Source: Seison nebaliae
Lineage: Eukaryota > Rotifera > Pararotatoria > Seisonacea > Seisonidae
Length of the DNA stretch: 64,000 nucleotides
Assembly: GCA_023231475.1 (NCBI GenBank)
Contig: JALJEE010002959.1
Span: 1-64,000, forward strand
Direction: 5' to 3'
Position 1 is the first letter of the stretch. Every line of letters begins with the position of its first letter. Below are positions 1 to 64,000 of this stretch, piece by piece. The notes under the pieces are model-generated. The model saw nothing but the letters and a program-made list of their open reading frames with translations. It was not told where the DNA came from and ran no database searches. A program made the position numbers and the translations under genes.

Positions 1-174
1 ATAATATAACGTTGGCTGATGTTAATATCTACATAAGATTTGGTAGACCATGTCTCCTGAATGCAGATGATGTTAAATGTTTCGATATCTTTTAAGTTCA
101 ATGATCGTAGGTTGCCGTTTATGTTGAGTGAGATTAGTTTGAGATTAGTTGTAGATACAAACCTCTTAAGTTTA
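1..174 (-). mobile_element. LINE (non-LTR retrotransposon) endonuclease N-terminus, cut by the window edge
   Basis: Read on the minus strand, an open frame starts after a TAA near 175 and runs off the left edge. It encodes a stretch of the form LKLISLNINGNLRS, then about 15 residues on, IICIQETW. The Asn-rich first strand and the QETW motif are the hallmark of the APE-type endonuclease at the start of LINE ORF2, where the Glu is a metal-binding catalytic residue. Only this first part is visible, so intactness beyond the edge is unknown. It would cut target DNA for reverse transcription if whole. Confidence 0.75.
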
Positions 175-650
175 AAAAGCTTGTTTTAAGTAAAAAACAA
201 TAAAAACCTATAGTTCTTATATTGCGAAAATGCGGAATATGATATATAATCAATAAAAAAAATTTATTCCAACGTAGTTCAGAAATCAAATAAATTTTAT
301 TCTGCACTATGGAAAGAAGGTTTTTTTTATTACATATAGATTAAAAACTGAATCTTATCATCTATTATTGAACGAAATTAAGTAAAAAAAGATTAATATA
401 TTCTCTATTAATTATAAGAAAAATTTATTCAGAAAATATTCAGATAAGCGATATAATTGACAAATAATAATTAGAAATTAATAATTCAATTTGATGACTA
501 TAAAAGGAGAAGAAAATTAGAATATTGTGAATTTTAATTTTGCGCGTTAGTGAGAACGTTAAATTTTATTCAATTTTGCATTTCTAATTATCTTTCCTTT
601 TAGAAAAAGAACGAACATCTTTCACTAACGTGCTATTCGCCTTGATGGGT
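175..650. other. AT-rich spacer, nothing recognised
   Basis: Very AT-rich DNA between the LINE fragment and the GC-richer ORF. No gene, RNA or clear repeat is seen. Confidence 0.5.
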
Positions 651-1094
651 CTAGTTGAAGCGGTTGTGCCCATTACCTCTTGGCGACACTTGGGTGTTCT
701 GATGGGCAGGTGTCATCCAATATGGTAAAGAAACGTTCTCAATGGTAACCATTGAGCGGTTATCGAGAACTATTTCTGAACCTATTGTCCAGGTATATCT
801 ATGATATACTTGGGACTCAGTCTCCTCCAAAAACAAACGGCTGAGTTGATCGACATCTGGTGGCAACATCCACCCAGTGGGCGGGGTAATTGGAGCCTCC
901 GCATGACCTATCAAGGGCAAAATTTGTAATAACCGGTTCGGTCTCTCATCTTCTGGGCTGAGGGAATAAGTCCACGGCCCGAAGAGACCGGACCGGAATG
1001 GAAGAAAGAAATGGAAAAAAGTTAAAATTTCATTATTATTGAAGGATAAACTAATAAACCTTTTTCTTTCGAAGGAAATGGAAAATTCGATCAA
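651..1094 (-). other. Unidentified ORF in a GC-richer island
   Basis: A 147-codon minus-strand frame. Its first 35 or so codons lie in ordinary AT-rich DNA and are probably not real. From about position 1000 down to 651 the base composition is clearly richer in G and C than the flanks. The peptide there is proline-rich and well mixed, with short stretches such as GPWTYSLSPEDERPNR and APITPPTGWMLPPD. That looks like a genuine protein fragment rather than chance reading of AT-rich DNA. I do not recognise the family. It sits among transposon debris, so it may be a fragment of an element or another insertion, or a lone exon. No start context, membrane segment or catalytic motif can be seen. Confidence 0.3.
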
Positions 1095-1544
1095 AATACT
1101 CAGTTTAATTCTCTGTTCAAAATCTTTATTTCATTTCATAATTTTTAAATAAAATTTTATCATAAATTTTTTCTTATATTGAATCTGTTTGTTCTAAAAA
1201 TCTAATGTTTGTAAGTTATTAGAAAGATGTAACATTTTAAATCAATCAATCGAAATCTTCTGATATTTCTCTTCGAACCATTTATAGGAATATGAAAAAA
1301 TTAGTTAAAATGAATATATTATGTTTTATTATTATGTATATTTTTTGGGTAAGACAATTCGACGATAAGAAGAAAAGTTCAGTTACGAGTAAGGTTTTCA
1401 TTGTTACAAATATTGTTCGCTTTAATTGAACATTAAGTTATCCATCACTTACTGTTGTGATTTTTATAGACTATTGTGTAATCGTCGTTTCCATGTGTAA
1501 TCATCATAAGTCCTTACTATGGCCGTGCATAATATGGGTTCCAT
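1095..1544. other. AT-rich spacer, nothing recognised
   Basis: No supported gene or repeat. It ends at the first of the tandem hairpin units. Confidence 0.5.
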
Positions 1545-1778
1545 GTGATTTCGTCACCCTATGTTTTTTAAGTGAAAATCGGTGATTTGGTCACCGTTTT
1601 TAGAGTATTTCGGTGATTTCGTCACCCTGGAAAAATTTTTGAACCTAAATTTTGCGTATTTTTGATTAAACGGTGATTTCGTCACCATTTTTAGAGTATT
1701 TCGGTGATTTCGTCACCGTTTTTAGAGTATTCGGTGATTTCGTCACCCATTTAGCTGTATTTCGGTGATTTCGTCACT
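1545..1778. repeat. Seven short hairpin units GGTGATTTCGTCACC in irregular tandem
   Basis: The interrupted palindrome GGTGA-TTTCG-TCACC recurs at about 1545, 1580, 1611, 1671, 1702, 1732 and 1763. The second copy has TTTGG as loop, and the first and last have lost a stem base. Several copies share the spacer TTTTTAGAGTATT, giving a local period near 30. Each unit can form a 5-bp stem on either strand. The array lies about 200 bp before the transposase fragment and could be the subterminal repeats of that element, but this is inference. Confidence 0.85.
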
Positions 1779-1974
1779 AATTAATAAAACATTTTTTATA
1801 ATTTGCTTAATGTTTATGGAAATAAATATAATAAAATGATTTTAATTATCAATGGAAACTTTGTTTTATTATTGAAGATACAATAAGAGTAATTGTTGTT
1901 TAATTGCATAATTGTATTATTTTAATGTTAAGTACTTCTATTTACGTTTAACCAAAAATAATATAACCTAATAT

Positions 1975-2359
1975 TTATCAAAACTTTGTTGATTATGTTG
2001 AATACGAAACATCTAGTAAAAGAATTGTACCAGGATTATTTCCGATAGAATTGTGGAACAATTATCACCGGACGATTTGTGGAATGGGACGAACAAATAA
2101 TTTATCTGAAAGTTTCAATTCGCGAATTAGAAATGAAACAATTAGTCACCCAAGTTTGGGAAAATTAATTACTGTAATTGAGAATGTTCATCAAGATAAT
2201 AAAATAATAATGCAAATGAAAAGAATTGGGGAAAAACCTCAGAAAAAGAGGAAAGAGATTGAGAAAGAAGAAAAGCTGAAAGAATTAATTTCGACATATT
2301 CCAAAAATGAAATAATATCATTTTTGAATGGAATAGAAACTATAGTTTGTATACGATAA
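1975..2359 (+). mobile_element. MULE-type transposase C-terminal fragment
   Basis: An open frame encodes a peptide with FPIELWNNYHRT, then GMGRTNNLSESFNSRI. The W-N-x-Y followed by R-T-N-N and an aromatic/arginine stretch is the usual end of MULE-like transposases, often linked to FLYWCH domains in arthropods and nematodes. About 65 residues of Lys/Glu-rich helix follow, to the stop at 2359. The catalytic DDE region would lie upstream, but the preceding DNA is AT-rich with no open frame, so this is a truncated remnant. The apparent start at 2051 is a TTG. The frame is open upstream to about 1975. Confidence 0.65.
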
Positions 2360-2481
2360 TAAATTCACGTCAGTTTCATAGTTTTTTATATTTTTTCAAT
2401 TTAGTTCTTCTAATTTTTTCACCACAATAATTTTCACCATTTTTTATAAATGTTTAAAAAATTTTCCTCAAAATTGATTTT

Positions 2482-2719
2482 GGGGCGTGCGTAGCGCAGT
2501 GGTCTACACACGTTCCACGCATATTTGCGAAATAACGTACCCTGCAGCTCGATAGAGTCATATTGGGGCGTGCGTAACACAGTGGTTTATGCACGTTCCC
2601 AGCGCCACAACGATGGGACATACGTCTCACGCTACATAGAGATCTCCTACCACTGACCGTAGAGGAGATCGATCAGAAAATTTATCTCGACGGGAATTTC
2701 ACTTAAAAAAAAAAAAAAA
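2482..2719 (+). mobile_element. Dimeric tRNA-derived SINE with poly(A) tail
   Basis: The sequence starts GGGGCGTGCGTAGCGCAG, which contains a good RNA polymerase III A box (TAGCGCAGTGGT). A second, diverged copy starts at 2565 (GGGGCGTGCGTAACACAG), 83 bases on. A weak B-box-like GCTCGATAG lies near 2547 in the first unit. The element ends in an uninterrupted run of 16 A at 2704-2719. The tRNA-like head, partly repeated body and A tail are the signature of a SINE copied by a LINE. No flanking target duplication was confirmed. Confidence 0.7.
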
Positions 2720-2724
2720 TGACG

Positions 2725-2845
2725 TACCTCCCCACTTCATACCTTCTTCCCTTGTACCTTCCCACTTCGTACCTTATCATTTCGTACCTTCTCACTTCGT
2801 ACTAAAATTCCGACATACCTTCTTGAATTCGTACCTTCTTACTGG
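2725..2845. repeat. Degenerate ~15-bp tandem repeat (CACTTCGTACCTTCT)
   Basis: Immediately after the SINE tail, variants of CACTTCGTACCTTCT recur about seven times with small insertions and substitutions. No coding frame. Confidence 0.7.
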
Positions 2846-3612
2846 CGCTCATTTTCGATATAACTTCGAGATTTACGAGATGAAATCGACATTGGAAGAA
2901 AGCTTATCACTGATAACGTGTACAGTGAGTTATTTTATGTTTTATGTGTTCTCTTTAACTTTTCACGAGTAGTTGTACACGTTGCGTTAGACATGTAGAT
3001 ACACGTGTAAGTTTATGATTTGTATATAGTGCATTAAAAATGTAGGAAAATATATTTGAGATAGATTGTCCAATTAATTATTGACACGTTGCATAAGGGT
3101 TTATTCATCGATTATAAATAGAATGTAATCTGGTTTTATATTTTAATGAATATTTTTACAAAATATTTCAAATTGAAACAATTTTCAATGATGAGAATTA
3201 CTGATTCGAGTCATCCGTCTTTCGATACTCGGATCAGTATTCTTTGTATGAAAGAATAAACGAAGTTCTTTTCATGACATGAAAATTAGTCGGATGTTTT
3301 GACAATTATGTCAATGAAGAAATCATATTAATATTAAGTTCGTTCACAATTCCTCCATTCGACAACAATATTGCATTTGGATTATTGTGGATTATCCAAA
3401 TATGGACTTATCATTATTAACGGAAATTATCCGTGATATTTATCACATGTGCAAGACAGATCGAGAAAAAACATTTATTTCATTTCTAAAACTATTTAAA
3501 TTGCTTATTTCTTTCTAAAATAAAAATTCCCACATTGCTTTGTAATTTTAAATTTCTTTTAACAATATAATTTTTTTCTAATTTCATTCGTCAATAAAAC
3601 CAAAAAAGTGAA
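2846..3612. other. Non-coding spacer with small palindromes
   Basis: No gene seen. Near 3201-3240 an 11-bp stem (CTGATTCGAGT with ACTCGGATCAG, one mismatch) encloses a 15-base loop. At about 3271 TTTTCATG-A-CATGAAAA is a perfect palindrome. Their role is unknown. Confidence 0.4.
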
Positions 3613-3683
3613 CTCCGTGAAGGGGAATTGAATTCGGTCTCTCGCGTGACAGGCGGCGATACTCACCACTACACTATCGCGGA
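3613..3683 (-). pseudogene. tRNA-Asp(GTC)-like sequence, degenerate
   Basis: The minus strand reads TCCGCGATAGTGTAGTGG at the 5' side, contains the anticodon loop CTGTCAC with GTC, and ends CACGGAG. This follows the universal tRNA-Asp pattern closely. Two pairs at the top of the anticodon stem are mismatched, one base is missing from the T arm, whose stem no longer pairs, and the acceptor stem has a C-A mismatch. It is more likely a pseudogene or a SINE head than a working tRNA. No T-run terminator close behind the 3' end was noted. Confidence 0.7.
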
Positions 3684-3962
3684 TATGAACATTTTCACTG
3701 GAACATTAAATTATTTAAATTTTATTTTGCAATTTAAGTTAATTCCATTTTGGGCAATTTTTAAGAAATGGAAATAAAGAAATAATTCATATTGGAAATA
3801 ATGACAATTGTCGTTAATATGGATACTGTTCCAAGACTTGAGGAGAATTTAAATTCTATTCCAGATTACATAGTCCAAATTACGGAATTTCCCGGTTACT
3901 TTTAGAATTCCTAACAGTCTATTAATGGAATTCAGGCATCTATCTCATTTTCCATACAATCC

Positions 3963-4333
3963 ATGAATTCTATGGATAGAGTATACAATCGGTACTGCCG
4001 CATCTTACTCGGATGTAAACGTCCCTTTAATCGAGCATTTATGTTCTGTCAATCGTTTCCGATATTAACATATCTTCTTTTCCTCACCCGACATATGCAG
4101 AGTGTGAACAATTCAACAGTCCTGCAAAATATTTCTGTCAATATTATGCTTTATTATATCTCACCTCTATGGAAGATTGGGAAGCTTTAGTTAACAATTT
4201 TAGTCTCGAATCATTTATTCCTATTCATCTGAGGGATGAGTTGTCTCGTGGTCGTGAGTTTATTTCCAGCAACAATTATTCTTCTCTTATTGATTTTCTT
4301 TACGCTTTACCCTATGGGGATTCCGCGTCTTAA
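3963..4333 (+). mobile_element. Decayed LINE 3' end (post-reverse-transcriptase tail)
   Basis: The first frame (3963-4190) contains YNRYCRILLGCKRPFNRAFM, the Y-N-x-x-x-R-x-L-x-G-x-x-R pattern found after the reverse transcriptase domain of many non-LTR elements. A second frame, overlapping it by a frameshift, continues with MEDWEALVNNFSLESFIP and ends in a stop near 4333, followed by an A-rich stretch. Two frames covering one protein point to decay. Whether it is the same family as the endonuclease fragment at 1-174 cannot be told. Family assignment is by eye and moderate at best. Confidence 0.4.
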
Positions 4334-4525
4334 TAAAAAAAAATACACATGAAGAATAATTAAATAAATTATTAATTGAATAAATAAATTTAAAATTTCA
4401 TTTCAAATTGTAACCAATCAACAATAGTAAATAAGACAATATAATCATCCAACTATAATTTTTAATCTATTAACTGTTCCATCACAATCGCTAATTCGTT
4501 TCGTTGGATTGACGACACTTCGAAT

Positions 4526-6306
4526 TTATGATGCGGGACCATTTGCTCCCTGAAAGATTCGTACATAAGACGGTCCTAACGAAGAGTTTGATGAGACGTT
4601 ACCTAAATTGCATAATTCGTAAACATAAGCTCGAATTCGATCTTCCCATGAGAGCAATTGACTCCATCCTGTCATTTCAGTTAGTACATGAACTAGTTTT
4701 GTACTCTTCGACATTCTTTCAACTTTTCCCGACGAATAACGTTCTATCAATTTTTTGGATTTCTTAAAAAATTTAGATTCATATATACTGAAAAGTTGGT
4801 AGATTATTGATAATTCGGATATACCCTTATCCTCAATAAACGTTGGCCATGTCTTTCCGACTCTTGTCACATTCTTGAGTTGATTATTTAAATATTCGCC
4901 ACATTCCACCCATTCTTTTGTTGCCATTGTTTGGGCCAGAGCGCCGATATGTTCGAAAGTTTGTGATTGATTTCGAACTTCTTCGAAATCTGTCTGCAAT
5001 TTTTCGATTTCTGCATCAGTCATCGCTTGGGATTTGAAGGATGTTGTGGTGAGAGATGCCTCGCCTTCGTTTGACGTGTTCGGACTGACCGTATGTTCAT
5101 GAGGATAATTTGAAGAGGCTTTGAAACGAAACGTCGATTCAACAGATGTCTCAATTAGTGGTTCGGTTGTACTACAAATGAAACTCGGTAAACTTTCGGC
5201 GTCCTCATCCGAATCTTCCGTCTTCAATGGATTACCAATATTCTTGTGCATTTTTGGTGGTTTGTCACTTTCATCCTCTACATTCGCTTCAGTTTCATCG
5301 TTCGAGTGTTCTTTGTAATAATAATTGTGTTTAACCGATTTGAATTCGGTTAATTGTTTGGGATCATTCGGAGGTTTTTTTCGTGTTCGGATCTGATTCT
5401 CGTACTCATTTAAATATTTTCGAAGGATCAGTGTCCGATCACTTTCCTCCGAAATGTTGATGGAATATCCATTTATTTGATCCTGCTGTTCTCCGTCAAT
5501 GATTGATGATTTATTCGAAAGGGTAAAAAGGTTGTCATGGTCTTCATCGGAAATTTCATTCCTCAACCCATTTCCATTCGAGTTTGTTTCAATAAATTCG
5601 GCCAGTTCCGATTTAGGTACCAGAATACTCAGTTCCTCCGTTTTCTTATATTTCTCTGGCTCATCTGCTGTAACATCGACCGTTATTGTGGAATCATCTA
5701 AACTTGTGTCACTTGTGCAAGGACTCAGCGAACTGGGAGAAGAATTTTTTTCCTAAAAGAAAAATTTTATAAACTTCAAAATTAATCAAATTTTAACAAA
5801 TTCCGTAATTTGAAAATGATCAATTTCTTTTTCTTCTTCATCAATATCATCCAATCTTTCTTTCTTCGATCCATCCTTCCTCCTCTTCAACTTAGAACAT
5901 GTTGTTGTTAACTGTGAGAGAAATTATTAGATTTCCATAAAGACCTTCCATAATGATTAACAGTGTTAGATTCATTGTCAGTAGTTTCATCATCCGACAC
6001 ATCCTCGAAGTACATTTGTGCCACGTCGGCGAATTTCATGCCATTTCCCGAATTGTACTGTTCCGTCAACTTTTCATTCGATGAATTCGCATCATTGTCG
6101 GATACTAAAATGATTGTTCACAAATTTTATGAATTTAATTTATTTGTTCAAATAAAAAAATAACTGTTGTCATCCTTATGGACTAGGATCAGTGGAACTT
6201 TAGCTTTAGTACTCGTTTCACTATCGTCATTGTTTGGCATGACTAACTTTGCATTTCGATAAAGTTGATCAGCATTTTCGGTTCGTTCTTCAATGGTTCG
6301 TTTCAT
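4526..6306 (-). CDS. Unknown acidic protein, four exons, about 541 aa
   Basis: ATG at 6306. Proposed exons are 6306-6165, 6104-5962, 5911-5798 and 5752-4526. The three short introns have GT donors and T-rich AG acceptors, phases 1, 0 and 0, and the lengths close exactly (1626 nt). The first 380 residues are low-complexity and rich in Asp, Glu, Ser and Lys, with a basic KLKRRKDGSKKE patch that could be a nuclear signal. The last 150 residues, starting near LQTDFEEVRNQSQTFEHIG and ending GANGPAS, are predicted mostly helical and look like the folded part. I do not recognise the family. It diverges from MGME1 across about 590 bp, so the two may share a promoter region. Possible nuclear or chromatin-linked role is inference only. 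Confidence 0.7.
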
Positions 6307-6891
6307 GGTTCGTGTGATTTGTAATAGAATTATGTTCGATTTCGAATTAAAGAATATCTAATAACGACAAATGACAGTATTATATTAATGAAAAGGAAGT
6401 TAAGAAGGAAGATTAAAAATGGTGGAAAAGAATTTTAAAAAATATAATGAATGTAAAAGTGCAAGAAATTCGAGATACTTATAGAAGGTCAACTAGAACG
6501 TTTATGCCACGTAAGTATAAGCGTGCATAAAATTCAACTTTAAAGATTATACCTACATATTAAGGGATGGAAGAGAGTAGAATATTTCAATATATCTTCG
6601 TTTCAAAACTGTATGTATGTGCATGAACTCATGAGATTATTGGATAGTTAGAGATAGATTGAAAAACACACTTCACTATTGGAAATGGTCCATAGAAACG
6701 TTGCATGACGTGTATGTCAAGCTTAAGTTGTACGAGATAGTTAACATGACATAAGCACTAATGAATTAAATTTTGAATTATTGCCAAAAAGGAAAAAAGT
6801 TGTAACTTTTAAAAATAAAAATATTTTTTTTCCAAATTTCTTCTTTTTTGAAAATGGAGCTGACATTTGGAAAACTGATTTTAATTCGACG

Positions 6892-8586
6892 ATGCCCTTG
6901 AACAAGTCGGAGCTTGCGAAGTATATTCGATTCCAGAAAGACACGTTCGACATTTTCGGTCACACGAAAAAGAAGAAATTTGTAAGAAATGAAGAAACTG
7001 TTCCAGTTCCATCACCACGACCGCCTACATTGTCAGAAGCTCCTCAAATTATCTCGTCAAAACGGAATGTTTTCATTGAGGATACGAAGATTTTAATGAA
7101 AAGTTTCAATCAATTCAAATCGAATGAGTGGAAACCATCGGAAAAACCTGAAAATGGAATTGCAGTTCCATTGAAAGAAGTTCAAGAGGAAAAAGATAAA
7201 TTGGTGAATGAAGATGATTTATGTGACGATCGTTTAAAAATGAAAGATTTGGGAAGATTAATGGAATCGATACGGATCGATAATCAGTTCGCTCGTTTTC
7301 CGAATTCGATAAGTGAAATTGGAAATATTCTACAGATAAATGTTTTTTTATTTTATTATATTTCTTCAAAGATTCTTCCAGGAGATTGCCCTTCCGAGTG
7401 TAACGGAGATTTTAAAAATGACAACACCAAAGAAGAATGAAGAGATTTTGAAGAAATGGAAAGAAAAGAAAATTAGGGAATTAGGTAGTATGGATGAATT
7501 CGAGAGAATGAGTAAACGTTAGTAAAGAATTAATAAATAAGAAAGAAATGTTAAATGAATTTCATCTTTTCTCATCATTTAGATACATTGTCTAATGGGA
7601 AAGAATTGCATTATATGATTACCAGATTCTTCGCTCATCGTCGTTTGATGGGGAAGAGCGAGAAAAACGTTAAGAAATTATTCAATGACTGTCTCCTACA
7701 ACTCAACATAAATAATCGATTAGCATGGAATAGTCTACGAAGTCTTCTTCTTTCCGGTTCTTATAATGATCGTCGCGATGCTGATTATCTGGTATCGCCT
7801 TATACAATCGGTGAATCAACATTCAGCGAAATACAAATTCAACATCCATTTCTTGGTTATCGTTGCGTCATTGATCATTTAAGTCGAGTAAAGTTAATTT
7901 TCAATAAGTTCTTTCAATCCTTTAATTTTCGACAAAAAATTTATTTTTCAATTTAATTCTTTGACACAATTTTTCTAAAGTTTTTCTTCTAAAAATTTAT
8001 ATCAACTTTTTTATTTAGAAAAGTAATATCAAGTTTTTTTGTTTAAAAAATTTTTGTCAAGTTTTTTTGTTTAAAAAATTTTTGTCAAGTTTTATTTAAA
8101 AAAAAAATTTCTATCGTTAAATTTCTTAAATCTTCTTAAATTCTTAGTGACAAATTATCGATAATTGATTGGAAGAGAAGTGATCGATTGAAATATTCGT
8201 ATGGTGACGCTTATGATTATCCTCTTCAATTAGCTGCTTATGGTGGTGCACTGAAACATTCGTTGTTATGTTATGAAAATGAAGAGAACAGAAATCAATC
8301 AAGATTTTACGATTCGTTGTCGATCGATATGTTGAAAGGAAGTGATGATTCCATCACGTTTAAATCAGTTAAATCATCTTCTTTTTACTCAATGAACGAT
8401 TTGCTTTCTATTTAAAATTAATGTTATGTGAATTTGTAGGTGAATAATTGTTATTTGATTTATGCGTACAATTTGGAAAACGAAGCTACAGTACTCCATA
8501 TGAATCCACAATTATTAACTTATTATTGGCAACTCTTCCTCCGACGCTATCTCCAATATTTCCGAAATAAACTCATTTTCAATTAA
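6892..8586 (+). CDS. MGME1: Mitochondrial genome maintenance exonuclease 1, five exons, about 418 aa
   Basis: Proposed exons are 6892-7341, 7382-7511, 7583-7892, 8148-8367 and 8440-8586, with consistent phases throughout. The conserved core starts at EIALPSVTEILKM (human LPSVTKVL), then LSNGKELH. The PD-(D/E)XK nuclease centre is seen as YRCVIDHLS followed by LSIIDWKRSDRLK (the D-x-K pair), then YDYPLQLAAYGGAL and a final NNCYLIYAYN strand. MGME1 is a metal-dependent exonuclease that trims single-stranded flaps and ends during mitochondrial DNA replication. The first 150 residues are variable and basic, as expected of a mitochondrial leader plus linker. The start is the first in-frame ATG. 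A TTG-led extension to about 6742 is open, so an upstream exon is possible. The first donor (AAT then GTTTTTTTA) is the least certain junction. Confidence 0.85.
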
Positions 8587-8701
8587 TCTCATTTTAATAT
8601 TATTCTTTACATATCACAGAATCGTTTTCATGTTTGTGTGTATAGGAGAAGAAGAAAATGAATAAAATCCTTCAAATCAAATTGAACAATTTGAGACGGA
8701 C

Positions 8702-9109
8702 GTGGCCAATATTGAAACAAAAAAGTTGTCTTTCTCATTTCTCCGTTATCCTAAAAATGTTTCTACTAATCATAAAGAATTCGATTATAGTCACATATTA
8801 TTTCGACAAATTGATGCGTATGATGAAGATTTGAAGAAGGTGACGATCAGTCAGGAGAAGATTGACGACATTCAACAATTCATTCAATATGCCAATCGAA
8901 TTCGTTTGAATAAAGCGAAGTTAGGTATTAGATATATATGAGATAATATGAGAGGATCTTCATCAATTTTTCATCGTTAATAATTTTTTAAATTTAGAGA
9001 TGATCATCTCACAATGTACAAACATGGAGCGACTGGATTGAGTTTGGAGAAATTGAGGCAGATTTGTTCGAAAGAAGCGTTCGATTTGTTGAGTTCGAAG
9101 AAGAAATAA
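8702..9109 (+). CDS. Unknown small protein, 3' two exons
   Basis: Two exons join in phase: one open from about 8665 and ending at 8924, then 8998-9109. The peptide is hydrophilic and probably helical, with DEDLKKVTISQEKIDDIQQF and a tail DDHLTMYKHGATGLSLEKLR ending LLSSKKK. Codon use and splice pattern match the neighbouring genes. No ATG occurs in frame, and a TAA lies just upstream near 8660. So either a short 5' exon is missed or the frame is broken at the start. The 8702 position is a GTG used only as a marker. It lies 78 bp from MGME1's stop and converges on PIG-S. Family not recognised. Confidence 0.5.
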
Positions 9110-9184
9110 AAATTAAATTGTCTCCTTCATTTATTGGTTGTATAAAAATAGTTGTATATGAAAAGAAAAAATTAATTTTCAAAT

Positions 9185-10814
9185 TTACCACAATTCATTT
9201 TTCTTCCATTTGTGGAAGAGATCGGAGAGACTGGTAAGAATTGGAACGGATACGGGAAGGAAAAGTGGAACATAAATTGCAAATTTCTGATCTTCTGGAA
9301 AGTAGAGACATTCCAATAAAGACGGATCATAAAAGGCAGTTTCTGGAAAGAAGAAATATTTTATGAAAAATAAATTCATGATAAAACCTGATAATTCATA
9401 AGCGAGACAACTCTCGTGATAGACTTGATGGGAAAATTTTCCGTTTCGTATTTGAGTAAGAGCGAAATTGATTTTGTTTAATGAGAGTGAGATTCGTTGT
9501 TCAACTTCGTCTCTGATGACGATGTTGGAGATACGTTGCAATAGTGATGATAATGATTTTAGTGTTTTACTCACCCCGATGATATTATTTAATGTCCGTT
9601 CGATTTGCCATTTCTGTAATTTGATTTCGTTTGGAATAATTTCATTTTCGTCCATCTGTTTATGAATGAAAATGAAAGATTGGAGGAATGAAACGAAAAT
9701 GAACTTCGATTTGGAGATTTTTAAAGAAATTTCTAATTAATACACCTTTATATTTTTCCACGCTGATGGTTTCCGTCTTCTGATTATAGATGATGATATT
9801 GCCCCAATCTTCACTGATTAATTCATTGACAAATTGATTCTTCTTATCCGTTTGGAAGACTAAAGGATAAGAATTGTTTGGCGTTGGAATTAAGATAATG
9901 GAATTGATAGTTTTCTCCAATTTGACATTGGACAAATGTCGATCTAACGAATTGAGAATTGGCGATTGTTGGAGAAGAGGAATGAAATAAAATTCCTTTT
10001 GACTCATCTCCATGACTCGATGAGAAATCGGAATATCCGTCTCATATTTGCTCAAGATTTGTGTGGAGAATGTGACGTTGAAATAATTCGAATATTTTTC
10101 AAAAGTTTTTTTCATAAATTCTAAAAATGAAATGGTAAAATTTTGGAGATGAGATTGAAATACAATTGAACTGTTTATAATTTTATTCATGTCCCATTCA
10201 TAATAAGGAACAATATCACGTTGACCGTGGAAGAAGGAGACGAGAGAAAAGGCCAAATGGAAATTGGGCGAATAGTTGAGTTGATTCGTTTTCTTCCCGA
10301 AGAAATTGTGATGAATTTCCGTTTTTACGAAATGGAAAAATTTCTCGTTGAATTGAGAGGAATGGAAGAAGATTGTATTCGTCTGGAAACCATAACGGAA
10401 ATTCGTTTCTTCATTCGTTCGAATGAGATAAATTGTGAGATCATTTCCATCCGAATGATGAATTTGACGATGGATGTCGTCGAGATGATATTGAGTAATT
10501 GATTTCTCATTCAATTGATCGATTTGTCGATTAGTCAATAAATGATTTTGATTAATTAAAAATGGAGAATGATTTTCATTCAATTTCTTCAAGAATGATT
10601 CGATGGAAATGGATGAATAAATGTTAATGGTGAATTTGGGATGAATATCATCGAAAGATTTTGGCAGTTCTGAAATATTTTCATATGGTAACAATGAACG
10701 ATATACTCTCGTTGTCATCCACCATACCGGTACGCCAACAACTAATACGACGATGGCATAGATGAGAGTTGAGATGTATAATCGTGTAGAGGAGATACCA
10801 TACCTGAATGACAT
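9185..10814 (-). CDS. PIGS: GPI transamidase subunit PIG-S, three exons, about 511 aa
   Basis: Exons are 10814-9705, 9655-9388 and 9342-9185, with introns of 49 and 45 nt, phases 0 and 1, total closing in frame. The N-terminus has a membrane helix (about residues 11-30) followed by VPVWWMTTRVYRSLLPY, matching the family's LPLWWKTTETYRASLPY. Near the C-terminus come LKSLSSLLQRISNIVIRDEV, then ETAFYDPSLLECLYFPEDQK, then FAIYVPLFLPVSVPIL, the second membrane helix. The large middle part is the luminal domain. PIG-S works in the ER membrane complex (with PIG-K, PIG-T, GPAA1, PIG-U) that attaches GPI anchors to proteins. Human PIG-S is 555 aa, so this is near full length. The ATG lies 37 nt after the WDR24 stop on the same strand. 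Confidence 0.93.
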
Positions 10815-10851
10815 AATCTAATTTTGATGGAAAAAAAAAGAAGGAAATAAT

Positions 10852-13800
10852 TTAATTTGTTTGTGAAGGGAAAAATATGGAGTTCAATGAGAGATAACAA
10901 ATGTGACCACATCCGGACGGACATTGTCCATGAAATGTCACTTTACTCGACCTCTCAACGTATTTATCATCCATTTCGTTCTCTGCATTAATTTTCACAT
11001 CGCCGTTAGTGAACCAATCGATCATATGTTTGGGATGACCACCATGTTCACAGACATTACACCATAAATATAAACCGTTAACGGGCAATTCGCAAACGAC
11101 ACATGAGAGACTTTTATGACATTTCTCACAAGAACTCGTCATAATTTCTGAATTGATTCTCGGACTAGCTGTTTGCATAATTCCGTTTTTACAATCGGCA
11201 CAACCAATCCGAATAAACATGTCACTACAATCGAGTGTGTTGATGGAGAGATGTGAAACAATCGGATTCTTCATCAATTCCACACTTCGATCGAACATTT
11301 CGAAAGAATTAATCACATGTAAATACTCGTCCATTACTAAAGTGAAATCTGTAGAAGAGAGACAAACTTCATTCATCAATTCCAACATCCACAAACTGAT
11401 CTTCTTAATGAGATAACGATGAGAATCATATAATGATGATTGATAATTTATGTTGAATTGTTGTGAGAAGACTAAATGATTCATATTGAATTCATTCTCA
11501 TTATTCTTCAATCTCTCATACTCATAATATTCATTCAATAAACAATATTTCTTTAATAACATCATCAGACATATATTGATCACTGTTATTCCTTGAACAT
11601 CATCACAATGTTCCAAATAGAAATCGATACATGTCCCCAAACATTCCGTCACTATTTGAATATAAGAAATGGCTTTACGCAATTGAATTATCTTTCTCTT
11701 CTTTCTCTTTCGATCACCTTGTTGTTGTTGTTGTTGTTGTTGTTGTTGGAAGGAATTGGAAGATTGAAGAACAAAATTTTCAAATTCGACGAGTGGGAAA
11801 GTTTTTGATAAATTTCGTTCATGTAAATCGATTTCAGCATCATTCCAAATTTCCGGTTTGTCAAAACGACGAAAGAATGGACGGAGATGATTAGTGAATG
11901 AACAATTCTCCCAATTATCCTCTTCATTCAACAAGAAGATTCCATAGAAATCATTTCTGATGGAAAGTAATCGATGACGGAATCGATCGTTATAATTCTC
12001 CAAAACCATTTCTTTTTTTTCATTTTTCTTCTTTTCATTCTTCAAATTTCTTCGTCCTAATAATATCTCTTTACAATGTTTCGGTAACATGTTAACGAGT
12101 GATACATCGAGATAATTTGATTTCTGTTCATTCGATGACATTGATGGTTGAGTATGAATTGATGAAGTTGAAGAAGATTTCTCATCTAATTCTTGACTAT
12201 TATCTTCATCAATAGATGAAGTAGAACTTCTTCTCGATTCTTTCCCATCTTTCAATTCCGCATCATAAAATGATGGATGTGCAACGATATTATCGAGAAG
12301 GAATCGATTATCGATCATTTCTAATAAATAACTTTCACGATTAATTCTCTCTCTCGATCTCTTCTCTTCATAAATAATATGAAGTAAATAATCGATTGGT
12401 GTTGTCATTCGTTCGATGAAGAATTGAACAAGTTTCCAAAGAAATCGAACATCATCCATTTGAACATCTTCCGCCAATTGTTTATTCCATTCACACACTT
12501 CCAATATATCCTCTCCATCATAATGATAACTGGCAATCAGTTTTTTAATCGCACGAAGATTCTGAAATTCCTGACAATCATCCAATTCACTTTCATTCTC
12601 CATTCGATAATCATACAAACGATATGATTCACTTTTTAACACAAATGATCTCACCGACACTTTTGGTAATGATTTTGGCATCAAAAAATTCCGAGGATAT
12701 CTCACTCGACCATGATGATTAAGAGAGAAAACGTAATTCATCAAATTATCGTTTCCGTTATTTTTCTGTTCGACGGTTTTATGATTCCATGCTATACCCA
12801 CATATTGATGTAAATTTGAGACTAATATCATACTACTCGTCAACCAATTGAAATGTGTGGAATTATGGAGATATTTATGGAAGATGACAGCTGGTGGTAA
12901 ACCGTTTTGATGGCGATTAAGATGGACATCCCAGATCGATATAAATTTATCAGCCGAACAAGAGAGAACAGCTAAACGAAAATAATTGGTTGATGGACAC
13001 CATCGAACTCGATTCATTGAACTTTCCGTTCGAATTGAAGTTGACATTATTTTCTCTAAAAGAATCGTTGGACTACCAGAAAACGGTTTCGTATTCGTCG
13101 TACTAGTAGTTGAATTGCCAGAAAATAATAAAGAATTAACTGACGTCCTCATTGGTTTAGATGCGACTGTTGTTAATTTGTCGACCATTTGTTCTTTCCA
13201 TCTCCAGAAATGGATATGTTTATCATTACCAACAGCAGCAATCCATCGGATATATGGATGAATGTCGAATGAATTTAATTCATATCGATTCAAATGAAGT
13301 GATGATAATTTCTTCAATTTCATTCCTTTCATACTCCAAATTTGAATGAATTCTTCACCCAAAATAATAAAACGACATTGTCGATTAGGAATCCATTGAC
13401 AATCGAGAACTTTAATCGAATGAAATGGAATCCACACTTTCATCAATTCCTTCTTCTCAATTAAAACGATATATAATAAATTCGCTTGTGCCACTAATAG
13501 AAAGATATTGGGATGAATCGCTGTCGATTCGATTTGAATTATCGATCGATTTAATCCAGAAATTTCTATCAATTTCGATGGTGTTATCGTCTTATGATTA
13601 CGAGTGAGAGATAACTGCTCATCAATATTCATTATACCCAATCGACGATCATTCAAAATGTAAACTAAAATCCATTTTTCCGTATGTTTCTGCCAACACG
13701 CACAATCCACCACCAATTGTGTTGCTCTTTTCTGACACATTTTCGGCATTTTATTATTATCATCCGACGAGAAATTCGTATTTATACGACGACTCTCTAT

Positions 13801-13968
13801 CTTGAAATTCTCTTCTAATTCTTCTTCCGTTCGATCGGTTACGGCAAACTGCGGATCCGAATTACTCCGCTTTACCTCACTCTCACTCTTCACATCGATC
13901 TCATATAATGAAGTTGTTCCATAATTTGTTTCATTGAGGAAAGCGTAAACTCTCCGACTTTTCTCCAT
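10852..13968 (-). CDS. WDR24: GATOR2 complex subunit WDR24, single exon, 1038 aa
   Basis: The N-terminal 400 residues form WD40 blades, with AVGNDKHIHFWRW and later NRVRWCPSTNYFRLAVLSCS then FISIWDV, which aligns with WDR24's ARVKWRPE...HHLATCS...IYVWDV blade. A long low-complexity middle includes a run of Gln coded by CAA repeats (plus-strand TTG run near 11709-11745). A helical part (about 760-930) contains CDDVQGITVINICLMMLLKK, matching WDR24's GDVQMAVSVLIVLGER. The end is the Cys/His zinc domain: CADC, CEKC, SCVVCELPVNGLYLWCNVC, EHGGHPKHMIDWF and CPSGCGHIC. The last two pieces are separated by about 28 extra residues. WDR24 sits in GATOR2 at the lysosome and relays amino-acid status to mTORC1. 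WDR59 was considered, but the C-terminal pattern fits WDR24 better. Human WDR24 is 790 aa. The excess is low-complexity sequence. Confidence 0.88.
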   Translation of the reverse strand: MEKSRRVYAFLNETNYGTTSLYEIDVKSESEVKRSNSDPQFAVTDRTEEELEENFKIESRRINTNFSSDDNNKMPKMCQKRATQLVVDCACWQKHTEKWILVYILNDRRLGIMNIDEQLSLTRNHKTITPSKLIEISGLNRSIIQIESTAIHPNIFLLVAQANLLYIVLIEKKELMKVWIPFHSIKVLDCQWIPNRQCRFIILGEEFIQIWSMKGMKLKKLSSLHLNRYELNSFDIHPYIRWIAAVGNDKHIHFWRWKEQMVDKLTTVASKPMRTSVNSLLFSGNSTTSTTNTKPFSGSPTILLEKIMSTSIRTESSMNRVRWCPSTNYFRLAVLSCSADKFISIWDVHLNRHQNGLPPAVIFHKYLHNSTHFNWLTSSMILVSNLHQYVGIAWNHKTVEQKNNGNDNLMNYVFSLNHHGRVRYPRNFLMPKSLPKVSVRSFVLKSESYRLYDYRMENESELDDCQEFQNLRAIKKLIASYHYDGEDILEVCEWNKQLAEDVQMDDVRFLWKLVQFFIERMTTPIDYLLHIIYEEKRSRERINRESYLLEMIDNRFLLDNIVAHPSFYDAELKDGKESRRSSTSSIDEDNSQELDEKSSSTSSIHTQPSMSSNEQKSNYLDVSLVNMLPKHCKEILLGRRNLKNEKKKNEKKEMVLENYNDRFRHRLLSIRNDFYGIFLLNEEDNWENCSFTNHLRPFFRRFDKPEIWNDAEIDLHERNLSKTFPLVEFENFVLQSSNSFQQQQQQQQQQGDRKRKKRKIIQLRKAISYIQIVTECLGTCIDFYLEHCDDVQGITVINICLMMLLKKYCLLNEYYEYERLKNNENEFNMNHLVFSQQFNINYQSSLYDSHRYLIKKISLWMLELMNEVCLSSTDFTLVMDEYLHVINSFEMFDRSVELMKNPIVSHLSINTLDCSDMFIRIGCADCKNGIMQTASPRINSEIMTSSCEKCHKSLSCVVCELPVNGLYLWCNVCEHGGHPKHMIDWFTNGDVKINAENEMDDKYVERSSKVTFHGQCPSGCGHICYLSLNSIFFPSQTN

Positions 13969-14544
13969 AATTCTTACTTATCATTTATAATTCATAATTA
14001 ATATCTTTAAACTTAAAATTCAAACGATATTCCACTTCTCATTTCCTTCATTGTTATCATTTCCATCATTTACCTTTTTCCCACCAATTCAAATTTTCTA
14101 CTTAATTTCCAAATTTACATTTTGACTACTCAATTCATTTTTTCTCTTATTTCTTCTCAATTAGACTTATTATTACTATCATTCATTTCTACTTTCCATC
14201 TATATATTATAATTTATTATATCATCTCTTTTGGACTTTTTCTGGAATTGATGGAAGTCTGAATTGGAATTGATGGATTTCTGATGGAATTTTGAATTTT
14301 TCTTAAACTTTTTTCTTGAAATTCCTCTACAACCAAATTACTAATAACAATTCGAATATCATCTATCGTATTGATTTAATGATTTTTATCATGATAATTT
14401 GAAGTAACTTCCATAATTTTCAAATATTCAAATTTAACGAATATTCAAAATTTTTTTTTATTTCTCTAAAAGAGAATTTAAGAAAATCTTTTCAGTATTT
14501 TATTTCACTTTCAAATAAGAATTTGTAGAGAAAATAAAGAGAGT
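13969..14544. other. Spacer between WDR24 and the RING gene
   Basis: AT-rich, no gene seen. It should hold the WDR24 promoter and the 3' UTR of the upstream RING gene, both minus strand. Confidence 0.4.
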
Positions 14545-15066
14545 TTATAACAAAAGTATTTCAGATATGACGGATAGTTGACGATGACTTGCTGGTTGAT
14601 GGAAATGTTTCCATTTTTGATACGAATCCAATTTCTTCTTTTCCTTTTCGCTCACACATCTTGCACAGACGAAATCGTCTAAAATTTTCGGCCAGAAACA
14701 TTTTAAACATATTTCATGTTTACAATCCGTCTTAATTGGTGCTCTTTCCGAATTGTTGAACTTCAATTCACAATTAGGACAAATCTTATCCAAAGGCGTT
14801 TCTTTCTTTTTATCCGGTTTTGGACTAGGTGGTGAATAAAAATCACCAAATGTATCACCGACAATATGAACATCTTCATCATTCATCAATTGTTTATTTG
14901 TCATTTCTATTCTTGCCAGATATTTATTCTCTTTGTTTGTTATTGGCAATAAATCTTTGGCACAAGACGGATTATCATATTCTATCATCTCTACATCTTC
15001 CGTTTCACTTGCAATTGATACAAAATTTATATTTGCCGTATGGTGGAATCGATTAAATGCCGACAT
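14545..15066 (-). CDS. Small RING-finger protein, about 173 aa
   Basis: The first ATG in frame is at 15066. An in-frame TTG at 15126 is ignored. Residues from about 105 to 140 form a textbook C3HC4 RING: CPNC, 15 residues, C-K-H, two residues, C-L-K-C, ten residues, C-A-R-C. The N-terminal 100 residues are acidic and unremarkable, containing GDFYSPPSPKPDKKKE just before the RING. RING domains bind two zinc ions and commonly recruit an E2 enzyme for ubiquitin transfer. The substrate is unknown. It has no membrane segment and no second zinc domain. It is upstream of WDR24 in the same direction. An intron in the 5' part cannot be excluded. Confidence 0.7.
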   Translation of the reverse strand: MSAFNRFHHTANINFVSIASETEDVEMIEYDNPSCAKDLLPITNKENKYLARIEMTNKQLMNDEDVHIVGDTFGDFYSPPSPKPDKKKETPLDKICPNCELKFNNSERAPIKTDCKHEICLKCFWPKILDDFVCARCVSEKEKKKLDSYQKWKHFHQPASHRQLSVISEILLL

Positions 15067-15690
15067 CTCAGAATATTGTGATAAGAATGAAATTATCTTT
15101 TGAATGGAGTTAATCCTACAATACAACTACACTGAATCGAATTGAAATTTGAGAATGACAAAGAATTTCTCTATTATTTTATAATAATTATCTTCCCTTC
15201 TGATGAAAAAAGAATCTTGTTCCAACCTTATTCTCAATTACGAAAAACTATATATTTAAGCTTAATTTTAAAAATTGTTATGAATAACAATCATAATATC
15301 CATCATTGTCGTAATAAACCGTATTTAATTAACTTTTTGGATAGATAAGAAGTGGGAAAATATGAGTAGATGACTAACCAGCTTGATGATTTGTTGTTCA
15401 TGAATATTCTTATTCGTTTTAAGTTTGGGAAGAAAATTATTATTCAGATAACATATTTCACTCTTTTATGGTCGTTTTTAATGAAAAATTTTATAATGAG
15501 AAGAAATTTATTATTAACTCATTTATAAACAACACTACTCACTGTCAGTGGTTTATCATGTTTGCCCATTCTTGGGAAAGATCTTTGGGGGATACAAATT
15601 CATATTCTACGCTACGAAATTCATAGAGAAAAAGAATTAGTTTTAGTGGAAATTTTTTCTATTATAATAATTTTTAAAACTAACAATGGT

Positions 15691-15999
15691 GCACGTTCGC
15701 ATCCGCCGATATTTTATTTTTTTATTTAGTCGAAGTATTACACTCGGTTTTTGGCCTTTTTTTTACTCTGCATGTAGATGTAGATATGTATTTTTTATGT
15801 AGAATTTTTATACAGAATTGTATATAGAAAATATATTTTCTATGTAAGCCAAATGTAGAATATAAAAACAGAATAGAAAAAGGCCAAAATTCTGGTGGCC
15901 AAATACTTCGACTAAGGATAAAAAAATTTAACCATCTCTTTAACTTTATTTTTCCTGTCTTCATGTTTTTTTGGAGTCAAAGGGCCAATGCGAACGTGT
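15691..15999. mobile_element. MITE-like inverted-repeat element, about 310 bp
   Basis: Three inverted pairs, nested in order: CACGTTCGCAT at 15692-15702 with its complement at 15988-15998 (11 of 11), TTAGTCGAAGTATT at 15726-15739 with 15902-15915 (14 of 14), and TTTTGGCCTTTTT at 15749-15761 with 15877-15889 (13 of 13). The right arm carries about 50 extra bases between the first two pairs. There is no plausible transposase. The small frame inside (15722-15964) reads through the repeats and is not a gene. No target duplication was confirmed. Confidence 0.65.
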
Positions 16000-17830
16000 A
16001 TTAAGTTATCCTTGGAAAGTTAAGTTCAAACTCATATTATTATTATAATTAGTTTTACTGATTTGGGATTTACTGAAATTTTTTTAAGTAAATTATATTC
16101 AATTTTTTTAAAATTAAATTTAAAAAATGTCAAGTATTAAAAAAGAGCTTTGTGAGAAATTTAACACATGATGAATGCCCCTCATAAGACACAATGCATC
16201 CATAAGTTATTTATAGAATAAAGTATAAATTAAATAACGATTAAAAGCGGAAGTATAATAATTATAATTTATATTTGTCTATTAAAATTTCGATCAACTA
16301 TGAATCTTCGATCTTTATAAATTATAAATTAAGAAAGAAGTCTATGGAAGAAGAATTTTGACATTGTTCACGATTATTGGAGTTTTGGAAACGAAGCAAA
16401 AATGACTATCGTTTACTGAAAAATTAGCCACATTTTTGATTCCTCATTGTCAATAATTTTGAACTGAAACTATTATAGTTTTTTTTAGAGGATAGAACCA
16501 TGAAATATGATTATTTTATCATATTTGTTAAAGATCTATAATGTACCATATGATAACATATATGTTAATAGAGAACAACTTAGGATATAAAAAAAAAATT
16601 TTTGGTAAATTATGGTAAATAAAAATTAATTTTGAATTGGGTTGTCTTCTACTAAAGAAAATTCCAAATAAAATGGGAAGAATCTTATCAATTAAAATTT
16701 ATTTTGACAAGTTCACTTTGATTTCAATTACCTACTTTTTCCATCAACATTCTTTTAAAAAGCGACATAACATGTATTAAGTTATTTGAAGAAAATAGGA
16801 GAATAGTTTGATAAAATTTGTGAAGAATTTGTGTATTTCTCTTTACGCTAATTTTATAGTTCTGTAATAAAGGAGAGAGGTAGAAAGTCTGATAATTAAT
16901 TTCTCTTTCAATAAGTTCACTTATTTCATGATAAGTTGGAAACAGAAGAATTCGTAGATAGAAATTTACTTTCGTCAAATGACTCTGTAAAAGACTGACA
17001 CACACTTACTTATAAAGATATTGTTCATAAAAAAAGTGGATAAAGAATGAAGATAAAGAATGGGAAATAATTAGAAGGAGAATATCGATAAAAGTAGATA
17101 ATCAATAATCATGTAATGTCTCATCAAGTGGAGTCGAAATGGGAGAAGTTTAAGTTGGAATCAAAAATAAATTTCATCTAAACGAAAATGGGAGAAGTAT
17201 TTGACAGATGAATGACATGGTTGATTTCGATTAAAAAATTATCATGAAGATAGGTAATATTAACATGCATGCGATTCATTGAGAGAAAAAAGAAAAAAGA
17301 ATTGTCATTATAGCGTTGAGGGAGAAATGAAAAGAAAAAACTTCTTTCTTTCCTTTTCGACAGATGAAAGCAACGAAGCGTTCAGTAATGCACCAATGTA
17401 TTCCATATTTCCTGATGACGAAGGTCAATGCACATTCTCCCACTTATGTAAGTTGCTGATATGTTCGACAAATATACCCACACCCTCCTAATACATACTG
17501 ATAGGATTGGTGTGTAAACGATGGCAGATGAGGAGAAATTTATAATTTCCGATATATTTTGTTCCATATCGTCTGTGATTAGCATGAGCACCAGAATTTG
17601 TTGAATAGATATTGCATGTATTTATCGGAAAGGAGAAAATTGAAAAATAAATATAATTCTATTCTTGGCTGGTTTTCGTTCTCACAACTAATTAATATGA
17701 TATGTATAGCACTTCAACTACGTACTGCGGAGTACACGGACATTAGATTCACCGCGACTCTACCTATATCGCCTTGGATTTATATGGTTCGAATAAATAG
17801 TTATTATTCTCTTCTTCCAATAAATCTATT

Positions 17831-17890
17831 TCATCATCATCATCATTATCATCATCATCATTGTCATCATTGTCATTATTATCATTATCA
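17831..17890. repeat. CAT/TCA trinucleotide microsatellite
   Basis: Imperfect repeats of TCA with ATT and TGT interruptions. Reads as a His run in one frame, which is not a gene. Confidence 0.9.
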
Positions 17891-18994
17891 GGGATAACGA
17901 AATGATGACAAATTGAGTTTACTTTTATTTTATTAAACTAGAAATGTTTTTCTAAAATAAATCATCAATTGTTTCCTGTCGATCATTATTATCGATAATA
18001 TGATAATAAATATTCTTGTCAATATTTGTATAACATTTAATTCTCGTTATTGTCTCGCACTTTCAAAAATGAGAAGTTTCGGGTGGAAACCGTTTTCTGG
18101 AATTTAGATCTTTCTTCTATCATGTCATTCAATGGAAGCAATATTGAATTCGATTTCGATTAATAAATCAAAGTATTTGCTTAAATCAATTTTTTTTCAT
18201 TATCATTCACCCATTATATTAATCATCATTTCTTCCATGGGACAAATATGGATAGTAATAATGATATGAATCACAGAATAACCTTCCTCATTCCATACCC
18301 CATCCTTCAAACCATTTAAACACAGAAAGAACGAATTCAATATTCATGGAAAAAAACTGATCGTATCACTAATAGAACTAGAGAATGTAATTTTCGTTGT
18401 TCTTGTTATTGTTAATGATGATGATTATGTTGGTGGTGATGGTGCAGTTAGTTGTTGCTGAAAAAGAATAAATTGGTCATTTTATTCTTACCAATTTTCA
18501 ACTTTCACAAATTTCCGGCAATTATTTCGTTGAAGTGTCCAATTAAGAGAATCTTAGCACAAGGGCTTACTCTCCCGATTTCAGATTGGAGGTGAGAAAG
18601 TTCGAGCCAGGAACATTGAGATTTTCTTTCAATTTTACTCTTTCACTCAAAATAAATTCGATTGTTCTATGATTATATTTGATATGAGAGAACTTTATAA
18701 AATTTCCATCTCCTTTTCACACTCGCCGCCATATCATCTCTATATTAGCAATCAATTAGAAAAGATGAGAGCAATCATAAGTAACTCAATTTCTTACAGA
18801 CAATAATTCTTTCCTTTTTCATGTTGGAAGAGCGGGAGGTGGTCCTGTTGTTATGGATTCCACTAATAATCAGAAGGAGAATTGTAACGATTAGTGAAAA
18901 GGAAGAAAGAAAATGATTATATGTGTTTGCTCCCTCCCCATTTCATTAGTTATGAGATCTTGAATCACGGTCTTTTTATCACCCTACAAAATTA

Positions 18995-19680
18995 TCTATA
19001 TATATAAAATTATCCAAAATTAGCAGCAAAATGGTCATTTCCTCACCAACTTTTTTCACTAAAGACTTTTCCCCACTCAATTTTTTTATTATGGACTTTT
19101 TCTCACCCAATTGTCTACTAAACGTAAATTTCCTCATTTTCCATTAGTCTTCTAAATTTCTTAATCCAAATTAAAATATCTTAATATTATTATAATTGTT
19201 ACGATTATATGTTTTAATATTCTTTTATATTTTTATCGAAATTTAATATTATGCTTCATGTTATTAAAAAAAGTTTAATAATAAAAAACAAAGATTATTT
19301 AATGAAAAATTTCTTCGATAACGAAAATATTATATTCCAGATGTTGTATATTAAAATTTCGAATTATTACACGTAATTTTTCATTTTTTCCCTTGATGCA
19401 ACTTACAACTAACAACTTGATGTATATTTCGATAAAAGTATAAAAGAACATTAAAACATATATTCGTAACAATTAAATTAATCATGATTCATGATATATA
19501 ATTTATAATTAATTAATATTTTAATTTAATTGACCATAGAGCGAGAAGAAGTCCATTTAGTTGATAATAGAGTGATGAAAAGTCCCTAATGAAAAAAGTA
19601 GGTGGGGGAATAACCGTTTTGGTAGATAAGGACATGACCGTTTTACAAGTAATTTTCAAAAAATTTATATATGGTGAGGA
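18995..19680. mobile_element. Long foldback (inverted-repeat) element, about 690 bp
   Basis: The two ends are complementary over long distances: 18999-19045 with roughly 19630-19675, sharing AAAATGGTCATTTCC against AAAACGGTCATGTCC. Further in are arms containing GACTTTT and TCACC-type blocks. The inner arms 19194-19242 and 19426-19474 match at 46 of 49 positions. The loop of about 180 bp is AT-rich. No coding frame. The outer arms are more diverged than the inner ones. This is the structure of a foldback transposon or a large palindromic MITE. Transcripts across it would form a long double-stranded RNA hairpin. Confidence 0.8.
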
Positions 19681-22600
19681 AAAGACAGGCGACGGATATC
19701 TTTATCAATTCTTTAATCAGTGAGTCTCGTTCTTCTCCCTCTCAATGATCCGTCGTGTGAAAACTCCTGTCACCAATCGTCAAACAATCCCTCATTGACG
19801 ATTGAGAATCTTGTGAGACTTTAGTCGGAGACTAATATGTTATTGTTATGGGAAGTATGATATTACCGAATGGAATTTTTAATTTGAAAATTCTAATATA
19901 TATCTTTTCTCCCCTTCTTTTTTTTGGAGGGGGAGAAGAAAGAACATTTATGATAATATCTCCATTACATAATTTCTATTCAATGATATTGTTCTCGTTA
20001 TTTCATAAATAAAAAGATCTTTCCTTCCAATTCTTTCTTTTTTCTCGAGCATTTTTTTTAATTATTTCGCACACAAATGACTGTATTCATGAGAGTTGAG
20101 AGCATTAAGTGAAAAACAGCAAATATCTCCCATTTTTCAATAACGCCACACAAATGAGAATGAAGGACAATTATGAATGAAAAGGAGGAAGAACTCTGGT
20201 GACTAAAAAAAAAAGGAGAAGGAATGAAATGAGGTGAATCCCCAAGTTGTTAATTAAGATGAAACTTTTCTATTATCATTTTCCTTACCATCTACTATCA
20301 TCACTGCAAATTGACCATATGCATGAAATGGTAAAAAGAATAAAGTTCCTTCTGTCGAGGTTCTTTTCTTTTCCAGAATCAAATTAATAATATCAACATT
20401 CACTGACAAATTCACCGTTTGCACTGGGAGGAGCCAATTTTGGAAGTTATTCTTCTACATAACTTCCACCATCACCACCAACCTCCTCCTCAAGATGATT
20501 AATGAGAGTGTTATGTATCAACTTAATTCACTGATGTTAAACATGTCATTTGAGAATTGTTTGTTTCTTTCCTCATTCCATACCAATTTTTTCCATCGGA
20601 AATTGACGTGAAAGATTTCAACTTTTTCCCCACTTCAACTTCTTCATAACTTCTCCAACTGAAATCGGAGGAATTGGACGAATTACCTGGTCGTAACCGA
20701 AGGAAATATATCGGACATTTGACGAAGGAGGGAGTTGGAAGAAAAATAGCAGAAGTTTCAGGTGAGATTAAGCGAATTGATCTATTGAAATTTTAATGAA
20801 ATTATATTTGTCGAACAGATATCGTTCGTCTATATTGATTTTGTACATATAAAGTTCATTCCCTTTTATATGAATGATCAATAATGATGAATATTATATA
20901 ATATATCATTCGATTATACCATATCAATCGTATAAAATGTGGAAAGAAATCATTTAATTTAATAAATACAAAATCTTTTCGTTTTCACATATTTACTTAT
21001 TCACTCATTTGTTCATTGATAAAAGAATATTGAGCAAAAAAATAAAGTTTGTTGAGTTACAGATATTCGATTGGGAAGGTTTTTTTATGGAATTCATTAC
21101 TGATTTTGCCTACCATTTCTCTTGGTTGGCGGACAATTACACGAAGTTTTGTTCACCTAAAAATTTGTTGCTGATAATTGTTATTGATTAGTTTGATGAC
21201 TGATATAAATCGATCAGAGTTCAATTGATGATAATGACGATTGTCCTTGTTACTTCTGTCTTATTTATTCTTATTATCGTCATTTCTAATATATTCTCTT
21301 GCCTATTTCCATATTGAATAAATGCATCAAACATGCACCGTTTCCCATCACCCCAATAGATAGTTTAGCAAAGGTATCAAAAGACAGAAACAGCTCGTTA
21401 TTTTATCATACATATAAATGATACATTTACAAACTTTCCTTACTCTAATTACAATTACTAATTTTCTTTCGTAATAATTACATAATCGTTGACTTCAATA
21501 ACAATCATCAAAAAAAATTCTACAATAAAATTTCCAAATTTTTCCTTTGAAAATCGTTCAGAACGATTCGTTTTTGTGTCTAACCATATACGATAATAGA
21601 ATAGAAGAGAAATAGAAAAATATTGACAGAATTAGAACTATTTTATTTAAATAAAAAATCAGTTCAAATGAACAACTGGAAGTAATTATAATTAAGATTA
21701 TCCTATTTCTAATTATTATTATTATCATCATCTAATTGGTGAATAACCTTTCATTATATTATTAAACTTTCAAACGAATCATCTTGTTTTCTTACACAAC
21801 AAATTTTAGTTCGTTTTGGAACGGAAAATTTATGATATTCGTATAAGTATGATAGACATGTAGTGCACGATTCGAAGTGCACGATCTATTGAATCGCGTA
21901 TGAAACAATTTGAAAATCGCTTTTTTCTCTTCCGATTTCAGTTTTAAAATAATTTAAATTCAATTTCAAAAAAAAAATCAATCTTTTTAAATGAAACGAT
22001 TTTAAAAGGAATTGTTACAGGAATCGATGAAAAGATGAAATGTATAATCGAAATAAATAAAATATTTTCTTATCGAAGATATAAGATACCAATTTATAAA
22101 TCTTTCAGTTACTAATTCTATTTATTTTCTATAACTTCTTTCTTATTCTTCCATTATCTTTTGCTCATCATTATAACGACTACGTGAATGTAATGGAGGT
22201 GTGCTTATGCTTGTGTGTATGAAATAGAAGTTGCACATTCAACCTCAGTTAGTTGGATTATTGAAGAGAAAGTTTTCCCCTTTCTCCTCTCGAAATTTGG
22301 GTAATGGTTGATAAGAATCGACGACGAAACAAGGTGACAAACCATGAATAACAATAGGGAAAGGAATGGGGAAAATTTGGGTGATGGGGAGGAGTTTGTC
22401 TTTCTTTTATTCTTTCTCTCATAAACGAAATCTATTGTTTGTGGAAACTAGTGATTTGGTGTAGCATTGGAGCAATTATCCTTGTCGTTCTCCCCAAATA
22501 CGTTTCATTAATAAGATTATTTAATCGTCGTCTTAATGAAATAATGAGAAGAGTGATGATGATAACAAAGAATGGAAGTTTCTATGCGCTCCTTTTATTT

Positions 22601-25600
22601 CGGTTTACATTTTGTCGCAAAATGGAAACGCACCTCTTATCCCAGAAAATTGGGAGTCAAATTGAAATTTTTTCCTCTTCTCTCCTTTCTTCTATTCACA
22701 TACTCCCGTTTTACCAGAAAGTAAATCTTATTCGTATTTATTCCTCTACCACACTTCATTCCATTCAACTTTTCATTTTGTGCACCAATTCTAATCTTGA
22801 CATATTAGTATTTACTTATTTTCTTTTACTACTTCTCTCCACTGATTGTGACAGTATCAAACTTCTTTTGTTCGAATTCTGCAACTTTTCTAAATCAAAT
22901 TTTTTTGATGTGTTAATTGCAATATATTTTATTCTGTCACTGTTATGTATTGACGATGAATGCCAATAGGGCTATTGTCCGGATACCATATTTCTCTCAC
23001 CATTATATCCGTCCAATCACACTCAATTCTTATTCTCATTTCTTAAATTCTCCTTTCTTGCCATTCTTTCTTCCATTCCATAATCGCCTGTCGAATAATA
23101 GACATAGGTACGAATCAACTAAACTACATTTCGTCTATCATCAACTGCTGACGGACTCTAAGTCGTCTCGCAACTTTCCCTTTGTCTAATAAGTACAAAC
23201 GAACGTTTTACATCTTATTTCTATCTACGTTCTCTCATATACATCTCGAAGAGTTAAGGAGAAAAAAAGTCTTTTTGAAAAAATTTCATTAAAATTTTGT
23301 TGACATAAACTTTTATCTTAATCGATTATCCCAAGTAACAATTCCAATTTGTTTATAAGACATAATCGTATGACTTACAACCAGTAATTATGGAAGATGA
23401 TGCAACAACACATTTTCACCCACACAACTGATCGATATACATGAAATGACACATAACAAATTTCCTATCTAATACTCGGCAAACCGGTAATGATTCGCAC
23501 CTCAAAATAGAGTTTGTTAATTGTTTTATGGAATAAATAAAGTGGATTGATGTTTCTGCTCTCCTAACACAATTTCCTCTTTTACTAATCGGCGATTCGA
23601 CGGTAAATGATCGATATATCATTTCTTCCTTCGTCTTCCTTTTCTTCTTGCAACAAACTGAAGAAATTGTTCTAGAAAAATTGGTCTTTCCAAAATTAAT
23701 TTCATTATTATTTCATAATCTAATTAACTTTCAACTGGAACGAGATTAGAGAAAACTCAAGGAATTATTAGAGAATTAAAATATTATTATGAATTTAGAA
23801 AATGAAATTATTATTCAATTCAGTTCCATTCATATTCCTGCTCTGTTACCGCTTTTTCGTCTCGACGATTAATCGAAGGATTAAGACGTATTCCCAAAGA
23901 AGAGCGTAACGAACTCGAACTTTTTCCTTTTTAGAGAAAGGTTTCTGGTTTGACGAGGGTAGACCTTCTCGATTAATAACCATTGTGGATAAATAAATTT
24001 AGATAACCTTCTCCTTCATCATTTGGTGCGAACAGCTTTTGTTCTTTCATGAAATTAAAGACGATTAACTTCATCAATGAATGAAATGCATTTTGCACGA
24101 TGTTGATTCCGTTCAATAATTGCTTCATATGAATGCATTTACATACATACCTTCGTTTCTGTTAACGGACTTTCTTCCATCGTCTCAGTTAAACCGAAAA
24201 GAAAAGTTTTTTTTATATTGTTTACGATCAAATACGATTTTATCAGATGATTTCAATTTGTGCACTAAGAATTCTTCGGTGATATTCATAACATTCCCTC
24301 GAATCAAGAAGATATCATTAAATGAGTGTTTATTCAGATGCGTTATGTCCACAGAAGTATCTGATGAAAAGGAGATTGGTCAACTTCTCTCATCAACACC
24401 AAATTGCACCAACTACTCTTATTGATATTTATCATCAATTTATGATAATTCTACCATCAAATATCTGCGTATTGACGAAGTAATGTGGAACGGTATGCGA
24501 ATAGTTTTCAGTTAATTTCGATTGAACTATTGATTTAATCAATAAATTTAATGAAATCAAACTCATCTGTCGATATCGACGATTGTTCCATCGATTCGTC
24601 AATGTAAATATTTTATTAGATATGAATTGGGAAGGAATCGGTACCTATCGTTTCCTCATCAGTTAGATGGAATCAGATTCATGTAACAGAAAAGAATATG
24701 AATTGTTACAAATAGTTCTCTCATCGAAAATGATCGACGCAAATCAAATCGGTTCCAACCCATAAATAAATGGACTAGAGAATCATAAGGAAAAAATGTC
24801 TCTTTAAATTTTTTTTCAAACAAATTTATTCAGTTGTTATACATTTACATAAGACAGTGAGCGAGAATGAATAAACGAATGAGGTAACAAAAGGAGAAGA
24901 AAGATTATTACGGCGATCAAATGGATAATTTTGGAATAGAATTAATTCATGTTCGCCACAGTCACATCATCGTCTTGTATGTGCCCAAATGTACTGAATA
25001 ATTGGATTAATTAAATCTTATGTTTCGCTTCTCTTCCCATCTCATATGATTATTTTCCTCATTCCCCACATCCTTCCTTCTATCGTCTCCACAATCTATC
25101 TTCCAAGAATAAATTATCACAATTTCTACTCCTCTCACATGTTCATAATAGGACGGAAATTTCGATTTGCTCAAATACTTAAACTTTAAGTTAATCCAAA
25201 TTCAATTTGAAGATTTTCCTCTTAAATGTTTATTTAAGAATTGAGAAGACGTTTCTTCTAGTAATCTGACCTTATCGAGAATTTTATGTTTGATGATCTT
25301 TATCTTTGTTCTGATTATGATAAATTATCAATTTAATTAATATTCCTAGAGTGGGTAGTGTTGGAAGAATTGGTATTCTTCTTTTGTCTCCAATCTAATA
25401 ATGATGTAATCACTTCATTAACATATTGATTGAACAACCAAGTTGTTGTATTGAATAATTTTGTGTCAATTAAATGGTCATCAGTTCTCCCGCACGGGAA
25501 AAACTATTATTTTTACATTTTATCATTTTTTTTTCATTTCAAATAAAAATATGAATTCAATCATATTCATGTATTGGTCAATTGGATTAAATGTAATTAT

Positions 25601-26624
25601 ATTCATCATTTAATCGTTTCTGAGAAAAATAACCATTTGAATACTAAATATTGAAAAAAAGTCATTTTATTATTACTATTGATTTTTCTTTATTTCTTTA
25701 TTTCAACCTTTTATCACTTACTTATAATTACGCATATAAACTGCTTCTTTATTCGTGCCAATTCTAATTTACTCATAATAGTCCTTTCGTCATTAACGAA
25801 TCAATTTGTCCACCATAAAAATAACTTTTAAAGAAAGAAAATTATTAGTAAAACAGAAAATTTCACCAAAGGCCTTCAACGTATTAGACGAAATGTTTAA
25901 CATATTTGATTCCATAACCTGACGGTTTTGGAAATGTTTTCATGATGTTGTTTGATTTTGAACTTATATTATAATATTACATTTTTTATTTATTTGAAAA
26001 TGTCCTTTCTGCTATTTAAAGATGCTTTTTATTTCGAAGAAAAGTTCCTTCCTTTTTGATGGTTTTGAATATGTTTTTGAGTAGTTTGAAATTGACGAGA
26101 AAGATTAAAGACTGAAAATGCCAAAAATTGAAGGGTGATATGAAGAAGTGGATTCATTTAGTAAATGTGTGTGTTTCCAGTAAAGAATGTTGTTTATAAA
26201 TAAATGAAGTGTTCAAGTTGAGCATTTGTATCCGATTGGATTGAAGGTGAATAGAAGAAAATTTATAATTTTCTTTTCTTCCCCTATATTTGGTGCAGAG
26301 TTGTGAAATTGAAGAAAATGAGGATGGAGAAAAAGGAAATTCCTTACATTGTCTACTTTTATTTCAATACTTCGGTTTGCACGAACAATGAATTGACGAT
26401 AACTCTTCATTCTTTAAAATCACTTCCGCCATTATTCCAATTCATTCCATTTATTGAAAATGAGAAATAAACTTTTTTTCTCTTTTATTAATAAAAGCGT
26501 TCTCCTCATTCCTAAATATGTAATTCGGAATTGATTCCGAATAAATGTGCAATAAAAGAAGTTTCCTACATTTTAAATCCGATTCCAAAGTGAATGTGGT
26601 GGTGAGAATATGTATATATTAATT

Positions 26625-26644
26625 TATATATATATATATATATT
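26625..26644. repeat. TA dinucleotide microsatellite
   Basis: About ten uninterrupted TA units, 220 bp before the proposed first LAR coding exon. Confidence 0.9.
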
Positions 26645-26864
26645 AAGTATTCATTTGTTATTCATATAAATACAATCAATTCTTTCTCCTTATTCATATG
26701 ACCGAATCTTATGATTTGACAATGTGGAAATTCTTCAATTTTTATTGATCTCTCAAAAATTTCCTTTTTTTCTCTCCCTCCTCAACCGTTACATCTCATT
26801 AGGAAGGACTATGCAAATTCGATGACATGAAGTTACCACATCTCAATCAACCGCACTTACATTC

Positions 26865-29859
26865 GTGTCAATGGATGGTATTAAATTGATGAAGTTTCAT
26901 TTCACATCCAATTTCCAAACAAACCGCAAAACCACCAACAACAACAATCGATATTATTCTTACCATAATAAATTTCATTTCAATATATTCCTGTTCTACG
27001 GTTGTCTCACCATATTCGTCAATGGATTATTCGCTCAATCATCATTCCGTTAGAATTCGTCATCTGTTGCTGATTCTCTTTAACGATTCTTCTCCAGTCG
27101 AATTTCCATGGCAGAAATTTACAATACGACAATATGAAAAAGCATATCTATTTTGTCGTAAACATCATCCGTCCAAATATACGGTCACATGGAAGAAGCG
27201 ATCGCCGGATGATTCAATACAGAAGATTCTTTCAATTAATTCCGATTATGAATTTATTGATAAATATCATGAAATCTTAAAGATCGATAAAATACTTCAG
27301 AAACATTCTGGTACATATATTTGTCAAACAAATGCAGGTGTCAATGAAGTGAACGTGAATGTGATACAAAGTGAATATTTTCATTTTTTATTTTCATCAA
27401 TTTCTCATTCTCTCATCAAATCGTTTAAGATTCCCCAAATATTTTCCGTTTGAAAAATTCGCAGCAATCAGACGAAACGAGAACCATCGAACTTGGTACG
27501 AGAGCTCAGATACTTTGTCGAATCAAAGAATTTTATTTAAATATTAATGTTTTCTGGTTTCACAATTATCGTCTACTATTAACTGATAATCGTCGTTCAA
27601 TTGGTACCAACGGTAATTCTTTCCATTTTCCACTTCGCCAAATCATTCACACATTTTCATATATCCCCAATTTAGGAACGCTCATCATCCATAAGAGTGA
27701 CGAAAGTGATGACGGAGTTTATATGTGCTCGATCGTTATGCATCGAAATGAAATCATTTATTCTCCAACAACCACATTGAACGTCAGAGGTTTCTTTTTT
27801 CTTCTTTCAACAATTTACAGTGAAATAACTCAAATCATAAATTTCAGAACGTGAAGTACATCCATATATCACTCGAATATTTATCGCCAATTATTTCTTG
27901 AAGAGTTCCGTCGATAAATCAGACAAATCGATAACGAACTTCTTCATGCTACCATTTTCTGGCGAATCGTTACTACGTCCGAAAAAACCGATTTTATTAA
28001 GTTGTGTGGCGAACGGTTCTCCACTACCCAAAGTCGAATGGCGACAAAAGCCAAGTTATTTTTCATAAATTCTTCTATAAATTTCAATTGTCGTCGATAG
28101 ATAATCGATTATTGAGAGATAGTGATCCATTAAGAATACGATCTGTTACTAATATCAATGATCTGAGAGAATTATCGTCATCAATCTCATCTACCTCATT
28201 CTATGCCCAAGCGATAATTTCGTGCAGTGCAAAGAACCGTTTAGCGACATCGACGATAATGATAAATGTTAATTTTCCATCTAAACAATTACCGAAACCT
28301 GTCGATTTGATGATTCGTGTCAACATTCCCAATTATGTGGAAGTTGAATGGAATATGAATGAAATAATTTATTTCTTCTTAATCGAACCCAAATCTTCCT
28401 GTAATAATTTCCATTCGACGGGAAATTATGTTGGGAAATCATTAACGTCAGCAACCTCATCGAAATATTTCAAGGAGTATTGTCAATCGAATACGGAGCA
28501 GAAAATGAATAACATTCTCATCAATGATGATGTGGTCTTCTCCGATGAATATAATGCACAATATAATATCGATTCATTAATTTCGTCCAAATCATCGACA
28601 AATTTCAATTCGCAAATGAATGTCAGAAAAGTAGCTCATTTGAATCATTTCAATTCGTTAGGTATTGATCACTTCCAAATTAGAACGTGCGAAGTATTTC
28701 GTCGTTCTTCCATCAGCACATATCACGTACCATTATCCCAGACACTGTGTCTCAATCAAACGGTGAAGATGCAGGATTTCATTATGAATCATCGACGCGT
28801 AACAGTTAATTTATTCTCTTCAATTCTATTTCATTTTTACTTTATTTTTTATTTATCAAGTTAAAAAATTTGAAAAGTGCAACATCATACGCTACACACG
28901 TCCTGGCTCATAACCAGATTTATGGTTATGGTAAAGCGTCGGAAGCACTGATTTTCCGCACACATCGTTCATCTAATACCAGTTGGATTTTCGACAATTG
29001 TTTGCTTAATCTATTCAAATGATTTTTATAGTTAATATTAAATGTCGAAGTGTAACGGCAATGTCGGTGAACGAATCAGTAATATCGTTAGGATGGAATG
29101 TTTATGTTCATAAAGAAGAGGAAGTATTCTTATCAGTTCGTAATATTTCTTTGAAATCACTTTCACTCAATTCTCTCTCTTTAAGTATTTCAAGATGTAT
29201 TATACCGCTGGTCTAGGTAGTCGTCATCCGATGGAATCCTGGACAGTTCATCGAACTGATCATTTATTATTCCAACAAAACTTTTTGGTTGATGCCGAAT
29301 TACTGGAACATCATCATATTTATGTGAGATTGTGTGCATGCTTATCGAATGGACTTTGTGGAACATTGTCCGACGTTCTCACCATCCCAATTGACAATGT
29401 CAGATCAAACCGTTTCACATTTCATCACTTTCGTCATCGGTCGACTAATTTGACTTTTTTAATTTTCAAAGCGATCAAAGCTAAATATGAAATTTTGGAT
29501 TTTAAAGGAGAAGTTCTCTCATCAAATTCCCTATTTGTTCATTGGAAGATGAAGGGCATTGTATCACCAAACGAACCGTCACGTTATCTCCTACAATTTT
29601 GGTACGATGATGAAAAAATGAGTTTCGTAGAAAAAATTCCGAATTGAATTGTCAATAATTTTCGTTTTGAAGGAAATGAAAGTCGATTGATTGTCAGAGA
29701 CATTTCCTCACAGATTCGTTATCTTACTAAAAGTGTACGATGGTCGATTGTGTTGGATGATCTATTATCGTATAGAGCATACAATTTGCAATTGCAATTG
29801 GTGGATAGGAAAGCTGATATTCTTGCAGTAAGTAATATTGTTTCATTAAGAACTCGAGA
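26865..29859 (+). CDS. Lar: LAR-type receptor phosphatase, cluster 1: signal, Ig1-3, FN3 1-3
   Basis: Proposed exons: 26865-27048, 27098-27370, 27472-27789, 27848-28054, 28101-28798, 28861-28981, 29032-29135, 29186-29411, 29472-29621 and 29673 to 29827 or 29859. Phases agree at every join. After a long leader, FNIFLFYGCLTIFVNGLFAQ is a signal peptide. Ig1 has YLFCRKHHPSKYTVTWKKR and SGTYICQTN. Ig2 has NVFWFHNYRLLLTD and DDGVYMCS. Ig3 has ILLSCVANGSPLPKVEW and IISCSAKN. FN3-1 opens with LPKPVDL, as LAR's first FN3 does (LPKPPIDL). FN3-2 has MYYTAGLG and a W strand like LAR's VYYTPDS. FN3-3 ends in SNIVSLRTRE. LAR is a cell-surface receptor for heparan sulphate and synaptic ligands, acting in axon guidance and synapse building. 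The first two Ig domains normally bind the ligand. Two ends are possible, see the next feature. Confidence 0.82.
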
Positions 29860-29869
29860 GTATTGTTAG

Positions 29870-29983
29870 TACATTATTTATTCCTTCATCATTCCGTTTG
29901 GCACCATTGCGGCCATTATATGTCAAAGACGTAATAAAGCACAAGATATGCTCTGTTCTCACGACTTGATGTCGGGAACATAA
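29870..29983 (+). CDS. Possible alternative last exon: membrane segment and short tail
   Basis: If the strong donor GCA-GTAAGT at 29828 is used with the acceptor TTGTTAG ending at 29869 (a 42-nt intron, phase 0 both sides), cluster 1 continues with YIIYSFIIPFGTIAAIIC, a good membrane helix, then QRRNKAQDM and a stop at 29983. The positive residues directly after the helix suit a cytosolic tail. This would give a membrane-bound Ig3-FN3(3) protein with no phosphatase. It could also be chance reading in a long intron that starts at 29860. Confidence 0.4.
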   Translation, partial: YIIYSFIIPFGTIAAIICQRRNKAQDMLCSHDLMSGT

Positions 29984-30437
29984 AGAAAAATGATTCTTCA
30001 TCACAACAATTTCTTGATGATAGTATTTGATTGTTGATTTTGATTATCATTCACATTTCCTTATTTCATTGTGCAATTCTTCAGGTGCTTTCCACATTGT
30101 CGCCCACACCATCACTCACTCGAATCGCAAGAGACTATTACCAGAAAAATAATAATGAAAAAATTTTATGTTCATCAATGAACGAATGGTTAATAATCAT
30201 CTCTAATGATTTTTCAGAATTAAATGTTTATTTCCCAATAAAACTTTCTTTCCTGAAATTAGTTGAGATGACAAAAATTTCCAACACCAGTTCGTTCGTT
30301 CGTTTATTTTTGGAGGAAAATTTCCATCCAAATTTCCATTACCAATCGTACTGAGAACATTAGGTAACGGAAGTGTCGAATTTCATAATTTATTATTTGT
30401 TTCCAACTTTAATTCCTTCCCAATTTACTTCTTACTC

Positions 30438-30475
30438 GTCTTCTTCTTCTTTTTCTTCTCCTTCTTCTTCTTCTT
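30438..30475. repeat. TTC trinucleotide microsatellite
   Basis: Imperfect TTC repeats. Reads as a Ser run. Confidence 0.85.
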
Positions 30476-30777
30476 TACGAGGGAATTGCGGGGAAGATTT
30501 CCCAATAACTAAAGGTAAAAATTTCAAGAGAATGATGAGACACTCAAAAGCTGACGAGTAATTTCTCGTATGGGTCAGGCGTGAAAAAGAATTTGTTTCT
30601 TTTTCTATCCTTCATCGTCGACCTGCTCTAACAATAAGTAAGTTATGGAAATTATGAGAACTGCCATCCTGAATTACTAAACTGATTTTCTTCTCATTCT
30701 TCATCATCTTCTTTTTTCCGAAGAAATGAAATTGTACTTCCGCCAATTGAAAGCGAAACGTATCAATTAGGTTCATC

Positions 30778-30821
30778 GATGATGACGACGATGATAATGA
30801 TAATGATGATGATGATGATGG
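30778..30821. repeat. GAT/GAC trinucleotide microsatellite
   Basis: Imperfect GAT, GAC and AAT triplets. Confidence 0.85.
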
Positions 30822-33800
30822 CATCAACAATTAACATCCATAACCTACACACAATAACCGAAGTTAGCTAATATGAAGTGGTACTTGTGAAAATGAAGAA
30901 AATAAATAGATAAATAATATTTCGTTTGTTACTCGGGTGTAATGAGTGAACATTCTTATTATTATGATTATTAAGAGAATTGATGAATATCATCCGTATT
31001 AGATGTTTTCTTTAAGTATTGCGATTCATCCAATATACATGACTGAGAAAAAAAAACGAGAGGAATTAATGGGGAAAAAGAAGAATGTTCGTTTAGAAAT
31101 CGTTTGGGATAATGTCGACAATTGTTTGCAATGGGAAACGCAAAAGGAAAGGTGACGAGGCAAAAGAATTATTCTTCTTCTCGCAGGCAACTTATATTGG
31201 AATGAGGAGAATTGTTTCTACCCATTTTCCAGAAAGATGTAAGTACCAAACAATAACAGGAAAAAATATGAAAATCTGTATTACCTGCCAAAGGCACATG
31301 ATGATGATGATGATCGACTCCATCATATCGACACACTTCGTTCTTTTGTGGCGGTAGAGGAATATGACTCTGTTCAACCCAATTTCTGATAATACTGATA
31401 ATAATCATAACAACATATATGATGACGTTACTGATGAATTTTAATCAGGTAATTTTTGTCAAACATAGTGATAAATCTCACGTTACTATCTATATATATC
31501 TGAACATGCTCAATAAATAAATTTGTATTAAGGCAGTTCGATTGGCAATGAATATTATTTCTCCTTTCCGCGAATAACTGATTTTCTCCTTCCTGCAAAA
31601 TTTCATTCGATTTCAACGATTGCCACATCTTAGTCGAAATTTTCTGGAAATAAATCAAATTCTTTTCAACTGCCTCTCAGTTGTTGGTCGATTGTGTGGT
31701 AAGTTCGATAATTTCCGGAAATAATCTCTCCATTTCCTTCATCGATAAATTTAATAGATGAATTTAATTGGAACTGATTAGAATTTGAGTAAGAAACTCA
31801 TTCCCCGTTCGACTGTCGAGTTATGTGACGAAATTGAATGATATGAGTCGATGAAAGTTCTGCCGACGACACTCCTAATCGTCGATACACGTGAAAATGA
31901 TTCACTTTCCACATGTTTCTCAGGAATGCTTTCTCATCGATTCCATCGCCGTCCTCTTTCTTTATTCTTTCATTAGAACTAATAATTAATGGTCGTTCAT
32001 CTTCAGAGAAATCAATAAATTATTATTCCAGTTCCACTCATTATCTTCATTATATTTTTCGTGTTCATTATTATAAGGCAATTCCCGCGGAAATCGTCAA
32101 AAGAGAATTCTATACAATAATTAGATGGGAGAAAAATAGTCTAATGCAATTTAGTGAGAGGGTAGTCGATGTACAATCATTGATTTTTATAAGGCCTCAC
32201 CATGCGGTTTTTCTATTTCATTTCTAAAATTGTACGACATCGGTTCGTTTCATCTTTGTTTAGTTTCGCACAAATGATTATTCTAACATTATTCTCACCA
32301 ACATCTCTTTCGTTGGCCACTGATTCCTTCCACTGAACATACATCTGTTATCATCATTATTTTCCATTCTCACCATCACAACCATCACCACCATCACCAT
32401 CATTGGAAGAATTACCATAAAACTCAAAAGAAAACTTTCCCCCCATTTGGAAACGATGTTGGGTCCAAGAAGAGGAATATCGAAATATCTTCATTGAAAA
32501 ATGATTAAATTGCATTCGAATGAACAATTTCTCTAATTGTTCTACCGACGACTATCAAATGGAACCATTCACCTCATATCAATTAGGAAGGGGTTGGAGA
32601 ATGTGAGAATTTATCGATCTTCTACCAAATGTTTAAGTGATGTTCTGGAGGAGATTTCGATGTAAGTAATATCCGAACGAAAACTTATTCTTCTCCTCCA
32701 ACTTCAATTAATTAAAATCGTTTTAGATTTCTTCATACATCTGTCTACAAAATGAAAAAATTTGACGTTGATGACCGGCATCGTTTCTTTATGTAAATAC
32801 TATGTCATCGATCTGTAAATGAATTCTGTCCGATTACGAGAAAATGAAGAATGTTTGTAAACAATCAAATTATCCCCTCTTTCTTTACTGTTGTTATTTT
32901 AATAATTCTTCTTATATTCTCATTCTTCAAATGTTTATTTTGTCTGTTTTCATTAATTATCATCGAATTCGATATTCTTCTACCATTTCACGTTCATCCG
33001 TTTTACCAGGTAATTTATCGTCATATCTCTTTCCATTCATGCATATCTGGAATGCCGAAAGTTATCTAATTCCATTGAATTTGTTCCAATGATCATCGAC
33101 ATTTCAATAATCACTCTAAACATTTCAAGATGGGTTTTCCTTAAAAGAATTTTTTCAAATTTCAAATTTAATTTCAACTTTTATTCTATCGATTTTATAA
33201 TAATAAGAATTTATTCATTGATGATGGAAAAGGTGTATGTTTCAGGGAAAGATTTATTTGATTTTATTTCGAATTTCCGAAGGATTTAGATGAAAATGAT
33301 AATGAGAATTTTAGAGAAGAATATTTAATTTATTATTCGTTCATGAACGAATGAACGATAATTACTCTTGTGTTGTTGTTGTGTTTAATAGGATTTGAGA
33401 TGTTCATCTAATGAAAGCTTTAGTGAAGAATTGCTAAAGATTTCCGCATCGATCTCTTGCAAATGTTGATGGTTATTATTGAAAATTTCTTATATTCGCC
33501 AGTTATTTGTTTTGGATGAAACTTTTTAGTTATTTCTCTCTTAATTTTCTGTCTAATTCATCTATTGATGTTTTCTTCTTTCATGACGAAGATACATCGT
33601 CATAATATCTCACAATTCCTTTCCGGAGAGAATGTTCCTCCAATTCTCAATTTATTTATATTTCCCCCGCTACCAGAGACATACAAACGTAGACGATTCG
33701 GAATAACATTGATCATTCGTTCCTTCTACCACCTGCGAACCTGTTTTGTTTTTCGTTTTTTATAAGAAAATCGAAAAAGTTTTTCGGAGAGAAAACCGAG

Positions 33801-36800
33801 AATTCGCTTCTCAATCGCTTTCCTTATTCTTTTATTGATTCAATGGAGACTGGAAGTCATGTCGATATTGTGCAGGTAGTTAAACAAGTAGGGAGAATAG
33901 TTGAATAATGTTTGAGGAGAATGAATTCTTTTAAATTTCTTTTTTATAGATCATCGATTTTTTTCTCGACATTTCTTAGTCAATCTCCGATTCTTATCTA
34001 TTAATCATTGACATAATTCATTTGCTAACCATTAATAAATGAAATTTTTTCTTTTGTTTCATTATGATTGTTTTCCTTCTAATACAATATATTCATTAAC
34101 ACATAATCGACCTTTTCTGTAGAGATTGCTATTTCGTAGTTGTATTGGAGGGACAATACTACCATGATATGCATCGCCACTTCTCTTACACTCCTTATTT
34201 ATCTTACAAATAATCAATCGATTACATAACAATTTAAGCACATTTATTTTAAAGAAAGTGTAAGCCAATTCAAATAAGACTCCATCAAATTATCTTTCAT
34301 TTGCCATTTCTTATGTTTATTCGTCAACTTTCAGCCCTTCATCTCCGAATGGAAATGAAAGATTAGAACGGTTAATTCTCCTTCTATCTCTCTCGAACGA
34401 TCGAATGAAGATTTGGAGTGAAACTCTCAAAATATTTGTTAATCTTTCCAAATTAATTTCTTTCATATCAATCTCACTTGTCCGTCTCTTTCATTTTGTT
34501 CCCGAGACGGTAATAGTATAAGGATTGCGGTCACTTCACAATCGGATTAGCAAGAACAATTAACTCGATTCTTTTTGTTGGACATTCGCTTCTTACGGTT
34601 TCACATTCCTCCAACCATTCTCCAACATCTTCTGAAGAAGTTATTCGGCGGAATTAGAAAATTACTGAGAAGAGAATGGATAGACATGTAAAATGATCGT
34701 CGTCGTCGTCCTCCTTGTCCTGTGAAGAGACCGGTAATGTGGTCTGACTATTAGAGAGGATTCCGATTAGGTTTCAGCTCCTGATAAGAGAAAGTTGAAT
34801 GAATTTCGTTTTCTTCTTCTCATTCGATTTTGATTACTACTTGAGGGTACAACATATTAAACTGTTTCTTTTCTTTTTTATAGTCATCATGAAGGCCGGA
34901 AGATTTGGAGAGAATGTAAATTAAAGACTATTTAATACCAAATAAAAGAATAATATGAAAATTTGCACGAAAATAAAATGGAGAGACTTCTAATTACTTG
35001 TCGTCACTTTTTTTCCATACTGTCGTTCTCTTCCGATTCACTTCACATCTGATGTCATACGGGTCGTTTGCCTTCAATCATTCGTTCTGTCTTTTTCTCC
35101 TTCAATTGCATCCTTTCTTATGTGTTTCTATTCTCGTCCGATTGGATTTGTTGAATGTAAACGATTATCTTTTAGACCCATTATTTCCCAATTTACTTTT
35201 CTTTCTAACTAACGTCAACTAATGAAAATAATTATTTCGATTATTAACTTCTGATTTCATTTCTTTTTCGTGTTTTTATCTCCTCCATTTCTTCTCCTGT
35301 CATCCTCTCCCCTCCTTATCTTGTTGTTCATGGACGATAAAAAGAAAACTTTCCATTTATCTTACGCCAATGTTTATCCATCTAATTCTTATTATTATTG
35401 GCATAACAGGAACATTTTGCTTTTATTAGAAATCAAGTAAATAAGTCTCTCCTGCACACATCTATACTATATCCGCTCCACCATACATAGATACCTTGAA
35501 GGATTAATAAATTCAATAACTTTTCTTTATTCAACAACTTCTGTCTCCTCAGTTCTCTCGACATCCTTCTCTTCACGCCATCTATTACCAGCCACTCCTA
35601 CAGGTACAACTACCTATATTAACAAAATCAAAAAAAGTTCTTTAATGTATTTTCAGGAAAAGCAAATGAGAAGTTTACTTTATTAAAAGAATCTATAACA
35701 TATTTGTATTATTATGAATATCTTTCCTTTCTCTTCCATTGTTAACATTCATCCCTTACAAAGATTGACAAGGCCGCCAAAATTTTATCTTGTCAACAAA
35801 TGCTTTTCAGAAGAAAACTGAAACTAAACCTCTTCCTTTTCCTTAGATAGAACCTTTTTCACTTCTCTCATGTAACATTTCTTTAGGGATTTACAATTCT
35901 TTTTTCAAAACTAATTCTCCACTCTCTCGAATAAATTGTATGCAATAACCAGAAATGCCACCAACTTGGTGCCACGTGCTATTACATCATTTCACTCGGA
36001 CAGTTCTACTTCCTCAAAATTGAAAAAGAAACAAGTGTCGTTGCTTCTTTATTCCATACCCTTTCAACACAACGACAACTCTCATCAGCACCGTCAGTAC
36101 AGACAAATCAGCAACAAAGCAACAAATCATAACATTTAAATCATGATACACGGTAGAGTAAACTACCGTCGCCACTCCCTCCCCTCACACTACTTTAATT
36201 TTGGAGGGTTATGATTTGTTGGAAATGTCTTTCAGTATTCAGGTGAAAAAAAAAATTTTGTCTTTTCTACTTTTCTCTCTCGTGGAAATGTCAACAGTTT
36301 AGCGTTTTACGTAATTAATCGCATGGGGAAGACGGAACCAGAATGACATGATGTCAATCAGATATTGGTAGGTGAGAACGCGACTATATTTTGGTCATGG
36401 CTGGAGAGACTCCACTTATTTGAATATTGTAATGATTCTAAAAAAAAAATAGTTTTATATTCTTATGGTTATGATTATGTAATGAGAAGAGTAATGTTAA
36501 ATAATTTGGATAAGTTTCATTGTTCATTCTATTTTCTCCGTTTTAATCGAATGGGAAAGTATGTTATTTTATCGAAAACTTAAAATTAATCGATAATTCT
36601 CGGTATTATTCTAATCACCTTTATCCATCTTTTCACATAGTTTTCTCTCTTTTTTTTTTGAGGATAGTAATTAAACATATTTCTTTTTCTTTTTAGATAC
36701 GTTCACTTCGCGCTTATTATTTTATCATTTGTCACTAAACTTAAAGATCGATTGGATTGATATCAACATCAATCGATTAATTCATTCTTATCGATTTATT

Positions 36801-39130
36801 TTCTTCTTTCACTTGAGAACAGAAAAAGGAATTTTTAAATTTTCTTCTTTCTATCACGTGGAAATATTCAATTTTCAATATATTATGTAGCAACATGTAA
36901 TTACCGTAATGAGTTCCATTCTTCTGATATCAGGAGAAGAATTGAAAGAAGAAATTTTACGACAAAATTTCCCAAAATTATTTCAAGAACTTTCCTCTCC
37001 ATTTTCTCCCACACCCAATTTCCACACAATCGACTTCCCATTCATCATGGTAGTCATTCGAAAACAAATTAATTTCCAATGTAATCTTATATCAAATTCT
37101 CTTTATTGTTCTTGTTCTTCCCAAAGAGAAATATCATAATTTTTTCTAACTATCTAATTTAATGTATCATCTTTCCTTATCTCTCGAAATAGAGATACCG
37201 TTTTGCCAATCACTCATTTGGCACCTCTCTCCCGCTTAGGTGTATCTGCCACTGAGAAAGACACTGGTAGATGATATACTTCAAATAATTAAACTTGAAT
37301 ACTAAACTGATAATTATATTTGTCAGATTTTTCGAAACGAAAAATGGTTTCTTTTTTTTAATGTCAATGATCCGACGAATTCATACGATTCTCTTCCTCT
37401 CTCTCAATCTATTTCGGGAAAGATAACGATAATGAAACAGCTAGAACTAATGTTATTCATACGGAACATGTATTACATAGAAATTGTACTTAAATGTCTT
37501 CTACTTAATTGAAAGGATGATTGCTAGTACGAGATGGACATGCGACTCGAAGAATTTAGATTGGAATCGACTGCAAATCAAAAAGAAGAAATGTTTCAGA
37601 AAAATAACTTTCCAAAACTGATTTTTTCATTCTCCCATTATCAGTGATGGTTAATTTCATCACATCGATTTTTTATTGATAAATTTCCCAATCTTATAAA
37701 TATCATACTCGTCATCATGTTAAATGTTACACTTCAACGATCTTCCTTATCGACTCAGATAATGTTACCAAACCATTCCTACCATCATCAACTTTCTATT
37801 AAATGGGACGTTTAATTATTGTATAATAACGTATCTATTCGATGATTATCGATATTTCGAAGAAAATAAAATGGTTTTAACACAAAAAAATGGTATCAAA
37901 TAAATTGTGGTTAATGGGAATTTTAACATTTATTTCATCATTGCCAATTAGAAGAATATCAACTTTTTCTTCAAGTTATTCCATCGAAAGAAGTTTTTTG
38001 AGGAATTCCTTTTTCCTGTCTAAATGACTGAATGGATGGATATCAGTAAGCACTTTGACAACTTGAATTTTTTCTATCTCTCTCAAATCGCCACCTCTCC
38101 AATAAGTAGAGAGTGTCTAGAAATTCTCATCGAGATAGAAGAAGAAATGTAGCGATAGTGCATAAGAATAACATCTCCAATGACAACGAAAGTAGAAGAG
38201 AATATATTCTCTTCCATTATAATAACCGTAATATGGAATGATAATGAACAAGAGGAATATTTGCTCTGCATTCTCCCTAAAAAAAAAGAAACGACAGGTC
38301 GTCGAAATATGAAGTTATGGAAGAGGAACCTTGAAGATTTTATGTTATTTAAGCATCACCTGTTCCGTTCAACATCGATAGTGGTAAATTCCTACTGAAT
38401 TTTATTAGAAATTTTTTTATTAATAATTTTATAGAAATTCGATTGATTCGCTAAAAAATTGTTGTTGGAGAGATCTCGTTATGACGATGACTCTCTTAGT
38501 AATAATCATTATTTTCCTCCTAATGTTTATCGGCAAATAGAAGAGGAATATTAAGCAATTAATTATAATAGAGCAAACGAACAGTAATTTTCTAAACGGG
38601 AATATTATACACATATTTATGTGCAATTCAATGGCAAATTGTTTTTGGTTTATCCAACATTGAAATGAATGAGAATTTACTAAATATTTCTCATATCACT
38701 TCGATTTTAGTTGATTGAGGTAATGCCATATCGACCATATATTAACAAATAAATGGTTTTTTCCTTTTTCCATTTTCCGGTTTCTGCCACCTGACAAAAA
38801 AAATGATTTCATTATATTTTCTTAATTCTCTCGAAATTCCTTTAAAACATTCATTTGGTTTGAGCAAATAATATCGACGATACCAGATAGATAAATCAGT
38901 TGATGTCGAATATTTTTTGATTGAAAGTTGGCGGATGTTTAGTAGATCATCTCGAAATGATTTTATCACATTCCTCACAAGCATTAGTGAGAGCATCGAA
39001 AAATGTAAATTGTATCGAGGATGTCTTTCGGCCATTCTTCAAACCATTTCATTATTGACACAATGTTGAGAGTGATTTCTACTTCCTTTCCTCAACTAAA
39101 ATTGTTCGGGATCTCCAAATGTTTATCTGT

Positions 39131-39171
39131 TTGTGTGTGTGTGTGTGTGTGAATGTGTGTATGTGTGTGTG
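39131..39171. repeat. TG dinucleotide microsatellite
   Basis: About 20 TG units with two interruptions (GAATG, TATG). Confidence 0.9.
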
Positions 39172-41250
39172 GAAGGGGAATGAATGTGAAAACGAGTGAA
39201 ATTTGAAGAGAATTATTTTAACAAAATTAACGATACTGAACATATTTCCGTCGTTCAACTCATTCCTGTCAATTGAGTAGTGTAAATAAGTAGTGGAAGG
39301 AATGGACGAATAGATAACTGGAGGAAACTTCTTCATATGATAAGTGGATATTTGAGTTCAATATTTTCCGTTTGTCGACCGAATATCCTTCGAAATCATC
39401 TAAAGGAGATTTATTTTCATTACAATATTATTAAATAATTTTCGATTGTTCATTAATTGAAAGAAAATTGTCAATTCGCGACAGAAACAAATTATATTTT
39501 TCTTTCTACGACTTTCCCACATAGATCAGTAAAAATAAATGCATCATCAGAATTGTATCAGGAAAATTTAGAAATTTACAGGTTTTTCTTCCTTCAATTT
39601 TTAAAGAATAGGACAGGTTATGTTAAAGTTTCTTAAAGAAACGAAATTTTCATCCGTTTACTAATTCGGTGACCGAGTAGAACAATTCTGAAATCAGAAA
39701 ATCCGGAGGCAAGTTGTATCATTATGGTAATATAAAGTAATACTGACACTGATTTTAGTAAATAATATATTTATTATGAGCACAAGAATTTACATCAATT
39801 ATTTTACGTACTTTTGGCAATGGTCTCCAAATTGTCTAATCGCCGAATTGTACGTGGTTCGATTGAGAAACGTGTGCTGTTTTAGAAGAAGGAACGTGTT
39901 CTCGAACTTTTAATTTTGATGTAGAATTGATGTTGTTCGGAGAGATGGGAAGTGATGAGATATCTACCATATTCTAATTTGTATGAAGTAGTAGAAAGAA
40001 GGTGGATCGATTGGTAAGAGATGATACCGTGGACCACAAACATCTATTGACAGATCAGTCGAATAGATTTTGATAGATTTTTGTCGTCTATTGATGATTT
40101 TTGTGTTTCCTCCCAGACATTTTCCAATTTCATCCTCCAATTTCATCTTGCTTTCTTACTCTCCCAACTAGTATAGAGGCGGATGGTCGATTTGTTATAA
40201 GGGGGAGAATGTTGTTCTTATTTTTTCACCGTTTGTCGTCATCCTCGTTATTTGAGAGATGACTGTTGATATTGGAAGAAGGAATGAGAATTGGTGGAAG
40301 GAGATGATGATTATGACAATAATTTCTTATGATGTATTGAATGTTTGACATAAAATTTCACATATTAATTAAAAGTAAAAATAATTGCAGATACAACGGA
40401 ATAACCATAGAGGATGATTACATCATGATTCTGAAGAGTATTCGATCGTATAATAGTGGAGCGGTGGGGGTGGAACACCTGATAATTCATTTGATGATAT
40501 TTTACGATTATTATCATCAATAATGACGATACAGATGGAATACAAATGAATATTTATAAAGATTTCATTGAATTTTTTCATACGATCTCTCTAAGGGGAA
40601 TGACCAATAATGATGAGGAAATTCTATTCTTTTCTCATCTTCCTCAGAGATTAGATGGTAAGAATGAGAAACCTCTTGTTCATCTACCCAAGTCCTTTTA
40701 TTATTATTTATGAAAACTATTGTTAGTTTCCTTTCTTCAGCTACTTTTAGAAGAACATATAATTTCAATTAATTAAAATCCAGAGAAAAAATTGTCTTTC
40801 ATCTCGTACCTAACAAATTGTTGCTTTGGAGGATGGACAATCGAGAAAAAACTGAATGAGATAATTCGATTAAATTATCGTTAATTTCATACAACTATCC
40901 ATCCCTATCTCATCTCGAATTCCTTCTCAATTCTCTTTGCTTTATTTCATTAACGATGAGTGGCATTTCTTTCTGCTTCGTTGTACATTTTACGATTTCT
41001 CCGGCCAAAAACACTTCAATATTATTTTTTTCTAAAAACTTATTCTGGTTATTTCCAGCTATTAAAATTGGATTTGAATTTTGTCAAAAATTTCCTCTAA
41101 ATTTCTCATCATCACTCTCTTAAAGATCATTTCTCCATTATATTCGAATCGTCTCGTTAATTTGGAATAATATTATCAGTTTGTCTTGTCAAGAGTGGAA
41201 TTGGAGCATATATTTTGCTCAGTTATGATGGATAATGTAGTCATGTACTC

Positions 41251-43142
41251 ATGAGATCAACGAACAAATGGGCACAAACGGCGTATCAATTAATCGCCGT
41301 AATTGCCAGTGTTTCTTTCAGTTACTCTTCATTGATATCGATCGAGAGAAATGGAATAGATCATCACATTATTTACAAGAATCATCGAAGATCGATTGAT
41401 TGGAACAAATCGATTAAACGATATCGTCGATCATCACCAATATGTGACGACTATCTCATTGTACGAGTGAGAATAGCTCATGTGGATGAGAGAAGTATAC
41501 ACGTACGATATAAATTACGACCACCATCAACACACGATCAATGTGAACGATTGATGGAGAGACAGAAACATTATCCCGGTAAGTCATCCTCCTTCCCAAG
41601 TCAACAACGAGTGGTGGAACGACGTCTATTTCAACTTGACATTACAACTGCTGTCATCAAATGCTTCGTCGATCGACATCTATTCAAAGAATCTCAACGA
41701 AAGATCTCCGATTTGTATAAGGAAGTTGAATATGTTTTCGACGATCTGAAACCATTTACGAAATATCGAATCACTTTCGATTTGTACGACGAATTACGTC
41801 GACGCATTCCAATTACATCATTTCAATTTGATGCTGTAACGAAACAAAGCGGTTTGGCTTCAACTTATCGCTTCTAGCTCTTTCTGAAGAATATTCATTG
41901 GAATATTCTCATTTCCATCTTTCGACGTCATCTAACCAGATTGTCTGGTTTTCCTATTAATGATTTGGTGGTTAAGAGGAAAACTAATTTCATTTTCTTT
42001 CCGATTCATTACGTTATTTATTGAGATGACGAAACTATTATCATTTGTCCATTTCTCTCATTTTCATTCTCCAAAAAACCGTCATCATTACCATCATCAT
42101 AATTCTGACTATTCATTGATCATTAGTTAAAAAGAATGATGTATTTCTTATCAACAAAATTTCTAATTTTATTCATTTTGTTGATTATAGTGCCGAGTGA
42201 ACCATTAGATGTAATGGCCAGTATTCATAACTCAACCGCAATCAGAGTCAGTTGGCGTCCGCCCAAATACCATAACGGAGAAATCCGTTCATATGGTGTC
42301 AAATATCTGGCATTTGGAGATGAATCGAAGGTTTTGCATTTCATTCATTATTATTCTCTTATTTTCGACGATTTTGTTATTAGAAAGGAAAAATCGATTT
42401 AACGGCAAATCATCGTTCAGTCACTATCACATCTTTGTTACCTGAAACCAAATATATTTTAAGTGTCTTCGCTAATACAATTGCTGGTGATGGAAAGCAT
42501 AGTTCCGAAATCGAAGTCACAACACCATCATTAAGTTTTTTTCATAAATTCCTATTCGGTTTCTATCTCCGTTTTTAGAACCGTTAACTGCCATAGGTTT
42601 TAACGCCTACATTGAACATTCCAATAAGAAAGGTGCGATAGCAAACGGTAATTCTGGATTACTTATCGTTGTGCATTGGACTTATTCGCGGAAAGCATTC
42701 ATTCTACCTGAATTCTTCAATTTATGGGTTTGGAGAAGGAGTTTCCCATTGACATCGAATAGTCAGAAGAAACCACCGTCATATTTAATAGCCGGTCCGA
42801 TTCGAATTGAACGTCGTGCTACAAGTAGTTACAGTTATTCAATGAAAGCTGGTTAGTTGTAATGAAAGAAAATTTGCTTGTTCTTCAAATATCTTCATCT
42901 TCTCTTCTCAGCATATGGTTATTGTTACGAATTTTCGTTGGAAAGTCGAACGAGAAAATTTCGAGGAGAAAGAAATGCAACGACGAGATTATGCACTTGG
43001 AATATGTCTCCAATTTATTTGCAGAAGGCAGTGAGTAAATTGAATATCTCTATCGATACAAACAAGTACGAAGCATATCATGATGATAATTCGAACGTGA
43101 ATCCTCAAACATTTCCTCAAATATCATCGAAATTTAGAAGCA
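41251..43142 (+). CDS. Lar: LAR-type receptor phosphatase, cluster 2: FN3 4-6
   Basis: Exons: 41251 (or 41322) to 41851, 42191-42330, 42384-42534, 42579-42851, and 42912 to 43030 or 43142. The joins give TKQS-VPSEPLDVMAS, GDESK-KGKIDLTA, TTPSL-KPLTAIGF and MKA-AYGYCYEFS, all in phase. FN3-5 is the clearest: NSTAIRVSWRPPKYHNGEIR and LLPETKYILSVFANTIAGDG align with LAR's fifth FN3 (NSTAVHVYWKLPVPSKQHGQ, TPETTYSVTVAAYTTKGDG). FN3-4 has a longer C-D loop than usual, and FN3-6 is diverged. The 5' end can be read two ways. One is an ATG at 41251 with signal-like YQLIAVIASVSFSYSS. The other is an acceptor TTTCTTTCAG ending at 41321 (phase 2), which joins the phase-2 donor at 29860. Of the two 3' donors, 43031 (GTGAGT, strong) is phase 0, and 43143 is weak but phase 1, matching the acceptor before 50493. 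Confidence 0.78.
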
Positions 43143-44582
43143 GTTTAGTTTCTGATTTTTTTCTTCTTCTTTTCTCGAAGTTCGAGACTCGTAAATTATG
43201 TGAATAAAAAATAAGATAAAATTTCCTCATTTACCTCAACTAACTAATGAGAATGATGAAAATGGGGAAGACTATAAGGAGAATAGCGATAATGATTGAT
43301 TTGAATAATCTAATTAAAAAGAAATTATATATAGCAGATCACTTTACCTTCCTCGCAGTCAATGTTCTTCTTCTTTAGCGCAGTTCTTTAACCGAATTTC
43401 ACTTCGACATTCCTCTTTGACGTATCGTTCCACTAAACAAATGGGAATTGGTAAACGAAATAATTCTTCCGAATATTTTCACAAAAACAGCATCTTTATG
43501 GAAATTTAATCGTCTATTATATTTTCAAGAACTACATTCCCTCGTGTGATAAGGTAAAGAAAAAATAATTTCATAATTGTTCTGCGTACCTTCCACGAAA
43601 CAGGAAATGTCAAAAATTAAATTGGTGGAAAGTTACATAAAAAAGAGGAGGGAATGAATTGAGCATAATTTTTTCTTCTTCCAAATGAATTCCTTGTGAA
43701 ATATTTTAGAGTAAGTGTATAGTATTGGGTGAATTATTTAATGAATGAATAATTGTGTAAACCGTTTTCTTTTGCACCGAATAGAATTAAATTCGTAATT
43801 AGTCCAATATCATGATAGAAATTCTTCTAATTCTTTTCCTCCTTCAGAATCAGAAAGAATGACAGTCTCTAGAATTGTAATTATTGTTTCATAAATTTCC
43901 CATTTAAGTATTGAGCATTAGTTCCAATTTAAGAAGGATCTCATCCGTTAAAGTTGTAAGGGGAAATTAATTTTTTCGTTAACATTAATTCAAATTCATG
44001 TACACAAATTCATATTCGATAGGCAATACTCATCTATTGGAACAACCTTTCGAAACCTTCAATTCTCCAATAGGCCAAGAAATTTTTTACGAAAGAAAAT
44101 CTAGGTTGAAAAATCTGGAGAAAATATTTTGAATTTGTTGAACACAGTCCCAAATCAAATCGACGGATAGTTCGTAAAATGTGAGGAAGAAGAATATGGA
44201 ATATTCTTTGCATTTAATTATCTCATTATAGTTCGCATTATATCATAAATTTAGGAGGAAATTCCCCATCTGTCTCGTAGTACATGAAACGCATACTTGC
44301 TATTCTTATATCGATTGTACATGAGCGCTCGTTTTCTTTTATTCGATAACGAATGAACTTGCACTTTACACAATTTCTCCGTAATTTGCTTACGATTGTC
44401 CTTTTATTCATATTAAATTTCCTACTCCACTTCTCCTTTCTCCACCGAACGAAAATGAGTTGGAATATGTATCATATAACTGGAAGAGAAGAACTGTAAC
44501 TATTACCACTATTTTTGGTTTGAAATTGTACATGGTGCCATTATACTTGAATAATAAGGAATGTACAACATATTTAGTTATT

Positions 44583-44619
44583 CGACGACGACGACGATGA
44601 TGACGATGATGACGACGAG
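44583..44619. repeat. GAC/GAT trinucleotide microsatellite
   Basis: CGACGACGACGA passing into GATGATGAC triplets. A TTG repeat follows at 44737-44760. Confidence 0.85.
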
Positions 44620-45670
44620 GAACCTAGGGCACCGTAATAGAATTATGGAATAATTTCTTGTGTTATTTGTTAATCAATTCATTACTCTCATTTTTCCATA
44701 TGAAAAGCAATATATTCTTCTATGTGTATCATATGTTATTGTTGTTGTTGTTATTGTTGTGATCATTTATTATGATTATTATCAATATTTACAATTTTTA
44801 TCAAGCTAAAAGATATAGAGTATTATTCGACTGATCACAATGGACGATTTATTCGTACGAATATACATCTGTGAGATTATCCATAGATGCATTAAATAAA
44901 AAGTATCGTTTCTTTTATATGAATCTGGGAGAGGTCCCTATAGATATACAGTCGAAAAGTAGAAAGTAAAAGTAGTCTCAGAAAAAAATACAGTCTAATT
45001 TTCTTCTTCTTTCTTCATCGAATTCTATATGACAAAAAATAAAATAAATTTAGAAGAAAAAACTTTCTCGCACACTTCCTTTCACCATATCCTTCTTGTG
45101 ATGTGTACCAGATATTATTATTAGTATAATTATTATTATTTAGTACAATCTTTCATATCGATCAAATAATAATTTCCACCAACATTCGAAATGGAGGAGA
45201 TTGGTGTGCAGAAGTTCATCCTATTCGATTGATGGAGAAGATAGAGGACGATATGTATATGCCGACACGGAAACATGTGACTTGACTGCTGTAGTTATAT
45301 CGGAAAAGTAATCAATTCTCGATTTCTACTATGTTCCACTGATAATTCCCATTGGAACTGAACATATCTTTATCGAAACGTCAATCGATCTAATGAATAG
45401 TCTCATATTACTATTTATGTAGATTGAGCTTACATCCTTACTCTGCACGAAAAATGCTCGATGTATTTTATGAGTTTAATTAGAACGTATTGATCGATTG
45501 TCGTGTGTATGCAAGAGAAGAAAAGAATGCCACAAACTCCATTTAACCAGAAGCTGTCGGGAATAGCGGGCAAATGACAAACCGATAAAATTTAGGACAT
45601 ACCTATTCAACTGATCGTACATACTCTAACTGATATGTATTTATGGTTTTATGTTTTTCTAATGTATATA

Positions 45671-45688
45671 AATATATATATATATATC
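45671..45688. repeat. TA dinucleotide microsatellite
   Basis: Nine TA units in the presumed LAR intron. Confidence 0.8.
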
Positions 45689-48600
45689 TTCGTTCCTTCA
45701 TTCGTTCGAGAACGAATATGAATGATGAATGCATGATTCTTCCATTTTTCCGTTTCATTCCAGTTTAATGATATTTATTTATGTAAAAAAGAATTTTATG
45801 AGTTTTATTTGAAATATTTAATATTTCTTCCGATCATTCGTCCAATTTTATAATCAAAATGCAAATCATTCAGTTAATTACAATCTCCAAACAAAAACAT
45901 AAACACCAAACTAATAAACAACTTTTTAAATCGATATCCGATCTCCTTCTCTTTCATCAACTCATATAATTACTTTAGTTAATTCCTAAATTAGTTTAAT
46001 CACATCTAATCCTTTTCTTTTGTTTTCTCAAATTACAGTTATCGAATTATGTTTTATGAGAACATCACTCTCATATGAGTAGTTTGATATTCATTTTTGA
46101 CCAATAACGAGCAGCAGCTGCACCCTATTCAACGGAAATGTATCTTGTGGTTATTAATCCGGTTTTCTTCTTCACCTATTCTCTACTGCATGAATCCATC
46201 AATTATTGTGCAATATTAGGAAATAGACGACATCATTGCTCGATATATATTTATGTGTGCGTGTGTGTGAGGAGAGTAATCTGAGAAAGAAATAGTATTT
46301 GTAGGAAGAAGGAACTGTTGTTCGTGCAGTCATCGAGAATTCATATATTGAATAGTTGAGCATGCAATTTCATTGTATAAGTGGATTTGTGACAGAAAGA
46401 ATGAGAAAAAGGAAGAAATTCCTCTTCTTCCCATGCTCAGGATTAGGTGGAGGGGTAGAAGGAATAATTTTTAAATGAATTTCTGATTCTTAAATTGTAA
46501 GGATGAAATGAGAACGAATTGTGTCAGGAAATAAGTAGCATAGAACAATTGAAGAATAAACTTTTATTTGAATGATGTTTCCTCTCACGCTAAAATACTA
46601 TTAAAAAAAAGTAAAGAAACAATTCCGCTAATAAGTGATCGTCGAGAGAAATATCGATATCATTCGTCCGTTTCTCGTCTACTCAATCGAAGTTTGTAAC
46701 GGTAAGACTAACTAATATTAGTTATATTGCCACAATCAACAACTTAATACTACAATCTGATAGTGAGCGAATGATTGGGCGGACTAAGTGAAAGTTCTAC
46801 TGTACACACGAGTAATATGGGAGAAACCATACATTTTCAGTAGTTCAACTACTATGGATATTTGAGAGGAAAAAATGAACGACTCTCACAATTGCATAGT
46901 GATGACAAAACCGATTTATATACATAATTGTTATTTCATTCTACATTGTAGTTTCTCCTTCAGAAATTTGACGGAATATGTGATGAATATATGAATATCT
47001 CCTAGAGAATATTTATTATTCCATATCATTATTTATTTCCACTTTTTTCTCCTTTAACTTTCTCATTCCTCTTTTTCGATTTTCAATCGAAAGATCCTCG
47101 CCCGTTTTCCTTCGATTGACTTCTCCTATTAGCATTTTCCGTTCAATGAACATCATTTCCAAACTGACGGGAAGATGTAGTACTATATGTCCTGTGTGCC
47201 CAACTTCGGTCCCAGTTGTTATTAAATATTACAATGATTAGATAGACAATTGGAGAATGGAATATTCATTTTTTCCTTCCCCCCTCCTCCCATTGTTCTC
47301 AGCTTCCCCAACTATGACGAAATAATTGGTAAGAATCAACTGCAAATTGTCATTGTATTTCCTTCGTTATGATGCCTTTTTCTCCTCCATTCTTCTCCAG
47401 CGTGACATCGACAGAAATTGACAGCGGAAAACATCCTAATCGTACTAGAGGAAAGAAAAACGGTTTTTTTTTCTGGTGATAATTCACTGAAAAGATTGAT
47501 ATGCACTTAATGGGAGTTAAAGAAAAATAAAGAATACATTCTCTTCAAATTATCTAATCATGCCAATATTCTCCCCCATTCATTGCGCAAGCATTATTCG
47601 ACGGTCGATAGTTACATGTTTTCTCTTAAGAATAACGAGACACAACTGCATAAGTAACGACTCTGAGTAATTGGAATGAGACATAACCAATATTCAGGAA
47701 ATAACCTTATACTTCACATTTATGAAACTTTCACATATATATCTTTCCAATTTCCTCACAACAAATTAAATTTTCTTTCTTTTCATTTATTGCAACAACC
47801 AATTTCACATTGTAGTAATTTTTTAAAGAAATTTAATATAATTTTTGTTAATAAGAATTTAACCATTTTTTTTTAAATTTTTTCAATAAAAAGTAAATGA
47901 AGAACATTAGAAATCGAAAAACTATTGTAGATTGGATGGTGAGATGTGATGAAAGCAATCCCCATAAAAAATCTCAATATTTTTTAATGAAAGAAATGAA
48001 CGAAATTGAAATGAATGTGCTAAAACTGATTTGGCATGTTAGTTGAGGAAATGTTGGTGAGTGTTCTACTAGTACACAGTTTGATAAGGAGGATGATGTT
48101 CAGGGGATAAGTGTAGATTCGATGTTCATAACTCATATGTCGTTCATTAAGAATAGGAATTGAGAAGGAGGAAGAAGTGCGAATTTAATTGTTCCAATTT
48201 CCTCAATTTTTTTTAGGAATAATACAAAATTCACGCCCTTTTGGTTAGATGACGTCGTTTTCTGATTTGGTATTGAGATCGACGATACCACTAATAATGT
48301 TCGTCACACATTCTCATCTGAATCGATCTTTCGTATTATTATTCATGCGATTGAGGGATTGTAGGAGCGCATCATCTCTACCTTCGGCATTATTGTCCTC
48401 TCACTCGACATTTCTTTTTTTCCATTAAAAATTGTTGATGGAATTCCTTATTCATTCATGTTTCCCAATTCCATCGTCAATGCCCCCAATCTTTCCTAAT
48501 ATAATCTGTGCATTTTAATGAAAAATATTAATAATAAACGGTAATATTCGGAATATATTCGGGAAAATAGAAGACGACAACACCCAATTGACTGTTATAA

Positions 48601-49577
48601 GAAAATTTTATATTCCACAATCATCGTTTAGATTCTGTTCATTTAATTTCGAGAGATTATATCAGAATGTTGAACTGAGGTGATTTGGAACATTATGAGA
48701 ATATAATTAATATTTATTGATTAGTTTTTCTTCGCTTGTTTCTTGTTTTTCCGATTCAATAAGAATAATAAGTTGGAGAGAAATGATTAGAATCTTTTTA
48801 ATAGAAAGGAGAAAGTTAATTTCCTTTTGAAGTCGAAAGGAAATGGATGGCGTTCAATTAGAACATTGTCCAAGAGAGTCGTCCCTAACCATCTAATGGT
48901 TTGGGATACAATGAATGTTGGTTGTTATGTTGCCTTAGTCGATGATGGAGATGAAATGGATTTTTAAGGAAGTGTACTGATTTTTTATATTCAAATGAAA
49001 TTATCTTTCTACTACGTATCATATTTACTCCGTGTTTTCCCTCCCACCGACATTATCTAATATGATGGAATCATTTAGCAGAAAGAACAATATCAGTATG
49101 AAAGGAAATTATATTTATGAATGTTACCTTTATTTATGAAGAGTAGTAACCACTCTTCTTCTATTCGATTCGTGAACATTCACTCCAATTGAGCGATCTG
49201 AACAATGTTTCAATGCACATAAACCAGAGTGACAATGTGCACGTTTAATGTAGGAAGTTGCTGAACATATTAGTCCATGGCAGGGGTGTTAGAAGAGACA
49301 AGTTACTTGTATTATCTCCCACGATAATACAAGTAATATAGAAGACGAATTTGAAAATGCTTCTCATTTCTAATATTGGAAAAACATTGCTGGTGGTAAT
49401 AATGTCGGAGAATACTGTCATTTCCTTTCTAATAAAATTTTCTTATTAGAAATTCTATTGTGTCAATATATTATGCAATAGGTGCTTGTTCGATCATACT
49501 ATCATTCTTCGATATATGACACGTTCTAAATTAATGTCGACATCTACCCATTTGCATCATGGCGAATGATGGAATTT

Positions 49578-49609
49578 TTCTTCTTCTTCTTCTTCTTCTT
49601 CATCTTCTT
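49578..49609. repeat. TTC trinucleotide microsatellite
   Basis: Near-perfect CTT repeats, 440 bp before the alternative first exon. Confidence 0.9.
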
Positions 49610-50046
49610 TCCACATTATCATCGTTGTGATGATGTGAACATGAATTATGCGAATTAACGAATTTCATAATGAACATGTTATGATGAATCAACTGGGCGA
49701 CTGGTAGAAAGGAAACGATAATTGAAATGAAGTTATTGATCTCTTGTTAAATTATCAGAGTTTCATCATGAGAATCGAAATAAGACAAATTCAATTCTTT
49801 TAATCGAATTTGTAAAACTCATCAGAACTCCAATGAAGATCTCTTCTCTAACGATCTGAGAAGGAATTCATTCTCTCCTTGCCATTTTAATACTTATCTC
49901 ATTATTCACTTCATATGAATTAGATAAATTACCTTTCTCCGTTTGGTGTGTGTTGATGAAAACATTTCTTTGTTATCTATCAAAGAAGATGGAAATGTTT
50001 CGTCGAACCATAAATTGACAGTCGATGACATGAACATTATTCGGAA

Positions 50047-50260
50047 ATGTTCTTCCATTTTATTCTATTACTTCGATGGCCAATGACGATATCTTATTTC
50101 AACATTACTTTCATCGCAATTCTTTTCGTGCTCATGAGAACTACACGTCTCACTTCTCCTGGAAGACACGACGTCTATAAGAATGTCTACGAAGATATCT
50201 CGAAGAATGTCGACGATCATGTCCTTTACACGTACGAAGCGAAAACTTCCAATATCAAAG
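50047..50260 (+). CDS. Possible alternative first exon of a short LAR isoform
   Basis: ATG at 50047 (a second Met at position 13) opens a frame with the hydrophobic stretch YFNITFIAILFVLM followed by RTTRLTSPGRHD, a plausible signal peptide. About 45 polar residues follow. The frame reaches a donor AAAG-GTTTCA at 50261 in phase 1, which is the phase needed by the acceptor TTTTTTTTTTAG ending at 50492. Joined to cluster 3 the frame closes exactly at 4722 nt (1573 aa). Nematode ptp-3 is known to make a short form from an internal promoter, lacking the Ig and first FN3 domains. This exon would produce the same kind of receptor. Confidence 0.5.
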
Positions 50261-50492
50261 GTTTCAACTCCTACCATTCCCAATCATCGAACCTTCTGAG
50301 AAGATAAATTGAAAAATTACTAAACTTAATACTAAAAAAATTTATGGAAATAAAAAGGAAATTTAATTTTTTAGGAAATTAAAGAAAAAATTATTAAGAA
50401 ATTCCATTGACATATTTGAAGCAGTAGAAATTCTATTAAACTTCTCCTTTTTCACTCTTTCAAAACAATTTAATTATTAATTTTTTTTTTAG

Positions 50493-53400
50493 AATCGTTG
50501 GACCAACCAAATAATCTGGGATTATCACACATCTCTCCAAACGCAGTACGAATTGTGTGGGAAGTGCCACATGTGATGGAAAGCAGCACAATCGCATCAT
50601 ATCAAGTACGCTACAAAATAGTGACGAGAGAATATCATGGGAACCGTACAAAGACACCAGAAGGCCTCCTCTTATCTGATTCGAATTCGAATATCACCAA
50701 CACCTCTTCCAATTTCATCGAGTTGCATCATCTTCAACCGGAAACTGAATATATCATCCAAGTGACACCGTGGCTACAAATTGCCACCTCCGACTATCAG
50801 AGTCCAATTACTTTTCATATAGAAAAAGGGAAATCGTCGGAAACTTTTAGTTTCGTTACACTTTCCGTTAATCAACCAGCACCGCAAATTATTCGAGTGG
50901 ATCGACCTGATCCAGGTACTATCATCAATCTGGAATGGGAACCTGTGCGCGACATTTATGGACGACACGTTCCCGTCTATCGTGTCTGGTATTCGGATGG
51001 TGGTCATTGGAATGAAGTCGTCGTACCTAATCGAACGCAAATCCGTTTGACGAATTTGCGGCCTCGTGCCAGTTATATTGTAGCGGTCCAATCTACATCT
51101 TTGAGAGGAAATACTTTAGTGTTTGGGAACATGTCCGAACATCATGTATTACGTCCTTTCACCGGTTATATTCATGATAATGATATACCGAAACCGATCC
51201 GTTTACAAATTATAGAAATGTCGGCCGATTCCGCCAAATTGAGATGGTTCGAACCGATGTTCCCTGATAGTCATGAAAATCGATTGAAGAGTTATATCAT
51301 CACATATGGTGGTAATGGCGAGAAGAAGTTTGTGAATATGTTCGGGAAAGAACAATCGTTGAGAATTGAAAAGAAGACGACTAATCGAATTCCTGCAAAT
51401 CAAAGAAGAACCGATTGGCTAATAACGAATTTGGAACCGAATACTCAATATTATTTTAATGTATCATCAGTGACAAATGACAATCGTATAAGTCAACCAA
51501 TATCCGTCATCAATGCGACGAAAGAAAGTGTACCAAAATTTTTAACGGCACCGGCTGTAATCGGTGCAGGAAAAGGCAATGTAGTTTGGTTGAAATTAAC
51601 ACAAACTACTCAGAGATATGGAAAGGTAAATTATTATCTTCTCTTTGTTCTTATGCAGAATTCGAGCGAACGAATCAGTACGAATTCTATACATCTATTC
51701 GACGACCGTAATGTGTTGAGAGATCGACGTCAAGATATTCCGTTCGACATACATGAAATTTATTCGGTCGATTCTCTCAGAAATCGATACAAGAGAAATT
51801 TGAAGTCAGATATCACTTATCCAAATCAGAGGAATGATTCGTTATATATTTCGGCGAATATATCGAGTGAAAATTTCGTTAAAGAATTCCCGTTAGGTGA
51901 TGGAAAATTTTATAATAATTTTATCAATCGAAAACTTCATGACAAAGTTTTCTATCGTGTTTTTTTGAGGGCGTGTGGCAATTCTGATCAATCTAATCAT
52001 TATGTGAGTAGTACGTTCAGTAACTGGTTCACCACGAAAGATGTCTACAAAACGAAAACGTCAGGAGTTTCGACGAATTTGCGCAATTCGTCAATCTATG
52101 ATGGTTTGCATGCAGGTAATAATTCGGGTGATAAACAAAGAAAGAATATCAGTCTAATTTGGATTATTGGAAGTGTTTGTGCAATCATCTTCTCCTTATT
52201 GATTTGTGTGTGTGCCATATTATTTTATCGAAGTAATTATGGAAAACGAAAGAGCCATAATCGAAACCGCCATATTCATCATCAGAAGAATGAAGAACAA
52301 AACGGTCTGATTAATGGGAAGATATCGAAACGATTAAAACATCAACAACAACTTGATGCGGAGCAGACGCAATTGCAGAATGAATATAAAAATATTATCG
52401 GTAATGATTTACATCCAGATGATATTGATGGTCAATTGAATCAGATGGATAACTGTAAAATTCCATTAGTTATTTCAGAAAAAACTAATAATGCTTCCGG
52501 ACTAACTGCCAATGGAATCACTAACAAGACAACAGCAACAACAACAACCACACACATGTCGAATAATATGACAAATACATTGCACATAAATAAGAAGAAC
52601 AACAACAACAGTGACAATAAAATGACGAATGAAATCGATAATGAGATGCGAAATCATTTTAAGTTGATACAAAATTCAAATTCGTCAAATTGTCCAAATC
52701 CGTCGTCGAATATACAAAACGGAAATTTATTAACTGTTGGCGATGCGAATCAACAACCGACGGATTTGTATATTTCAACCGACTGTGTATTGACGAGTAG
52801 TGCTGGAAATGGTACGGGAATCTCCGAATTATCATCAATGGCATTATCGTCGTCCGGTGGATTCTATAATAGTTCGATGCCTTTCCACATGAATGAGAAG
52901 AATCGATTAAAAAGTTATTGTTCAGCAACGACCGCTAATAATGATCCGGTAGATGCAGTGGAAGCATTGAGATCACAAAATACGAATACATCGTTACATA
53001 TGCATCCTCCCATACCAGCAGAACGATTACAATCGTATATCGAATATTTGAAGACGAATGATTCCATAGAATTGACAAGAGAATATGAATCGATTGAAAC
53101 GGGACAACAATTCGCTTGGAATATTTCCTTATTACCACAAAATCGATCGAAGAATCGTTATGCTAATGTCGTTTCATATAATCATTCGCGAGTGATATTA
53201 GAACCTATGAATTCGAATACTAAAAATATACTCTCCCCATCTAATCTCGGTACATCATCATTAGATGGTGAAAGTAATGATTATATTAACGCCAATTATA
53301 TTAGTGGATATCGTCGATCGAAAGCGTACATAGCAACTCAGGGACCATTACCAGAGACGTTTGTTGATTTCTGGAGGATGATTTGGCAAGAGAAGACTCC

Positions 53401-55053
53401 CATAATTGTTATGTTGTGTCAATTGGAAGAGAAGAATCGTATTAAATGTGACCAATATTGGCCGTCTCGTGAAAGTGAACAATATGGGAATATTGTCGTT
53501 CATTTATTAGAGTGCACCGAGTATGCATACTTTACTATACGTCTCTTCCGTCTTCATTTGATGGATCCAATGAATCAGGAACAATCCCAACAACAACCAC
53601 AACAACAACAATATCATCAAGTTAGACAATTTCAATATACGGCATGGCCCGAACATGGCGTACCAGAATATCCAACGGCATTTATTATGTTTGTTCGACG
53701 AATTCAAATTTGGAAGAGGAAATTATTCGAACGACAATATTTAAGTGATTATTCTCATGATGAATTCTCCACACCATCACCCAGTACGACAACGAACACG
53801 AACAATACAATCACAACCGCTACAACTACCACTGGATCGACTAACCAAATCTCTCCTAATAACATTCCACCAATCGTCGTGCATTGTAGTGCTGGTGTTG
53901 GACGTACTGGTGTTTATATCGTACTCGATATAGCACTAGATCGAATGAGTCAAGGTGAATTGAATGTCGATATTTATGGTTATGTCACTCATATGAGATC
54001 TCAACGCAATTATGTTGTGCAAACGGAAGAGCAATACATGTTCGCTTATGATGCGACATGTGAAGCAATCGAATGTGGTGAAACGGTTGTACCAGCTCAT
54101 CTTTTAAGAAATCATGTACATAAACTATTGAGATCGGTAGCAAAAGCAACTGCTTCCAATTATTCAGCCGCTTCACTTTCCGTCACAGAAATGGAATTGG
54201 AATTCCGTCGTCTCGGTGCTGTTAAAACGATTCCGGCGAAATTCACGGCTGCTAATATGGTTTGCAATAAATTCAAAAATCGGTTAGTCAACGTCCTCCC
54301 ATCGGAATGGAGGAGAGTTCCACTCAAATCCGTTTTCGGTGTGGATGGAAGTGACTATATCAATGCGAGTTATATTGATGGGTTTTGGAAGCAGCATGCT
54401 TACATTGCCACACAGGGACCATTAGCTGAAACGACCGATGACTTCTGGAGAATGTTATGGGAGCAGAATAGTTGTATAATTGTCATGTTGACGAAATTAT
54501 GTGAATTGGGTCGAGAACGATGTCATCAATATTGGCCGTCGGAACGATCTGCTCGATATTCATATTTCATTATTGAATTCGTTGCCGAATATTTTATGGG
54601 TCAATATATTTTACGAGAGTTCAAAGTGTGTGATATCAGAACGCAGGAATCACGAATAATTCGACAATTCCAATATCTCGATTGGCCGGAACAAGGCGTC
54701 CCCAAATACGTCGAATGTTTCATCGACTTCATAACGAATGTACATAAAACGAAAGAACAATTCGGATTAGAAGGACCGATCACTGTTCATTGCAAGTTCA
54801 TCAATTTCTTTCTTATTCTTCTCTTTCAAATTTCTCCATTTTTTCTAGTGCTGGTGTTGGACGTACAGGTGTCTGTATTGCGCTAAGCGTAGTTTTGGAA
54901 GAGATAAAATTTGATCAAACAATCGACATATTTCAAACCGTACGACTGTTAAGAACACAACGACCAGCTATGGTGCAAACTGAAGATCAATATCAATTCT
55001 GTTATCGGTCTGCCCTCGAATATTTGGGATCAGTCGAAAAACCAAATACATAA
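50493..55053 (+). CDS. Lar: LAR-type receptor phosphatase, cluster 3: FN3 7-9, membrane helix, D1 and D2
   Basis: Exons 50493-54795 and 54849-55053. Three FN3 domains are followed by the LAR juxtamembrane region, with NRYKR as the likely proprotein cleavage site and [12 protein letters not shown] (human FTLGDKKNYRGF). A helix [20 protein letters not shown] spans the membrane. About 240 residues rich in Asn, Thr and Gln come before D1, against about 70 in human LAR. D1 has [34 protein letters not shown] and QTEEQY, but its acid loop reads [10 protein letters not shown], with Glu for the catalytic Asp. A Gln-rich insert precedes that loop and a Thr/Ser-rich insert precedes the HC motif. D2 has [16 protein letters not shown] and WPEQGVPK. 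Its P-loop is split by the 53-nt intron and reads HC-N-AGVGRTG. D1 normally dephosphorylates substrates under the membrane; D2 is regulatory. Confidence 0.95.
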
Positions 55054-55832
55054 TCTTTCACTTTCACCCAACTCAAATCTATTCAAAGCAAACATCATAA
55101 AAGATTGCCATCAATTTTCGTATCGAATTATAATAATTCTAAATTTGTACAGAGTTTTCTTTTTTATTTTCCAAAATCTCCTTTTTGCTACAACAACAAC
55201 AAAGTCGAAAATGAAGAAACTTTATAAAGAAAATTTGTAAAAAGAGAAATCGGATCGAATCGTCGATTGTAATCTAATTTATATATTCATTCTTTTACGA
55301 TAAACTTTTTTTCAGTAATTCTCTAATTCAGCTAATCTCATTCTTTGAAAATATGAAACTAATCTAATTATTTTTACTATTATTTCTCCTCCTTACTCAA
55401 CAATTACCTGTTTTTTTTTCCTTCAATGTAAATCTTCTTCTAATTATTTTCTTTTTTTTAATATTTTTTCCAATTTCATTTTATGGTAATAAATTATAAT
55501 AATATCAAAACTTTTATTTCCTACTACACGAACGAAAACTTTGAAAATTTTGAAAGTTACATATATTTGTTCTTGGAAGCTGAACTGAAATTAGGACACG
55601 ATGGAAAGTTATTGAGATTTTCATGAAACTTGACGGAAATGGTCATCCTACGTACTCAAATAAGTGCCTAAGCGGAAATTAAAGGTTGTGAATGTAACTA
55701 TTAGTCTTGCATATTGATCTAATTAACCAATTCTGTCATTCATCGAACGATTGACATTCATGTATGAATGTCTCCCATCCACTTTTTCCATTTAAACGAA
55801 AAATCTCATTCACAAATTAACGGAGAACGTGA
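55054..55832. other. Spacer between LAR and the DEG/ENaC gene
   Basis: No gene seen. It probably contains the LAR 3' UTR (a possible AATAAA-like site near 55487) and the promoter of the channel gene. Confidence 0.4.
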
Positions 55833-58191
55833 ATGTTAAGGAAGAATATGAAGAGAGGACAGGATAAAAATTTGGTGTCTAATAAAAAGACATGTATATG
55901 GATGAATTCAAATCGAGTTCATCACCAAAAAATATTTACTATCGACCTCGATCCATCGGAAGAGAAAAAAAAACCGTTAGACGACGATGATAATCTTAAA
56001 AAGAATCTTTTCAAAACCGCAACCAATACCGTTGAACCTATCATCAATTATACGTCATGTCATGGATTTAACGTCCTCTCTAACATGAATAAGAAATCGA
56101 AACGAAAATTCTTCTGGATTTTAGTGATGACCGGTTGTTAGTTTTCATGTTGTTCATATGAACTTCTTATGAGATAATTGTTCTATTTTAGGTTTAGCTT
56201 TCCTTGTGCAACAAACGACAAAACAAATTGATTTTTATAAAACGAAGCCAATAAGTAATCGAATTACTAAACGAATCTACAGTGCCATGATGTTCCCGAA
56301 GATCTTGATTTGTAACAATCATCGATTTCTTCGTTCGAAATTACAACAAAATCCCGAAATGTTTAACTATTTGAAAAATAATGGGAAAGTTTTGAGACAA
56401 GTTAATCGGATTACTCAACAAATTAGTGTTGGAACATTCCATCGAGTTGTCGATAAGGCCGAACGGCGATTCAGACAACTGATATTGAAACCGTACGCTG
56501 CTCAAACAGAAACTGTCTCAAAAAATTACACAGAAATATATTTGTTAGTCAATCTGGTAATGAAGGCGTTGCACAACATCTCTCAAAATCATGCAGAAGT
56601 TGATGCCAATTTGGTGCTATTAAGGAAACTGGTTTGGAATAAAACGAACACAGCAAACTTTGAAGAGGATTTCATTCGAGGATATAATAATTCTGTTGAA
56701 GCATGGATCGATACTAGTCTGACAAAATATCATCCAAATTTATTAGATATCGTTTACTTCCTTCAATCCAAGTTCATGCCGTTAATAGTGACATATGTGG
56801 GTGATCTCCATAATATGGTAGTCGATACATTCGAAGCTCAAGGTTCTATATAAATTCTATAAATGATCATTATATTCAATTTTTTTGAAAAAAGTAGATG
56901 TTATGATGAAAGATATTGCGCCATTAGAAATTGTGATGGAAACGTTACCAATATTCAACGATTTGATGTTAACTAAAATGGGTAATTTGTTGGATTCTGG
57001 AGATGGGTCGCGAAAACTAGGTGTTTCAAGAAGTTAATTCTTATCATAAATCTCATGTTCAATTCTTCCTAGTGTTTAATATGTCATTGTTTAACATTTA
57101 TCGATCGGCATCTTGGTCATTATATGAAAGTTTAATTTATTGTCGATTTGCTGCTATGAATTGTGATATGAATGTTAGAACATTTAATTAGGACTTTTCA
57201 AAATGATAATCGTTTGACGTAGGAACATATGTTTAAGGAAGTGATTACAACGAATGGTCGATGTTATCAATTCAATCCGGATCGAAATAGACCGTTGCAG
57301 CAATATTTATCGGGCGAAGGATTTGGATTGCAGATGTCACTCGACATTAAAACTTATGATTCAGATGTCTTATTAAATTCGCTCTATAGTCTTACACAAT
57401 ATACGAATGCCATAAAAATTTATATATCAAGTCCGTTTGATGATGCGATGGATGAACCGCTTTTGTTGCAACCGGGATATCATCACAACATTGACATTTC
57501 ACTAACTCGCGCTATTAATTTGGATGAGAATCATTGGGGTGATTGTATAAAGACGAAAATGAGAATCGTTGATTTGGATTATACACCATCACTTTGTTTG
57601 ACTGAATGTTTATTAGATACGATTGAGGATGCATGTGGTTGTCGTCCTTATTATGATCCTCGAGTTTCTTGTTAGTCTTTTTTCCTTTTTTCTATCATTT
57701 ACTTTCTCTCATTATCAGTGAATGAAACAAAACATTGTGTAATACAATCGGATGTTGTTTGTGCACATATTACTGAACGTTAATATATGAGACATATTTG
57801 TAGATAGACAATAAATATGAGTTGTTAAAATTAATTTGTAGAAATGAATCGAGGTTGTCCCAAATGTTCAGCTCAGGCATGTGACTCAAGATCGTATGAA
57901 TGGCGGATGACAAGTGCACCGGTCCTATTGGAGAATATGGCGGAATATTTCCCGTTTACATTTTTGCGAATATTGAAATAATTCCAAATTTATTGTAGGA
58001 ATTCTACGGTCAGTTTCAATATTCAATTTAGCAAAATGTTAGCGACTCGATTCGTCCAAATCCAATTAACAACGATCGAAACTTTAATCGGTACATTCGG
58101 TGGATTATGCGGTCTCTGTTTAGGCATTTCTATCGTAACTATGTTCGAATTCATCGAGTACATCATTCTTCGTATAACTGCTTGCTTCTAA
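55833..58191 (+). CDS. DEG/ENaC family sodium channel subunit, eight exons, 663 aa
   Basis: Exons: 55833-56136, 56192-56842, 56898-57020, 57073-57173, 57223-57670, 57719-57778, 57842-57953 and 57999-58191, sum 1992 nt, all phases consistent. The N-terminus holds YTSCHGF, the gating His-Gly motif, then membrane helix 1 (KFFWILVMTGCLAFLVQQ) and the post-helix FPKILICNN. The extracellular part includes GRCYQFNPD, an FGLQMSLDI strand, PGYHHNIDIS, CLTECLLDTIEDACGCRPYY, and the cysteine cluster CPKCSAQACDSRSYEW. Membrane helix 2 is IETLIGTFGGLCGLCLGISI with the G-x-S selectivity filter as GIS, then EFIEYI. Subunits form trimers that pass sodium in response to acid, peptides or mechanical force. The subtype cannot be assigned. 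Two Cys in the GGLCGLCLGIS stretch are less usual. The DEG position just before the helix is not identifiable with certainty. Confidence 0.93.
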
Positions 58192-58536
58192 ATCCATTTC
58201 ATTACTTTCCACCATTTTATTGATTAATAATGTTCTCTTAATTTTCTCATATAATCAATTAAACATTTGATTTCCTATTATAAAACTATGAAATCTTCTC
58301 TTTCAAATTTCTCCTTTCAAATGTCCCCCAAATAAAATTCTTAAAAATATGAAACATAAATTGAAAATGGGAAGTTGGAGGAGTCTAGCTGAGAAGATTG
58401 TTTTTTCTTAAAAATATCGTTCGATCAATTTGAATGAAACTGTAAAGGAGGAAAATTGAAATTTTTAGTTTACTAAAAAAAATTTTTTATAAAAAAATTT
58501 TTAAAAGTTTTCAAATGAATTAGAACATTAGACGTC
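58192..58536. other. Spacer between the channel gene and the INTS4-containing ORF
   Basis: AT-rich, 345 bp, no gene seen. The following ORF's promoter must be here or overlap the channel gene's 3' UTR. Confidence 0.4.
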
Positions 58537-61500
58537 ATGATGAACAAGAATAGATCATCGATATATCTGATGACGAATCAGTTCGTTCAGAAAACGCAAT
58601 TATTAAGAGATGAGAATTATAGTTCGTCGGTGGTGGGAAATTGTTGGGGAAAAGAATTGGAAGTTAAATTGACAGAAGAGAAAGAAAGTTCGAACGATTG
58701 GAACAATAATGGATATTTTCTCATGAATCTATCGAAACATTTACATGAGATGAAAATTATTGATAAATTAATATATTGGTATTGTTGGAATGGGAATGAA
58801 TCAAGAAGAGAATCAGTGAAACGATTAGAAGAATATTTGATCGATTTTATTGTTATTGATTTATGGAATCATATTCTTAATGGACATTCTGATGAGAATA
58901 CTGTAAAATTTTATTTGTTATCAAGAATTCATTTCTCTTATAATTTCCCGTCGATTCTTCTCATGAATTATTTAAATTTTCATCTTTCATGGTCGAATGA
59001 TGGGGAAATGAGTTTGAAAATGTTCTTCAAAGAATTTCAGGAATATCTTCATGAAATAAAATTGAATGAAATTCTCACGAATTATAAAAGTTGTGGAAAT
59101 TCAAGAAATGTATTGATGGAAGGAATGTCGAAAGAATTTTTGATAAAATCCATTTTTACAAATATCGTTCAATTGATGAAAGAGAATGATGTGTCTTTTA
59201 AGAAACATGCATACTTATTGAAAATGTTGTTGAATATGTTTCATTTCATTCATTCGATTGTTCTCGTTGAAATTTACAAGAATATTTATGAAGTGTCATT
59301 GAAAGTGAATGGAGTGAAATCGACAGAATTTAGTCATCTTTATCGACAATTGGTGATCGGTGTCCAAACACTAAATCAGATAACACAAATCTTTATTCGA
59401 GAATTAAAGAATCGTTCAAGTAAGATACGATGTTATTCTATTAATTTATTGAATAACATTTATCTCTATGGAATGGGAGCGACGACGGAATTTCTTCGAT
59501 CATATCTCAAATTTGATTTGGTTCTCAATTCGGAGAATTGTGAGAAATTCATTCGATTTCGAAAGAGAACATTAAAAGAAAAAATCGAATTGAACAAAGA
59601 ATTTGAAGAACTAGTTGAAATAATGAAAGAGAATTCCATCAGGAAACCGTTAATGGTGGAAATGAAGAAGATTGAGAAGAGATTTATCAATTCTCATTAT
59701 CAAACACAAACGGATATGGAGAATGATGAGAAATTGATAAATGAATTTGGTGATATGAACGAAAATATTTTAAGAGAAATGAGAATTTTTTATCGATCGA
59801 CGCCCGTCCTCCCAGAGAAACAATTGAAAAGTGAAATTTCTTTCCTTCATCAATTGACGTTTGTGAGACAGAAGAAATTTTTAGTTGAATTTTTGAAATC
59901 GATTCAATTATTTTTTCATTTACTTATTGATAGGAAACAGGATAATCGAAGTTTATTTCTTCAATTACGATATCATCTCTCAATTATTCCGTTGGATGTT
60001 CTATTAAATATTGAGAATTTCAATTGTATTTATAATCAATTACTCTCTCGAAACGAATCGATTCGTTGCATCTTCAACGAATTCAATAACGATATTAACA
60101 TCAATATCGATTCGATAAATTTATTGACTAATTTAACTTTGTTTATTTCCTATGAAGATTTATCGGTGGAGTTTTATGTGAATGAACGTGCAAATCGACA
60201 TCTGATCGAACCGTTAGCAAATTCATATTTTTATCGTCAATATGAATATTTGGTGGTGGATGAAAATGATCGTTCGTCAACCATCATTCTCAAATCACTT
60301 CAAATTATTTTGAATTTATTCGAAAAATTGACAAATTTCTCGAGAGACATCGAAATGGAATCAAAAAAAGAAGATGATCATTCATTGAACTTTTGTGAAA
60401 TCGTTAAAGATAAATCTGATAATTATTCAACAGAATTGGAACATGTCATCAAATCCATTCATCTCAATGAAAGAAGAGAAAAACTTTTAAAGAATCGTCA
60501 ATTAAGAAATGAGGAGGAGATGTCAATGGAAAATATTCAGAAATTTAATTCGTTAGACGTGACACTATCATCGGCAATTGAAACTTTAACGATTAATATT
60601 GGTCGATATTCGCCAGATACTGTCTTGGAATTTGGGAAATATTTCGTGAAGATGAACAGAAATCGATTTGAACGATTGTTGAATTATCGAATTAATAATT
60701 TGTTGGAATTGAAGGAGAATGGAAAAGTAGAAGGAAATTCATTAAAATTATCAACGTTCGAATATGAGACAGTAAATGAAATGAGGAAAGAATTAATGAG
60801 AAAGAAAATTTATCATTTATTCGATGTGAGAAGAAAGATGAAAGAAAAGAAAAGAATTTCGAAACGAATACAAATCAATCATTCCATTCATCAACGATTT
60901 CTCAAATTAACACGAAAATATAAAAGAAAAAGAGAAAACTCAAGACATTTATCTAAAGTTATTGAACGAGAAGAAAATGTTGATGAAGACGATAAAGATA
61001 AAAATGATAATGGAGATGAAGATGAAGATAAAAATAAGAATGATGATGGTGATGGTGATGGAAAGAAGAAGAGGAAGAAGAAGAAAAAGAAGAAAGTGAT
61101 ACGAAAGAAACGTTTAATTGTTACAAGAAATATGATAGAGTTAAGAAGACAGAAAAGGAAATTATTTGAAATTGGACAGAAAATTGCAATAGAAAATGAA
61201 ATAAAATCCATCCAATCTCTCATTAATTTGAATCAATGTAATCTAATTGAGAATGATGATGGAATGATGATTGGAGGAAGAACGATGAATGAAATTTTAT
61301 TACAATTTGATAAAATTAAAAAATTTGGGAATCGTTCAACAACTACTACTTACATTTATAAACGGTCAGTATTTGAAGATGTTTTCTCTTGTCTCTGTGA
61401 ATTGGTCTCCCATAAACATGCGGATGTTCGTGAAAATTCGTTGAAACTATTACGATATTTCAGTTGTATTAATGTCCATTATCTTTGTCAGACGTTGAAT

Positions 61501-64000
61501 AAAACTTTGTTGAATGCGAGAAGTTTCCAACGGAATGTTCCTTCCAATCAACGTTTTTCTTCCGGTCAAAAATGGAATGCAGATTCGGTAGAAGAATTGA
61601 ATGTGAAAGAGGAAGAAATAGAAAATAGAAATATGAATAATGAGAAGAATGCTTCAATGGAATATGATGTGAGATCATTTCGAAATAATAAAAGTCAATC
61701 AATTCCAATTGTTCGTCAAGAAGGAACTGGAGCATTCATTCATGGTGTGGAAGATGAATTCGATATTGTTCGAATTACTGCTGTTGAATCATTAGCAATT
61801 CTTGCAATGGAATGTCCAATTTTAACGAGTGCACAATTAGGAAATCATGAAATGGCATCCGCTCAAGATTTACTCATCGATTTATTAAACGATGAATTAC
61901 ATCGTGTTCGAGAACATTCTCTCGTCGTTTTGAATGAGATTGCTGAAGAAATGAAAAAACTTCGGGATAATTATCGAGAACATTTTGAAGAAGATGATAA
62001 TCGATTAACATCATCATATTATCATCAACGTCAATATTTATTAGATCATGAACAATTGATAGATTTGACAGCGAGTTTAGATGATGCATCGAATATTGTC
62101 CGATATTTAATTCGACAAATTCTCATGAAATTATTCATTCAATCTCATTCCACTTTATTATTTGTAATCGAACGAATGTTCAAAAACATCAAACGATTCG
62201 CTTCCGCTATCAAAGCTAATGATGATGTAGAGAATGCAGATGCGACTCACATCTATTATTGTTTAGCAGCATTAGGACGTCATCATCCGTCACATATTCC
62301 CAATATTATCGGGAATTTATTCGATATTCCGTTATATGTCGATTCGAAAGGAATTCTCATAGGAATGGATCAATTGATGAATGGGAAATTCATTATGATA
62401 TTCAATGCCATCGCTTATGATGAACAATTCCTCCAATATAATATCGAAAGGAAATATATTCAACTACTTCCACAATACACTTCCAATTTTTACCGTTATT
62501 TACGATTACAATATGGAAATACTTTCGTACCAGAAATTAAATATTTCGAAAATCTCTCAATTGCCAATATGGCCAATTCGTCGTCGAACATGTGGATAAT
62601 TGAGAAGGAAATCACAATTATCGAAATATCGTTCAAAAATATGTTAAATCGAACGGATTTGATATGGAAAAAATATTTCAATTCCATTTCAATAATGGAC
62701 GATAAATCGATCGATTGGAAAGTAAATTCTGATTATCGATCATTGATGAGTGATTGTCGATCGATAGGGAATGAGAATGAACGATATCTCTTCAAACAAT
62801 TTTTGAGATTAAATCGATTATTATTCAATTGTAATCTCATAAATAAATCGACGAATAATAACGAAAAAATGTGTGACATTTATGATTTACTTCAAATGGA
62901 TTTCTTGAACGGACAACATATCGAATGGAGTGAACTAATGAATAAGTCGTTAATGAAAGAAGATAATTTCCATCAATTATCATCCAGTCATTTATCTCAA
63001 ATTCGACGATTATTATTATTAATTCGATATAATTTGATGAAATATCGTTGTATCGATTTATATTCGAGTGCACTTGTTGATATGATTGAATTCCATATGA
63101 AATATTATCGCAATTCGAATGTTGATGACGTTCTCAAAAATCTTTTATTTGTCGATCATTTCTCGTTGATTCAAACACTATCGAAATCGTTAGAGAAGTT
63201 GCGATCATTCCGTTACAATTATCATCAGATGAGATCTATGTTCATTTGGTGTGAACATGAAGATAATTATTTTCTAGATAAGAAATATTTTCAATCATTT
63301 CTTTTGACATTCACCATTGAAATTCCATTAATTCTTTTAACGTCGTTAATGGAGAATGTGGTGATGGAAGAAGAATGTTATGCTGATATGGAAATGGAGG
63401 ACGCCATTCTTAAAACGAAGAATAAAGGATTGATTCTAATTCTCTCACAAATGCTTCAATTACTCATAAATCTTTTGAGATTATTCGAACAATTTATTCG
63501 ATGTCTTACTTATCAATATCCGAAGAAATCAATGAAATATTATCAGAATTTATTACATGTCATCAATTCAGAATTAAGGAATATCTTCCAACAACAACAC
63601 CACAACTATCAACAACAACAATTATTCATGTTGATTCATTTCTTATTTCATTTGAGTGAAATTGTCATTTTGAGTTCACTTGTCGTTTCATATGAGGAGA
63701 AAGATGATTTGTTCAATGGAAATTTGATGGAAATTGAAGAGACGAATATGGAGAATGAAAAGAAATCATTTGATGAGATTGATGTGGAGAATATGAATGA
63801 GCATATTGAAGAGGAACATGTCACATCATCTCTAATTCTTCCTTCAAGTATTCGTTCAGTGAAAATTTTAAAAATTACTAAAAGTCGATTAACAATCGTT
63901 CACGATGATCAACTCGATACGAACGACAAAGATGAGAAAGATGATAAGATGGAATCGAATATCACAACGACTGATAATACGAATCCAACTAATAATTTGT
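58537..64000 (+). CDS. Large single-exon ORF with Integrator subunit 4 C-terminal half; unknown (MED24-like?) N-terminal half; runs off the window
   Basis: From ATGATG at 58537 the frame is open to the edge, at least 1821 codons. Residues from about 944 are INTS4: SVFEDVFSCLCELVSHKHAD, QRFSSGQKWNADSVEEL (human FSSGRKWGDD), GAFIHGVEDEFDIVRITAVE (human GAFVHGLEDEMYEVRIAAVE), LLIDLLNDELHRVREHSL, AALGRHHPSHIPNI and IMIFNAIAY. INTS4 is a HEAT-repeat scaffold in the Integrator cleavage module with INTS9 and INTS11. INTS4's usual first 300 residues are not recognisable. Instead there are about 840 helical residues, then an Asp-rich and Lys-rich stretch (about 806-870) that suits a nuclear signal. 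Three places in that part faintly resemble Mediator subunit MED24: ENTVKFYLLSRI with FPSILLMNYLNF, TEFLRSYLKFDLVLNSENCE, and SVEFYVNERAN. The INTS4 part is secure; the MED24 idea is weak. Stop codon lies outside. Confidence 0.82.
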   Translation, partial: MMNKNRSSIYLMTNQFVQKTQLLRDENYSSSVVGNCWGKELEVKLTEEKESSNDWNNNGYFLMNLSKHLHEMKIIDKLIYWYCWNGNESRRESVKRLEEYLIDFIVIDLWNHILNGHSDENTVKFYLLSRIHFSYNFPSILLMNYLNFHLSWSNDGEMSLKMFFKEFQEYLHEIKLNEILTNYKSCGNSRNVLMEGMSKEFLIKSIFTNIVQLMKENDVSFKKHAYLLKMLLNMFHFIHSIVLVEIYKNIYEVSLKVNGVKSTEFSHLYRQLVIGVQTLNQITQIFIRELKNRSSKIRCYSINLLNNIYLYGMGATTEFLRSYLKFDLVLNSENCEKFIRFRKRTLKEKIELNKEFEELVEIMKENSIRKPLMVEMKKIEKRFINSHYQTQTDMENDEKLINEFGDMNENILREMRIFYRSTPVLPEKQLKSEISFLHQLTFVRQKKFLVEFLKSIQLFFHLLIDRKQDNRSLFLQLRYHLSIIPLDVLLNIENFNCIYNQLLSRNESIRCIFNEFNNDININIDSINLLTNLTLFISYEDLSVEFYVNERANRHLIEPLANSYFYRQYEYLVVDENDRSSTIILKSLQIILNLFEKLTNFSRDIEMESKKEDDHSLNFCEIVKDKSDNYSTELEHVIKSIHLNERREKLLKNRQLRNEEEMSMENIQKFNSLDVTLSSAIETLTINIGRYSPDTVLEFGKYFVKMNRNRFERLLNYRINNLLELKENGKVEGNSLKLSTFEYETVNEMRKELMRKKIYHLFDVRRKMKEKKRISKRIQINHSIHQRFLKLTRKYKRKRENSRHLSKVIEREENVDEDDKDKNDNGDEDEDKNKNDDGDGDGKKKRKKKKKKKVIRKKRLIVTRNMIELRRQKRKLFEIGQKIAIENEIKSIQSLINLNQCNLIENDDGMMIGGRTMNEILLQFDKIKKFGNRSTTTTYIYKRSVFEDVFSCLCELVSHKHADVRENSLKLLRYFSCINVHYLCQTLNKTLLNARSFQRNVPSNQRFSSGQKWNADSVEELNVKEEEIENRNMNNEKNASMEYDVRSFRNNKSQSIPIVRQEGTGAFIHGVEDEFDIVRITAVESLAILAMECPILTSAQLGNHEMASAQDLLIDLLNDELHRVREHSLVVLNEIAEEMKKLRDNYREHFEEDDNRLTSSYYHQRQYLLDHEQLIDLTASLDDASNIVRYLIRQILMKLFIQSHSTLLFVIERMFKNIKRFASAIKANDDVENADATHIYYCLAALGRHHPSHIPNIIGNLFDIPLYVDSKGILIGMDQLMNGKFIMIFNAIAYDEQFLQYNIERKYIQLLPQYTSNFYRYLRLQYGNTFVPEIKYFENLSIANMANSSSNMWIIEKEITIIEISFKNMLNRTDLIWKKYFNSISIMDDKSIDWKVNSDYRSLMSDCRSIGNENERYLFKQFLRLNRLLFNCNLINKSTNNNEKMCDIYDLLQMDFLNGQHIEWSELMNKSLMKEDNFHQLSSSHLSQIRRLLLLIRYNLMKYRCIDLYSSALVDMIEFHMKYYRNSNVDDVLKNLLFVDHFSLIQTLSKSLEKLRSFRYNYHQMRSMFIWCEHEDNYFLDKKYFQSFLLTFTIEIPLILLTSLMENVVMEEECYADMEMEDAILKTKNKGLILILSQMLQLLINLLRLFEQFIRCLTYQYPKKSMKYYQNLLHVINSELRNIFQQQHHNYQQQQLFMLIHFLFHLSEIVILSSLVVSYEEKDDLFNGNLMEIEETNMENEKKSFDEIDVENMNEHIEEEHVTSSLILPSSIRSVKILKITKSRLTIVHDDQLDTNDKDEKDDKMESNITTTDNTNPTNNL

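Follow-up and report, generated by a model that had tools for sequence, protein, structure and literature searches.

A LAR receptor phosphatase locus of the rotifer Seison nebaliae laid out in three exon clusters, with a candidate internal start before FN3-5

Introduction

When the exons of a receptor phosphatase lie in three clusters, does the locus encode one LAR protein, several nested ones, or a gene that is coming apart? This question is raised by a LAR receptor-phosphatase gene of the small marine animal Seison nebaliae (Rotifera), in which the three clusters carry their domains in LAR order. The window analysed is a stretch of 64,000 nt (positions 1 to 64,000 of contig JALJEE010002959.1, forward strand). 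A sequence-only reading of this window had proposed either one gene with alternative starts and ends, or a LAR gene dividing into an adhesion protein, an FN3 protein and a short phosphatase.

Nested LAR products have a precedent. In the parts of PMC4418752 drawn on here, C. elegans ptp-3 is described as giving three transcripts, each with an independent promoter, and PTP-3B as having five FN3 and two phosphatase domains; the same parts present the short-LAR form as known in nematodes and vertebrates and as not obviously found in Drosophila. Seison nebaliae is epizoic and shows marked gene loss, according to the portion of PMC8351084 used here. Public directional RNA-seq of the species (ENA PRJEB43415) comprises 22,878,639 read pairs from 120 animals (PMC8351084), and its pool includes two strains, A and B. 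The genome that holds the LAR locus is small, AT-rich and intron-poor. These traits, with spider LARs as best hits, at first suggested a mite, an idea dropped because residues 150-545 of a Shaker ORF on another contig are 100% identical to SNEBB_010402 of S. nebaliae. A search of the genome for COX1 found none.

Results

The three clusters form a single open frame

Exons were placed by hand from the outputs of a gene finder and of a spliced alignment with a LAR profile; the model was then frame-checked and was chosen to be open. On this locus automatic gene finding overfitted or wandered, and the profile alignment was unreliable outside conserved parts and put false exons in the gaps. The features of the model are the following.

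26871..29859, + strand: cluster 1, hydrophobic N-terminal leader, Ig1 to Ig3 and FN3-1 to FN3-3 (hand model, open frame; Ig/FN3 matches)
26871-27048, 27098-27370, 27430-27612, 27676-27789, 27848-28054, 28101-28762, 28861-28966, 29032-29123, 29186-29411, 29472-29621, 29673-29859, + strand: exons of cluster 1
29860..41321, + strand: long intron 1, 11,462 nt, FN3-3/FN3-4 boundary, phase 2
41322..43142, + strand: cluster 2, FN3-4 to FN3-6 (open frame; Pfam and LAR-profile matches)
41322-41851, 42191-42330, 42384-42534, 42579-42851, 42912-43142, + strand: exons of cluster 2
43143..50492, + strand: long intron 2, 7,350 nt, FN3-6/FN3-7 boundary, phase 1
50493..55053, + strand: cluster 3, FN3-7 to FN3-9, membrane-proximal region, TM, D1 and D2
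50493-54795 and 54849-55053, + strand: exons of cluster 3

Joined at the two junctions proposed earlier (29859 to 41322 and 43142 to 50493) and across 15 further hand-placed introns, the exons form a single frame from 26871 to 55053, which encodes 2,736 aa and has its sole stop at its end. This model bears out the coordinates, domain order and phases previously given for the clusters, and it confirms that direct splicing over both gaps is phase-compatible, with the frame open across each. We infer that these junctions are used in the animal. The gaps, earlier put at about 11 kb and 7 kb, measure 11,462 and 7,350 nt; among the remaining 15 introns of the gene, 14 are 44-98 nt long and one has 339 nt. 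The donors at 28966, 29411 and 29621 are weak and were chosen because their phase fits. The junction 29859-41322 is in phase 2, and the other five FN3 boundaries that hold introns are in phase 1.

Domain content points to a LAR receptor

Clear matches were obtained for D1, D2, FN3-7, FN3-8 and FN3-9. For the nine domains from Ig1 to FN3-6, comparison with LAR profile segments (100 shuffles each) gave strong matches to their own segments for Ig2 (z 18), Ig3 (z 19) and FN3-5 (z 25), and lower z values for FN3-2 (6.6), FN3-4 (5.5), FN3-1 (5.0), FN3-6 (3.2), Ig1 (2.9) and FN3-3 (0.3). The domain's own segment ranked top in five of these nine (Ig2, Ig3, FN3-2, FN3-5 and FN3-6). Within the same set, a curated Pfam cut-off is passed by Ig2 and FN3-5 alone; the Ig matches of Ig1 and Ig3 fall short of it, fn3 matches are weak for FN3-1 (E 0.14) and FN3-3 (E 0.0026), and no Pfam fn3 match was found for FN3-2, FN3-4 or FN3-6. 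The fold of FN3-4, predicted without an alignment, had a mean pLDDT of 37. The three Ig pieces match Ig structures of PTPRD/PTPRS in order, with higher scores for neurofascin and DSCAM.

The best solved relatives of the tandem PTP domains are PTPRS, PTPRF and LAR (E down to 9e-209), and D1-D2 is 48-54% identical to the homologues listed, mostly PTPRS. Vertebrate PTPRS, PTPRF and PTPRD share with Seison a type IIa D1-D2, with the same range of identity among the hits seen. Genome-wide, D1 and D2 of this locus are the top two of 24 PF00102 matches, the other PTP loci being unclassified. From FN3-7 to about the TM, identity to the best hits, which are spider LARs, is 23-24%. The LAR of Parasteatoda tepidariorum (P0121, 2,033 aa) has its domains in the same order, with 3 Ig and, by eye, 9 FN3, followed by the membrane-proximal region, TM, D1 and D2; it is 51% identical to the Seison protein over the main D1-D2 stretch (tblastn) and 23% over the matched part of the ectodomain. 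Seison has a longer juxtamembrane region and longer loop insertions.

By its tandem LAR-type PTP domains and its three N-terminal Ig domains, the predicted protein is a LAR (type IIa) receptor. It had been claimed that every LAR domain occurs once, with 3 Ig and 9 FN3. The order stands and the count does not fully, since FN3-1, FN3-2 and FN3-4 are moderate and in the profile test only, and FN3-3 and FN3-6 are weak; one copy of each domain is a good reading of the predicted protein, with a count that falls short of proof.

The long introns

No tRNA or Rfam match was found in the window, and neither gap holds an ORF of at least 110 aa. Searched as DNA against the whole genome, the stretch 30500-35500 of intron 1 gave only short, mostly simple-repeat matches, and the stretch 43300-49900 of intron 2 gave six short matches besides itself. 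A transposon or a second gene in the gaps was considered and set aside, none being seen in the ORF scan or in the DNA search of these two stretches. A tblastn search with a spider LAR found nothing above chance level in gap 1, where its two matches had E values of 6.7 and 2.3. On six contigs with at least four neighbouring Ion_trans matches, the first-to-last span is just 5-8 kb, so introns of 7-11 kb look unusual in the Seison genome. Such introns might merely hold enhancers, which was counted against internal starts.

Candidate internal starts

Clusters 2 and 3 had each been said to begin with an ATG and a hydrophobic leader. The ATGs are present; the 41251 leader is near chance, the 50047 leader is poor as a signal peptide, and a stronger leader at 42136 had been missed.

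41251..41321, + strand: candidate internal start 1 (MRSTNKWAQTAYQLIAVIASVSFS), runs into the FN3-4 exon, KD10 2.6
42136..42190, + strand: candidate internal start 2, the strongest (MMYFLSTKFLILFILLII), runs into the FN3-5 exon, within the 339-nt intron 41852-42190
50047..50260, + strand: candidate internal start 3, the weakest, ATG 50047 or 50083, would-be first exon with donor AAG/GTTTCA at 50260, phase 1 to 50493

In a scan of the 17 acceptors of the gene, in-frame ATG leaders with a KD10 of at least 2.6 precede only two, 41322 and 42191, and the introns that end there are both outliers in length (11,462 and 339 nt). The leader at ATG 42136/42139 is strongly hydrophobic, signal-peptide-like and contiguous with the exon at 42191, with a KD10 of 3.88. 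It ends in V-P-S followed by E, in agreement with the (-3,-1) rule for signal-peptide cleavage, and position -3 of its ATG is A. In control DNA taken from 20 other contigs (4,761 acceptor frames), leaders with a KD10 of at least 3.8 occurred in 3/4761 frames at an acceptor score of at least 2.5 and in 0/2646 at a score of at least 3.5. The binomial chance of one leader of this grade among 16 acceptors is about 0.01, as calculated, like all the leader statistics, after the leaders had been seen. The frame predicted from 42136 is open for 1,785 aa and comprises FN3-5 to FN3-9, TM, D1 and D2.

Leaders at the level of 41251 are commoner. A KD10 of at least 2.6 was reached in 52/4761 frames of the other contigs (30/2646 at an acceptor score of at least 3.5) and, at a higher rate, in 13/705 acceptor frames of the window's own non-coding DNA; the chance of one among 16 acceptors is about 16%. 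Two TCAGTY motifs lie upstream of 41251, at 41176 and 41219, and this ATG has C at -3.

The 50047 leader belongs to a would-be exon of its own, which would be spliced from the donor at 50260. The 50083 leader suits a signal peptide badly because arginines directly follow its hydrophobic core and it has no clear cleavage site. Phase-1 leaders like these precede 3/193 control acceptors, and one among 16 acceptors is expected in 22% of cases.

A possible separate ending of cluster 1

29828..29983, + strand: putative alternative end of cluster 1 (weak), a 42-nt intron followed by a TM helix and a short tail

Cluster 1 had also been credited with a signal peptide and its own membrane helix. The hydrophobic N-terminal leader is there; the helix fares worse, since the acceptor of the 42-nt intron (29828-29869) scores poorly (-0.27) and splicing there cuts off the end of FN3-3. 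If the intron is retained, cluster 1 reads into TAG 29867-29869. In the non-coding parts of the window, open segments with an equally hydrophobic helix start at 1.2-2.4% of positions, and the alternative membrane ending does not stand out clearly from chance.

The phosphatase domains carry WPE loops

53645..53665, + strand: D1 catalytic loop WPEHGVP, codon GAA (WPD in homologues)

D1 has both the P-loop and the KNRY loop and lacks the WPD-loop aspartate: it reads WPE where 126/126 homologues (a redundant set, mostly vertebrate) have WPD, the D1 of vertebrate PTPRS, PTPRF and PTPRD among them. D2 has WPE too, and the S of its P-loop is replaced by N. Because of its WPE, D1 is predicted to be weak or inactive as a phosphatase. 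Changes of this type are known to cripple related enzymes. According to the parts of PMC10901363 and PMC2638020 used here, Glu stands for the general-acid Asp of the WPD loop in PTPN21 and in several RPTP D2 domains. Seison D1 shares this substitution; however, the known cases are non-receptor enzymes or D2 domains, whereas here it affects the membrane-proximal D1 of a LAR receptor. A literature search on E1779D gave no match.

If D1 is inactive, a LAR receptor would have lost its enzyme and kept its adhesive part, and the locus would offer a natural test of how far LAR function needs phosphatase activity. A bolder and rather unlikely proposal is that the Seison LAR, with WPE in D1 and D2 and an altered D2 P-loop, has hardly any phosphatase activity and has been retained as a receptor for adhesion. 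On this proposal its locus would also produce three or four nested N-termini from promoters within the two long introns, in a genome that is otherwise compact; one of the products, from cluster 1, would be an adhesion form that lacks the phosphatase.

Discussion

We lean towards a single LAR gene that has long introns and one or more internal starts. A full-length transcript would be spliced over both long introns to encode a receptor with 3 Ig, 9 FN3, TM, D1 and D2 (2,736 aa), and these introns would most likely have been retained because they carry regulation and one or more internal promoters. Another transcript would begin just upstream of 42136, with the hydrophobic leader as signal peptide, and would give a short receptor of FN3-5 to FN3-9, TM, D1 and D2 (1,785 aa) with a PTP-3B-like architecture; its start in the animal is something that we infer. 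The ATGs at 41251 and 50047/50083 would be weaker candidates. In the earlier claim of one gene with alternative starts and ends, the starts thus receive partial support (leaders at 2/17 acceptors, that of 42136 rare in the control), and the cluster 1 ending does not.

The same locus may instead be a LAR gene of the ordinary kind, with a single promoter, a single end and two long introns, an explanation that we consider a serious contender of clearly lower probability. Its ATG leaders would be by-products of the T-rich DNA before 3' splice sites, where T-rich tracts encode F, L, I, V and S, and the control leaders with a KD10 of at least 2.6 (30/2646 and 13/705 acceptor frames) are in keeping with it. 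So is codon usage, which is not coding-like in the 42136 and 50083 leaders and does not separate them from control DNA; this test is weak, as it hardly separates the accepted exons either. A database with S. nebaliae proteins gave no LAR of that species within 808-2572 aa, which fits an annotated protein of more than 2572 aa, and also fragments or no annotation. However, the 42136 leader exceeds nearly all control leaders (3/4761 at a KD10 of at least 3.8), and contiguous leaders occur only at introns of outlying length. That all leaders are polypyrimidine artefacts was our initial view, retained only in part after the control acceptor scans.

It appears improbable that the gene has divided, or is dividing, into two or three genes (for an adhesion protein with Ig and FN3 domains, a protein of FN3 domains and a short receptor phosphatase), and three separate genes are the least supported reading. 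Cluster 1 can stop at TAG 29867, or in a membrane helix by way of the 42-nt intron, and ATG leaders precede clusters 2 and 3; yet the frame is unbroken over its full length, the gaps showed no other gene (tRNA/Rfam, ORFs of at least 110 aa, DNA search of 30500-35500 and 43300-49900), the acceptor of the 42-nt intron is poor and its use deletes the end of FN3-3, and for cluster 2 no ending of its own was seen beyond the next in-frame stop. The proposed division into three proteins thus finds no positive evidence beyond leaders and gaps. Least probable of all is that constraint on the locus has relaxed and expression of its 5' modules has ceased: the very divergent ectodomain (23-24% to best hits, FN3-7 to about TM) and the changes in the D1 loop and the D2 P-loop would suit it, but 2,736 codons run without stop or frameshift and splice sites can be placed throughout, in a model chosen to be open.

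For the preferred reading of one gene with an internal start, C. elegans ptp-3 offers a close comparison from the literature. PTP-3A has eight FN3 domains. In the parts of the source used here ptp-3 is likewise a single LAR locus, and its PTP-3B, with five FN3 and D1-D2, resembles the product predicted from 42136; a ptp-3-like short isoform from an internal start is thus possible in Seison. The Seison locus differs in its predicted nine FN3 domains and the WPE loop of D1, and its internal starts are predicted from sequence alone. If the FN3-5 start is real, a gnathiferan also has the short-LAR form, and this would speak for an early origin of nested LAR promoters. A literature search on a LAR short isoform from an alternative promoter gave no match. 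Among the homologues listed, isoforms of vertebrate PTPRS, PTPRF and PTPRD have lengths near 1,500 and near 1,900 aa. The shorter vertebrate isoforms of the LAR family lack FN3 domains.

A probable single LAR gene with two long introns

We conclude that the locus is most likely one LAR gene with long introns. Our hand model has 18 exons and 17 introns. Its single frame opens at ATG 26871, closes with the stop codon 55051-55053 and reads as 2,736 codons without a break through all three exon clusters (26871-29859, 41322-43142 and 50493-55053). The exons were placed by hand with the aid of two scripts, splice sites being scored with a generic matrix and open frames listed. Junctions 29859 to 41322 and 43142 to 50493, which the sequence-only reading had described as phase-compatible, are indeed both used in this model. 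Other usable splice sites are found at several places, such as donors 29864 and 43030, so individual junctions may be off.

Fourteen introns measure 44-98 nt; one, at 41852-42190, measures 339 nt and holds the strongest hydrophobic leader of the locus; the two long ones measure 11,462 and 7,350 nt. The long-intron donors (GA/GTATTG and CA/GTTTAG, exon/intron) score 0.41 and -1.81, the other 15 model donors ranging from -2.48 to 5.50. Since some weak model donors were picked for phase, the safest comparison is the donor of the D2 intron 54796-54848, whose position is fixed by the conserved P-loop and which scores 0.14. Junction 29859 to 41322 is in phase 2, unlike the other five intron-holding FN3 boundaries.

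A fission of LAR into three separate genes, also raised from the sequence, is unlikely. Indeed, the frame is intact throughout, neither gap (29860-41321 and 43143-50492) contains an ORF of at least 110 aa, and the 64-kb window has no match to tRNA or Rfam families. Compared with the rest of the genome, 30500-35500 and 43300-49900 gave nothing beyond short, mostly simple-repeat matches. Moreover, protein homologue searches (admitting 808-2572 aa, in a database that includes S. nebaliae proteins) returned no S. nebaliae entry for the LAR locus. The 2,736-aa single model escapes this length limit and the predicted products of the shorter starts would not (1,967 aa from 41251, 1,785 from 42136, 1,573/1,561 from 50047/50083); this absence thus lends weak support to one gene, although a missing or broken-up annotation could explain it too.

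The proposal that cluster 1 can end in its own membrane helix is not supported. The helix requires a splice from donor 29827 (score 4.95) to 29870, an acceptor that scores -0.27, and this splice deletes the last strand of FN3-3. Such helices also occur in non-coding DNA: the share of positions that begin an open segment of at least 24 aa with an equally hydrophobic helix is 251/10,530 in the first gap, 82/6,630 in the second and 220/11,380 in 15.2-26.7 kb. Possibly, the cluster 1 protein could stop at TAG 29867-29869 after 795 aa, through retention of the first long intron.

Candidate internal starts

The balance tips somewhat towards at least one internal start in the LAR gene, best placed at 42136. 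T-rich tracts before 3′ splice sites can yield hydrophobic leaders, and control DNA was therefore taken from 20 other contigs (10-kb stretches, 20 in all, with ORFs of at least 120 aa masked); the leaders were already known when every one of these tests was designed. At control acceptors scoring at least 2.5, an in-frame ATG leader reached KD10 2.6 at 52 of 4,761 site-frames and KD10 3.8 at three; at a score of at least 3.5, the counts were 30 and 0 of 2,646. The rate at KD10 2.6 was higher in the window's own non-coding parts (13/705).

Two of the 17 LAR acceptors carry such leaders, 41322 (KD10 2.6) and 42191 (KD10 3.88). With 16 acceptors, the binomial chance is 0.010 for one leader at the 3.8 level, 0.013 for two at the 2.6 level and 0.16 for one at the 2.6 level. 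The strongest leader, from ATG 42136 before the FN3-5 exon, is signal-peptide-like by eye (MMYFLSTK-FLILFILLII-VPS/EP). As for the alternative starts proposed from the sequence alone, the 41251 leader is by eye acceptable as a signal peptide and is near chance in its KD10 (0.16 for one such leader among 16 acceptors). The 50083 leader (MTISYFN-ITFIAILFVLM-RTTRL) appears poor because its positive charges come after the hydrophobic core. Spliced leaders like 50047/50083 precede 3 of 193 control acceptors, giving a chance of 22% that at least one among 16 acceptors has such a leader, and of 4.6% among three.

By codon usage, only 1.5% of control open segments rank as high as leader 41251, while 42136 and 50083 look ordinary (top 75% and 25%); this test is weak since two accepted LAR exons reach only the top 9% and 17%. 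TCAGTY, an initiator motif of the arthropod type that rotifers may or may not use, occurs twice (41176 and 41219) less than 80 nt upstream of ATG 41251, against a gap background of about 0.0003 per nt.

The layout of the locus is already of a known kind. The C. elegans ptp-3 locus is described as producing three transcripts, each from an independent promoter (PMC4418752); a reporter carrying 7 kb upstream of ptp-3b is reported as expressed (PMC6133548), and a role of PTP-3C in gonad migration has been inferred (PMC12445740). A start at 42136 would yield a short product with five FN3 domains plus D1-D2, the same composition as is described for PTP-3B (PMC4418752).

Genomic setting

The assembly analysed (36.0 Mb, 846 contigs) differs from the published GA2 (43.9 Mb, 3,301 contigs). 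On its contig C110, a Shaker-type channel ORF agrees at 100% identity with S. nebaliae SNEBB_010402 across the compared residues, 150-545. Window GC averages about 32%, and the published S. nebaliae genome B assembly is given as 31.9% GC (PMC8351084). A published comparison of 100 BUSCO genes in five taxa places the most compact genes in S. nebaliae and Adineta vaga. On each of six contigs, at least four neighbouring Ion_trans matches sit within 5-8 kb, a scale on which 7-11 kb looks unusual for an intron, although few gene types are sampled here and introns were not counted genome-wide. On contigs C660, C732, C695 and C487, numerous cadherin, FN3 and I-set matches fall within single open frames, 3,454 to 7,612 aa long, a sign that large S. 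nebaliae genes can be intron-poor. Also in the window are:

9663-10817 and 10855-13977: reverse-strand PIG-S homologue and, next to it, a 1,041-aa WD40/RING ORF
56173-57672, forward strand: downstream neighbour, amiloride-sensitive sodium channel match (PF00858) in at least two open frames

Domain composition

The D1-D2 region matches LAR-type phosphatases (PTPRS, LAR), and the segment from FN3-7 to about the transmembrane helix shares 23-24% identity with spider and snail LARs (six proteins, E up to 0.001, among 6,108 candidates). A spider LAR gave colinear tblastn matches to Ig3 (E 0.03), FN3-5 (E 0.002), FN3-7 to the membrane-proximal region (E 1e-26) and D1-D2; other FN3 domains of this protein match the FN3-5 exon about equally well.

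Nine domain pieces were compared with a profile of seven LARs, with z-scores against 100 shuffles each. Ig2, Ig3 and FN3-5 reached 18, 19 and 25, FN3-1, FN3-2 and FN3-4 5-6.6, Ig1 and FN3-6 about 3, and FN3-3 0.3; the corresponding profile segment ranked first for five of the nine. Pfam supports Ig1-Ig3 and FN3-5, weakly FN3-1 and FN3-3, and gave no fn3 match in FN3-2, FN3-4 or FN3-6. The best reading of these comparisons is thus a predicted set of three Ig and nine FN3 domains. The claim that every LAR domain occurs once and in order is a sound reading more than a settled count, and is least certain for FN3-3 and FN3-6. The PF00102 profile has 24 matches in the genome, the top two being D1 and D2 of this locus, which is likely the sole LAR.

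Phosphatase domains

The unexpected feature of the locus is the D1 WPE loop. Two catalytic-loop substitutions were compared with 126 homologues, a redundant set dominated by PTPRS isoforms of vertebrates, with five sequences from spiders and one from a snail:

53645-53665, forward strand: D1 loop WPEHGVP, codon GAA; WPD in 126/126 homologues
54788-54855, forward strand: D2 P-loop HCNAGVGRTG (S to N), spanning intron 54796-54848; S in 126/126 homologues

The WPE loop suggests that the LAR D1 phosphatase would be weak or inactive. PTPN21, which also has WPE, is described as commonly termed a pseudophosphatase that may retain weak activity (PMC10901363). Several D2 domains of receptor PTPs are likewise described with Glu where the loop normally has its general acid, Asp (PMC10901363, PMC2638020). 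Among six PTP loci compared outside the LAR gene, the loop is visible in two, both WPD, the other four having no match to the pattern used. Another PTP locus of the S. nebaliae genome (L008) likewise has HCN in its P-loop (HCNDGAGRTG).
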